Shown here piece after piece: positions 1-64,000 of a stretch of 64,000 nt of DNA. The DNA lies in NCBI GenBank assembly GCA_002794785.1, contig NBBA01000007.1:1674001-1738000 (forward strand), read 5' to 3'. Under the pieces are notes generated by a model, which did not search any database, was not told where the DNA came from, and saw nothing but the letters and a program-made list of their open reading frames with translations. The stretch comes from Coniferiporia sulphurascens (Eukaryota > Basidiomycota > Agaricomycetes > Hymenochaetales > Hymenochaetaceae). Made by a program: the position numbers and the translations under genes. The first letter of the stretch is position 1, and the number at the start of each line of letters is the position of its first letter.

Positions 1-66
1 CGTCGTCTTCGATTTGGTGCGCGGCTCACCGACGACCCGCGGGTGCTTCAGGTTCGCCGAGGACAT
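1..66 (-). CDS. 5' end of an unidentified gene (partial, runs off the left edge)
   Basis: An ATG read leftward from position 66 opens 22 codons without a stop up to the window edge. The N-terminus begins MSSANLKHPR and continues with a basic, Lys/Arg/Thr-rich stretch. The fragment is too short to assign a family. Position 67-490 upstream would be its promoter, and the Bem46-like gene lies behind it in the same orientation. The start is inferred only from the open frame and the basic composition. Confidence 0.4.
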   Translation of the reverse strand, partial: MSSANLKHPRVVGEPRTKSKTT

Positions 67-490
67 TAGACTCGTAAAAGTCAGTAAACAAGAAAGCAAG
101 GCTTAGTGTGTGTTGGGGGGTTTCAAGAGCTGAAGCAGCTCGTCGAGAGAGAGGCTTTGTGGAAAGTTAGTCAGTGTGGTTTTGCATTGAGTCCTTGTCG
201 GGCCCGGTTGTCGTCGGATTCATCTGGACGCGTAATTCACGTGACACGAAATACAGCAGCTTTCAAAATTTAGCTAGCTCATCGCAGAAAGAACTCGATT
301 TATTAGCAAGATAAAAAAAAGCAAAAATAGCCATCACCGCCATGGAGCGCGCGAGACAGCGAAAGCATCTACATACGAAGGATAATATATACTAATTACA
401 GGATGTAGTCTCCCCCCTGAGTACAGAAGCGACAAGCGCATGTGCGTGTGTATGATACAAGTCATTAAGGGAAGAGAAAGTGCCGGTACC
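67..490. other. Intergenic: promoter of the left-edge gene and 3' flank of the Bem46-like gene
   Basis: No coding potential is seen. The stretch lies between the start of the left-edge gene (66, minus) and the stop codon of the Bem46-like gene (491, minus), so it should hold the promoter of the former and the 3' UTR of the latter. No clear TATA box or terminator motif was recognised. Confidence 0.4.
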
Positions 491-2034
491 TCACTCTAAG
501 CTTTCGATGAAGTCTGCAACCGCAGTCCAATAGCCACGCTGCACGCATGTGTCGTCTGCGTCACAAGAAAGAAAGAAAGAAAGAAAGAAAAGAGGAAAGA
601 AAGAAATCAGCACCCCGCTTGAGCCACAAGCATACATTCAACTCACTGTGTGTACCCTCGCTGAACTCGACCAGGCGTCCGCGTCTACGCGGCTTGCCAG
701 GCACATTGCGTAGCAGACGCTCGAGCTCAGCCATGTGTGCACGCGGGACGACCTCATCGCGCGTGCCGCTGAGCATGAGGATGGGCGTCTCCGCAGGGAT
801 GAACGACACCCTCGAAGCAGAGTCCCACTTCTGGTGGCATAGGAACGTGACGCGTGAAAGACCGGGCATCGCGGTCGGGATGAGCCGAGGGATGGAGAGG
901 AAGGTGTTTTCTAGGATGAGAGCGCGGATCTGGCAATGAGGGAGGGGGGGAAGAGAGTGAGATGAAGTGGGCGAAGCGGATTTGAGAAGGGAGGGGACGC
1001 ACCGTGGAGGGGTTCCGGCTAGCAAGGTCGATAGCGACCGCCCCGCCAATAGATTGTCCATATAGGATCTAGATAATATGTGAGTTCAAACTTCAACACA
1101 GAGACTCATGCACAAACGAACAATGGGCGTTTTCCACAGTGTAACGTTCGAGGTCAGGTAGTCCAAAGCGGTCTGCGCATCCATACGCAATCCTGATGTA
1201 CAATTAGCGTCCAGAAGATGTTACAAGTGTCAAATAAGTGCTGAGCACACCTTTCTCTGATGGCGAGCCCTCTGACAAACCATAACTGCGGAAACCATAG
1301 ATATGAACAACTGTGACACAAATTACATCAAGAAGTTGTACGCACCCACGATATGACAACATAAGCACGTTGCAACGCATCTCAACAAAGAACATCTTCG
1401 CGAGTGGAATACGATGGCCTGCGTTGCCTCCGTTACCGTGGAACATCACCACCGTTGGACGTCTCGCCGCGAACTGAGATCGCATTTATCACAAATAAGT
1501 AATCATTAAAAAGATCTGGTACACACCTCCTCATCTGACAGGTTCTTTGGGACATCTAGAAGGACCATTGAATCCCCCTGCAGTAGGACTTTCCGCTGCA
1601 CAAGGAGGAACGCGCGTATTTTCACGTGGTCGGGCGTGTCCAATGTAAGTTCCTCATACGGGAGACCAAAAGCCGATGGCACGGGGACCTCTAGACGTTT
1701 CCCAAGCATACATAGCGTGAGTCCCAGTCCTGCCCTTTCCGACGCGTCACACACCTGTCCTCGAGCCCGGCGGAAACGCAGAGGGGTAGATCAAGTAGTT
1801 CTGGCCATAGTAAAGCAATCCAAGACCTGGAGACGAAAGCAACAATGAACACGCTGGAATCAGACAGCGAGAAAGTACTATTCGCACCAACAGTAGTAAG
1901 ACCGGCTGCCGAAGCGAACGCGCCCTTGAAGATACCAGGACGACTGCGGTTAGCAGAGCACATAACTGTTATAGAAGAGCAACCAAAGCAGCTACTTTTG
2001 CGACCGACTCGAAAGCGGGGAGGTAGCCAGACAT
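491..2034 (-). CDS. Bem46/ABHD13-type alpha/beta hydrolase
   Basis: A serine hydrolase of the Bem46/ABHD13 family, membrane-associated proteins linked to polarity in fungi; the substrate is not established. I reconstruct nine exons with phase-consistent junctions: ATG at 2034, then after several short introns 1473-1346, 1285-1251, 1192-1122, 1068-1003, 929-647 and 555-491. The protein is about 330 residues. Visible hallmarks are an N-terminal hydrophobic helix running into LLYYGQNYLIYPS, the oxyanion-hole motif FHGNGGNAGHR, SYRGYGLSEGSPSEKG, the nucleophile elbow YGQSIGG, the acid SGTRDEVVP and the catalytic histidine in EGTHNDTCVQ. All three triad residues are present, so the enzyme looks intact. 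The intron at 646-556 carries a GAAA-type microsatellite. Family assignment is firm; the first intron boundary is an inference from family alignment. Confidence 0.9.
566..606 (+). repeat. GAAA microsatellite in the last intron of the Bem46-like gene
   Basis: A run of imperfect GAAA/GGAAA tetramers lies inside the 91-nt last intron (556-646). On the transcribed minus strand it gives a pyrimidine-rich TTTC tract upstream of the acceptor. Confidence 0.85.
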
Positions 2035-3126
2035 GCAGGCAAAAAGACGAGCTTTGTAGTTAGAACAGAGGCTGGTCGATGATGGAGGCGTTGAACAAAA
2101 AAAAAGGCAGACGTGGCACTGTCAATACTGAAGGCCTCCACGGCCAGGCTCGTGTTGCCGCTTGCGCGCTGCCAGGTCCCGTGATGGCCGCCGGAGATTC
2201 CGAGGCGCTCTCACTCTGGCTGAAATCCTGGATTTGTGTGCAACAAAACAAAAATTCCTCCCTTCGCCGCAGAGTGTCTTGAGCTGAAAGAAGAGATATC
2301 GTGAATTAGGCCTGTCTATCTTCCGGCTCTTATCTAGATGGAAGGCGTACGTGGTGCTCGCTGGAGGTCCACTGTCCACGGCGACCTTGATACCCAAGGT
2401 CCCAAGCTCTTCGTCCGAGTCTGAGCACCGGCTGAAAATACTTGATACCAACTCCCGGTTCAGTATCTTGATTTGAGTGTCATTTCTGTGTCTCGGTATC
2501 GTCTGTATTAGCCAAACTCTTCCTTGGACTGATCTCAGAGCAAGAATTGACAACTAGTGGTTGGTCGAAAATCGTTAATACAAGTCAAAGAAACCGCAAA
2601 TAATTCGTATACCCGGGCCCGTGCAAGACGACTGAGGCGACCAACGTCAAGATAAAATCAGGAAAAAACGGGATACTGCATAGGACAGAGGCAGAACTTG
2701 TGGAAGCTGTACACGGTGAAGCCACATCGTACAGAGAGTACCAGACATCAAGTCCTTACCTTAAACGTGGGCCTGTCGCCGAGGAGTCACAGAGCCAAGA
2801 TGAATCTATGCTCGCGTGGGCAGTACTGCAAGCAAGGCAGCCCTCACGAATCGCGAGACAATCTCGCAGAAGTACTCGGCCAGATAGGGCCCTGACCCGC
2901 CTCCATACCCGGGGTATCACTATTCATACTACGGGATAATTTACAGTGTAGTGGAAGTTAACCCAGGACTTGGGAGGTAGCCGGCCAACTCTGAACAATG
3001 TACTTAACATATAGTACACGTGCCCCATTGCCCATACAACAATGACCCAATACACATTTCATGCCACGTGAACCCAGCCACACCGCCAGTACATTCATAC
3101 ACCCGTTCCCTCCCCCACCCAGCAGA
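2035..3126. other. Intergenic between the Bem46-like and calcineurin-like genes
   Basis: This 1.1-kb stretch should hold the Bem46-like promoter and the calcineurin-like 3' flank. Minus-strand open frames around 2060-2553 show no recognisable domain or convincing splice structure, and I do not call them genes. Confidence 0.4.
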
Positions 3127-6063
3127 CTACGCAGTCCCGTACCGCTTCAATGCCTCCGGGCGCGACGCGGGCCTGCGTATGTGCGCAATGCGGTCGGCAA
3201 GATCACGCAACTGTATGCCCTCCTCATCCTCTTCGTCGTCCACAAGCGTCCTACGAATTCGCGCTTCGAGGTCCGCGTCGTCCATGCTGCTCGAGGGCGA
3301 GCGCGCACGCGTCGATGGCGCTTGCAAGACAGGGAACGAGCGATGCGCTTCCTCTTCGAGGTGGAAGAGCGGTAGACGCTCATTCGTCATGTCGGATCGT
3401 CGCCTGAGATCAATTGATCATTTGTTAGTCTCAATCAAAGTTCGGAGATGCGGAGGGGTAGGAGACGGGGTACTGACGCATCGTCGAAACTGCGGATCGC
3501 GCGTCTCATTTGGTTACCGCGTACTCCCAACTCGTCATCACCGCCCTTCCGGGCACGAATAGCGGCCAATCCCGAGGCCTCCATCGTCAAGTTGAGCTCC
3601 GACGCGGTTTCGGCCTCCTCTCTGGATAAGTATTACATTTACACGCCAATTAGATAACCTCGAAGGTTGCGATAAAAAGGGAATTGGCAGACCTTAGCAG
3701 CTGGAACATTCTCCGCATCTTTCCAACCGCAATAATCTTATTCCTTATTGCCGCACGTCGCTGTGCAACAGAATCCTCTGGCTCTGCCGCCTCAACCATT
3801 GCCGCAGTCTTTGCCTCATCTTCTTCGTCAGAAGATTCCTCAAGCTCTTCATTAGTACAACAAGAAAGGATCGCGAGGAGCATCTGGCTGACTGTAAAAA
3901 TAAATGTGGTCAAAGAAGACAGCCGAAAAAAAAAAACAGGTAGAATAATGAGATTCTGACAGGTCCGCCGTAAGGTTTAATATACGCACTTTTGTCTCCT
4001 ACAAAGGGTAAACTCCAGGTGAACGCATCCATGAAATTCGGCAGCCAATACGGGTGTGTCGAAGCATTGAATTGTCGGATAGTAATGTTCTTGTCTACAT
4101 ATTTCAACACAGCGCCGCGGTTGTGGTAGAAATCACAGTAGTTAGGGGCGGAGAAGATAGTTATCACAGACGGAAACTTCTTCGAGCGTGTTTTGCGGTA
4201 CATTCGGTAACTGAAAACGACACCAATGATCAGAAACGGTCCGAATAGGACAGATCTGAAGGGCGTACCCCTCCTGTTGTACTTCGTGACCACGTATGAT
4301 ACCCAAAAGACCGTTGCGCTCCAGAAAATTACACGCCGCCTCATAGCTTTTATTAATGAACATCAGCATGCTTTGACAGGATCCTTTCGTACACGTACGT
4401 ATAAAAATACGAACAGCCCCTCGCCGGGTTCGGTAAGAATGACTCTGGCACCACGCCATTTGTCGTCGGATCGGGTTCGTTCCCGAAGTTTGAAGCCGGG
4501 TCCGCCCAAAGTAAGTCACAAAGGAGACCATGTGATGGAGGTTCAGTAAAGCGCTCCACCTGTGACATATATGCTAGGGCATCAATAAGAAGTTCCTGCT
4601 TATTGTTATTCGACTTACGCACATTGTTAATGTCAGCTAAGGTGTTGAGTTGTGGGGATATCCCTCCGTGTACACAGAGAAAACGGCGATCGAGGACGGC
4701 TGCAAGCGGAAGCGCGCAGAAAGATTGAATACAGGCATTATAAACTTCGGTAGAATATTTCCGAGTGCCTGCAATGAATGATATAAATAATGCGCACAAA
4801 CGTAAGGTTTTTAGAGGTACGATATGCCAGAAACACCAGGCATGTCGGACAAAAGAGGTAGAGGAGACTCGAAGGAGACGTACATTCTCTGTGGAAGGTG
4901 AAGTACTCCGTGAGGTGTCGACATTCGTGATTACCGCGAAGGAGATGTATTCGGTGAGGATGGCATATCTTCAGACTATACAGAAGCAAAATACTCTGAA
5001 AATAGAAGTCAGCGATCAACACTAGCCTTATACTGACACCACAGTACTGTACAGTGAGCCCAGCAGTGCCAGCGGAGATTATTCATCGAACGGGAAGTCG
5101 CACCTCGATTCCAAAATTTCCGCGGTCAACATAGTCGCCGAGGAACAAGTAGTTGTTGTTTGCAACATTTCCACCAATATCAAGTATTTTCATGAGGTCG
5201 TACTATATGAAATTGAGATAGGGCTCTTTTAGTTAAACCCAGGAAAGCAGACTGAATAGACTACACGCACGTACTGACCATGTATATCACCGCATACTGG
5301 AGACAAAACATTTGTTAGCAAAGGGGGACTGAATATATGACCATATAAATTAAAGGCAAGTGACATTATGCGATAAATGGTTCATAAATTTATTATGGGG
5401 TACCCGAAGGCCGTTAAACGACCAGGCGAAATTGCAAAGTGTTTTCATGACTTTCGCCGCCCAGATTTGGGAGGAGGCAATCGGTAGCGAAGGTAAAAGT
5501 AGGATATTAACCAGATATGAGAAAATTTCCACTTTGTAAGACGATGCAATCGCTAGACACATCAACTCAGGACTGAGAGGTCGTTTTGCCCCATAGCGCG
5601 CCTGTAGCGCCAACGCACCACCACCTCGACGGCCATAATTACGAATATAAAAACACACCTGATATAGGTCCCTGCAACTCGAGGAGATTGGGCTCCTCCT
5701 TCAATAAAGCTGTGACTTCACGCAGAAGATACAAGGCTTGTTCTTCCGTGACGCGACCCTCGCGCAGGAAGTGGTCCCTCAGAAACTCCGTGTTTGGACG
5801 TTTCTTTCCAAGGTGGTGGTCATGAACGAAGAACTGGTCATCTCTTGGCTTCTGCCACGCTGGTTCTGGCACCTTTGAATGCGAAAACCGGACGTGAGTT
5901 CACGAACACGATGAAAAGACGCGGCAGGACTCACGTCAGGCACCAGCCTCCGCTTGCATGCGTTGGTGTCGGTTTGAGTATGAGTGCGTCGGAGACCAGG
6001 CTTTCCTTTGTCTTGAATTTGGGACAATGCACTCCGCAGGTATGCTTGCTTGTCTTCGGCCAT
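3127..6063 (-). CDS. Calcineurin A-type Ser/Thr phosphatase (PP2B catalytic subunit)
   Basis: Catalytic subunit of the Ca2+/calmodulin-dependent phosphatase. Exons chain in phase: 6063-5935, 5872-5659, 5296-5271, a short exon ending at 5104, 4995-4884, 4768-4623, 4559-4399, 4346-4269, 4210-3990, 3891-3693, 3621-3478 and 3403-3127. Visible metal and catalytic motifs are [40 protein letters not shown] and IRGHE. The family-specific [15 protein letters not shown] and [11 protein letters not shown] (B-subunit-binding helix region) follow. Next come an acidic linker, a calmodulin-binding-like segment ([21 protein letters not shown]) and a C-terminal acidic tail. Odd points: IRGHE replaces the usual RAHE, several conserved positions are altered, and one 362-nt intron is unusually long. 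It may be a divergent paralogue. The first exon is uncertain: an upstream ATG at 6314 and an open stretch near 6120-6230 could belong to a longer N-terminus. Confidence 0.9.
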
Positions 6064-7841
6064 GCCAGCGATAAAGACTAAGACGACGAGGAACAAACAC
6101 AACCAGCGATAGGCGCTCACTGACGCCTGGCGCGTCCAAAGAGACACGCGGTAGCGCTTGTTCTCCTTATCGGGCTTCAAGTTCGACCGGTACCGTTGCA
6201 CCGCGGCCAAGTCGTCGTCAACATCATTCTACCAGCGTCAGTCGGTGAAGCAGTTCTGAAGATGCTCTGGTTCGTCGTAATGGACGGTCGTGCGATGGTT
6301 GGCTGCGGCGGCATTTCTTGACTCTTGAGGTTTAACCCTGGTCACACCCTTGTGCTGATCTCGCTCTCTTCGGGCTTGCGGTCGCACTTCTTGTTTATTA
6401 TGTGTACTTACCTTGTTCTACAAGGCAACGCTCCAGCTCATCTCGAACAGATGAGCCTAAGCCCATTAGCCGGGACAGAACTATCGCGCGCGCTGAGTCC
6501 AGAATACCATCTACCAAACGCATACACAGATTTTGGATCTAGCTCGCTCCGGGGACTACGTCTTATCATCGTCGCAACTGCCCAGCCTTGACAGTGGGCT
6601 TCCAAGCTTTTCGGTTTTATCAGCCGAGCCTGCCAGTGTTTTTTTTGCGATCTGATCTTGTCTAAACGCGTGGTCCCCTTACTGATTATACTCGATGAGC
6701 CTCTTGCTTCCTCTGCAACGAATGGGCCTCGCGTCGACACAGAGTCTACAAACCATCTCCCGCTTGTCGTCGTTACACGCGTTTCTCGGTGGTGAATGTT
6801 TGGCGCTTCTCATCAACGCGCCAATTTGTGCATAGCCGACTTTTCGCCCCGGTAATTGTGGATGTCAAGCAGTCGTATCCTCCTCCGCAATCATTGTACA
6901 CTTCCAAGAGCTGCCTTCTTGTCACCGGCTATCGAGCCCATATCGTATAGCTCGATACTCGCCAACTTTTCGCCCCCTTTTGATCTACAGCGCCGCTCTA
7001 CGCTCAGCTTGGGCCTGACCTACACAAAAATGATCTAGTGGGGCTTTTTGCTCAGGCCCGACCTCAACCACGCTCGCCTTCACCCCTGACCGTGTTCACT
7101 TCGGCAGTTCGTTGTAGTATGCTGATTTCCTCTGCTGCCTGCTTATTTTTCCGAATAGCACATTTTCTATTTTCTGGAGAAGATGGGGCAGTTCGAGAAC
7201 GCAATTGAGCGGTATGCTCACGGTTTGTTCCGGCCGAGTAATCGCCAATTAAATGCTTATTTCAGATATAGGCTCTCCGCGAAGTAACTTGTCTTCTTGT
7301 TAAGCGTATGAGGCAGATGTACAAAGGTGCGTGATGTGCTTTTAGCAATAGAGTGAAGCATCTGTGAATTTTCCTCACTTCAAAGCTCTTTCTTACCATG
7401 GTCAAATGTCTGTATGCATGTTTTTCTGCAAGTGAGGATTTAGGAAAATATTTACCCGACGCTTGGCAAGTCCCATAAAATAAATCTAACCCGAATAAAA
7501 TAAATGACCGCTTCGGCACCGGGCGCCTCTCCTCACCTTCATTTCGGCACTCCAACGCCAAACCATACGTGGTATAAGGCATACGCGATCTCCGTGAACA
7601 TGCTCTGCCGAGAATTCCGTAGCGAGACGGAAATAAACATCTTCAGGCCTTTCTGCATTATTTTCTTACGTGTTTCGCGGGTATGTCTACCCGTGCAAAC
7701 AGTGAGCAAAACAATATAACGCGAGGATATATAAGCCCCCGTCATCCTTCACTCGTTCTCCATCGACCCACCACAGTCTACGGATTCGACTGCCAGTTTT
7801 TCAACCGACCAACTCAACCCCCCCACATTCTTTTATCCAAG
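6064..7841. other. Intergenic region between divergent genes; no confident gene
   Basis: The calcineurin-like gene leaves to the left and the secreted-protein gene to the right, so this holds both promoters. A minus-strand open stretch (about 6120-6314) could be an extra first exon of the phosphatase. A 34-codon plus-strand frame beginning at 7182 (MGQFENAIERY) has no support beyond being open. Nothing else was recognised. Confidence 0.4.
7728..7734 (+). promoter_or_regulatory. TATA box of the hydrophobic secreted-protein gene
   Basis: TATATAA lies 108 bp upstream of the ATG at 7842 and is followed by a pyrimidine-rich leader, a layout typical of strongly expressed fungal genes. Confidence 0.6.
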
Positions 7842-8620
7842 ATGCTCTCTTTTAACCTCCTCACCCTTGCGGCTGCCGCTGTTCTCCCCTTCGTCTCCGC
7901 GGCCCCCGTTGATGCTACCGCTGCTGTCGCTGCCAAGGTTAATGTTCATGCCCGTGGCGCCAACATTCACGCAGTCCACGTCGAGGCTGCGGCTGCCGCG
8001 AAAACGGGCGTCCATGCCCGTTCTGTGACAGGTGTCGCGTCGATCCTCACCGAATTGTCAGTAAACCTCGGCGAGACCCTTTGCGAATTCCGTAAGTCGG
8101 TGTTAAATTCCGAGGATCATTGTATGCTTATGTGTTTTGAAGACCACTTTACGGCGAAGAACGCGACGTCTGCCAACATTACACCCCTCCTCAAGACTGT
8201 GGTCTCCACCGTCAACGTCGCCGTTGTTGACTTGAAGGGCCTCAAGGGCAAGCCTACTTCGGTCATCTATGCCTCCGTGGACGGAACGGCGACAGTTACT
8301 GTTGCCGTCATCGCGCAGCTCCTCGCCAACGTTCTTTGCGTACGTATGACTTCTGAAATAAACGGCCTGAGTTAATGTTCTTTCTACAGAGCATCTGCGT
8401 CGCCCTCAAGGTCGTCCTCTCAGTTATCGCTGATGTCAAGGTCCTCCTCGCTGTCATTGTCAATGTAAACCTCGGAGTCTGCTTGTGCGGCCTCATCAGT
8501 GCCGTCATCGCCCTTGTTGACGGTCTTGTGCTTGCGATCGTCCCGCTCGTCAGCTCTATTGCGGACCTCCTCGTCTCCCTCGGCCTTACCGTCGTCGGCA
8601 CCCTCCTCACCATCTGCTAA
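7842..8620 (+). CDS. Hydrophobic secreted protein of unknown function
   Basis: Three exons (7842-8091, 8143-8339, 8390-8620) join in phase to 225 residues; both introns have GTAAGT/GTACGT donors and AG acceptors. A clear signal peptide (MLSFNLLTLAAAAVLPFVSA) is followed by an Ala/Val/His-rich segment with two VHAR repeats. Next come two candidate N-glycosylation sites (NATS and NIT) and a long Val/Leu/Ile-rich C-terminal half ending in TIC. I count six cysteines. The composition suggests a secreted amphipathic or wall-associated protein, but the cysteine pattern is not that of hydrophobins (which have eight in a fixed spacing). I do not recognise the family. A TATA box lies at 7728. Confidence 0.8.
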
Positions 8621-8999
8621 ATGTAACGAGGTAGTAGTTGGCTCTATCCCTTATGGTATGCGTCGCTTTACGCTTTTGAACGCATTTTAGTCTTGCACGA
8701 TTTATCTCTTAGGTTGAAATTAATGCATACTGCTAATTCTGGAAACGTATTATGTGCGAGAGAGTGAACTTGATATTAGGATATTTTGGGAGCAGTAATG
8801 GGTTTACTACGGGGTTGATTCCTGTTCGTTTTGGTGGGGCTTGTCCAGCTGTGAGATGTCTGGGTGATGGTAGGGCTTACGGGATGAAAAGCGGTACGGC
8901 GGCCGAACGCGGCTTAGAGTCTTTATAATCGATTTTCAAAGTCATCCCCTGATTAACAATCAGGATATGGGGGCGTCGGGTGTGAACAGGGTCCAGAAC
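8621..8999. other. 3' flank of the hydrophobic secreted-protein gene
   Basis: Non-coding stretch of about 380 bp between the stop codon at 8620 and the start of the inverted duplicon at about 9000. No feature was recognised. Confidence 0.4.
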
Positions 9000-9734
9000 T
9001 TTGTGGGTATAAAACATTCTACCTAAAGGTGTCAGGAATTAGTCTTCCGGACTTCTTTTTATAGACTCCCAGCCATAACGAAATGTATTACACCACGGAT
9101 GGTTTACTGGAGAAGTCCTCAGCCACCGGCTTGCAAGCCGCGTCATTGCGCCGTTCAGGTTGTAAATCCATGCACATCAGCCTAAAACACTGTATTGTTG
9201 GTGTTCTTCGTGCACGTCGTGTTCAGAGCTTCAAGCTAAGTAGCCGAGGCTAAACCATCTGCGATGTATTACAACAGACTTTGATGTTTCCTTTGAGTTC
9301 CTCGTCCAAGAGACCTTCAGGCCAACGTTCTTATACGCCTCTGAAATATGACTCTGAAATAAAGACCCTCTTGATGTCCCGCCAGGATCTTGGGCCTGCC
9401 GAGCCAGGCTCAACGTCCGTGAATTGAGTCACGGTATCCCAAAGTAACAAAGTGCACCAGATATATCATCAGAACTATCATCAACGAAGTATACTCTCTC
9501 GGAACAAAGTACCAATGGGAGATAACGAGTCTGGAATCGAGGTTAAAACAAGAAAAGTTACAGAGCGCATGTAACCGCATTAATACATTCGTTGTTATCA
9601 GATGAACCTGAAAGCTCCACTACGATAACGGACGAAGTCAGAAAACAAGTACAATCACAAAAAGAATTAGGAATACAAACATTTCAATCACTGAATTCGA
9701 ATTGAAGATTATGTTCCGAGAAAATGCCTTTAGC

Positions 9735-10105
9735 TTACTTCGACGGGGTGCATGTCTAACAGTGAAATTAAGTCAGCTAGCATATAACTACTTTCGATAA
9801 CCGGAACGTACGCCAATAGGAGCTTCGCCGCCCTTGTTGTGTCTGTCAAGGGTCACACCAACTATGCCCTGAAGAAGGTAGATGTCCATCGGAACGCAAG
9901 TTTCGTCGTCGGCACAGTTTACCTCGGTGTACCCGACCGGAGCGAGGGCGTGAGTTAATAGCGTAATAGCATCCCAATTCACGTGGCCACTGGCAGGATC
10001 TCGCACAATACAAAACTCGGTGAATTCGCTGTCGATTTGCGGAGCAGCGATAGTGATTTTGGCCATGACGAGCGCAAGGATGGATACGAAGGCTACGTTG
10101 AACAT
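9735..10105 (-). CDS. Four-cysteine small secreted protein, paralogue A
   Basis: Two exons (10105-9812, 9755-9735) separated by a 56-nt intron give 104 residues. The signal peptide begins MFNVAFVSILALVMAK and ends around AAPQ. The four mature cysteines lie in TEFC, VNC-ADDET-C (C-x5-C) and the terminal PIG|TC-TPSK, where the bar marks the intron. The Gly codon GGC directly precedes the GTACGT donor. This is the only member in the A-C subgroup on the minus strand, inside an inverted duplicon. A TATA box lies 77 bp upstream. Without splicing the frame would end after a short GVRSGYRK tail. Function unknown; secretion is inferred from the signal peptide. Confidence 0.87.
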
Positions 10106-10181
10106 GGTTTAAGAGCGAGTTATAGGCAGCTGAAGACTGGACGTTTATAAAGTCTGAGTGGAACGGTCGTTGTTGTCGGCC

Positions 10182-10189
10182 TTTTTATA
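10182..10189 (-). promoter_or_regulatory. TATA box of paralogue A
   Basis: TATAAAAA read on the minus strand, 77 bp upstream of the ATG at 10105. The same box sits at the equivalent place in B and C. Confidence 0.7.
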
Positions 10190-10775
10190 CTCGCTCGACT
10201 TGTGTTTATTCGTCTTTGCACCGACCCCGTGTCTATTAGAGATAACCCCCTCTAGTATCCAAAAAGAAAGGCAGCCGAAAAGAAATCTGCTAGCGTCTGC
10301 CAGTATGCGCTATGAGCCATTTAGGATCCATTCGGCTGAGCGGAGTGGAGAAAAGAAAGGTAACTCCCGATGTCCGTGCATCGAGTCGGATAGCAGGAGG
10401 CCGCGGACAATTAAACGTCGGGGTGGAACGTTATTCCGACTTAATCATAGAACGGAGGATTCATACAAAGAAAATTGAGACATATATAAGGAGAAATTTG
10501 ACAAGACCGTACAGAAGGTGCGATGGGTTGACAACCTGGAAGTTTCCGGATTTTTCACGCGCATGCGGCATGACTCCCACAAGTTACAGTTGTCCAGGTC
10601 ATTAATTTTTGTCTGCGAGCGCAATTATTTAAGAGCCTGCCGGCGGTACCGAAATTAAGGCCGGCATCCCCTATAGCATTAAACCGGAGATCGGCTGCTT
10701 GCAAAATTAGACCTATCTAGCAGCTTCTCGCGCGCATTAGCGCCCTGTAGCGTACTTCGTTACTCGGCTGTGCGT

Positions 10776-11325
10776 CAAGATTCCCGATACCCTCAGGTAG
10801 AGGGTTCTGTAGTGAAATAATTCAGGGATCCGTTCTGGCTTATATATTTCTCGGACATTTGCCTACTTTAGGTAAAATTTGTGCTGCCGATGTGCCGCTT
10901 CAGCTCTTTTAGTTCCATTGGATTATTTTCCTCCCTTTTCTGGTAAGTATTCTTATAAAAAATCGCCTTTATTGTTTATGACATGTCTTAATTACGTGAC
11001 CCATTTACCCTCTCTCCTGGTTTGACTGTACACTTTTACATCACAAGGAAAAACCTTGGAAACTACAGCAAAGAGATTCCTTGGAGGTACCCGCTGTATC
11101 CTAATGTCCTTTTTCTCGATTGAATTCGAGTAATCTGGCTGTTGCATGATGGTGCCCTCAGTGGCCGCCGGTGTACATCCGCCGGCTAAATGCATTCAAT
11201 GATCGACGTCCAAATATGGAATGTGTTTGTCGCTGGCTGCATTGTTCCTTTCGCTGTCTTTGACGTTGTCCACTTCGTCTGCTCGTCAGCTACCACGCGT
11301 CTTGGTTTTCAACTTCCATGCAAAT
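10776..11325. other. Intergenic upstream of the Ser-rich gene
   Basis: No gene is recognised. This runs from the edge of the inverted duplicon to the ATG at 11326 and should contain the promoter of the Ser-rich protein gene. Confidence 0.4.
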
Positions 11326-13076
11326 ATGAGCGAGACCAGCGAATCCTCGCACATAAAGTCGGCCAGCAACTTCGGACTGGGCGGTCCTTCAACGTACTGG
11401 GCGTATGACGCTGCCGCAGAGGAAATGGACATGGACCACGTCGTTTGGCAGCCGTCGCAATCCAACTGTGCTGCGCTCAACCAGCTCATGAGCGATGCCA
11501 ACAGGCCACCTAATTGTAAGTCCTCAACCTAGGAAATTATCTTCGAGCGCAGTATTGCTGCGGTATCTTTCTTTCTCATCGCTAACGATTGGTCGCCGTC
11601 CGCATAGCGCCGCGCAAGACACGCGCCAAATCTTGGACCCCTTCGCCAGGGTCGACGTCCGATACGTCCTCTTCTTCGGTATCGCCATTGGCTGCAACGT
11701 CCTCGCGTGAAAGACGACCACCACGGCGCCGGCCATCTGCCACTTCCAGCGAATCGCAGACAATGCCTTCGTCCGCCGCTATTTCGGGCTTGAGCTCCAA
11801 TCCAAGTGCGCTCCTCGCGCTCATAAAAGACGTTTCTATGAAAGTAGACGAAGATGCTCTTCTGAAACGACGAGCAATTGAACGTGCACGGATGAAAGCG
11901 CAAGCAAAGAAGCGAGGCAAGGACAGAGATTTCGTACAGAAGGTAGTTCAGGGGAATAATGTAACCAATGGAAAGGAAAGAAGACGCGCAGAGGCTAGCG
12001 ACTTGCGCCAACCCCAGGGGAAGGAGGGTCCGGCTGTGGACACAGCGATGGATATGGACGTGGACATACAGCGCATGCCCCCTCCAACGATGATCCCGAC
12101 GCGCCGAACTCATATGAGCTGTTCAGTAATCGCAGATCTACCTCCAGCTGCTCCTCATTTACGCAAGCAAGGCCCAATGTCTGCAGAAGCGCTGAAGGTT
12201 AAAGACACAACAACCACGACGACATCCGCTTTATCTTTTCCAATGGCTTCGGCCAACGGTTTCGTCGATCCCAGCTCCCATCCGAGTGACGATTCAGAAA
12301 TTAGGAAAGCCCACTGGCCAAGTTCCCTTCCCAAAGGAAGCCTTGGTGAAGAAAGTATAAATAACAGATTCCCCGCATCGACTTGTTCGTCTGCTACGTC
12401 TACCACGGACTTTAGGTCCTCCGATGGGCGCGGGTGTACATCGCGTGATCGGCTCGGGCATGGTTCCATTCCGTCAGCTACCATAAGCACGCAACCCAGC
12501 ACTGTTTCTGTTAGGGCGGATTCGGCGCCATCAGCTTCGCAGATCCGTTTATCGGAGATGTCGAAGTCAAAGAACCCACCCGTTCTCGGTATGCGCCGTC
12601 CCGGGAATAGCCAGCCGTCCTCAAGCCAAGGTTTCAGTGGTGGTGTTTCAGCGAAGGTGAACCTGCCCGTAAGGCAGAAACAGTTCCGTCCACCGTTTGC
12701 GAAGACAAATTCACTTCCTCAACGTGTTCCTCCACTGTACCCCGACCTTCCGCCGCCAGCGCCTCGCTCGGCCACGTTACCTGCAACGTGCGGAGGGTCA
12801 GGGGAAACTGCCCCAGCTTTGGCTTCGATCCAGCGCTACGCAACTACAACGTCCGTATCCACCAACTCATCCCGGTCAGCAATGAGTGACCGGCAGGCAG
12901 GCTCGTCCTCAGAGGATTCCCACCATCCTCAATCCCAGCACCAAAACCTCAAGAATATCGATGGTAGTGGCTCGTCATCACCCCCGCCAGACGCAGACGA
13001 GAGCTTCACATCTGTGGACTTTGACATGGGCATCGACGAAGACGAAATTGAGAAGGCTTGCAGCGTGTACGATTGA
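11326..13076 (+). CDS. Ser/Pro-rich, largely disordered protein of unknown function
   Basis: Two exons (11326-11515 and 11608-13076) joined in phase 1 give exactly 552 residues. The start was chosen because the MSETSESSH exon joins cleanly across a GTAAGT...ATAG intron. The N-terminal 60 residues are ordered-looking (GGPSTYWAYDAAAEEMDMDH). Then come a basic Ser/Pro stretch (APRKTRAKSW-like), a Lys/Arg-rich probable helix (DEDALLKRRAIERARMKAQ), long Ser/Thr/Pro-rich regions, and an acidic C-terminus (VDFDMGIDEDEIEKA). There is no enzyme motif. A nuclear or regulatory role is possible from the basic helix and acidic tail, but this is only composition-based. Confidence 0.8.
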
Positions 13077-13539
13077 GGATTAGTTAACTTCCGATGGAAG
13101 TTTACGGATCAGTGCTGTGGACTCTGCTCCGGTGCTTCGTTTTCTATGGGCGCGCAGCGGCGCAACTCTGACCTTGGAATGTGCAATTCGCACATCTCAG
13201 ATGACTTTTTGGTTCGTCAATATCGGATGTGTTGGTTAGCATGTGTATTATAATGCCATTTGCAATTTTTGTGTTATTTCCAGTCTGTCGTTACCTAGAA
13301 GTTCGACTGCGCTGCCGATGATTGATCCGGTAGCCCAACCACATGCGAAGCGAGCTTCTTTCTTGTGTAAAGTTTCATTTGGGACGTGCTGTACCGTAAC
13401 TGTGCCGTTTAGGGGAGCGCCCTAAAGCTCCACGGCCATCAATGTTTTTTAGGCAATCAGGGACAAGGGTATATGTATCTACCACAGACTACGTGCCCCG
13501 GGCGAGCTTCCTCCACCGCCCACGGTGTCCAACCCGACC
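13077..13539. other. Intergenic between the Ser-rich gene and the DUF6533-like gene
   Basis: 3' flank of the upstream gene and presumed promoter of the downstream one; no clear motif. Confidence 0.4.
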
Positions 13540-15393
13540 ATGGGCTACAACGCCAACGTTGGGTCCGTTGCTAGCCAGGACATGACCATGGTCTACACAA
13601 GTCTGTCAGACTTGTACATATACAATGTAATGGGGTTACTCAGTTCTATTCCCTGCAAAACTTTCGCTTATCCAGCAAATCTGGCGATCCACAGCTCCTT
13701 AGTGGTATGGCATATCCACAGCTTGATCATAGAGATCGAAACCAACAACATGACACGCAGCCGCTCTTTTGACAATAGCCGTTTATGACATTGCCTTATG
13801 TTTTTCCGAGTAAGCAGTCAAGCTGCACTGAATATCTTTTACTGCTGAAAACGCGCGTTGACAGCGAGGTTCTTTTGAATAACTGTTATGCGTCGCATGG
13901 AGTACTGAGTTGACTGACCTTCTTGTTTTTGGTAGTATTATTTGATATGGGTAAGGCTGTGTCTACTTCGTGGAAGTTCTTGGTCTTTCTAAATATATGA
14001 GTCTCCAGAAATCGAAATGGTCGTTGGGCAAAGCCTTGTATCTGAGCTGTCGCTATGTCGTCCCTTTCTACATGACTGTTCCCTTTATACGTGCGTCAAT
14101 GATTTGTCGTGCTCTTGGCCGCTCTGTTCCTGACTGGTCTATCCATCCTCAGTGCAATACAGGTTATACTGCTCGCCACAGGTGCGTGAATTGATCTTCC
14201 CTATGATCGCCTAATATGTCAACTGACTCTGGATATTGAAGGCTTTCTTTAAATACAGAAACTTGTCAGTTTTCTCAAATGCACTTTTCAAACAAGTATT
14301 ATATGACCTCGTATCAACAGATCCGGTGCCGCCGCCTTCCTCCCACCGCAATGTGAGCTCGGACCCGGGCGCAGAATTTTATTTGTCGGAACTAACAAAC
14401 CCCTTTCCACAGACCTGTTGAGCGTTAGGACATATGCACTTTATGCAGGAAATAAAGTTGTGAAATGGATTGTCCTATTTCTCTTTACGGTAAGCTCGTT
14501 TTAAATTGAATTCTTCGTTATAATTGCCCGCTTCCTTACATTGAATCCACCGTTGCTAGTCTGAACTCATCATACTCGCCTGGCTGGAGATAACTTGGCT
14601 CGTTGACGTCGTGAAATGTACGTTAGCTTAATTTGCTCGATAAACGTTGACAACTCAACCCATTTTTAAATATAGTCTCAGCTTCCTATCAGTCAGCCAG
14701 CTAGCATCTATTCTCCACAAGAAACATTTTCTAACCCTTGGAAATACCAGAAATAACATGTCCTGCCCGGGCGCGGAGCTCGTCATCCTGCGTTCCGCTG
14801 ATCTGCCTGCTTTTCTTATCATCTTTTTCTACGAGTTCACTCTTTGGATGTTGTCGATGTTCAGGCTAGTGAAATCTTGTACGTGTTCAGATCCAGTCCA
14901 CGCGCAGGGGGCTGATGCGTACAACAGCCGCATTTCGAACAAAAGGTGTTGAATTCGTCATATTCCGTGACGGTAAGTAATTATACATTTTGCCGCGTTA
15001 TAATGATAGTGACTTGGGCACGCTCTACAGGGTTGCTGTACTTTACAACCGTCACAGCGTGAGTGAATGCATATTATACCTCTGCCTCTACCGCTTCATT
15101 CATTAACGCTCCCGGTCTCCAGAACGGCTTTCGCCAGGCTCGTCATGGCCTTCGTCATGCCTCCCACAAAGCGGTACATGTTACAATGCTGTGTAGAAGT
15201 CGCCATGGTCTGTATAGCGTCTGTGCTATCCAGCAGGCTAATTCTGAACATAAGAGGGCATTTCCGAGAGGCCACGGAGATGACTGTCGATGGGATCCTA
15301 TTCAATTCGGATATGGCACGAGGGTACGTTTTCGATTCCATGACGGACAGCTCGGGCATAGGTAGTGCCAGTGGTACTTTGACCCTTACATAG
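13540..15393 (+). CDS. DUF6533-like multi-pass membrane protein (possibly decaying)
   Basis: DUF6533 proteins are basidiomycete multi-pass membrane proteins of unknown function. Segments in the expected order are: KSKWSLGKALYLSCRYVVPF (about 14007), LLSVRTYALYAGNKVVKW plus a hydrophobic helix (about 14415), ELIILAWLEITWLVDVV (14565), CPGAELVILRS then a hydrophobic stretch (14765), LMRTTAAFRTKGVEFVIFRD (ending 14972), GLLYFTTVTA (15031-15058), and the last exon 15123-15393 with LSSRLILNIRGHFRE. The last three exons join in phase. The 5' exons are uncertain; I start at the ATG at 13540. Joining the exon ending VKS near 14882 to the next would need an implausible 29-nt intron, and the region 14236-14410 does not read as the expected helix, so a pseudogene is possible. 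Confidence 0.55.
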
Positions 15394-17127
15394 CACTTTC
15401 TCGCGTGGTTACGCTAAGTTAGTTGATGTAGGCTGTTGCAGAGAATTATTGTACGAGGAATTGTTTTATTTTATACGGTAGATAGTACTGGATACCCATT
15501 AAAGGAATAAATTATCATACATTCTAATAGATAATTCCACCATCAAAAAATTCCACCATCAAAACCCGGCGCGAAAGCTGGGGAGCCGACGTGCTACATA
15601 GTAGTTGCAATGCTGTAATGCTCTCCTCTTCTATAAAACGAACCTGGGACTCAAGTGAATGACTGTGAATCTGGAAGCTTAGTATGCCGAGGAGGGCCGA
15701 TCACGTGACATCAGAACAGGGCGAACTTTTGCGAAGTGTCACACTGACTCACAGGTTCTGCTCTGAACAGACATCTAGCACCTTCAGGCTTCGCCATGCT
15801 TGTAGCTGTGGTTTCTACGTGACACATGTACATCACGCTGGTATCGGCTGTTAAACTTGCTAAATCGATAGACTCAAACCGACTTGATTACGTCTTCTGG
15901 ACTTCGGGATCATCATCATCCACCACATGATTTCAAGCGAGCGAGTACATAGCCGCTTCAGCTACGCTCGAGTCAAGGACTTCACTCACTAGAGGTGATA
16001 CTGCTACTATGAGTCAACATCTCTTCGGCGTTCTTACTGCACGGGGCGGGATAGTACCGAACCACCACAGCGGGGAGAGTGCGAGATTATCCGGACCAAT
16101 GGGCTGAGGACGCGAGACACGTTGGCGGGGACTTCGTATGCGATTTCAACTCTCCACGCTGTGCTAATAGTCACCAATGACTTCTGCTGTTTGATTAATG
16201 ACCTACGCCGCCAATGGAACCCGAGCTTCTCGCAGCCGAACTGCGTACTGTACCGCCTTATAGGCTACGCCGCTACGGCGTTGTTAAACGATAACTCTTC
16301 AAGGTATATTGTACGTTTTCGATGATACTTAGGACTGGGTTGTTCTGTGCACTTATTTCGAACCAAACACGCAGCTCACAACTCGTCCGTTTCGCCAAAA
16401 TGAAGGGATTGTGTTTCCTAACTTCGATTGTATTATCCACAAAGGGTAAGCAAGTCTTCTGATCCATTTGTGCTGTCTCGTACGGACTAATTTCTGACAT
16501 TTTCGATAGCTTCTCACTTCGAAGTATCACTATAGACTATATTTTGACTAGAGCCGAATAGCGAAGTACGCTACAAGGTGCTAATGCGCGCGAGAAGCTG
16601 CTAGCTGGTCTAATTTTGCAAGCAGCCGAGGCACTCGTCTGCCTCCGGTTTTATGCTATAAGGGATGCCGACCTGAATTTCGGTACCGCCTGGAGGCTCT
16701 TAAATAATCGCGCTCACAGACAATGACCTCAGCCGGCCATAGCTTGCGGGAGACCATGCGCGTGAAAAATCTGAAAACTTCCAGAGTGTCAACTCATCGC
16801 ATCTTCTGTACGGTCTTGTCAAACTTCTCCTCGTGTCTCAATTTTCTTTGTATGAATCCTCCGTTCTATGATTAAGTCGGGATAACGTTCCACCCCGACG
16901 TTCAATTGTCCGCGGTCTTCTGCCGTATGACTTGATGCACAGACGTCGGGAATTATCCCTCTTTTGTCCACTCCGCTCAGCCGAATGGATCCTAAACGAC
17001 CCATAGCACATGCTGGCAAACGCTAGCAGACTTCTTTTCGGCTGCCTTCCTTTTCGGACACCAGAGAGAGTTGTCTCGAAACCGACACGGGGTCGGTGCA
17101 AAGATGAATAAACACGGGTCGAGCGAG

Positions 17128-17135
17128 TATAAAAG
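17128..17135 (+). promoter_or_regulatory. TATA box of paralogue B
   Basis: TATAAAAG, 84 bp upstream of the ATG at 17212, preceded by a GAGCGAG element shared with copy C and, inverted, with copy A. Confidence 0.75.
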
Positions 17136-17211
17136 GGCCGACAACAACGACAGTTTCACCCAGACTTCACAAACGTCCAGTATTCAGCTGCTTGTAACTC
17201 GCTCTCACACC

Positions 17212-17564
17212 ATGTTCAACGTAGCCTTCGTATCCATCCTTGCGCTCGTCGTAGCCAGAATCACTACAGCAGCTCCGCAAGGGAACCCGACCGACGAGTA
17301 TTGTATTACGGATCCATCTGAGGTCCCGGACACCCCGGCATTGACTGGCTTCCTCACTCTGCTCGGGTACAATTTGGTAAACTGTGCCGACGTCGAAACT
17401 TGCGTTCCGATCGACGCCGACGTTTTTTCCGCCATACCTGGTATTGGAGCTTATTTCAACGAAGTGGACGGCGTAGTTCCTCTTGGCGTACGTTCTGGTC
17501 ACCTGAGGCAATTATATGGTAGCTGATTTAATTTCACTATTAGACATGCACCTCGTTGGAGTAG
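17212..17564 (+). CDS. Four-cysteine small secreted protein, paralogue B
   Basis: Exons 17212-17487 and 17544-17564 with a 56-nt intron (GTACGT...TTAG) give 98 residues. After the signal peptide (MFNVAFVSILALVVAR...AAPQ), cysteines occur in DEYC, VNC-ADVET-C and, after splicing, PLG|TC-TSLE. The second half has a D-F-S-A-I-P-G-I-G patch shared with C and E. Gene C in the direct duplicon is the closest relative. If the intron is retained, the frame ends in a GVRSGHLRQLYGS tail without the fourth cysteine. Function unknown. Confidence 0.88.
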
Positions 17565-18782
17565 ACCCAAAAGCGTTTTCTCGGAAGATAATTCTCAATA
17601 TGAATTCAGTGATTGAAATGTTCGTATTCCGGGATTTTTTTTGTGATTGTACCCCTTTTCTGACTTCTCGTTATCGTAGTGGAGCTTTCAGGTTCATCTG
17701 ATAATAGTGAATGTATTAAAGCGGCTACAAGCGCTCTGTACTTTTTCTTGTTTTGATGTCGGCTCCAGACTCGTTACCTCCCATTTCTGCTTTGTTCCGA
17801 GAGAGATACTTCATTGGTGATAGTTTTGTCGATGATAGCTTGATGATATAACTGGTGCACCTTGTTACTTTGGGAGGCCGTGAACACCGCAGGCCCAATG
17901 TCTTGGCGGGACATCAAGAGGGTCCTAATGCGCGTCATTTCAGAGTCATGTTTCAGAGGCATACAAGAGCCTTGGCCTGAAGGTCTCTTAGACGGGGAAC
18001 TCAAAGGAAACTTCAAAGTCTGTTGTCGTCATCGTAGATGAATTATACAAGCCTCGGTTACGTCAAGTTGGTTATATGAGAACACGACATGCACAAAGAG
18101 CACCGACAACACGGCTTTTTAGGCTGATGTGCATGAACTTACAAACCCGAACGGCTCCGCGGCGTGACTTGCAAGCCAGTGACTGAGGACTTTTCCAGTA
18201 AACCATTTGTGGTGTATTTTGTTGTGGCTGGGAGTCTTTAAAAGGAAGATTCCCAATACCTTTTAAATAGAGGTTCGCACTTGACGTCCTGTTATAATTC
18301 ATGATTATACGTTCGCAGTTTTGAGATTATCCCGAATTATTTGCTTCCGATTGTGTTTCCCTTCAAGAAATTTCTTTATTGGTTATACATATACTTGCAT
18401 ATTGTAAGTGATTTCAATTTCCCAATACCTTTAGTTAAGGGTACCAGTATTGAAACTCCGCTTTTATAGACGGATCCGCGGATCCGTAGATCATCGCATC
18501 ATAGCCTGGAATTAATGATCAACGCGGGTCCCTTTCCCTTTGACCACCACTAGTCCCGTAACCATCTGGACTATCAATAAACAAAAAGGCTTTGGTCTTC
18601 AACGCTGCGACTCTGGAGTTTAGTGAGAAACACGAGTTCCTCGTGCGACTGCGCGCAGAATCGTTCTAGACCCATGTTTTCTTCCGGAACCGCCACCAAA
18701 AACCAGTCTGAACTATGATAGCCGCCTTTTCTAGCCTCCATACCAAGCACTGACGATATATATGGTCTCATATGTCCTATTC

Positions 18783-20820
18783 GCTCTTCCGAGGTGTGTT
18801 CGTGTTTAATTCCATCCAAATAGCCCACAACAGACGCGAAAACACTTCAATTCTGGTCCAGACCTCTCGAAGCTCCAGCAGGTCTTTGACTGCTACCCCC
18901 ATCATCACATTTTCGTGCGACCAGTATCTGTCTTCAGCTACACCCAACACGCCTACACTCTTTCATCCCCTCTCTCCTCCTCTCTCTTTCTTGCTCTCTC
19001 CTTGTTCGGGATCCCACAAGACGCTACTCGAGCGTGCGACGGACGTCAGGCTTGGCGGGGGAGTACAGGGAAGGTGCCTCTTCTCTGTGCTTCCTCGTCT
19101 GTGTCGCGGCGTGGAGGAATGGGAGGAGTTACGCAGACGAGTGCCTTTCCTTCATTCCATCTCTTGCGCACCTGCTTCTACTCCCATAGAACCTAGATCG
19201 CGAGACGCTAGGGCGTGCGACGGACGCAGCGGCGATGGCGAGGATTCTCAGGGAGACTGGCCACCTCCCTGTGTCTCTGCAGCTTGAGTCTGAGCGTGAG
19301 GGAAGGGACTGGGACATTCTGGCGAGCCTCATACACTTCGTCGCATTTACCCTCTCGCTTGATTTCTTTCCTAGATCCTATAAGAACGACGTTGGAGTGA
19401 GATGTGGCTCTGAGCGGGCGACATGTGCCGGTACTGGTGGAAGAGGCCGAGGAAGGTGCCTCTTCCCCAGTTTTCCCTATCTGTGCCGCGCCATACTGCG
19501 GCGCGACGATGAAGACAAGTCCAGATATTCTTATATCCATTTTTTTCTCCGTTTCGCTCCTTTCTCACACGCTGCGTTTCGTCTCAGGCTGTTTTTCTTG
19601 CAGGGCAGGTCAGACAGCCGCGAGACGCCAGTGGGCGTGCGACGGATGCAACGGCAATGGCGACGAGACCCGGAGAGGCTGGCTACCTCTTCGAGTCTCT
19701 GAAGCTTGAGTCTGAGCGTGAGGGATCGGGCTGAGACAGTTCTAGCGAGTCGTTTCTTTTCGTCACGCTAGTACGCTCACCTGGTCTTTTTCTCGCTCAG
19801 CACTCGGGTTAGCAAAAGAAAAGAACGGATTTGCGATCACGGAACGTCTACTAGCAGAGCGGCGAGCGTCCGAGTAAACGGGGAAGGATGGGGAAGGAGC
19901 CTCTTCTCTTGACTTCTCCGTTTGCTCGCGACGTGTCGTGGAGTTTGGCCTGTGTGGACCCCAGTGCCCTTTTCATTTTTTCTCCCGTTCTCCAGATTTT
20001 AGTTCGGACTGATACTTCATTAGTCAGGTATTTTCTCGCAAGACGCTTTGGGCGTGCGACGGGCGTGACGACGAGGGAAAGGGAAACGCAGGGGGCCGGC
20101 CGCCTCCTGGGTTCCCTGCAGCCCTGAGTCAATACGCGATGGAATGGTGTTGCTTATTACGATGAGTTCTCCTTTCAATTCTCACTTATACGCTCTCTCG
20201 CTCGCCCTCTTCTCTTTTTCAGATTCCTTTCATGGAGAAGTGGACCCATAGTCGGAGTACGCGTTGGACGGCGGGGGGGATACAAAGGCGATAGCACCGG
20301 GGGACCGAGGAGGCTGGCCACCTTCTCGGTTCTTCGGTGCTTGGCCCAGAGTGTGGAGAGGCGGACGCACCGGCGACGGCTGACGAGTCGTGCAGGCTGG
20401 CCACCACCACGGCTTCGACGCCTGACCCCCTGCATCCCCAGGACCTCTTCGGCAACATACGTGCACGTGTTTATGTCGGGACCGTCGTTAGTGAGGGGCG
20501 TGGTACGGGGAAGGGGGGACGTGGAACGTGGAACGTGGAAAGCAGCGGATGGGAAGCCGAGGGGGCAAATCTCCCCGTGAGTTCTTTAGTATTCGCCTAC
20601 TGAGGCAGGCGACTGACTTTTTCATTTTCCTTCTTCCTCTTTCTATGTCTTTGTCTTCGCCACTTGGCGTTTTCCGACGGCTGTGCGCGGACCCCCCGGA
20701 GTTGTGTACGCGGTTCGGGCCTGAGGACCCGTGAAGCTGGCCACCTCCTGAGTTCCGTAGTCCAACCCGGCAGACGAACGGAGGTGGGGTATGTGGATGC
20801 GGTGATGCGGTGATTTTTTT
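18783..20820 (+). repeat. GC-rich tandem array downstream of gene B
   Basis: A motif centred on GGGCGTGCGACGGACG recurs at about 19033, 19215, 19634 and 20051. The 19215-19634-20051 spacing is about 418 bp, each with a following GGCTGGCCACCTCC-type segment. The block is homologous to 41720-43740 downstream of gene F and, in its first part, to 27380-27650 downstream of D. Open frames exist, and one frame repeats an ACDGRDGDG-like peptide, but there is no start or continuous splice structure I can support. Confidence 0.7.
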
Positions 20821-22484
20821 CTCGCGTGGATGTGATAAGTTAGTTGATGTAGGTTGTCGCAGAGAAATGTTGTCCGAGGAATCTTTATTATACGGTAGAT
20901 ACCCATTAAAAGGACGAAAATACCATACATCCTAACAGATAATTCTACCATCAAAAACTTACGCGAAGGCTAGGGGGCCGACGTGCTATTTAGTTACAAT
21001 CTTGTACTGCTCTCCACCTTTATGTACTTGATAATGAATCTGGGGCTCAAGCTAATCTGGAAGCTTATGCCGCTGAGGAGGGCCGATCACATGATCTTCA
21101 AGCTCCGTGACGTTGAACTTCAACTTGCGAAGTGTCGCAGATTCCGCTCTGAACAGACAACTAGCACTTTCAGGCTTCGTCGTGCTTGTAACCGTGGTAT
21201 CCGCGCACGTTGCACGGGTATCGGTTGCTAAATCGCTCCGCCGATGGACTTATACCGCCTTGGACTTTGAGATTTGGGATCGTCCACCACATACTATGAT
21301 TTCTACTAGCCAGTCTAGCCTAGAGCACATCGCCGTGTCGGCTATGCTCGAGTCAAGGGCTTCACTCACTAGATGTCATACTGTTATTCTGAGTCAACAT
21401 CCCCTCGGCGTTTCTACTGTCCGAGGCGGGATAGTACCGAACCACCATGGCGGGAGGGGGAGTGCCAGATTATCCGGACCAATAGTTTGTGGACCTGAGG
21501 CACGTTTGTGGGACTTCGTGCGCGATTTCAACTCCCCACGCTGTGCTAATAGTCACTAATGACTTCTGCTGTTTGATTAATGACCCACGCCGCCAATGGA
21601 ACTCGAGCTTCCCGCAGCGGAACTGCGTACTGTACCGCCTTACAGGTACGCTGTTACGGCGTAGTTAAACGATAACTCTTCAAGATATATTGCAAGTCCT
21701 CAATGATGCCCAGGAATGAGTTACTTCATGCACGTATTGCGAACCAAATACGCAGCTCGACCGTTCCGCCAAAATGAAAGAATTATGTTTCCTAACTTCG
21801 ATTGTATTATCCACAAAGGGTAAGCAAGTCTTCCGATCCATTTGTGCTGTCTCGCACGGACTAAATTCCGACATTTTCGTTAGCTTCTCACTCCAAAGTA
21901 TAACCGTAGATTATATAATGAGGTACGCTACAGGGCGCTAATGCGCGCGGGAAGCTGCTAGCTGGTCTAATTTTGCAAGCGGCCGAGGCACTCGTCTGCC
22001 CCCGCTTTTATGCTATAGGGGATGCCGATTTAAATTTCGGTACCGACAGGAGGTTCTGAATAATCGCGCTCACAGTCAATGACCTCAGCGGGCTGTAGCT
22101 TGTGGGAGACCATGCGCGTGAAAAATCTGAAAACTTCCAGAGTGTCAACTCATCGCATCTTCTGTATGGTCTTGTTTAATTTCTCCTTGTGTCCCAATTT
22201 TCTTTGTATGAATCCTCCGTTTTGTCATTAAGTCGGGATGACGTTCCACCCCGACGTTTAAATTGTCCGCGGTCTTCTGCCATCTGACATGATGCACGGA
22301 CGTCGGGAATTATCCCTCTTTTGTCCACTCCGCTCAGCCGAATGGATCCTAAATGACCCATAGCACATGCTGGCAAACGCTAGCAGACTTCTTTTCGGCT
22401 GCCTTTCTTTCTGGATACCAGAGAGGGTTGTCTCGAAACCGACACGGGGTCGGTGCAAAGATGGATAAACACGGGTCGAGCGAG

Positions 22485-22492
22485 TATAAAAA
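22485..22492 (+). promoter_or_regulatory. TATA box of paralogue C
   Basis: TATAAAAA, 84 bp upstream of the ATG at 22569, at the same spacing as in B. Confidence 0.75.
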
Positions 22493-22568
22493 GGCCCAAC
22501 AGAACGGCGGTTTCACCCAGACATCACAAACGTTCAGTTCTCAGCTGTCTACAACTCGCTCTCACACC

Positions 22569-22924
22569 ATGTTCAACGTAGCTTTCGTATCGATCCTTGC
22601 GCTCGTCATGGCCAAAATCACTACCGCTGCTCCACAAATTGGCACCGTGCCCACCGATTTGTGTATTACGGATTCATCTGAGGTCCCGGGTCCTCAGCTA
22701 TTGGCTGACGCCCTCACTCTGCTCGGGTACACTTTGGTAAACTGTGCCGACGTCGAAACTTGCGTTCCGATCGATGCCGACGTTTTTTCCACCATACCTG
22801 GTATTGGGGCTTTTTTCAACGAAGCGGACGGCGTGGTTCCTCTTGGCGTACGTTCTGGTCACCTGAGGCAATTATATGGTAGCTGATTTAATTTCACTAT
22901 TAGACATGCACCTTTTTGGAGTAG
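22569..22924 (+). CDS. Four-cysteine small secreted protein, paralogue C
   Basis: Exons 22569-22847 and 22904-22924, with a 56-nt intron, give 99 residues. The signal peptide begins MFNVAFVSILALVMAK, and mature protein is expected after AAPQ. Cysteines are in TDLC, VNC-ADVET-C and PLG|TC-TFLE. Substitutions relative to B concentrate in the region between the first and second cysteines (SSEVPGPQLLADAL against the B equivalent), whereas the C-x5-C region, the FSTIPGIGA patch and the intron are nearly unchanged. Function unknown. Confidence 0.88.
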
Positions 22925-24519
22925 ACCCAAAAGCGTTTTCTCGGAAGATAATCTTCAATATGAATTCAGCGATTGAAATGTTCGTATTCCAAAGTCTTTT
23001 TTTAATTGTACCCCTTTTCTGACTTCTTGTTATCGTAGTGGAGCTTTCAGGTTCATCTGATAATAGTGAATGTATTAAAGCGGCTACAAGCGCTCTGTAC
23101 TTTTTCTTGTTTTGATGTCGGCTCCGGACCCGTTACCTCCCATTTTTGCTTTGTTCCGAGAGAGATACTTCGTTGACGATAGTTTTGTCGATGATAGTTT
23201 GATGATATAACTGGTGCACCTTGTTACTTTGGGAGGCCGTGAACACCGCAGGCCCAATGTCTTGGCAGGACATCAAGAGGATCCCAATGCACGTCATTTT
23301 AGATGCATATAAGAACCTTGGCCTGAAGGTCTCTTGGACGAGGAACTCAAAGAGAACATTAAAGTCTGTTTTCAAACATCGCAGATGATCTATTCAAGCC
23401 CCCGAGTCGGTTACGTCTTGTTGGTTATATAAGAACACGACATGCACAAAGAGCACCGACAACACGGCTTTTTAGGCTGATGTGCATGAACTTACAAACC
23501 CGAACGGCTCCGCGGCGTGACTTGCAAGCCAGTGACTGAGGACTTCTCCAGTAAACCACTTGTGGTGTATTTTGTTGTAGCTGGGAGTCTATAAAAGGAA
23601 GATTCCCAATACCTTTTAAATAGAGGTTCGCACTTGACGTCCTGTTATAATTCATGATTATACGTTCGCAGTTTTGAGATTATCCCGAATTATTTGCTTC
23701 CGATTGTGTCTCTCTTTGAGAGGTTTCCTTATTGGTTATACATATACTTGCATATTGTAAGTAATTTCAATTTCCCAATACCTTTAGGTAGAGGGACCAG
23801 TATTGAAACTCCGCTTTTATATACCGATCCGTACATGGCCTGCAATTAATGATCAACGCGAGTCCCTTTCCCTTTAGCCACCACTACCGCCACGACCATC
23901 TGGACTTTCAATGAACGATAAAGCTTTGGTCTGAAACGCTGCGACTCAGCGGTTGATTGAGAAAAATACGAGTTCCTCGTGTGACTGCGCACGGAGTCGT
24001 TCTGGCCCATGTTCTCTTCCGGAATCGCCACCAAAAAGCAGTCTGAACTACGATAGCCGTCATTCCCAGCCTCCGTACCAAGCACTGACGATATATATGG
24101 TCTTATATCGCCCTTACGAGGAAGTGAAGGGAGGGGGCTGTCCCAGTGGTGGCGGCGTCATGGGTGAGCCAGGGTCGTCTTCGGGGAGGGGGAGGCTGAA
24201 GGGGAGGGATGAGCGTTGCATGGCTTCCGCTCGGCACCAACAATGACCCTGATGACAGATTAAGACCACTTTGGGGAATTTTTGCCACAGCGGCTGCTCC
24301 CTCCCCTAAAAATAAGAAAGTTAAATCAAATCATCACTGAAATCACCAGAGTGTATCAAGACTAAGACTATAAATTATTCCAGCGCAATCACAGCTACCG
24401 AACGATACGGCCCTTGCAATGAGCAATGTACCACATAATCAACATTTAAGGTAATTTGAGATCGACAAGAGGTTCTACGTAATCCTAATTATTTTTTCGT
24501 CCAAACATGACGAAAACCC

Positions 24520-24580
24520 TGAATAAAATTTCCAATTTCGACGCTACAACTTGTAGCGTCGAAATTGGAAATTTTATTCA
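24520..24580. repeat. Perfect 61-bp palindrome (30-bp arms, 1-nt centre)
   Basis: The arm 24520-24549 (starting TGAATAAAATTTCC) is the exact reverse complement of 24551-24580, with a single C at 24550 between them. It could extrude as a cruciform or fold as an RNA hairpin. It lies between the C duplicon and the D duplicon. No gene terminates into it. Confidence 0.95.
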
Positions 24581-24829
24581 GCCTACAAGCAAGTCGTTAC
24601 AAGGGCTCATGAGCGGCAGTTTTTTTCTCGCCCAATTAGGAAACCGCCAATTTATCGGGTCGGACCTCAACCCCCGATATCACACCAATGCAACGGTAAG
24701 ATGGCCTGCTGTGCTGACAAGTCTGCCTTACCGTGAAATTGAGAGGGGCTAGAAGCAGCAACAGCAGTAGCAACAGCACATACATGGATTTGATTACAGC
24801 AGCGGCAGCAGCAATGGCCGTGAGTTGGA

Positions 24830-25115
24830 ACGGATCGGTGCAATCAGCTCCTCCCTCCCCTATTAATCTTTTTTGTTAATGACATGGAACGGATCGCATC
24901 GATCCGTCCCCCCTCCCCTTCCCTGTCATTTTTATCTTATCATGTTTTGGAACGGATCGCTGCGATCCGTTCCCTCCCCCCCTCCCCCGTGGATATATTT
25001 TATTTTCAATGAATTAGAGTGGATCCAGTGCCATCCGATCCATCTCATTACAAAAATTGTATATACCTATTTTTTTTACAAGGGAACGGATCCTTCTATT
25101 AAATAGGCATCCGAT
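24830..25115. repeat. Cluster of GGATCC/GGATCG palindromic elements
   Basis: Repeated short dyads of the type GGAACGGATCG(N)CGATCCGTTCC separated by C-rich CCCTCCCC runs occur at about 24834, 24889, 24950, 25020 and 25085. Similar GGATCC dyads recur at 39780-40400. This may be part of a dispersed non-coding element. Confidence 0.6.
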
Positions 25116-26168
25116 CGATCGGATGTCCTGTGGTGATCACTAAATTTGGGGATTGCTAAGGGGTTCTGATTTTTCCGAGGAGTGGGTAAAATAGCTGGGC
25201 GTGAAAAGTGGATGACTAGAATACAGTACGTACCACATGCTGGACGAACCTTTTCACAAGTAGATTCCGATAGTGGTTAAGACTTTTATGTCACGTTAAT
25301 CCACCGTGCGAGTTACTGCGGAGCCCAGCTAAGAATGCACAGACCCGTGCACAGTGCCCTTGTTAAATTTGTCTTTCGTATTGTTGCCGGCAGGACGCGA
25401 AGGTTCTTCGAGACGGGACGTACATCTACTCTACTAGTGCTGGTCTTTTATGAGTGGGTACTTCAGGATTGATTGCCACGCATTCTTTCGTCAGCTCTGC
25501 TTCAACTCAATCCAAGGAACCCAGAAATGTCGGCGCTGCTCAGGGGTTTTCTCCATCCGGATGGTCCTCGTACTTCAATTATAACTCCAGAGCCATAATT
25601 GGCGTTTTCGCAGATCACCACCGAGAAGGGCGTCTTCGGGATCACTGATGGAACTATGTATTAAAAATGGATCGGGGTACAGATGTGATCATCGGGGTTG
25701 CATTATGCACGTGAGTCCTGGCCTTTTGCGACGGATTAGCTACGCCGAGTACTGATTATTCTGCTATTTACAGGCAAACCGCCCTTACCGGTCGTGACTG
25801 TGTAGATCTGTGACCGCTGTTCTGACGAGTTTTTTTACGATATTGTGTATAGATTCTTCTTACCATTCTCACCTGTTCGTGCCACAAAACACTTCATAGC
25901 GGTCCGACTTTTCTTTTGTTTGTTCCGCAGATCATTGAGGTCGTATGCTCCCGGGATCTTCAACAGTTTCCATAGACTCTATTAAACCCAGTCGCAGAGC
26001 GCTCCACAGCGACCACGCCGGTGCAAACTATGTTGGCATCTAACTTAAATGATGTTCATACTCATTATGGAAAAAATCACGGATAGGGCATCCGACAGTT
26101 TTCTGCAGAATAAATGTCGTCTAAGACGGAAATAGGCACGAAGACAAACAGATACAACGCAGAAAGTG

Positions 26169-26176
26169 CATAAAAA
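26169..26176 (+). promoter_or_regulatory. TATA-like box of paralogue D
   Basis: CATAAAAA, 115 bp upstream of the ATG at 26284; aligned with CATAAAAG in E and F. Confidence 0.6.
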
Positions 26177-26283
26177 GACGAAACCTGAGAGCTACATCCC
26201 CAGTACCTCTCGAACACTCAAAGTCAATCAACAGTGCTCAATCCGTTTAATCCCTAGCCCTCGTACATACTGTTCTATACACC

Positions 26284-26583
26284 ATGTTCAACAAGGCCAT
26301 TGTCTCTTTCATAGCGTTCGCCACCGCCCAGGTCGTCGTTGCAGCCCCGCAGCTTTCCGGGTTGCCTTCCGTCGTGTGCCTCACGGACACCTCAATCCCA
26401 GGCCTGTCCGAAATAATCACTGGCCTCGGAACAGCCGTCGTTACCTGTCCCGCTGGAGAAACATGCACTGCTTTACTCGGTGCCATACTCCCAGTTGGCG
26501 TGCGTATTGCCTACTATCTGTTCACGAGCCTCGTGGGTGTCACGCACGCTGACCAAATTATCCCACATTAGACATGCTCCTAA
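26284..26583 (+). CDS. Four-cysteine small secreted protein, paralogue D
   Basis: Exons 26284-26499 and 26572-26583, with a 72-nt intron, give 75 residues, the shortest member. The signal peptide is MFNKAIVSFIAFATAQVVVA, followed by APQ. Cysteines lie in VVC, VTC-PAGET-C and PVG|TCS, where the last exon codes only Thr-Cys-Ser. Compared with B and C it lacks most of the loop after the C-x5-C pair. The intron length is a multiple of three and has no internal stop, so a retained intron would be read through to the TAG of the splice acceptor. Function unknown; F is its closest relative. Confidence 0.86.
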
Positions 26584-27650
26584 ATGGATGACCGTCCAAT
26601 TCTGAGGCAATCATCAAGATATAATCCGAACAGTGAAGATGTTTGTTATTAAATTCCACATGTTGTCACCCGTGCTAACCATGAGCACAGATAATTCTTC
26701 TATGCGTTGTTGATATGTCAAGTTGTACTAGCATGACCTTTTCATCTTCCGTTGCCTCCCTCCCTCCGTTTATCCGATTCTTGTGGCTTTGTAGCATGTT
26801 CGGGTATAAGGCTGGCGGAAATAAATGTTGAATTACGTTGGTGAGGTTCTGTACGATAGACGAAGGGACCGACCACCGGAAGCAAGAAAAACCATTTATC
26901 ATTCCTGCTGAACAGCAACAGTAGTCTACAATCTGGTTTCTTCCCCCACTCAATTGAGTTTTTCTTTGACTCTCACGACTTCTACCTCATCTCCACTGCT
27001 CCCTTTTGATATCAAATCCTAAGGAGTATAATGGAAGACGAGGAACTGGGAGCTCCAGTACCAACATTAAAATTCCGCTTTTATAGGCCGATCCGCGGAT
27101 CCGCACATCATCGCGTCATGATCACAGCCTGCAACTAATGATCAACACAAGTCCCTTCCCTTTAGTCACCACTACTGCCGTGACCATCTGGACTTTTAAT
27201 GAAAAAAAAACTTCGGTTTAGACGCTGCGACTCTGCGGTTGAGTGAAAAAAATGCGACTGCGCATAGAGACGTTCCAGACCCATGTTTACTTCCGGAACC
27301 GCCACCAAAAAGTAGTCTGAACTACGATAGCCGCCTTTTCCAGTCTTCATAGCAAGCAGTGACGATATATATGGTCTCTTATGTCCTATTCTACTTTCCG
27401 AGGTATGTTTCATTTATTTCCATTCCCAAACAGCCCACAACGGGCGCGAAACTACTTAGATTCCTGTCCGGACCTCTCGAAGCTCCAGCGGCCTTTTGAT
27501 TGCTACCCCCATCATCACACCTTCGTGCAACCAGAATCTGTCCTCAGCTACTCCCACCTCCTTCCCTCCTCCCCCTCCTCTCTCTCTCTTGCTCTCTCCC
27601 CATCCAGGATCCCGCGAGACGCTACTTGGGCGTGCGACGGACGTCAGACT

Positions 27651-28539
27651 TAGCGAGGGAGTACAGGGAAGGTGCCTCCTATTTCGTCAGGGAACTCAGG
27701 AAACTCCTTCGACCGGGACACTGAATTGTCTAGCAAGGATACTATATCGACATACTAGTCTAAGAATAGTTCCCTTACTACCATTGGGCCTTGGTGTCGG
27801 TTTTAGTCTGGCGGTCCTTTTAAGATGCGTAAATTGCGCCTGGGCGCCTACGAAGGCCACAGGTATCATATTTATCTTATCCTGTTTTTACCGGCCCGTT
27901 CCAGGAAGTATTTTCTCAGGCTGCTAGTAATCATACTTTCTAACTCAAGTGACAGATTCCTGCTCCGAGTCCGCCGACCTGTAAGTGAGCGGCTCGGTTT
28001 GTACAGATATCAAATACTTAGCCCTCTCGCATTTCCGCTTACTCTCCGCTACCAAACCTGGATTCTTTTGCTGCCCAATTTCTTTCACGGAGATACCTGC
28101 TCGCCGATATAATGTTTGGGAGTTGTTCGGCATCACTACGGTCATCTCGTACCATGCTGTAGCAACGCCTTCCTCTGCATTCTCCCGGCGAACGGTTCTA
28201 CTTATTTCTGGAATACTACATACGCTCCCAGAACATTACGAATACTATACGCCGAGTATCCTGGTCAGGTTTCACGAACGGAGAGGTGTCTTGCTCCACA
28301 TGAGTATCCCCGAGCAGTGTCTTCTTCTATCCACGTGGTTCTCATGGATGACAGATGTCGCTCATTATTCAGCCTCCTCACACTTCAATGCCGTAATGAC
28401 CCATAGAGTTCCTCGATGGAATTATGTATGATACTAGGCCTCCGCAGTCTGTATATGTGTCACCAAACAGGATGGACCATTTCCATGCACGAATCTCCAG
28501 AGCTGGACAAAGCTTTATGAGATGTCACAGCACTTTGGG
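27651..28539. other. Single-copy stretch between the D and E duplicons; no gene recognised
   Basis: Several overlapping open frames of about 60-150 codons are present (for example 27985-28431), but they lack recognisable domains, consistent splice sites or similarity to their neighbours. Confidence 0.35.
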
Positions 28540-29549
28540 ACGTCTGTTATATTGAGTCCCAAACTCTGCGCGGGAAGTCACGAACGTGCGCCCCGGCGTA
28601 CTGCTATTCCAGCTGAACAAAATGCTTCCAAACCTGAAGACGCTCAAAATATCTTTGTCTTCTGCAGAATTTGTATGGATTTCTATCATTCCGAAAGCTT
28701 GGGGAGTGGGTAAAAGAACAGGGCGTGAAAGTCAGGGGACGGATTTGTGTACATAGATTGTGTCTATACTAGTTGACACTTTCCACAGGTTGACTCTAAA
28801 AGCAGTCAAGGCTTCCACGTCACATTATCCCACAGCACGGAATATCGTGGGGCCCAGCTAAGAACGCATAGAACCGCATACGGTGCCTTTACTAAGTCGG
28901 ATTTTCGTACTGTCAGCGACAAGGCACCACCGCGAAGGTTCTCCAACTTGAAGACGGAGCGGACAACTTCGAGCCCTCTCACCTGGCACCTTCCTTGGTT
29001 CTCACGCACTTCTCCCCTAGCTCTGCTTCTATCCATTCCAAAAATTCAAGAACGACGCCGCTACTCGGGAGCTTGCTCTTGAGGATGGCCTTGATAACTC
29101 CACTATAATCCCAGAGTCATAATCAGATCAGGATAACGTTGTACACAAGAATCCCGGCCTTTTGCAGACAACTCGATTATCGACTGAGTATTCTGCTTTC
29201 TTTAGGTAAACCGATCCTACAGTTATAATTGCACAGATTTCCGTTCTGCGGGTGCTACGATACCCTGAGTACCGAAGGTCTCTTACCCGTTCGTTTCTCA
29301 AATCATTTCATAACAGTCTAACTTTTCTTTTATTGCGCTGATCATTGAAGATATTCTCGGGATCGCCAACAGCTTCCATAGGCTCTGTTAAACCCAATTG
29401 CCGAGGGCTCCACTCCTGTGAACTATATTAAGAGTCTAATTCAAACGATGTTTATTCTTATTATGGAAGGAACCATGGGTGCGTTGTCCACAAAGTAATA
29501 TTAACTATGAAGACGAGTACAAAGACGGACAAACACAACACGAAAAGCG

Positions 29550-29557
29550 CATAAAAG
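29550..29557 (+). promoter_or_regulatory. TATA-like box of paralogue E
   Basis: CATAAAAG, 120 bp upstream of the ATG at 29670. Confidence 0.6.
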
Positions 29558-29669
29558 GACGGGACATCGAACTGCATCTTTCAGTACCGCTCAGACATAC
29601 CACAGTCAGTTAGCAGTGCATAACTACGCGTACTTCCCAGCCTTCCCATACCGCTCTACTGCTAACACC

Positions 29670-30017
29670 ATGTTCAACAAAGCTTATATTATCTTCGTCG
29701 TGTTCGCCGCCCTCCAGACAGTCATTGCGTCGCCCCAGGCCTCTGGTATATCCGCTGTATGCGTTGTGGACGGCTCCGACATCTCTAGCATAATGGGTAT
29801 CCTCGATGAATCCGGTATTGCCACCACCACATGTTCTACTGGAGAGACATGCACAGCGCTGTCCTCCTCCGAATTCGATAGTATCCCTGGAATAGGAGGA
29901 ACTATTGGTAGCTTTGGTGGCGAAGTACCGATTGGTGTGCGTATTTTTAGTTGGCTCGTTGGCTTCGGTTACATCGCGTATGCTAACGGAATGCACTCAC
30001 ACTAGACATGCTCTTAA
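29670..30017 (+). CDS. Four-cysteine small secreted protein, paralogue E
   Basis: Exons 29670-29936 and 30006-30017, with a 69-nt intron (GTGCGT...CTAG), give 92 residues. The signal peptide MFNKAYIIFVVFAALQTVIA precedes SPQ. Cysteines are in SAVC, TTC-STGET-C and PIG|TCS. It retains the longer loop with SIPGIGGTIG, as in B and C, combined with the MFNK-type signal peptide of D and F, so it links the two subgroups. As in D, the intron is a multiple of three and open, ending at the acceptor TAG. Function unknown. Confidence 0.86.
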
Positions 30018-30420
30018 GTAAATCGATTCCAAGGCAATTCCTGGAATATAGGCCGAACAGAGGAAATGTCTGTTGTTGAAATTCACATGTCGTTCTCTTC
30101 GCTAACAAATAGTCCAGAGTGTTTCATATGTGTTATCAATCCGATGGATGTAGTATGGCGTTTCTGTCTGTCCTTTATCAGTTGTGTCCATTCCGTTGTC
30201 TCCCGCTCCCTGTTTATATCGGATATCGGATATTTACTGCTTTGTAACATGGTCAGATATAAGGCTGGTGGAAATAAATGTTCATTTACGTTGGTGAGCT
30301 TCTGCATGATAGACGAAAGGAACATCCACCCGGAAACACGCAAAGACCAATGAGCTTCGCCGTATATACCCCGGCTTACTTGTTTGATGGCTCCAGACAG
30401 GTCCTTGCATGAGCCAGAAG

Positions 30421-31699
30421 ACATTTCTTTCCTCCCTTTCTTCTGTATCTAGCCCTCTTTATTCTCAAAGGAGTCAGCCCTTCATGAGCTCGACGTGTAG
30501 CAGGCTCCTGACGACTTACTGTAATTTGGTCCTCTTTGACCTGCATTCCCTTGCGTAGGCCTCGGCTCGCGCGACCATTTTCTTCTATTCTCAATGTCTT
30601 GGGTATGAGCGGTCTGTCTATGGTCAGCTGGGTTGATTTATGAGTGTGTATAGGCAAGACCGCCAGTTTTCTTTTGTCAGTTGTTGTCCGAATCGGTGGC
30701 CAACTCGCAGCCCTCGCCAGAATAGACCCCGTCGGCATGGGTGTTTTGTTCGGCCTGAAGGTGGGAAACATTGCTCTCTCAGTCGTAGGCGAAAGTGTTA
30801 AATCAATGCTCGGCATTTTTTGCAGTACAAGCAGCCAGGAATAACAGGAGACACTCCCCCCGTCTCAATGGTCCGGGCCGCTTCAAAAACTTGCTGGAGA
30901 TGAATAATATAGATGATTAAGACTTATTTGAATTGTTGGCCACGGAAGGCGGACTCTGACGATTAATAAGTATATAGGTAAACTCAGAATTGCGAGGTTG
31001 AAGATGACGAAGAGTACCCTCCATACGGTAATTTCAACGGTGGCGACGAATTTGCAGGAGACTCTAAAAACGCTGATATGCAATCCTCTTTAGCCCAGTA
31101 TTAATGTCGAAATGTAGCCATGGATCGCATTTGTTTGAGGAGTTGACGCTTGAAGTCTCAAACCGGTTGCATACTTTGCAAGAAAGTACCATCTAAGGTC
31201 GCCATTGTACGATGGAATTCTTGTGTTGCCTGCGCACATAATGGACCTTTCTCGGCTTTCGTTGACATTTCCTTAACAAAAAGGAGATATCGGCGCAGGT
31301 AACATTCCTCACATCCGTAAGTATTGAAGTAGTGGGTTGACGCGGTCAACGTCGAGCCTGACCCTGTTAAGCATAAGTACAGGGTTCTGTCCTCGAATGG
31401 AATGGGGAATCTGCGGCTGCGTACTACGTCGTTGTTTGGTATTGAAAGATGCACTATCCATGCAGGTGGCAGAACATGTAAAGCCAGCGTTGGAAGAAGG
31501 ACAAGCATTTGCTTGTACACGCGCATGACGTCATCGCTGGCGACGGATACATCTAACCTTGCCTGCGGAAGCGTGGACAAGGTCCCGAGATAGAATTTTC
31601 TATGTGCTTCGGTGCAATGGTGCAGTGCGCGACGGACGGATAAAACCAATAAGACGCTTGATGAACCGATAATAGTGTTGGGTCCAAACCATGGTTCAT
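30421..31699. other. Intergenic; two weak open frames only
   Basis: Minus-strand frames at 30376-30816 and 31158-31649 (163 codons) are open but show no recognisable domain. The second has ordinary composition and could be an exon of an unrecognised gene. I do not call either. Confidence 0.35.
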
Positions 31700-31971
31700 A
31701 TTAAATAAATATAATATTAAATAAATATAACAAACGATATAAATATAGTACGTGGTCATATGAACAACCACCTTACTAAGTGAATGATAACGCAATGATA
31801 ATGCCATATGATACCAAAGCTAGATAGTTATAGTAATACTAGCACACGGAACATGTATATAAGGGGAGCTGGTCTCACCCTAGAAATACATTGGTTTATG
31901 CTGATAACCCACCTTTGCCTCAACTCCACCACTGCACCTCATCATCTACTACAACATACGTAGATTTTAAG
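31700..31971 (+). repeat. TIR element, copy a (tandem with copy b)
   Basis: Related to 31968-32216 and, inverted, to 33359-33607. Shared core: GTCATATGAACAACCA, a TGTATATAAGG box, GAGCTGGTCTC and ACTGCACCTCAT, ending in GATTTTAAG. The left end is AT-rich and degenerate. Confidence 0.75.
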
Positions 31972-32216
31972 ATATAATGAAACAATATAAATAACAGATG
32001 GTCATATGAACAACCATCTTACTAAGTGAACGATAATGCAACAATGACGCCATACGATAGGAGCTATGATAGTTATAGTATACGTAGCTCACGGTAGATG
32101 TATATAAGGAGAGCTGGTCTCTACCATGAAATACATCGGTTTACACTGATAACTCACCTTCACCTCAACTTCACCACTGCACCTCATCGTCTACCACAAT
32201 GTGCATAGATTTTAAG
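31968..32216 (+). repeat. TIR element, copy b
   Basis: Second tandem copy, sharing its left edge with the GATTTTAAG end of copy a and itself ending in GATTTTAAG at 32216. It contains the TATATAAGGAGAGCTGG segment. It has no coding capacity. Confidence 0.8.
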
Positions 32217-32818
32217 AGTTCAACATACCCACTAAGGTCGAGTAGACTGACTCTTAACTTAAGTCACATAGTCAAAGAGTAGGACGTGGGATCAATACCA
32301 GTACACTTGTAAATGCTGAGATGGGTACGAGTACCAGCATGAGGCGAAGTGCACATACCCCGTGTCGTCTGAGATGAAGACAGCTCAGTGCGTTTGTGAG
32401 GAAACTTTGATCACCAGCGTGCAACATGCTGCCTACCATGAATCATTCGTCCATCCCTTCGCTCCAGTAGGCACTCATTTAAAGTCCTGCAATGATCCCG
32501 CTGTAGGCTGGGCCAGTACCATGCTGCAAAGTTTAGAACTGCCATGATGAACCAGAAGCGCAATGTGAAGTCGGCATAGAAACGGGTGGCTAGTGTGAGC
32601 TTGGGTGCTTATTGGCATTGTGCAGAATTATGCTTGGCTCTGAGGGGGTGCGGCAATACATTGAAGAAAGCGAGGTATGAACACGACTCGTACGAAACGA
32701 AGAGGAACGTGAACGCGCCAGGCATCAGGAGACGGAAATTTTTAAAATTTTAAAAAAAATGACAAGCCACTAACATGATTACCAAATAAAAGATATAACC
32801 CAAATTTTTAGTCAATTG
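32217..32818. other. Unassigned stretch between the TIR elements and the retrotransposon
   Basis: No gene or repeat partner was seen within the window. A 61-codon frame at 32362-32547 is unsupported. Confidence 0.3.
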
Positions 32819-33358
32819 AATATATATTTACACCATCCCTTCTTGTTCTCTTACCACCACCATCTCCTTCACTTAGGAGGGGTGCTGGGGGGGGTTTGTG
32901 GTTCATCCCTCGCTATCTGGCCCGTCTGAGGGTTGGCTCTGGTGGGGAGGGGGGGCTCTCCATCTGTGTGTGAGTTCTTGGCTCTAGCATGCCGGCGGGT
33001 TAGCCAACGGCACGAGAGAGGCGCACTAGCCTGCCCATCGGTGAGGACATGACATTAACGTCCTCAGGGGAGAGGTGGTCCGGCAGACATCATCCTCGTC
33101 TCCAGGGGGTCGGCCTGTTCCGAGCAATCCCCTTCGGGGGACCCCACTGTCCCTGGCACAGACAGTAAAAAACTGCCACCCCAAATCCCAGAAGGGTTCT
33201 AATGACGGAATCCTGCCTAGGAATAGGGGTCTCATAACACGTGGTGTCACGGTAAGAACCAACCGACTCGATGCCCCTGACCCGATGCTGTGGAAGGGTG
33301 GCTAGAGACAGGTCACCACAGGCCTTTGGATCATCCTGTGGGAGTGTCCTTAGGTGGT

Positions 33359-33607
33359 CTTAAAATCTACGCATGTTGTGGTAGACAATGAGGTGCAGTG
33401 GTGTAGTTGAGGCGAAGGTGGGTTATCAGCATAAACTGATGTATTTCATGGTAGAGACCAGCTCTCCTTATATACATCTACCGTGAGCTACATATACTAT
33501 AACTATCATAGCTCCTATCATATGGCGTTATCATTGTGTTATCATTTACTTAGTAAGATGGTTGTTCATATGACCATCTGTTATTTATATCGTAATGTTT
33601 ATTTTAA
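33359..33607 (-). mobile_element. 249-bp TIR element nested in the LINE 5' region
   Basis: Begins CTTAAAATC and ends in ATTTTAA, with a perfect 8-bp flanking duplication TAGGTGGT (33351-33358 and 33608-33615). It is an inverted relative of the copies at 31700-32216. The 8-bp target duplication and the lack of coding capacity suit a non-autonomous DNA transposon. The internal TATATAAGGAGAGC box also resembles an LTR promoter, but LTR elements normally give 4-6-bp duplications. Confidence 0.8.
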
Positions 33608-34067
33608 TAGGTGGTTAGTATGGGAAACTCCCTGGTTCTTCCCGATGTAGGGGGCTGGGGTCACCTGTGCGACATGGTAATCCCCATATGCTGTGGATCC
33701 AGAAGTGGGGCAACTAAGTTAAACCACATATTCTCTAGGGTTAAACCTGGGGTCTGAAGCACATGCGGGGAATCAGGAAACTTAAGTAGCGGCTAGGGTG
33801 TCAGTCCTCATGGCCTTTTGGGCATAGTGGCTTCTCCGTTGTGAAAGAGCGGGCCGGGGCGGTGGGGGGTAGTTCCCTTCATCGGCCGCAGAGTACTAAA
33901 TCTGCCATGGGTAGGCGTGGGGGTAATTCCCACTGCCTTGCTTAAGTTGATTCCTTGACATGCAGACACGCCCCGGGGTAACTCGGGGGACAGCGGGAGG
34001 GGCGTGGGAACCCCATATCCCGAGGAAGGTGTAGTTGTTTGGTGGGCCTCGCAAGAGAACCCTTTAG

Positions 34068-34301
34068 TCAGGCAGGAACCAACCCTGGTCATGCCTCATC
34101 CGCGCTGGTCATCACTGTACTGATGATCACCGCATGTGCTGCCCTGGTTGCATCCATGATGCCCTCCTGGCCTCCTCTCCCTGCACTCACCCCCCCAAAT
34201 GCTCGAACTGCTCCGGCAAACACCACGCCGACTCTTCCAGCTGCCCCAAACAGCGTGGCCGTGCCCATTCCTCTTTCGCCCCACCCCCGGTAGATGAGTA
34301 G
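34068..34301 (+). pseudogene. LINE ORF1 remnant: zinc-knuckle C-terminus
   Basis: After an in-frame TAG at 34065-34067, the frame reads about 77 codons rich in cysteine: GHHCTDDHRMCCPGC followed by CSNCSGKHHADSSSC, two knuckle-like motifs. It ends at TAG 34299-34301. The ATG of ORF2 (34294) overlaps its last codons, an overlap usual for paired LINE ORFs. The rest of ORF1 is not found upstream, so the gag-like protein is truncated. Confidence 0.65.
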
Positions 34302-37300
34302 TCCCTGGACGTTCATGCAACACAATGTTGCAACGTCCCAAGTGCATGTCGAAGCACTCGTCCACTCTCTTTCGTCTACCCCCGGTGCTCCCCCTCCTCC
34401 TATGGTTATTCTTTTCCAGGAACCCCCATGGTACCAAATTGATGCCTCCCCCTCTATGGTTGACGCTGCAGGTATGCCAGTCTTTGGTTTCCCCGCCATG
34501 CCCAGCTACCACATCTTTGTGCCCCCCTTGTCAGGAAGCACTGAACTAACACGTCCGTGTGTGGTCACACTGGTTCACCAGTCTATCCCTCTGTCTCGGG
34601 TGGTTCTGGATGCTTCGCACTCCCCCTCCCGTGACATACTCACACTAATATTTGACACTGGCCTTGGGCCTCTTTTTGTCACTAATGTATACAATCACGA
34701 TGCCAATAAAAAAGAAACCATCTCCTCTCTTGCATCTATCATGCTCCCCCCTAGTGCACACTGGCTGGTAGCTGGGGACTTCAATCTCCACTCCATCCAC
34801 TGGGACCATGGCACCCACTCCGCTAGCGACACTCACAAAGCCCGCCCCCTGGAGCTCTGGGCTGCCACACATGCCATGCACCTCATTAATCAGCCGGGCT
34901 TCGATACCTGGCGCCACACTTCTACCCAGTTTACTGAATCTGTGATTGATCTCGCATGGGCTTCTCCTTCCTTAGAAGACCTCGCCCTGAGTGATTCATG
35001 GACATGCTCCTGGGACTCCCCTTCTGGATCGGACCATGCAGTTATCACCTGGTCCATCCCCCTCTCTTCTACGCCATATGTCGACCCCTTCCTCCATCCA
35101 CAGTATGATGACTCACTCTCTACTGAATGGTTGGAAGCACTCGACAGGCCCCTTACTACCGCCTTCGCCCTTCCTGGCTCCACACCTCGCCTTCTTGATA
35201 TCAAAGTCGCAGCTGTCCACATGGCCATGGTCTCTGCCACTGACACTTCACATCCCCCTTCCACTCAGAAGCCAGGGGGTCACAAGGTCAAGTGGTGGGA
35301 CACCTCCTGCTGTGCACACATGTCCGCTTTGCTCTCGGCTTCTCCGATGACACGACCCGCACTCCGACTCCAGTCGGCTGGTGTCTTTCGCCACGCTAAA
35401 TGCACCTGGGCTGACTCCTTTACTGCTTCCGTCAAGCCAGACAAAATCTGGCCAATGGCGAAGTGGGCCATGGGCACTCATCGTGCTCCTATACCGGCCC
35501 TTGCAGTTGGACAGTCCACTGCAAACTCTCCTGCAGAGAAAGCCTCGGCTTTCCAGGCCAAATACTTCGGTACCTCCCCCTCTGCTGCGCCCCACCTGTC
35601 CTATTCTTTCATCGGTGCCCACCCTATGCGTGATCACCCCCTCCTTATGGAGGAACTTGACTGTGCCCTCTCTCTCACCTCAAACTCCAGCGCCCCCAGC
35701 ATCACTGGCATTGGCTACCAGGCCCTCAAAAGCCTGCATGCCGTGTACAGTGTCCCCCTCCTGCAGCTCTTCAATGAGTGCCTTACAGCAGGACACCACC
35801 CACGTCCTTGGAAGGATGCCAAGGTGGTTATGCTACGGAAGCTGAACAAAAAGGACCCCACTGCCCTTAACATGTACTGCCCCATCACACTCGAGGAAAC
35901 TATGGGCAAATTACTCAAGAAGATCATCGCTAACCGCATCCAGTTCATTGCCAATGAACTAGGAGTGCTCCCCCCTTCCCAATATGGTACCCGCCAAAAG
36001 TCGGGCATATTGGATGCCACTACCAACCTCGTTAACAAAATTGAGATGGTCTGGGCTAAGCACCACATTACATCCGCTCTGGCAGTCGACATGGCTGGTT
36101 TTTTCCCCTCCGTCCAACACCCTCATCTTCTTGCAGTCCTCTCTGAACTAGGGTTTCCCCCTCTTCTCTGCTCCTGGGTCTTGTCCTTCGTGTCGGAATG
36201 GCAGGTCGCACTATCCTTTGACGGCTATACCGACTCACTCACCCCTATCCCCAACATTGGGGTACCACAAGGCTCACCCATTTCCCCCATCCTGTCTGCA
36301 CTCTTTGCGACAAGCCTCCTCACCTCACTACAGGTTTCCGACCCGTTGGTCTTCGTCTGAGCATACGTTGATGACCATCTCCTCACCACCTCCTTGCCTT
36401 CCATTGCCACCAACATGGCACGACTCGAGCAGGCTTACCTCTCCTTCTCTGCGGCATGCTGTGCCCTTGGTCTATCTCTGGATGACGACAAATCCGAACT
36501 CATCCACTGGACGTGTCAGCACGCCCTCCGCGAAGATTCCCTTCTCCACCCTATTCATCTGCCGAGACTGGGCCAAGTGCCCCTTCAAATTACGCCCTCC
36601 CGCCCTTTTTGGTGGCTCGGCATTTTTTTCGATGCTCAGCTTTCGTTTACGGTCCACATCCAGCGCATGTACCTCAAAGCCATGTCTTCCCTACGTGCCT
36701 TGGAACTCCTCGGCAACACTCTACGCGGTCTTTCCCCACTCCACCTCCGACGACTCTATATCGGCTGCGTCTTGCCCATGCTCATGTGGGGCTCTCCCCT
36801 GTGGTACACCGGCATTCGCCAGAAGGGTAAATGTGACAAAATGACTCTCGTACAGTCCGCAGGGTGCCGCCGGATCCTCGGATCTTGGTGGACATTGCCT
36901 TGTGGGCCGTCTGAAGTCTTGGCGTCCATCCTCCCTATTCCCCTCCGTCTAGAGCGCACCAAAACCCAGGCGGCTATTCATTACCTGACGACCACCCATA
37001 CCCTTTTGCCCCTCCACGTGGCACAGAAAGGCACCATCACTTCCTCCTTCGTCTCTCGGGTCCCCCCTGGATGCGAAAGAGTTCCCCGCTACACTCGCCC
37101 ACTGTGGATAACGCTCCCACGTCTGCAGCACGTCTACATCGACCAGGCAATTGACCACTCTCAAGAAGTGTGCAACGCCCTCATACAGTCCCACAAAGGT
37201 CTTATTGACCGACTGACGACGGATCCCTTGCATCTCTTAATCTACATGGACGGGTCTCGCAAAGGCTCATCCCCCACCTCTTACTCCAGCAGTGCTGCCG

Positions 37301-38207
37301 GAGTCTGGTTCTATCTCGGTGAAACTTTTCTCACCCACGAAACCTACTTAGGTTCCCAAGTCCACTCTACTGACTGCAAACTTGCCACACTCACCGATGC
37401 CGCTTGGCTGCTGGCTTACTCTCAACCCATCCCCGCCCTTGTCACCAAGGTGGAGATCTACACCAAGTCGCCCTCAACCTCCTTGCTGACCCCCTCCCAG
37501 CCCCGGGCATCAATGTTGCCATCCTCATCTGTCATTGCCTCAAAGATGCTACCAAGCGTCTTCCCAATGTTCATTTTTCACTGCATTGGGTTCCAGGCCA
37601 TGCAGATGTCGAGGGAAACAAATTTGCCGACGTTCTCGCTACGGGTATAGCTGATCACCCTCCCCCAGGCACCATTCCATTCCCCCCTACTATCCACTTC
37701 CTCCGGGAAGTCGCCTCTTCCTCGGCACTTAACAAATGGAAGACAGACTGGGCTTCTGCCTGTCGTCTCCACCAGGGTTCATCAGACGCCCACGCTATGG
37801 GCGTCACACTTACCCCTTCCACTAAGCCGACTGCTCTTATGCAGGACACCAAACTCAGTCGCCGCACACAGTGCAAAGTTTTCCGGACCCTCCTAGGACA
37901 TGCCGGTTTTGGTGTGTACTATGGATGTATCCCAGGCCACAACCCCCTTTGCCCTTATTGCAAAGTTCCAGAGACACGGGCTCACCTCCTGTTGTCTTGC
38001 CCTTCTACCCTCGTGGAATGCAAAGCCGCATGGAAAACCCCCATACCATCCACCAAAGCCCAATGGTATTTGAAGGATGGCCTCCCCTCTCTTGCCAAAT
38101 TTTTGGCTTCCTCCCCCGCCTTCGAGGCCAAACCCATCCTCGTCTTTGACCCGGGTGGCCCCACTACCATCCTCATCTCCACATCTGGTTATGCCTTAGG
38201 CAACTAG
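34294..38207 (+). pseudogene. LINE ORF2: endonuclease-reverse transcriptase-RNase H, disabled
   Basis: The N-terminal 250 residues form an exonuclease-endonuclease-phosphatase domain (FQEPPWY, NVYNHD, VAGDFNLHSIHWD, GSDHAVI). The reverse transcriptase follows, with VDMAGFFPSVQ (motif A) and GVPQGSPISPIL (motif B). An in-frame TGA at 36358-36360 lies just before AYVDDHLL (motif C), and the frame then continues to 37650. The RNase H region starts at IYMDGSRKGS. The frame shifts near 37462 where YT meets the QVALNLL segment, and HWVPGHADVEGNKFADVLA and a CPYC...HLLLSC C-terminal motif follow to 38207. The usual glutamate position of RNase H reads KLATL, and the third acidic residue is lost at the frameshift. 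The copy cannot make a full protein. Confidence 0.93.
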
Positions 38208-38689
38208 GCAGACAATGCCCTTCTCATCACATGCCTATTTGCATCCCCATCTCTGCTTCCGGTACCCCTTTATTAGGTTACTCTTTATACCAACTACCCT
38301 CTCACTCAATACAGGGGCCTAAAGGCCCCTGGAGCGTATTTTGTACTAGATAGTCATGATGTGCTATAGAAATGCATTTAAAAAAATAAAAATAAAATAT
38401 ATATTTACACATGAATTATGGTTTGTTTTCCAGAACGGGAGTTTCGCTTAGGGTTGCCAAACCTCTTTTCCAGACTCAACAGAGCATCGTCACGGTTCCC
38501 TTTCAAGTTTGTGCAGACTCCAGAGTATCTTCAAAGACGGCAGATATTAGTTGCTATGTGCTACCCCTACATGGTGGATCATGCTACGTCTGAAGCTCCG
38601 AAAGAAGGCTGATGAAATTTGTACAGTTCTCCAATCCTCCTTTACCTTTCCAAAACTCCGGCGTGTGAAAGTCACGACTTGTGTACGTA

Positions 38690-40432
38690 CTACGCACCGG
38701 TGTACTGCTACTCCGTCTGGTTAGCACGCCCCCAAAGCTAAGGTACTAGCTAAACTTGGGGATTTCAAGGGGCTTCTTTCTTTTCTGACGAGTAGGTAAG
38801 ATAGCAGGACGCGAAAAGTGGACGACCGGAATACAGTATGTGCCACATGCTGGACGAGTAGATTCTGAAAGTAGTTAAGACTACTACGTTACTTTAACCC
38901 GCTATGCGAATTACTGCGGAGCACAGCTAAGAATGCACAGGCACGTGCACGGTACCCTTGTTAAATTTGTCTTTCGTATTGTTGCCGACAGGACGCGAAA
39001 GTTCTTCAAGTTCGAGACGCCGGCGGGACGTACATCTACTCAACTAGTGCTAGTCTTTTTTTAGTAGGTAATTTAAGCTTGATTGTCACGCACTCTTTCG
39101 TCAGCTGAGCTCAAACTCAATCCAAGGAACCCGGAAACGTCGGCGCCGCTCAGGGATTCTCTCCGTCCGGACGGTCCTTATATTCAAATTATGACTCCAG
39201 AGTCATAACCGGCGTTTGACTCGGAGAAGAGCGTCCCCGGGATCACTGATGAAAATATATATTGAAACCAGATCGGGGTACAGATGCGATCATCGGGATT
39301 TCATTATGCACGTGAGCCTTGGCCTTTTTCTGGCAGCTTATCTCCGCTAAGCGCTGAGTATTCTGCCATCTTCAGGTAAGCCGCTCTTATGGCCGTGACC
39401 GTGTAGTTCTGTGGCCGCTGTTTTGATGAGCTTTACACAATGCTGTGTATGGATTTCTCTTACCAGTCTCACGTGTACGTACCACAAAACACTCCATAGT
39501 GGTATAACTTTATTTTATTCCGCAGATCATTAAGGTCGGATGCTCCCGCGAGACCGTCAACAGCTTCCACAGACTCTGCCAAACCTAGTCGCAGAGGACT
39601 CCACAGCGACCATACCAGTGCGAACTATGTTGGAATCTAACTTAAACGATTACCATACTCATTATGGATAGAATCACGGATAGAGCCTCCGACAGTTTTC
39701 TGCAGAATAGATGACATCTAATTTGAACAAATATCGCAAGGTAAGCAATCGACCCATTTTAATAAAGCGAACAGACCTTTCACGGATCCTCCTGGATCCA
39801 TCCCGTGTATTTAACTTGTTATATATACAATTTTTGTAAATGCTATTGGAGAGAATAGTAAGAAAAACTGCTAATGGCTAAACCTATCCAAAGATTGGTT
39901 TTCTAAAGATCCATTGTAATAATTACGATAACGTACAGTATAACTAAAAAAATTTAATGCCTTAAAAGGCAAGATGAGGAAAGTTGCTAATGACTGGAAC
40001 CGATCCAGTGGCGCGCGTATGGGATTGGATCCCTTCCCGATAGTAGTAATAGCCCCTTCCAAGAAACCAGAAGCTGAGAAGGTCCCTCGTTGATGCATCT
40101 GTATCTGTGGTATAACCAAACCTGTCCTTATCTCTGGAAACTTATTACGCTCTGAAAATCTGAGCCTTGATTTACACCATGCTCTCAGCATTTCAAAATT
40201 TGTACATATTTAAAAACTATGTTAATATATGTGGGGAGCCCACATAGGGTGAGGGGCACAGCCACACGCAATCCCTGACTAAGCTAGCTTTTTGGCAGCC
40301 CCAACCCGGATAACTGGAGGGCGCTTCCCTCCCTCCCCATGAAACACATGAAACGGATCCAAGGGTATACAGGAAGGATCCGTTCCCTCTTTAAGTAGAC
40401 GTCGGACCGATTGTATGTCCTGTGGTGATCGC
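38690..40432 (+). repeat. F-type duplicon 5' half with an inserted element before the F promoter
   Basis: 38760-39720 matches 25140-26110 of copy D. From about 39735 to 40432 a segment absent from D intervenes. It contains GGATCC dyads, an ATATATACAATTTTTGTAAA motif (inverse of one at 25050) and an end matching TGTCCTGTGGTGATC at 25120. After it, homology to D resumes (ACAAACA...CAACACAGGAAG). Confidence 0.7.
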
Positions 40433-40482
40433 TCTAAAAACAGAAACAAACACAAAGACAAACAAATGCAACACAGGAAGCG

Positions 40483-40490
40483 CATAAAAG
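40483..40490 (+). promoter_or_regulatory. TATA-like box of paralogue F
   Basis: CATAAAAG, 115 bp upstream of the ATG at 40598. Confidence 0.6.
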
Positions 40491-40597
40491 GACAAAACCT
40501 GCGTGCTAAACCCCCAGTACCGCTCAGACACTCACAGTCAATCAGCAGTGCACAATCCGCCTAATCTCTAGCCCTCGTATATTCTGCTCTACACACC

Positions 40598-40896
40598 ATG
40601 TTCAACAAGGCCATCGTCTCTTTCATAGCGCTTGCCGCTGCCCAGGTCGTCATTGCGGCCCCGCAGCTTTCCGGCTTGCCTTCCGTCGTGTGCCTCACGA
40701 GCACACTCCCAGTCCTGTCTTCAGTGATTAGCGAAGTTGAAAGCCTCGGGCTTAACGTCACCACCTGTCCCACTGGGGAAACATGCACTGCTATACTCAG
40801 CATACTCCCAATTGGCGTGAGTATTGCTTACGGTTCATGAGTCTCTTGGATGTCACACACGCTAACAAAAAACTTCCATATCAGACATGCTCCTAA
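40598..40896 (+). CDS. Four-cysteine small secreted protein, paralogue F
   Basis: Exons 40598-40816 and 40885-40896, with a 68-nt intron (GTGAGT...TCAG), give 76 residues. The signal peptide MFNKAIVSFIALAAAQVVIA precedes APQLSGLPSVVC, identical to D over this stretch apart from the signal core. Cysteines are in VVC, TTC-PTGET-C and PIG|TCS. The segment between cysteines 1 and 2 differs strongly from D (LPVLSSVISEVESLGLN) and includes an NVT glycosylation sequon. It is the only copy with a GTGAGT rather than GTRCGT donor. Function unknown. Confidence 0.87.
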
Positions 40897-43760
40897 ACGT
40901 ATGGCCGTCTGATTCGGAGGCAATCCTAAGATATAAGCCAAACAGTGAAGATGTTTGTTATTGGTTATTAAAGTCCCTGAATTGTTATCCATACTAACCA
41001 TGAGCACAGATAATTCTCCTATGTGTAGTTGATATGTCAGGATGTAGTATGACATTTCCCTCTGTCCTTACTCGGTTGTGTCCGCTCCGTTGTCTCTCCC
41101 TCCGCTTATCCGGTATTTGCTGCTTTGTAACATGTTCGGGTATAAGGCTGGCGGAGATAAATGTTGAAGTACGTTGGTGAGATTCTGTACGATAGACGAA
41201 GAAAGGACCGACCACAGGAAGCAGGAAAAATCATTTATCCTTCCTGCTGAACAGCATCAGTCGTCTACAATCTGGTTATTTCCCCCACCTAATTGAGTCC
41301 TTCTCGGACTCTCATAGTTCCTATCTCATCTCCGCTGTTCCCTTTTGACATCATATCCTAAGGAGTACAATGGAAGACGAAGAACTGGGAGCTCCAGTAC
41401 CAACATTAAAACTCCGCTTTTATAGACCGATCCGCAGATCCGTAGATCATCGCATCATAGTCTGCAACTAATAATCAACACGAGTCCTTTTCCCTTTAGC
41501 CACCAGTACTACTGCTATGGCCATTAATTTGGACTTTCAATCAACAAAAAAGCTTCGGTTTTAAGCGCTGCGACTCTGCGGTTGAGTAAGAAAAATGCGA
41601 CCACGCAGAGTCGATCCGGACCCATGTTTACTTCCGAAACCGCCACCAAAAAGCAGTCTGAACTACGATAACCGCCTTTTCCAGTCTTCATAGCAAGCAG
41701 TGACGATATATATGATCTCATATGCCCTCTTCGCTTTTCGAGGTGTGTTTCATTTACTTCCGTTTCCAAACGGCCCGCAACAGGCGCGAAAACACTTAGA
41801 TTCCTGTCCGGACCTCTCGAAGCTCCAGCAGCCTTTGCTACCCCCATCTTCGTGCAATCAGTATCTGTCCTCAGCTACGCCCACATCCTTCCCTCCTCCC
41901 CCCCTCTCTCTTTCTCTCTCCTCGTTCAGGATCTCGCGAGACGCCACTTAAGCGTGCGACGGACGTCAGGCCTGGCGGGGGAGGACAGGGAAGGTGCCTC
42001 TTCTCTGTGCTTCCTCGTCTGTGTCGCTGTGTGGAGGAACTGGGAGGTGTTACGCAGACGAGTGCCTTTATTTCATTACATCTCTTGCGCACTTGCTTCT
42101 ACTCCCACAGAACCCAGATCGCGAGACGCTAGGGCGTGTGACGGACGCGACGGCGATGGCGAGGAATCTCAAGGAGGCTGGCCACCTCCTTGAGTCTCTG
42201 CAGCTTGAGTCTGATCGTGAGGGAAGGGACTAAGACATTCTGGCGAGTTGCAACCACTGTCGAATTTACCCGCTCGCTTGATTTCTTTCCTAGATCCTAT
42301 TAGAACGACGTTGGAGTGAGATGTGGTTCCCGGGCAGGCGACATGTGCCGGTACTGGTGGGGGAGACCGGAGAAGGTGCCTCTTCCCTGGTTTTCCCTAT
42401 CGGTGCCCTATGCCATGTCGCGTCGCGCCGTGGAAGGGCGGGGCTTGGGGAGGGGCGATTCTGATCCAGACAAGTCCAAATATTCTCATATCCATCTTTT
42501 TCTCCGCTTCGCTCCTTTCTCACACGCTGCGTTTCGTCTCAGGTTGTTTTTCTTGCAGGGCAGGTCGGACAGCCGCGAGACGCCAATGGGCGTGTGACGG
42601 ACGCGACGGCGATGGCGAGGAATCTCAAGGAGGCTGGCCACCTCTTCGAGTCTCTGAAGCTTGAGTCTGAGCGTGAGGGATCGGGCTGAGACAGTTCTAG
42701 CGAGTCAGTTCCTTTCGTAACGCTAGTACGCTCACTTGGTCTTTTTTTCGATCAGCACTCGGGTTAGCAGAAGAAATTGGATTTGCGATCTCGGGACGTC
42801 TACCAGGAAAACGGCGAGTGCCCGAGTAAACGGGGAAGGACGGGGAAGGTGCCTCTTCTTCTGACTTCCCCGTTTGCTCGCGACGTGTCTCGATGTTGGA
42901 GTTTGGCCTGTGTCTTGAATCCCAGAGCCCTTTTCATTTTTTCTCCCGTCCTCCAGACTTTAGTGCGGACTGATACTTCATTAGTCAGGTATTTTCTCGC
43001 AAGACGCTTTGGGCGTGCGACGGACGTGACGACGGGGCAAGGGGAACGCAGGAGGCTGGCCACTTCCTGGGATTCCCTGCAGCCCTGAGTCAAAGCGTGG
43101 TGGAGTGGTGTTTCTTGTTACGATGAGTTCTCCTTTTCGTTCTCACCTATACGCTCTCTCGCTTGTCCTCTTCATTTTCAGATTCCTTTTATGGCGGAAT
43201 GGATTTACAGTCGGAGGACGCGTTGGGCGGGAGGCAGGACACAAAGGCAATAGCACCGGGGGACCGAGGAGGCTGGACTCCTTCTCGGTTCTTCGGTGCT
43301 GGACCTTGAGTCGCATCGGCGATGGCTGACGAGTTGTGGAGGCCGGCCACCACCACGACTTTGACGTTTGACCCTCCGCGTCCCCAGGACCTCCTTCAGC
43401 AACATACGTGCATGTGTTCCCATCGGGACCATCGTTGGTGAGGGGCGGGATACGGGGAAGGGGGAACGTGGTGGACGGGAAGCCGAGGGGGAGGGCAAGC
43501 CTCCCCGTGAGTTCTTTAGTATTCACCCACTGAGACAGGCGACTGACTCTTTCATTTTCCTTCTTCCCCTTTCTATGCCTTTGTATCTTCGCTACTCGGC
43601 GTTTTCCGACGGCCATGCTCGGACCCCCCGGAGTTGTGTGCGTGGTTCGGGCCTGGGGACCCGTGAGGCCGGTCACCTCCAGGGTCTAGTAGTCCAACCC
43701 GGCCGACAAACGGAGGTGGGGGTGAGGTGATGCGGAGATGCTGGGTCCGGGAGGGGAGAG
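40897..43760 (+). repeat. 3' part of the F duplicon and GC-rich tandem array
   Basis: 40900-41720 matches the D 3' flank (26590-27380) and the last 360 bp of the B flank. 41720-43740 matches the 18783-20820 array, with GGGCGTGYGACGGACG repeats at about 41955, 42133, 42588 and 43012. No coding region is supported. Confidence 0.75.
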
Positions 43761-46700
43761 GGGGGTGTTCAGGTTGTGCGTACTCTTCTTGCGTTTCGTC
43801 TTTCTCTTGATTTAGTCTTTCGTTGTATATTCGATTCGCATATCTCCTGCTTACAAACTGAATTTGTGGAACAGAATCCCGAACCCTGATACTTGATTCT
43901 TGTTGACGGTTGAAAAACGTCCTGCGTATTTCCGTCCCACTTACAGTGAGTCCTTTAAGAACAAATTTTGCCTGGGTCTTGCCAGTTCGGCACGAAGTGG
44001 TCTATACCGACCGAGCTTTAAGAGAGTATATGTAAGCCACGCCACCAATAGGGATGGACGCGCACCTTCGTTGTTGAGCTGTAAAACCACACGAGTTAGC
44101 ACCATGATAATTCACAATGCATTTCAAGTCGTGCGGATTCTGCATAAGGGATTCCGGTCGGGGTTACCCGTGTGACCGAATGCGTGACGGAGCGCGAGCG
44201 GCCAGAGGCGCCCGGCCCCGGACCTCAGACTCAGGTTAGCAGAACAAGCGCGTAAAGACAACACTTGGACTCCATTCACTGGCACACTGGAAGAACCAAT
44301 TGATGAAGGACAACCAGCGCAACCGTAACGTCGCCCTCATCGGTGGGCGCGTGATATGGGTCGCGTATAGGTGAGCACTGGCCCCTGCGCTCGTGATTAT
44401 TGGGCGTGGCGACGACTGATTAGTAGTTGAACACGTTTTCTGATTTTTGGCACGCTGTGTCACTGTATACAGTATACAGTAACTGTTGTTGCTGTTTGCC
44501 GTTATTCGCACCCACACCAGCACCCGCACCCATGCTTGTTTTTGTGTCTTTGGTCCTTGATGTTTCAAGTTCAAAGTTGTGTAGGGAGGAACGTGTCGAG
44601 GTTAGCATATCCCTTTTGGTTTTATTTATTTGCGGAGACTGACTGACTGACTAACCGACTCATTTTTACAACTCTTACTTCTACTTCCGGTTTTCGCTCC
44701 TTGGACGACATGGTCCATAGTTACCCGAGTACGCAATATTTTCACGAAAAATATAGGCACCGTCATTTTTCTCACGGTATCCAAGAATCCTGTTCAGACT
44801 CCTGTTCCAATTCGGTCCTTCTCTTCAAGTCCGTTGTACGGCCTTGTATACATTCCACTTTCTGCCTTTTGTCAATGCATGATGGAAACTCGAGGTGATC
44901 CGGCCTACCTCATCGCACATCCGCCCGGATGGACCTAGGTCTGGCGTCGCCTTGGGTGCGTACGACATAGAGCTGCTTTCAGGACCGTCCGCGCGGACTT
45001 CTTCACACGGTGAGATGTCACGGATCAGCGAAAACAATATAGCGTTCCCCTGAGGAGCCCAGTCGTGATCAAAGCTCAAGTTGTGGTGGTGGGATACGTA
45101 AATGAAGTTACGGAAACGGATGTATGTTTTTTTTGCACTGGTTCGCATATGGGATGGAACTGATTAGGTGGATTTTTGGCCGCTTTGTTCGCACCCATCT
45201 CGTGGCCCAGATGGTCGACCACGACAGCCATTTGCAGTGATCATACAAGGCTTATGGCAGAGCACGCATTTGAGCCCTGTCCTAGGGTGCTCCAACGCCG
45301 CGGCTTGCGAAGTTCAGGACACATCCATGAATCTTTCAAGCGTGTTCTCAACAGCATTCTCTGTCGATCGGCTACTCCTTGAGTCTTGTGTCGTCAATGT
45401 ACCCTTTTTCTTGATCTTCCCCGATAAGCGTCAATTGGGCGTGCGGTCTTCACGTTCAGCAGTCGCCACGTTTTCAAAACATTCACATACTATATGTTGA
45501 GAAACAAATGCAAATGGCCCGCTAAACGGGCGTGCGCGCATTCTTAGACACGTTCTTTCCTGTCATTTTATAGGGGAAGTCGCCCGATCATGTGCCCACT
45601 TGTCTTTTCCGTCTGTGCTAAAGGCGGGCTAAGATATACAAGCTTACTCCTCTGGAAACCTGCCACTCTGCGTTAGACCAAGATACGAAACTGGATGGCG
45701 GCAGAGATTACCCAGAAATGATACCAACCCATCTCCGTCTCTTATAATACCTGCCCTTGAGCTCCGGGACTCCGTTCCTCGTGCCGTGTGGGGGACGAAT
45801 GCGTGTAAAGGGTGCGTGTACTTCTTCTGCCTCTTACGTTTACAGCTTCGACTCATGGAGATGACTGCGATTGTTGGCGACCACAGAGCACAGAGTACCA
45901 CCGCCGACTGTCTGCTGACGGACACGAGCCCCCTATCTAACACATGCTTAGGTTCGATATAGATGATTACTTAATTCCTATCTCAACAGGACATCCTTGA
46001 TCTGCGAGTAACATGACAATGAAGCAGGGCGATAGGCAGCCGCGCGATCGTCCTTTCCCAATTTATATCGTTTTTACCACCCGTACTTTTTCCAACACCG
46101 CACATATTCATTCCGGTGCTGTCTACGTTTGGGACGCACATGGGATACTCGGGACACGAGAAATTGCTGGGGAAACCACGGGCATTCGAACGGTCCCCCA
46201 AAGACCCCGTCCATATGGAAAGCGGCTTCTGCAGAATTAATTCAAGGCTCACCCGTGCTGAACATGCGCACCGCTAAATCTGTTGTTTGTATGTGCCCTT
46301 CAGCCTAGTCAGGCCAAGGATACTAACATTCATTCGGCTTTAATGTCAATGCTCTACTTAAGTTTCTCATTCACTTCAAGAAAGTCAAGCTTGTTCCCTC
46401 GCTCTGGGCTCACCTTGCGTGAATCGAGACGAATTGAACAAAAAGACGACTCGATTTACCTTACTTCGAACGGTCAACCGCTCCGAATAATTAGGGAAAT
46501 GCGTTGGAGAATCTTCTGATCGTACTCAAGCGTGTGCCAGGACGTCTGAGAGCGGAAGACGGCCATCAGCTTTTGAATCTTAGGAAACCCGGGCTTCAGA
46601 CCAGTGTAACTATCCGGTCTCCTGCCGGAAAACTTCTCGCCAGCTCAACATTTGCTCCGTATGCAAGCAACACAGATCATTCGCCCGTCCCCATACCAAA

Positions 46701-47900
46701 AATAGTGGAAGGCTGCTTTTTATTTTTTATATATTTCATTCTTTGAACGCTTTCTCATGTATCGAAGATAATAACCGGTTGCTCGCAGGCGCCACGAGCT
46801 GAATGATTGTATCAACATGGAATGCCGACGCAGCCTCGCCAAACCTACGGCCCTACCCGTGACAGCTAAACTAACCCCGACTCCTAACCGCAGTTTAAGC
46901 GCTTGCCATTTTCTCGAGGGTGAGCTTCGAGTCGACGGCCCGCAATAGTTGCATTCTTTGCCCAATTTAAGGAAGCCTGTTCTTTGTTTATGTTTGCCAG
47001 GATTTCCTTCCCGAACGGCAAAGGCGTGCGCCATATACAAACTCCGTGTGGGGTTACTCCGTTTTCGTCGATTAGCGCGTACTTTCGCTGCCTCTGACTG
47101 TAATTCTTAGTTACAGTGCTTTAATTACTGATAACTTTTGTAAAGCTTGTGATCCGCTGTCTTAAAGAACGATAACTGAATTTGGCGTTATTGTGTACTA
47201 ATCGCGTACCTTGTCCTGGTACGTACCGGTCCCGAGCCACACCGACGACGGTTTGTATTGACAATTTCATATCTAGAAACTCTCGTCCAGAATTCCAGTC
47301 GAGGCTCGGGGTTGAATCTGGATGTCTCATGGCTTCGATTAATCGTACTCATCAGATTGTGACCTCTCTTCGACACTTCTATCGGCAGATAAATTTCTCC
47401 TGACCGAGGATCTCCTGTGAGATGGGACTCGACTCCTAAGTAGCTCCGGACTTCAGGTACCTTTATGACGGTCAGTGAATCCAATTTTAATCTGATTCTT
47501 CTGCGGCCATCTTCACGAGAGTGTGCGGGCTAGAGGGCTTTCTATTCTACTTTTTGTTGAGGGTTTGTGCTCCGGCATAAGGACATAAGGTAGGGACCAC
47601 TGGGCTATGACGTCCTTCTTGAAGATTATGCCGTTTATTCACGAGCGTGCCACCTTCAACCTGGCTGTGCCCATCGAGCATAATTCCCGACGTATTATTG
47701 CTCCCGAAGTACGGCCTGAGTTAGCACAACTAGGGCCAGAACGGTACGGGCGTCCGCGGTGCTCTTATGAAGTTCTTGCCTTCTTGCAAATGTGGAGAAG
47801 GGCGGGATGTAGGGGAACAGCGCGCGTGCGGGACGTGGACAGCTATATATATACACGTTCGTTGTTCTGTGCAGGCAAATATTTGATGCGGACCATTCGC
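43761..47900. other. Large region without a recognisable gene
   Basis: Many short open frames are present on both strands (for example 43900-44175, 45168-45500, 45983-46252) but none shows a domain, signal peptide or credible splice pattern. A GC-rich segment around 44155-44215 is repeated in inverted orientation near 62905-62970. Confidence 0.35.
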
Positions 47901-48810
47901 CGAAACTTCTGAAGGTAAGATAGGCTGTGCCGGCGGTTACTGATTCGATTCTACCGATCCAGCTGGGAACGCACAAAGCCATCTGCAGAGCTCCGACTGG
48001 GCTGGGTTTTGTGTGCCATCGCCGACTGGACACGAAAGCTTCCGTAACCAATATATACCCACACGTCTCATCCTAGAAAGGCTTCTATTGACCTTGCATG
48101 GATTGATTCGCTCTTCTTTGAGTTCCTCGGGTCCTTCTAAAGAAACGGAAGTGGTCTGCGCCGCTCAAGACCTGTTGCTTGAGAGGATAATTTACAGTTC
48201 AATTAAAATTCCAAAGCCATATTTGGTATCTTCGCAGATCAATCCCACCAGGAGGCGGGCGCGATGGTTGAGGCAGAGCACTGTACGCGGGACAGCGAAG
48301 CCCAGAAAAGGAACACAAATGCGGCCATCAGCTTCTTTGCCCGCCGGCACGTGAGTCCTAACTTTCTTTTATTACCCGTAAACCAGATTTTCTGTCCCTT
48401 CCACAGCTCAGTTGCTTGTATTCGTAATTCGTTGTCTCCGCACGAGTTCCTCTGCGTCTGAGGCTCGAATAATCTCTATGAGTGTTGATGAGTACTGCAT
48501 GACCCGGGGTTCCCGCGGATCTTTGCCAGCCCCGTTCCCAGTTTTAATTCTTTTAATCGTTCTATGAGAATCTAACAACTTTATCTCATTGCGTAGATCA
48601 TTGGAGGGAATGCCGGACTGGTGCTGGCCCTGTTAGAACTGGCCATCAAACCTCATTCCTCCCTTCGTCACATCGGCATGGAAAAGTATCAGCATCGAAC
48701 TCAAACAACCGTGCCACATATTCAGAGAAAATCTTCTTTTACGTCGGCGGTAGAGTATTGCTCGTTGCCAGAGGCAGGCACAAAGATGGATAAACATGAC
48801 GCGAAAAACG
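47900..48810 (+). repeat. Diverged upstream block of gene G, related to D/E/F upstream blocks
   Basis: Weak similarity to the pre-promoter blocks of D and F. The CAATTA..ACTCCA(G/A)AGCCATA segment recurs at 25578 and 48196, and the GCAGATCATTG(A/G)(A/G)G segment at 25928 and 48594. In G one frame here reads AIFGIFADQSHQEAG, and in D IIGVFADHHREG, hinting at a former exon. Confidence 0.5.
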
Positions 48811-48818
48811 TATAAAAG
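48811..48818 (+). promoter_or_regulatory. TATA box of paralogue G
   Basis: TATAAAAG, 113 bp upstream of the ATG at 48924. Confidence 0.7.
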
Positions 48819-48923
48819 GATGCGGGCTACAAGCTATATCCTCAGTACCACTCAGACACTCAGTCAGACAACAGTACACAGCCTCTCTAGTCTCTATCCA
48901 TCCCAAACTTTGCTCTACACACC

Positions 48924-49288
48924 ATGAAGTTCAACAAGGCCCTCTTCTCTTTTGTCGCACTCGCTGCAGCCCAGACTGCCGTCGCGTCCCCGACCCCGGA
49001 CCCGCAGCTCGGTATCTTACCTACCATTGTGTGCATCACCCCAGGCTCTCTCCTCTCTGGCGTGACTGGAATCCTCGGCGGACTGTCCATTCTCGACTGC
49101 TCCACTGGAGAGACATGTGAGCCACTGGCTGCCGATTTGCTGGACGATATCCCCATCGTCGGAAGCCTTCTCGCGGGCCTTGCTGGTCTCACTGACATAG
49201 TCCCCATCGGCGTGCGTATTCCTCCTTGAATAAAAGGGTATGAGACTCGCGCAAGCTAACAAACCGTTCGCAACAGATTTGCTCCTAA
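48924..49288 (+). CDS. Four-cysteine small secreted protein, paralogue G
   Basis: Exons 48924-49211 and 49277-49288, with a 65-nt intron (GTGCGT...ACAG), give 99 residues. The signal peptide is MKFNKALFSFVALAAAQTAVA, with one extra residue (MKF) relative to its paralogues, then SPTPDPQLG. Cysteines are in TIVC, LDC-STGET-C and PIG|ICS, the only copy with Ile before the fourth cysteine. The loop after the C-x5-C pair is long and hydrophobic (DDIPIVGSLLAGLAGL). Function unknown. Confidence 0.87.
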
Positions 49289-51551
49289 ACGAATGGACAC
49301 ATCCGTTTCAAGACAATCCTCGAGATATAAGCTGTTTGGTGGAATGTTCGTTACTTGCAACTCTGTTTTATAACTTTTGTCGAAGGTCTAATCTAATTAT
49401 TACAGATATTTTCTTCTCATTTGTTGTTTGTCTGGAGAGTGTAACGTGACGTCCTCAACTGTCCCTCCTTAGCTACGGTTGTCTTGTCCTCCCCCTCGTC
49501 TCCATTTATCGGGTTTTTGTCGTTTTGTAACATGTTTGGATATATTGGTGAAATTTGAGTTTGATTTATGTTGGTGCATACGTGTGGCACGCGGAGACCT
49601 GCTTACGGACACGCGCTGGGCTTTATGAGTTTGCCTCACCCATTATATCTGGATTCTGCACACGGCGTTCAAAAAGCGAAGTAGGCCCATCTGAAAAGGC
49701 TGCCATTGATTCGTTAAAGTGTGAACCAGATTGATGAATGTTAAGTAGTACTAGACGGCCCGAATCCCGCGATTATTCCGAGCTCCTCCTTGAGGCCAGC
49801 GAAGAAAAGTTGTAGCACGGGAATTCAGAACCAATCTGTTGGTTTTCGGAAATTCGCGGCGCTTGCGAACGCACTTTATTCGCCAACTTGTATATAGGGT
49901 AAGCAGTAGATAATCGTACGAGGGAACGAGAGCGCGCATACAACAAGAAAAAAAAAATACCACGAAAAGTTTTCTAGCCTGACTGTCGACTCGGACCTCG
50001 GCATCGAGCTCGAACTTCAACACAATCGAACCCTGTACTCGAATGACCTATTATAAAATGTAAGTGCGATGAGATCAGCTGTAATGTTTTGTCTAGTTGA
50101 GGTTTTATCCCCCCGGAATGCGAGATGCCGCGAGCTATTAGCCTACCACGAAACTTGAACGCGTCCGAGCCTACCCTCAAGAAGCACGTGCACTCTGACT
50201 AAGTCACGTGAAAGTACTACACTAGGTATCGCTTTTCTCTTCAAAAGTCAAAAAAAAATGCATCAGATGTACAGTACTTATGATCTCTGCTGTATTTGAG
50301 CCCCCTTAAAAAGAATTACCTAAAAGTGAATGACTCACTGATAAGAAGCCATATGCCATGCAATGTTACCTAAACCAAGCTTACTCTCTTCTGAGAAAAG
50401 CTGTTGGATTGCGAGCTTGATGCCGAGTTCGGCCGTCGGAGTTTAAAATTTTTTTCGTAGAAGTTTTACTGCTTGTATGCGCGCAGCGCGCTCGGTTTCT
50501 CTCGCGCGTTTATTTACTGATTACAAGATATTCTAGTTGGCGTACGGAAGGCACTCGGAAGTGCCGCGAATTGCTGCAAGTCAACAAAAGCAAGCCCTCA
50601 TCACATACTATCGTATGCCCCTCTCTTGCAAAGTCACATCCGAAACAAAAACTGTTCTCGAGCCGAAAACCTCGCATGATTTTACAAAAAATAAGCCAGA
50701 AATCTTCATACACTAACCATCGGGCCGCATGAAACTTTTCGACGCCGTTAACACGGCGCGGAAGCCAGAAATGCGAAGTTTGTCTGAAGAGGTGAGTTCA
50801 TAAGTGAGAGCATACGATAGTAGGTCTATCTGTATTCCCAACGACACATGCCAAAGATGGCCAGGCCGCCAGGCTATGAAAAAAAAAGGGCAGTAGTGTA
50901 CAAGGAGCCTGAGCGTATAGTGCACATTCACAAATTATTTGGCGGGGGAATTAGCAGTATAATGCGGGGAGACGATGATGTTTGGAGACGGTTTCAAATA
51001 ACATAAACCGGGAGAAGACGGAAGGAAATGGGAAGAAAATGATGGCAATGTCGGAAAAGTAAGGAAAGCCGGAACAGGGAAATGAAGGAGGAGAAAAACG
51101 GGAGTGATAAGAGGGGCAATGTATATGCGTAACATAATTGAAGATCGCGATTTAGGGGGTCATTGAACGACACAGTTCATGTCCGAGCGCGAAATTATTA
51201 TCTGCGCAAAGTGTATGAGTTGGTAGGTGATTATATGAAGTGGAGATAGGAAGCGGAAACAGGAGAAGTCAATTAAAAGAACGGAAATGAAAAAGAGAAT
51301 GGCGGCGATCTGTTTGGATTTGAGGATGTTAAGAGCGCGAAGAAAGAGATTATCACATATGGAAAGGAGATGAAAGAAGAAACCTGCGCGTCAACGCGAC
51401 ACAGGACGCGACTCTACGCGCCGCGAATACACAAATTCAGATTGTTCTCGAGCCCAATTTTAACGCAAAAAAACTAATAACATAACCGGGAAACGGACGC
51501 GCACAGACGCAATGGTACGGACGGGGCTCGCCCAATCGCGTGTGGATACGA
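49289..51551. other. 3' flank of G and intergenic region with a dispersed repeat
   Basis: 49290-49560 keeps faint similarity to the 3' flanks of D and F (GTTTTGTAACATGTTTGGATAT at 49524). 49820-50015 is repeated at 55730-55905. The rest, including a purine-rich stretch from 50950 to 51400, shows no gene. Confidence 0.5.
49820..50015 (+). repeat. Dispersed repeat, copy 1
   Basis: Shares with 55730-55905 the landmarks TGTTGGTTTT, ATATAGGGTAA(G/C)CAGTAGATAATCG, GCGCGCATACAA and CCTCGGCATCGAGCT(C/T)GAACTTCA, in the same orientation. On the minus strand both carry an open frame with a similar MRA-x-V-x-S-x-DYLL-x-TLY segment. Confidence 0.75.
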
Positions 51552-52835
51552 TCACTTTAGCTGCCGTAGACGCTTAACAACGTCCTCGTAAGCCTCGGGC
51601 GTCCATTCGTCCTCCACGAGGTGGAATGTGCCATTTTTTATACCTCGCTCGTCCCTTTCCGGGCCACTGCGGTATCCTGAAGTCACTTCGCGGCCCTCTA
51701 TGTATGCGCGCGGACGAGGTGCTGATACTACGCTGACGCGTCGCATCACCTTCGCTTGCATAGAGCTCAAGGGTTTGTCATCCTTAGCACCCGACACCGA
51801 TACCGTGGAACCCAAGGGCGCCGCCGGCCTTGGAGCGGGCGCTGGCAGGGTAACAGGTCCAGGTCCAGGTCCAGGGGAAATGCCAGCCGAGTTACCACGT
51901 GGCACCTTAGGACCGAAAACAAGTTCGCTTGGCACATACTCGCCCAGATGCCGCATGAGCTTATTCATACGACGCTTTCGCAGGCGGGCCTCCGTCTCCA
52001 CCTCCGCCTCCTCATCCTCATCGTCGCCGAATGCATCCGCGTCAAGCGCACCTGCCTGCTCGTCATGTGGCGAATACGTCAACCCATAAGACAATGCGGG
52101 GGGAGTGACCGGTGCGCCGAGGGAAGTCGGGGACATTGGCGACGTTGGCGAACGTGGGGGAAGGGAAGCCACAGATGGCGGTGTGCGCCCCGGTGTATTT
52201 GGGTGGAACTGTTCTGACTCGATACCAGGTGAGAACGTCGCACGGAGAGGTGACCCGGAAGAAAACCTGTTAGTTGCTGCTCCGGAAACAGGTGGCGGGA
52301 GGCGAAGTATGGGCTGATGTCTTCCGTAAATTCGGCTGGCGTCTACCCCCGGGAAAGTAGACAGAGGGGATAAGACATCTGCGACTGTTCTCTTACGAGA
52401 ATGGCCCAGGCTTGACGATGGAGCGGTATCTAGAATGAAGCGGCTTGTTGAGTTTAAATCGCTCTCCGTGTCGGACACCGTCGACGTGCGCGACAATGTC
52501 ATTTCGCCACCATGTGCAACAGATGGCGGAAACGGGAAATCGAACGAAGTATATGAAGCGGCGGGAGTCGGTGGGGCAGACCGCCTCTTAGCTGCCGCGT
52601 CCGTTAAGGACCTTGTCATAGATAGAGCAGGAGGGGCAGGAAACGGATCCGCGATGTAGGGCGTCGTCCCCAAAACTTTACCAAGCTTCCGCGAAGTCCT
52701 GATAAAGCGTGACCGTTGGGCAGCATCCAAGTGATTGCACGTCGGCGGGGGGGTGTGTTCCCTGGCCAGAGATGCCGACGAGAACGATGTGTTTACCACC
52801 GACAACGACGTTGAGCGATGAGCCATGAGGGCCAT
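51552..52835 (-). CDS. Pro/Ser-rich protein of unknown function with a basic LMRHLGE motif
   Basis: A single uninterrupted frame of 427 codons starts at ATG 52835. The first 60 residues end in a basic segment with RKLGKVLGTTPY (about residues 49-60). A long Ser/Pro/Thr-rich, probably disordered region follows. Around residues 265-310 an acidic run (DDEDEEAEVETEA) leads into RLRKRRMNKLMRHLGEYVPSELVFGP, the most conserved-looking part. A PGPGPGP run comes from a GGTCCA hexanucleotide repeat, and the C-terminus (DEWTPEAYEDVVKRLRQLK) looks helical. I do not recognise an enzyme domain; the two basic L-G motifs look like short interaction motifs, perhaps basidiomycete-specific. The codon use and length make it very likely real. 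Confidence 0.85.
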   Translation of the reverse strand: MALMAHRSTSLSVVNTSFSSASLAREHTPPPTCNHLDAAQRSRFIRTSRKLGKVLGTTPYIADPFPAPPALSMTRSLTDAAAKRRSAPPTPAASYTSFDFPFPPSVAHGGEMTLSRTSTVSDTESDLNSTSRFILDTAPSSSLGHSRKRTVADVLSPLSTFPGVDASRIYGRHQPILRLPPPVSGAATNRFSSGSPLRATFSPGIESEQFHPNTPGRTPPSVASLPPRSPTSPMSPTSLGAPVTPPALSYGLTYSPHDEQAGALDADAFGDDEDEEAEVETEARLRKRRMNKLMRHLGEYVPSELVFGPKVPRGNSAGISPGPGPGPVTLPAPAPRPAAPLGSTVSVSGAKDDKPLSSMQAKVMRRVSVVSAPRPRAYIEGREVTSGYRSGPERDERGIKNGTFHLVEDEWTPEAYEDVVKRLRQLK

Positions 52836-55800
52836 GCCAGTACGCAGGTGGATGATAGAATGCGCAGCAGACCAGGTGAAGAGCTAAGTTAGATAAGTAT
52901 AACAACACGCTTATGCGTGCCAACAGCTGACGTTCAGGAAATGTCGGGGGATGTACACAAGGTTGGTCGTCGTCAACGCGCAGCGCAGCGAGCAGGGGGA
53001 GGCAAGCGACGGGAGAGGGGCAGCGGGTGTAATATACATAAGAAATGGAGTCTTATTTACGTAGGCGAGTTGTCAGGGTTATACAAAAGCGTGCCGGTCC
53101 ACAGCATAGACTTCTTTTAGGTTTCTATTTTAACTCTAAACAGGGGTTACATTACCGTTTATAGCTCCATATCCGGTTGATCTCGCCTAAGCGACGGGAA
53201 GCAATGGACGCGGTATTCCGCCGGCAGCGCCCTGTTTTCGGTCCTTGTGTCCCGAATATCGCAAGATCTCCGTGCCCCCTTTTTTCATAATAGCCAGAGT
53301 TAAACAAATCGAACTTAATGAGTTTAAATAAGGGAGGGTGGCAGTCAAGAGCTTTTATCCGATGCTTTTCATTCTCCTTATTTTCTTAAAATTCCCCTGA
53401 GCAATCGCCTAGGCCCGCCACCTTCGGAACGTCTCAGCCAATGGTGGCCCACGTGATTGATCGGGTCGCTTGGCGGTCCGCCCGCGGGAAATGGGCTTAT
53501 GCAGGAACCAGCATCGGCTGCGGGCCGCCGTGCAACTGCACGAAGGCGTAAGGTACCGAAAACCGGAACTGCACGAAGAAGTAATTAATTGCACGGGTTC
53601 CGAAACGCAGGAGTGGCCGGCATAGTGTCCGACCGCGTATCTTTCAAACTTGACAAGTAAAACTTTGACCCTGGTCTCCTATGAGCCGCAACACAGCTTG
53701 ATCAAAACCAAGTCCGTACCTCACCTCTTTTCCATCCATTTCCGCCACCTTACCATTTTTGAAGAGCGTTACAGGTCACGCAGTTGAAGCACCTGTCCCG
53801 ATGTTCCTTATCGCCCGTGCCTACACTCCACTCGAGCTCCGTTACACGTTCACAAGTAATTCCGAGCCGGTCTAGCCCCTATGGTTATACGGCAGTGCTT
53901 TTGCACAGTCGCCACCCGGCCACGATCTCAGATGGTCATTCTACGGATTTTGCGTGGCCCAAGGCTAGGATAGGATTCCGAGGAAACGTGTGTATGGTCT
54001 AATGGGTAATTTGGGGTTTCGGCACAGCGACGATTGCGGGCAGACACTTAAATTTGGTCTTCGCCCCGTAAGCGGAAACCCAGGGTAGGCGGTTGCATCC
54101 ACAATCACATCAATACTCCGATGACGCGACGTCTCAGATACTCAATACATCTTTTTTTTTTTTTTTGCATCGCATTTGGCATTTTGGACATACGGGTATC
54201 ATCTCATCGCGATGACCCTGCCATATATCAACCAAACGAGCATCTATCCTACCACTTAAACGCATTCCTGACGGAGGCACGGATGGGGGAGTCCGACCTA
54301 GGCTCTGAAATGTAATGCGATCCGATGTCTCACTGGCAGTAGTCCTCGGGACTAACGCCACAACTTCAGGCCTGGTATGACCCCAATCGCAGGACTTGAG
54401 TCACACGCGCGTTCCATCCAATTACTTTTTAACTTGGATTGACCTCTTCGTCTCCATGCCTATCCACGCCATCTACATTCAATATTTAAAGCCGCAGCTC
54501 ACACAAATTTTCTGCACCGGCCCTTATTGCGCCTATCATAACCAGGAAGATGGGGTCGGCGGGAAATCATCACCTGCGGGCGCTGGTGTGCTATCTGTGA
54601 AGACATACAAATGGTATGTATTGCTCGTCTGTCGTTCTATGGGTCATGCACCCAAGCGTGGTTTCTCGAACTGCCTCGTATCGACGCTCGGGTCGCTGTT
54701 CACGACACGCCTACTCGTCTCCCACCAGTGTTGGCTCTTCGCTTCACTTCCTAGGTAACACCGCGACTCGTGTCCTCAACGCATCTACATACACTCCTCC
54801 AATTCCTCTCACGCCTCGCCTCAGAGATCCAATCATCCACTTTGGTAAATCGAGCGAGTTTACGTACGTAATTGATCTGACTAAGCGAAACGCGCAGATG
54901 GCTAATGCAGTGATCCGGCTCGGTGACTCGCAGTTGCGGAAACTAAAAAAAAATTCGATTACTCAAACCACTTCACCCTTGAACGTGATAGGGGTTTTTA
55001 GAGCAAGCACAAAAAGAAGTGGAATGGCGAGCGGAACAAAGGATGACGGGTGTTATACATTATACACCAGTGCATAATTGCGGCGTCCAGTTCCGGTTCG
55101 GATTGTGATGATCATGATCGAACTATATGCGGAGAGGAGAGTAGTTAGTTCTGCTGTGAATTTTAATAGATTTCGCGACGATATCGGCTTGTGCTTATGT
55201 GCATCTTTACCGTATGTACTTTTAATCAACTTTTCAAGTTGCATATCGTTCCTAGCGACCATCATGTATGTTGTATGTGTGTACACGTGGCTCGAGACAA
55301 TAACGAACCAGAACCAGACGCATGGCGCGGTGACGGGGTAATTCGGCCACTACATATGCGCCCACTCGTCGCTACAATGGAGAGATGACAGCAGCTTCTG
55401 ATGAACTGTAAATTATATATCTCTTGTGCTTCTTATCATTAAGTGAACGACGGAAGGGAACTACATGTAGTAAGCATGATGTTCGGTCCCGAAGTTCGGA
55501 GTGGTAACGAAAGTAACTATTCCCAACTCGTGCGGTTTGTTTTTGACCGAGCTTGTTCAGGACATGAATCTACAAATATAAACCTTTCCTGAGCCTACAA
55601 GTTTAGGAAGCACGATGGTTGTCTAGTCTTGAAAATTGAATATTTGAGCTCTTGGAGACGGACTAACGTGTTTCATTAGAACACGCTCAGAGTTAGTGAG
55701 TTAATAAGAACCTAACGGCAGACCATAAGCAAGGCGTGTTGGTTTTTTCAGCAATTCGCGTCGCTTGCGGATGCACTCCGTTCGCATATAGGGTAACCAG

Positions 55801-56505
55801 TAGATAATCGCACGAGAGAACCCAAGCGCGCATACAAGAAAAAATGCTATGAAAATCTTTGAACTCCGACGGCCGACCTCGGCATCGAGCTTGAACTTCA
55901 GTAGATAGGCCTGATGTCACATTGTGGCTGACAGTTCGGCTTTACATTTGATGCCGATTGTTCTTTCGGAATACATTCCACGGACTTCTGTATATCTGGA
56001 TATGCCATAACAAGTGGTGTAATTCTTATCGGCTCCCTTCCAAGCTAGCTTCCATCTGTGAACGGAACGATGCTCCGTGACAGATTGTAAGTAAAAGTGG
56101 TGTTTAGGTGCAACTGTTCAACAAGTTGGCTGTTGCATATTAAAATGCTAGCGACGGTTCTCCTCGAGTCACTCCTATGATCTTATAAGTCACAATTCGA
56201 TCAAGCAATAGACAGGAGGGCATTCCGATATATATTCTGGAATACTCGACAATCGACAAATCCATTTAAGACTGGAGAACCGGGGACAAGAAATAGAAAC
56301 ACATTAGGCGAGAGTAAAGGCAGGTCGCAATGCCTCATACGCGATACTACTACTCGGCATAGGCATAAAGAGGCAAAAGAAGAGCATCTGTAGAGTTGCA
56401 CTAAAATCAGAAAGAACTCCCAAAAAATCAGAGGAATGACATACAATACGGCGAACCAAACATATCGATTTGAGGATGGATAATGGAAGTCGAGAGATTC
56501 TCCGA
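52836..56505. other. Intergenic; no recognisable gene
   Basis: Holds the promoter of the 427-residue protein gene (about 52836-53300), a 15-nt T run near 54150 and the second copy of a dispersed repeat (55730-55905). Open frames such as 54616-55077 lack any supporting feature. Confidence 0.4.
55730..55905 (+). repeat. Dispersed repeat, copy 2
   Basis: Counterpart of 49820-50015. It lies on the 3' side of gene H, whereas copy 1 lies on the 3' side of gene G, so the repeat may mark another old duplication of the gene neighbourhood, although the gene orientation differs. Confidence 0.7.
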
Positions 56506-56873
56506 TCACAGAGTTGTGGCAGTGCACGACTAGTAAAGAAATCGTATTGTCAGTTCGTGCGTAGATATCCACAAAGACAGACACGCACACCAAGTGGCAG
56601 CGAGCTGGCTACAACTCCCGAAACAGTCGGGACCGCCGAGACAATACTTTGGACGTCGGCGAGACTAAGCGCAGTGCAAGTTTCACCAGAAGGGCACGTA
56701 GTGGGGGCGATTGCGGCGCCATCGAGTATGCTGCTCAGTCCCGCAACGCTGGAGACAGGCGAGCCAGTCGTGATACACACACTGGTGGGCAAGACGCTGC
56801 CGACTTGTGGAGACGCGACAACGACGTTCGCTACAAGGAGTGCAGAGAGGAATACGAAGATATTGTTGAGCAT
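56506..56873 (-). CDS. Four-cysteine small secreted protein, paralogue H
   Basis: Exons 56873-56589 and 56529-56506, with a 59-nt intron (GTGCGT...CTAG), give 102 residues. The start MLNNIFVFLSALLVANVVVA was chosen by alignment with the paralogues; an in-frame upstream ATG exists. SPQ follows the signal peptide. Cysteines are in TSVC, TTC-PSGET-C and PLG|SC-TATTL, with a longer tail after the fourth cysteine. The start of the family signature (MFNK) has diverged to MLNN. The neighbouring DNA shows no similarity to the B or D duplicons, so this is an older copy. Function unknown. Confidence 0.86.
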
Positions 56874-56967
56874 TGTGTAGTGAGCAGTAAAGATGCAATA
56901 TTGTGACGACTGTGTTGATTGTGAGCCCCTGACTGTTTGCTGAGGGATTTGGCCCATGGTCACAGCC

Positions 56968-56975
56968 CTTTTATA
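56968..56975 (-). promoter_or_regulatory. TATA box of paralogue H
   Basis: TATAAAAG on the minus strand, 95 bp upstream of the ATG at 56873. Confidence 0.7.
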
Positions 56976-58896
56976 AGACTTCCGGACTATGTTTGTCCAA
57001 CTTTACATTGGGGGTGGATCTGCGGAAACGGCAGAGCTGTTCCGCACTCCTCGCTAGTGCAAGCTCTATCCGAGTAGTAGTCTTTGGGAGTAACCCAATA
57101 ATGGGAGTGCGACTAACGATAAAATATGCGGAAATAAGGTTGAATACCGCAGATGGATCGTAAAAGGAAGCTGAAAATACAAAAATGGCGAAAACAAGGT
57201 TGCCTAAGGCGAAAAGAACCTAAGGCGCCTATTTGAAGCGTGAGGAAGTCTGCTGGGGAAACGGGCTCGCAACCGCAGTTTCGCATTAGCGGCGAGTTGA
57301 ACTTCCGGAGTAGCGGCGTAGCAATTGACATGGTACGAATCAGCTCTCTCCTGCCCGTTTAGCTTAAAATATCGACCACTGTCAGAATGTACATAAGATT
57401 ATGTCAAGTCGGAGTTGATGGTGAACAGGCCTTTTTGGTTCATTACCAACACTCCCACCACATCTCATAGTATATCCAAGACAATTTCATGTCTATGCAG
57501 TAAATATTCTTGCGAGAAAAAACCATGACGTTTTTGTATATAAAAAGCCAGTGTGGCTCATTGTGCCTGACTTAGGGACAGATAGCCAATATGGCTAATC
57601 TGCGAACTAGATGTGTCCCAACTACCATTTGGCTCAGGATCAGCGGCTCGGTCCGGCTGACCAGTACTTACACTATTCCGACTTAAAAATCGGAAAGCCA
57701 CTGGCAATCGTTCTTTCGCATAGCTGATTTAGCCTGTATTGTACATGTACATGCCGGCACTTATGACCAATCTTTTCAAACAGACCACACGCTAGCCAAA
57801 GAAAGATCGTTGAAACTGCCATAGTCAAATGCCGACTGCGGATACACGCTTCATATTAATTTCCCGCCTCATGTCCGTAGCAAGCCGCGGGTACGATATC
57901 GGAACGACCCCCTTGGGCGCGATAGACACGGACTATATTAACAAGGAAGATCATTTGATTCAGCGCAAAAGCAAAACACGAGGGGCTGAAGACAGAGAAG
58001 CGTTCCAAGTCGCTAAGTGCCTGTGCGCTTGTGTCTTTGTAAGTGTCCTACATTCACGCATCTGTGTGCTCCTTCTTTCACCTTACCATTTTTTGCGATT
58101 CTAACAGCTCCGTTTTAATGGCGGCGAGATCATCGACCGAGGCTGAGGAAGGCAGTTTACTGGTTGGACACACTAAGGGAATTTCAAAGAGCTGTAATTA
58201 GCTCAAGGGAGTCATACAAACTTAAAGTTGGAGTTAGTCAGTCGGGAACCATGGTGAAAAAGGAAATTCGTAACACTTGCATAGGGACTCTAATTCAGTC
58301 GGGGTGAGCGTCTATTTCTGAGGTTGATTTGTCTCATAAGTTGTTTCTTTTAAAAAAATCAACGGCTTTGAAGCGTTAGTTCTCCTAAATGAAAAGTCGG
58401 GCTTGTGCAACAAGCGACGAACTTCCACACAAAAGGGACGAACTCCCAACATTCATACTGCTACCAAACTTCACGGTAGCGATTATCTGTACCGCGAAGG
58501 GAAGAGCTGCGTCTCGCGAGCCCAAATCTCCGATCGGCAATAACTACTAAGGGTGCCACCAGTGGTCTTCTGATCGGCCTGCAGGTTTCGCTCGTCCGAG
58601 AAACTCGGCAATAAACCGGACCCGGCTCCTTTAGTTGTTCGCTATCAAGCCACAGAGGTAGGTGCCAATAAGCAACAGCAAATCGATTCACAAAGTATTA
58701 TAAGAGGTGGCCCCGATACGGACAACGATACATGCGGATGGGACAAGATATGAAACAAGAATTAAATGCTCAGTGTGAAGGGGATGAGATATAGATATGC
58801 CTACAATATCATGCAATGAGAAGGAGCCTAAAATGACAGTACAATCGAAAGACTAACGCTATATTTGACTGGATGGTTTTTGAAGCTGCGCTGAAG
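56976..58896. other. Intergenic between H and I; no recognisable gene
   Basis: Upstream DNA of H and 3' flank of I. Open frames such as 57829-58104 are unsupported. Confidence 0.35.
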
Positions 58897-59250
58897 TTAC
58901 CCGGCTATGGCGGTGCAAGTCTAGTAGATATGTATTTGGTAAGCTTATACACGGCTTTTCGAACCTGCGAGGTGTGAAGTACGTACGCCTATTGTGTCTG
59001 GAAGAGCGAGAGTACCAACTGGGAGCTCGGCGATAAGGGTGGCGAGCTCATCGGCGGTCAGAGAAGTGCACGTCTCCGTTGCGTCGCATTCAAGGAGGCT
59101 CAACCCGGCAGTGCCTGAAACAGGGACAGCGCCGAGGACCGACCCTTCCGGGATGCAGAGACCAGCGGGCAAAGCGGGGAGCTGTGGGGCGGCAATGGCG
59201 ACCTTGGCGACAATGAGCGCGACAAGCGAAACAAGGACCTTGTTAAACAT
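58897..59250 (-). CDS. Four-cysteine small secreted protein, paralogue I
   Basis: Exons 59250-58987 and 58920-58897, with a 66-nt intron (GTACGT...CTAG), give 95 residues. The signal peptide MFNKVLVSLVALIVAKVAIA precedes APQLPALPAGLC. Cysteines are in GLC, LEC-DATET-C and TIG|TC-TAIAG. The usual proline before Ile-Gly is replaced (DTIG). The loop after the C-x5-C pair is long (LTADELATLIAELPVG). An in-frame ATG lies further upstream, but MFNK is preferred because all paralogues start there. Function unknown. Confidence 0.86.
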
Positions 59251-59324
59251 GGTGTACAAGGGAAAGTGCAGGAAGTGGCTGAAGTTCGCTATAGTGCTTG
59301 GAGATGTCGACCGCATTTATGTTT

Positions 59325-59332
59325 CTTTTATA
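59325..59332 (-). promoter_or_regulatory. TATA box of paralogue I
   Basis: TATAAAAG on the minus strand, 75 bp upstream of the ATG at 59250. An upstream in-frame ATG at 59316 lies so close to the box that it is unlikely to be the start. Confidence 0.7.
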
Positions 59333-61252
59333 GATGATTCATCTGGTTGTGCTTGTTCGTGTTTGTGTCCTGCTAGCAAACCAGAAAGCTGCGGCCATAC
59401 CCCCATTCTCGGACATGAAAGCTCATGGTGTAGCGAGTAATCAAAAATTTGGCTGGTAGGAAGGGTGAAAACGTCCTATATGGAGTATATCGAGTTAGCG
59501 CGCGGAGGAACACAAGAAGGACGGCCTACCAAGGAAAATCAAAGACTCAGGGAAGCTAGTCGATACAATTCACCCCGTATCTCCGCACGTCTGGAATTGA
59601 ATGCTCACAGGAAATAGTAATGCAGGAGCATATTCCGGTCATCCAGTGTAAGAGAATGGGTTATGTAGACAGGTGGTCGACTGCAGCAAAGTTCCATATT
59701 ACCAGAGTTACAGTCCAGAGAAGGCAAGCATTTACAACATGCTTTAACCTGTGTCAGAGCTTGAGTAAAATGCAGATCAGCTACAAACGTGGCACGGATT
59801 CACAGCTTTCTCAAAGGAGAAATTACCGGGGTGGATATAAGAACAGTGGCTCTTCCATCACAGGATGACAACGAAGTGCGCGTCAAAAACCCCTCTAGCT
59901 ACGGCCGAGCCCTACCGCAGGGTAGACACATTGCCGAGAAAGTATCAAGGCCGCCGGATGATCTTTGAAATTCGGAAGACTCGGCACTGAGTTGAAACAA
60001 TTTCAGCAGTTGTACTCAGTCCCGCATCGGGACTGAAAAAGTGATCACCTCTCGGACATAGAGGGGGGCATGACGTTTGATCAGAACCGAACCAAGAACG
60101 GATCCGCCTTCCATGAAAATGTAGATAGGAAGACATTCTGATTGGCTTGAGCGGAGATATGTTTGAAATTTGAAAGAAATATGCCTAAACGAATGAAGTG
60201 CACATTGCAGGCGTGCACTAAGACTTCCAACGGGTGAGAATCCGAGAAAGTAGACTGAATTATTAGTTGTTGTCATGAAGATGATCTCCGGGAGAAAGTC
60301 ATGCCGTTGTAAAGTACACAGTGGTTCTCGAAATGTGGCACGCCTTGTCTACCCTTCCACAAGTCGGCCACGGTTGACATCTCACCAGCAGGATCCAAAA
60401 ACCAGATCACCAAGTGCCTTGCAATTCCTCAGATTCCTGAGACGTGATGATAGGGGAAATGATTTCCTGGTAAGGTATACTGCTGCACAGTCGGGGTGTG
60501 GATGATTGTGAGCTTTGGAAAAGTCATGCCAGTTGGGCTGCGATGAGCACTATGCTTACTATGCTTACTAATACAGGTTTCCAAGCGATTAAATTATGTA
60601 ACACAATCACACGTAAGCGACCGTAGACAGATCTCCTCCAAGAGTCGTCACTCGTCGCGTACACGAAGCCAAATGAAGTTTTTAAGTTCTCCTATATTTA
60701 CAGGGGAATTTGGTACCTTTTCCGGAATCTGTAATTATTTTAAGGTCAGGCGCGGGCGAGGATTAGCCGCAGCTCGCAGGACATAGTACTAGCGCCGGCT
60801 TGAACTCGAAGTTTCCGAAAAGTGAGACTCAAAACAGACACGGTCATACTGTATAATAATACTTGAGCTTGCCGATATCAGTTTGCTGTCTGGGTTTAAG
60901 CTAGACACCAAAGGTCTTCACTCGGTTGTTTCTGTACTCGTTCGCTGTGCAGTGCGCACAACTCTACGACTCAGGATAAGGATTAAACACAAAGACATAT
61001 CACATTCGACAAAGTGTACCGGTACGAAAATATTAACAGGGGCGACTACGGGCGACGCTAGGAAATTGGGTAGACAAAAGAAAGGGTCCGTGCTCTGGGT
61101 AGCATACTCGCTAGGGAAGAATGGGCATGTCTGAAAGAAGTGATGGAATCAGAAACGTAGCTTCAAAGGAAGATGACCGCATGAACTGACATTCTAATCG
61201 ATTGAGTTGAATCACGACGAATAGATCGCAATTGGGCGGCGGGTCGTTGTGT
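59333..61252. other. Intergenic between I and J; no recognisable gene
   Basis: Short open frames only, for example 60275-60505 and 60883-61134, without supporting features. Confidence 0.35.
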
Positions 61253-61592
61253 TCACGCACACGTCTGAGGGAAAATGGTGAGTGAGTTCGTCCACAGGTA
61301 GTTTGGGGTTTAGAGCCGAGGCACGTACGCCAATCGGAAGAGGAACAGGGAGGCTGGCAGTGGCTGGCAGCGACAATGGCGTGCACACCTGTGGGGCGGT
61401 GCAGTTGAGAAGTCCGCCGGAAACGTCGAGGCCTGGAACAGCTCCAAGGATTCCACTCAAGTCGGGGAGGCCGGTAGTGGGAAGTGCGGAGGTCAAACAT
61501 ATGGGGACCGGCAAAGCGCCCAATTGTGGTGACGCGACAGTAACTTTGGCCGCAATGAGGGCGACGAAAAAGGTGAAGGTCTTGCTGAACAT
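61253..61592 (-). CDS. Four-cysteine small secreted protein, paralogue J
   Basis: Exons 61592-61329 and 61264-61253, with a 64-nt intron (GTACGT...CTCAG), give 91 residues. The signal peptide MFSKTFTFFVALIAAKVTVA precedes SPQLGALPVPIC. Cysteines are in PIC, LNC-TAPQV-C and PIG|TCA. The C-x5-C spacing is kept, but the usual GET before the third cysteine reads PQV, the most divergent copy at this motif. An ATG six codons upstream is in frame; MFSK was chosen by homology. Without splicing, a long alternative tail (about 37 residues) would replace TCA. Function unknown. Confidence 0.85.
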
Positions 61593-61697
61593 AGTGTATG
61601 AGTATAGCACGAGAGGGTAGAGAACAAGGTGGTTTGTGTGCTGCTGAGTGACTGAAGGTCTGTGAGGAACTGAGATGTGATGCTCGCTGTTGCGAGC

Positions 61698-61705
61698 CTT
61701 TTATA
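61698..61705 (-). promoter_or_regulatory. TATA box of paralogue J
   Basis: TATAAAAG on the minus strand, 106 bp upstream of the ATG at 61592. Confidence 0.7.
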
Positions 61706-62998
61706 TCCTTTCTAGTGTTTGGTCACACTTTTCACAGTTTGCGTAAATACGAAAAACACATCCCTAGCCTTGAGATACGACAGTGTTGCCCGACCGGCCA
61801 ACAAGGAAGTGCACTGGGTAGAATGATTAGCGAGGTAGAGAGTTACGTTGAAGACACCAAGACTCTTCTGTTGCAGATAATTTCGGTTTAGTGTGCGGAG
61901 CGACGTAGATAGAAGAAAGTCGCTGTATGAGGAAATCGAATTGCCAAGCTGCGGGAGACTCGTATCGCCGCACCCTAAAGTGCATCAGAAGCGTGGAGAA
62001 GTGATTTCGTTTTTGCAAAGCTGCGGAGGAGAACATACTCCAAAATTTAGCGGGTTTATGTATCGTGATCTGAATTTCTCCGTCGACGTTGTGCAAAAGC
62101 AGTGAATCCGATATAACTTGGGTCATGTAGTTCGCACGAACCGCGGAACTAACTTCGGCTGCATTGTACTACTCGGATATCAAGACGTGTGCAGCGCTTC
62201 ACATGCTCGAGGGATCCCTCTAATAGGCCATATCTTGAACGAATTTCTGGCTAGGGCGTGTTGCAAGTGCTGACGGCGGCGGCGATCTAAGGGACGTTGA
62301 GCCTTGACAGTGACTAGTACTGGCGAAAAACGGGACGGAAAAGCAGTGCTCCTGGAGACGAAGGCATAAGATTACTTGGATGATATGGAGGATCTGGTGC
62401 GCCACATGAAGTGTCTGAACCATGCCAGGACTCGGATACGCGTAGTCGCCATAAAAATTACAGCTTTTGCCGATTCATAAACAAAAAAGCTGCTGAGCGC
62501 AAGAAAAGGCAACCGAGTTACTTGCCTCTTTGAGCTTGAATATTCTTACGTCAACAGGACAAACTCCCACGTCTTGATCGCTTCTGTTATCGCGAGCGTC
62601 TCTACTTTTATTTCCTTTTCATTATTTCTTTGTCTGTAGGAGGATGACTTTCCGTAGACTTTCTTTATTATAGTTGTAGTAAATTGGGCCCTATTTGGCA
62701 CCGCAAAAACGTGCCTGATGGATATCGTATTCGCGTCACTATCACACTCAAGTGACCCTATGTGTTTAGGGGCGAGTGCTCACCTATACAGAATCAAAAT
62801 CCCACGCCCACCGGTGAGAGCGACGTTAACGGTTAGTCTTCATCAGTTGGAGCTCTACCGTAGCTGGAGTCCCTGTGTTTTCGCTTGATCTGCCAACGCA
62901 ACGACTGGCCGGGTCCGGGCCGGCTCGCGCTCCGTCACGCTTTCGGTCACACGGGTAACCCCGGGCCCGGTACAACTTGAAATTCATCTTGAACTATA
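61706..62998. other. Intergenic right flank; no recognisable gene
   Basis: No supported gene. 62905-62970 is GC-rich and matches 44155-44215 in inverted orientation. Confidence 0.35.
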
Positions 62999-63653
62999 GG
63001 GACGTTCAAAGTAAACTCAACACGTCGTGTCGTGTCTGTCGGCTACCTTACAGGGAAATTTGTGTAGCAGCTAATGTCAGCACACCATTACTATCATATG
63101 ATCCCTATTACAAAGTCACATTTTCAGACAAAACTTTGGTTTCCAGCCTCCACATCGTGAGTATAGGGTCGAAAAAATCCTTCTGCACTGTTGTACAATA
63201 TATAAATATTTTTTGCCATTTATTCCGGCAAAATTTAGAGATGCCTCCCATTTGAGACAAATTTTTGTTTTCGAAGTGACTTTGTAATAGGGGTCATACG
63301 ATAGTACTGTAATATTAAATGTTACAGGAAGTGTAGCCAAAAAGGGCTGCTGTCTAGCTTCACTTACTTTATTTGTCACCCAAGCTACCCAAGCTGTTTG
63401 GCACTTGACAAAGCCAAGTCTGAGATTATCCCAGCTATCGATTAGCTAATGAATATTCTTTGCTTATATTCACAAGGGGGATTTTACTTCGGCTAAATAA
63501 GTGATTTAAATAAACCAGGCTCACTTCAAAATTTGGTCACCATGACCGCTTGTGACTTGAGGTTAGAAATCAATTGATTATGCGATACACAAATTTCCCT
63601 GTAAGGTAGCTGACAGACATGACACAATGTGTCAAGTTTACTTTGAACATCCC
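62999..63653. mobile_element. 655-bp inverted-repeat element (MITE-like)
   Basis: The arm 62999-63066 (starting GGGACGTTCAAAGTAAAC) is the reverse complement of 63586-63653 at 61 of 68 positions. A second, inner inverted pair around CCCTATTACAAAGTCAC lies at about 63103 and 63275-63292. The interior is AT-rich with no coding capacity. No target-site duplication was recognised at the arm ends, so the true ends may lie slightly outside. Confidence 0.65.
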
Positions 63654-64000
63654 TTATGACTCTACTATTGTGTGATCCCTCTTACAAAAATTTTGTATTT
63701 TGCCCATACAGCACTCAAATTTTAATGGACTCTCTTTTTTTTTTGCATGTTAAATATAATTGAAAATATCTATGTCCAGAATTTTTCTGGATGGTTTTTG
63801 ATAAGCAGGATCTCTCAGAATGAAGGTGCCCCCCTCTTACAAAACTTTGGTCACACTGTCACGAAAATTATTAACACTCCGACTCGGCATTAGGCCGGCA
63901 TTTTCGGCACACAATCGGCATGGATGCCACAGAGATGTGTGGAGAAAAGTGAGAATTATGCAAAATATCCAGCTAAGACAAATGTACTGTAATGGATTAT
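63654..64000. other. AT-rich right edge with CCCTCTTACAAAA repeats
   Basis: The motif CCCTCTTACAAAA(A/C)TTT occurs at about 63679 and 63833, related to the CCCTATTACAAAG units inside the inverted-repeat element. A T run lies near 63737. No gene was found before the window ends. Confidence 0.5.

What the first reader, a model, noticed from the sequence alone, without database searches (positions are those of the whole stretch)
9735..61592. Ten-member clustered family of four-cysteine small secreted proteins
Seen: ten genes (A-J) share a signal peptide of the MFN(K/V) type, a processing region A(A/S)PQ, exactly four mature cysteines, an invariant C-x5-C spacing in all ten (C-x2-GETC in D-H, x-ETC in nine), and a final cysteine 1-5 residues from the C-terminus. 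Mature lengths are only about 55-85 residues. I know no named family with this pattern: hydrophobins have eight cysteines, and cerato-platanins are larger with different motifs. Inference: a lineage-specific family of secreted effector-like, antimicrobial or surface-active peptides, with two likely disulfides.
Basis: partly seen in the sequence, partly recalled or inferred. Interest (0 to 1): 0.9.

Follow-up and report, generated by a model that had tools for sequence, protein, structure and literature searches.

The report
Hydrophobic four-cysteine secreted protein cluster
A wood-rotting, tree-infecting fungus carries a cluster of small secreted, strongly water-repelling proteins with four cysteines that match no described family tested here, and in some copies the mature part has changed faster than the DNA around it.

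Summary
Observation confirmed. All ten genes (A-J) are there: two exons, one 56-72-base intron, four mature cysteines, C-x5-C, last cysteine 1-5 residues from the end. The family is larger: 13 whole genes and one broken locus over 105 kb, found on contig C7 only. All 13 have a TATA box 82-120 bases before ATG; control ATGs 37 of 2100.

No Pfam, NCBIfam or PDB match above chance. The only homologue found is a Phellinidium protein that UniRef names 'Hydrophobin'; hydrophobin membership fails the sequence tests. Mature proteins are acidic and hydrophobic; 11 of 13 lack Lys/Arg. That argues against cationic antimicrobials and for interface-active hyphal proteins. A versus B: mature dN/dS about 4 in an ungapped block; B/C, D/F and E/K show no significant excess.

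Unverified lead: this fungus's most frequent published EST encodes a 98-residue secreted orphan (PMC4117978); gene B encodes 98. Structure models failed.

The parts
9735..10105 (-). gene A, 104 aa; exon 1 9812-10105, intron 9756-9811, exon 2 9735-9755
17212..17564 (+). gene B, 98 aa; exon 1 17212-17487, intron 17488-17543, exon 2 17544-17564
22569..22924 (+). gene C, 99 aa; exon 1 22569-22847, intron 22848-22903, exon 2 22904-22924
26284..26583 (+). gene D, 75 aa; exon 1 26284-26499, intron 26500-26571, exon 2 26572-26583
29670..30017 (+). gene E, 92 aa; exon 1 29670-29936, intron 29937-30005, exon 2 30006-30017
40598..40896 (+). gene F, 76 aa; exon 1 40598-40816, intron 40817-40884, exon 2 40885-40896
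48924..49288 (+). gene G, 99 aa; exon 1 48924-49211, intron 49212-49276, exon 2 49277-49288
56506..56873 (-). gene H, 102 aa; exon 1 56589-56873, intron 56530-56588, exon 2 56506-56529
58897..59250 (-). gene I, 95 aa; exon 1 58987-59250, intron 58921-58986, exon 2 58897-58920
61253..61592 (-). gene J, 91 aa; exon 1 61329-61592, intron 61265-61328, exon 2 61253-61264
17125..17140 (+). TATA box of gene B (TATAAAAGG, begins 84 bases before ATG), as example; the other 12 genes have one 82-120 bases before ATG

Best explanation
A locally duplicated family of small secreted proteins that work at interfaces of the hypha. Shown by sequence: 13 genes with the same exon plan and TATA boxes; mature chains of 53-82 residues with four conserved cysteines; acidic, almost free of Lys/Arg, mean hydropathy up to +1.15; partial segment duplication; one branch (A against B and C) whose mature part changes faster than noncoding DNA. 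Inferred: the chain is secreted and begins at the invariant Gln; two disulfides pin the chain; the loops Cys1-Cys2 and Cys3-Cys4 form a water-repelling face, so that the protein gathers at the hyphal wall, at air or on wood, as hydrophobins do but on another scaffold; the exposed loops are the part that meets host, rival or self and is remodelled in A/B/C.
For: Composition: 11 of 13 mature proteins without Lys/Arg; hydropathy 0.27 to 1.15 in 12 of 13 (A -0.01), against 0.44-0.66 in five hydrophobins of the same genome that I spliced by eye. Four Cys in 12 of 13, five in M. One contig, duplicated segments. TATA in 13 of 13. A/B ungapped mature block dN 0.50, dS 0.13; signal peptide dN 0.08, dS 0.17. 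If Ps0058 is gene B (98 aa; sequence not checked), a member was the most frequent EST of mycelium exposed to Douglas-fir roots, ahead of two hydrophobins, and fell to 0.05 of the control in infected roots (PMC4117978): more a hyphal-coat pattern than a virulence pattern.
Against: No structure: both models under pLDDT 56 and without Cys4. No expression or secretion data tied to a member by sequence. A is not hydrophobic, and A/B/C, the branch with fast change, is the least hydrophobic on average. Codon adaptation of the 13 (0.52-0.62) is like that of eight P450 exons and one calcineurin exon (0.50-0.65), below seven hydrophobins (0.63-0.73), though the weights came from those hydrophobins. Hydropathy could also mean a buried core or membrane insertion.
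Confidence: 0.4

Rival explanations
1. Apoplastic effectors: secreted into the host, where the cysteine-pinned chain binds a host protein or masks the fungus; host or receptor change drives the mature region to diversify.
For: Tree-infecting species (PMC4117978 abstract); small, secreted-type, clustered, orphan; A/B dN/dS 3.9 in the ungapped block (p 0.012), 4.6 between Cys3 and Cys4 (p 0.006).
Against: B/C, D/F and E/K show no significant excess; the family also occurs in Phellinidium pouzarii, a wood-inhabiting fungus (PMC11904187, search listing); if Ps0058 is a member it falls in infection.
Confidence: 0.3
2. Antagonism or recognition between fungi or microbes: secreted peptides that act on rivals or mark self, not charge-based.
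For: Many divergent copies; fast change in one branch.
Against: Acidic, Lys/Arg-free chains are unlike cationic antimicrobials; no toxin-like or resistance partner was recognised, but only part of the window's frames was scanned.
Confidence: 0.13
3. Remote, reduced hydrophobins: true homologues that lost half of the cysteines.
For: UniRef name of P0001; C-x5-C and G-x-C-S motifs look alike; similar composition.
Against: hhalign probability 0.7%; no PF01185 match; introns elsewhere and hydrophobin hits on C1, C5, C6 only.
Confidence: 0.05
4. Small carbohydrate-binding domain of the CBM1 cysteine frame.
For: H matches 13 CBM1 positions, E 0.04.
Against: Below the cut-off (14.3 of 20.6 bits); 6 of 13 mature proteins have no Phe, Trp or Tyr.
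Confidence: 0.02

Closest known systems
Class I hydrophobins (PF01185)
   Same: small, secreted type, acidic, hydrophobic, cysteine-rich; C-x5-C and G-x-C-S look-alikes; also clustered in this genome
   Different: eight Cys with two CC pairs (visible) against four and no CC; no profile similarity; other contigs and intron places
Phellinidium pouzarii EW145_g1322 (P0001)
   Same: homologue, E 5.5e-13; same signal, APQ, the three Cys of exon 1; ends at our donor site
   Different: annotated model stops at G-V-R, as if the intron were missed, so a fourth Cys is not in the record
Pleurotus ostreatus ssp1-6 family
   Same: small secreted proteins of a basidiomycete, several copies, no known domain
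   Different: about 18 kDa (PMC5674062, passages) against 75-104 aa precursors here; sequences not compared
CBM1 cellulose-binding domain (PF00734)
   Same: four-Cys frame with C-x5-C and a last Cys near the end (frame recalled); weak match of H
   Different: under the cut-off; no aromatic residues in 6 of 13
Ps0058 / JK317046 of Phellinus sulphurascens
   Same: 98-aa secreted orphan of probably the same species (PMC4117978, sections 7 and 15); gene B is 98 aa
   Different: its sequence was not seen, so identity is open

Membership tests
Hydrophobin (PF01185) | match to the Pfam model | tested here: not met
   not among matches at E <= 1 for A-J (K, L, M not scanned); P0001 no match at E <= 10
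Hydrophobin (PF01185) | eight Cys with two CC pairs | tested here: not met
   four Cys in 12 of 13, five in M, no CC
Hydrophobin (PF01185) | profile similarity to hydrophobins of the same genome | tested here: not met
   hhalign probability 0.7% against five hydrophobins
Hydrophobin (PF01185) | self-assembly at interfaces | not testable with these tools
   composition only
Cerato-platanin | match to its Pfam model | tested here: not met
   not among matches at E <= 1 for A-J
CBM1 (PF00734) | aromatic binding face | tested here: not met
   6 of 13 mature proteins have no Phe, Trp or Tyr
CBM1 (PF00734) | score over the Pfam cut-off | tested here: not met
   H only, 14.3 of 20.6 bits
Pleurotus SSP family | size about 18 kDa | tested here: not met
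   75-104 aa against about 18 kDa
Cationic antimicrobial peptides | net positive charge | tested here: not met
   pI 4.05-5.21 in 13 of 13
Fungal effectors (functional class) | diversifying selection on the mature part | tested here: inconclusive
   A/B and A/C yes; B/C, E/K, D/F no significant excess over synonymous change
Fungal effectors (functional class) | induced on, or acting in, the host | not testable with these tools
   no expression data tied to a member

The most novel reading that the evidence does not exclude
A separate, undescribed scaffold of interface-active fungal proteins, built on four cysteines and almost no basic residues, that shares the hydrophobin niche in Hymenochaetaceae, includes the most frequent mycelial EST of the laminated root-rot fungus (Ps0058), and uses its loops as fast-changing recognition surfaces.
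Probability: 0.15. Interest if true: 0.75.

Novelty: new variant of a known kind. Interest (0 to 1): 0.5.

Why it matters
Clusters of orphan small secreted proteins are common in fungi (general knowledge), but this one has a clear shared architecture, chains as hydrophobic as or more so than five hydrophobins of the same genome in most members, and a measured burst of mature-region change. If a member is Ps0058, an unexplained published observation (the top EST of an important conifer pathogen) would gain a family, a locus and a mechanism to test. Gene finders may miss such genes: the Phellinidium model seems to lack its second exon.

Tried and rejected
Rejected: hydrophobin membership, cerato-platanin, CBM1, the Pleurotus SSP size class, cationic peptide (see membership test). 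Weak Pfam matches in 4 of 10 proteins (E 0.04-0.093, all under the cut-offs) and four NCBIfam matches, each in 1 of 10 members (best E 0.046), are taken as chance. Synteny with Phellinidium through locus tags failed: its calcineurin g6680 lies on a 15.5-kb contig, its family member g1322 on an 88-kb contig. A weak hit of J on C11 (E 0.24) has no Cys and is taken as chance. Codon use did not single out B (7 of 8 hydrophobins asked for were read). The tree puts P0001 with D/F at 82/83, not starred; 1 of 11 inner branches was starred. Ten literature searches listed no paper that I recognised as treating this family; the library holds open-licence papers only, and I opened four.
Full report
What is there. 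Reading both strands and splicing by donor, acceptor and frame gives ten genes at the stated places. Each has one long exon ending in [PT]-[ILV]-G, one 56-72-base intron that begins GT[AG][AC]GT and falls between codons, and a short last exon that brings [TIS]-C and 1-5 more residues. All ten have four mature cysteines and C-x5-C; five have C-x2-GETC and nine x-ETC. Signal peptides were judged by eye.

Beyond the window. Stretches of contig C7 on both sides were fetched and scanned with a profile of the ten. Three more whole genes (K at C7:1,756,207, L at 1,781,991, M at 1,786,647) and one broken locus (N at 1,789,265) turned up: 13 whole genes and one broken over 105 kb. Seven family queries against the whole genome (exon 1 of F, H, L, M, J and G; the mature exon-1 piece of A) and one with P0001 hit contig C7 only, but for one hit on C11 at E 0.24 without cysteines. 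That search scores only the best candidates, so absence elsewhere is strong but not complete.

Are they genes? A TATA box, [CT]ATAAA[AG]1-2G, lies 82-120 bases before the ATG in 13 of 13; of all 2100 ATGs of the window 37 have one in the zone searched (60-130 bases), and that count includes the family's own ten. B and C are 71-98% alike in 100-base steps over about 2.6 kb, E and K 75-100% over about 1.8 kb; D and F also share long repeats. This is partial segment duplication. No transcript of any member was seen.

Which fungus. G000 has 39,347,566 bases in 31 contigs. A table in PMC10410303 (passages seen) gives Coniferiporia sulphurascens FP133613 with 39.4 Mb and the number 31, which I take for scaffolds. 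A calcineurin gene beside the cluster is nearest to Coniferiporia weirii (91% over my hand-joined query), then Phellinidium pouzarii (79%). So the window is very probably C. (Phellinus) sulphurascens, agent of laminated root rot; the match is by size, contig number and kinship, not by sequence identity.

Relatives. Pfam for A-J gave only weak matches under the cut-offs; NCBIfam for ten members of A2 likewise; the PDB nothing at E <= 10. A profile search of 5.8 billion proteins scored 6,700 candidates and returned one protein, P0001 of Phellinidium pouzarii, E 5.5e-13. A second search, with L, M, K and P0001 itself in the profile, scored 7,993 candidates and found no other at E <= 10. P0001's model ends G-V-R, where our genes read through their donor site, so its last exon was probably missed. 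UniRef calls it 'Hydrophobin'. Tests: no Pfam match at E <= 10; hhalign probability 0.7% against five hydrophobins of this genome; PF01185 hits on C1, C5 and C6, none on C7; other intron places; four Cys without CC. It is not a hydrophobin by these tests, though size and composition are similar.

Composition. From the invariant Gln the mature chains have 53-82 residues; 11 of 13 have no Lys or Arg (A has four, L one); 6 of 13 have no Phe, Trp or Tyr; mean hydropathy is 0.27 to 1.15 in twelve and -0.01 in A; five hydrophobins of the genome, spliced by eye, score 0.44 to 0.66. This speaks for interface activity and against cationic antimicrobials.

Fast change. In A against B the signal peptide (dN 0.08, dS 0.17), the 300 bases on each side (85 and 86% alike) and the intron (80%) are more conserved than the mature part, where two 100-base steps fall to 71 and 59% (the second reaches into the intron). 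Flank steps vary too: some far upstream and downstream fall to 68-79% before homology ends. Because indels of 4 and 11 bases lie in the first loop, I repeated the count on a 37-codon block without gaps: dN 0.50, dS 0.13, ratio 3.9, one-sided Fisher p 0.012; between Cys3 and Cys4 ratio 4.6, p 0.006. A against C: 2.5 (p 0.051) and 2.9 (p 0.03). Nonsynonymous change in the A/B block exceeds noncoding change (p 5e-6) and that of the signal peptide (p 3e-4). dS in the block stays near flank divergence, which argues against exchange with a distant paralogue. Limits: A/B and A/C share most of their history; no correction for several tests; B/C (whole mature part 1.11; last block 0.31; first loop 2.07, p 0.28), D/F (0.83) and E/K (0.43) show no significant excess over synonymous change. 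In B/C mature nonsynonymous change does exceed noncoding change (14% against 6.6%, p 0.002), but synonymous change there is raised as well (13%), so that is no evidence of selection.

A lead from print. PMC4117978 (abstract, sections 7, 8 and 15, and passages seen) reports that the most frequent EST of P. sulphurascens mycelium exposed to Douglas-fir roots, Ps0058 (JK317046, 21 ESTs), encodes a predicted 98-aa secreted protein without any match, ahead of two hydrophobins, and that it goes from 1.32 to 0.05 of the control over eight time points of root infection. Gene B encodes 98 residues; C and G 99. I could not see the EST, other 98-aa orphans may exist, and B's codon use is not that of a very highly expressed gene (0.53). 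My judgement, from no call: about one chance in four that Ps0058 is a member.

How it may work. Best supported is a secreted, disulfide-pinned, water-repelling small protein that gathers at the hyphal surface, a hydrophobin-like job on another scaffold, with loops exposed to recognition (0.4). Apoplastic effector is the main rival (0.3). Both low-confidence models have strand, helix, strand near Cys1 and Cys2, a hint only; disulfide pairing is unknown.

Verdict.

Noticed in passing
window 3130-6063 (-): Calcineurin A catalytic-subunit gene beside the cluster, closest to Coniferiporia weirii M0805_003328.
   Followed up: yes
window 34294-38204 (+): Non-LTR retrotransposon frames (endonuclease, reverse transcriptase, weak RNase H under its cut-off) between genes E and F.
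   Followed up: partly
window 31753-32217 and 33358-33593: A 245-base unit in about two tandem copies and again inverted 1.1 kb away, 92% complementary: perhaps ends of a mobile element.
   Followed up: no
window 18644, 23979, 27253, 41594 (+): Four copies of a repeat about 1 to 1.5 kb downstream of the starts of B, C, D and F; frames tested near two of them (19190-19699, 41672-42190) have no Pfam match.
   Followed up: partly
window 7842 (+) and C7:1665256 (-): Another possible secreted protein frame, MLSFNLL..., with a similar frame left of the window; no Pfam match.
   Followed up: no
C7:1789265-1789740 (+): Broken family locus N: its first-cysteine part and its second-third-cysteine part lie apart in different frames with a T-rich stretch between. 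Described only.
   Followed up: partly
window 11586-13073 (+) and 51555-52883 (-): Long open frames of 496 and 443 residues without a Pfam match at E <= 0.01.
   Followed up: no
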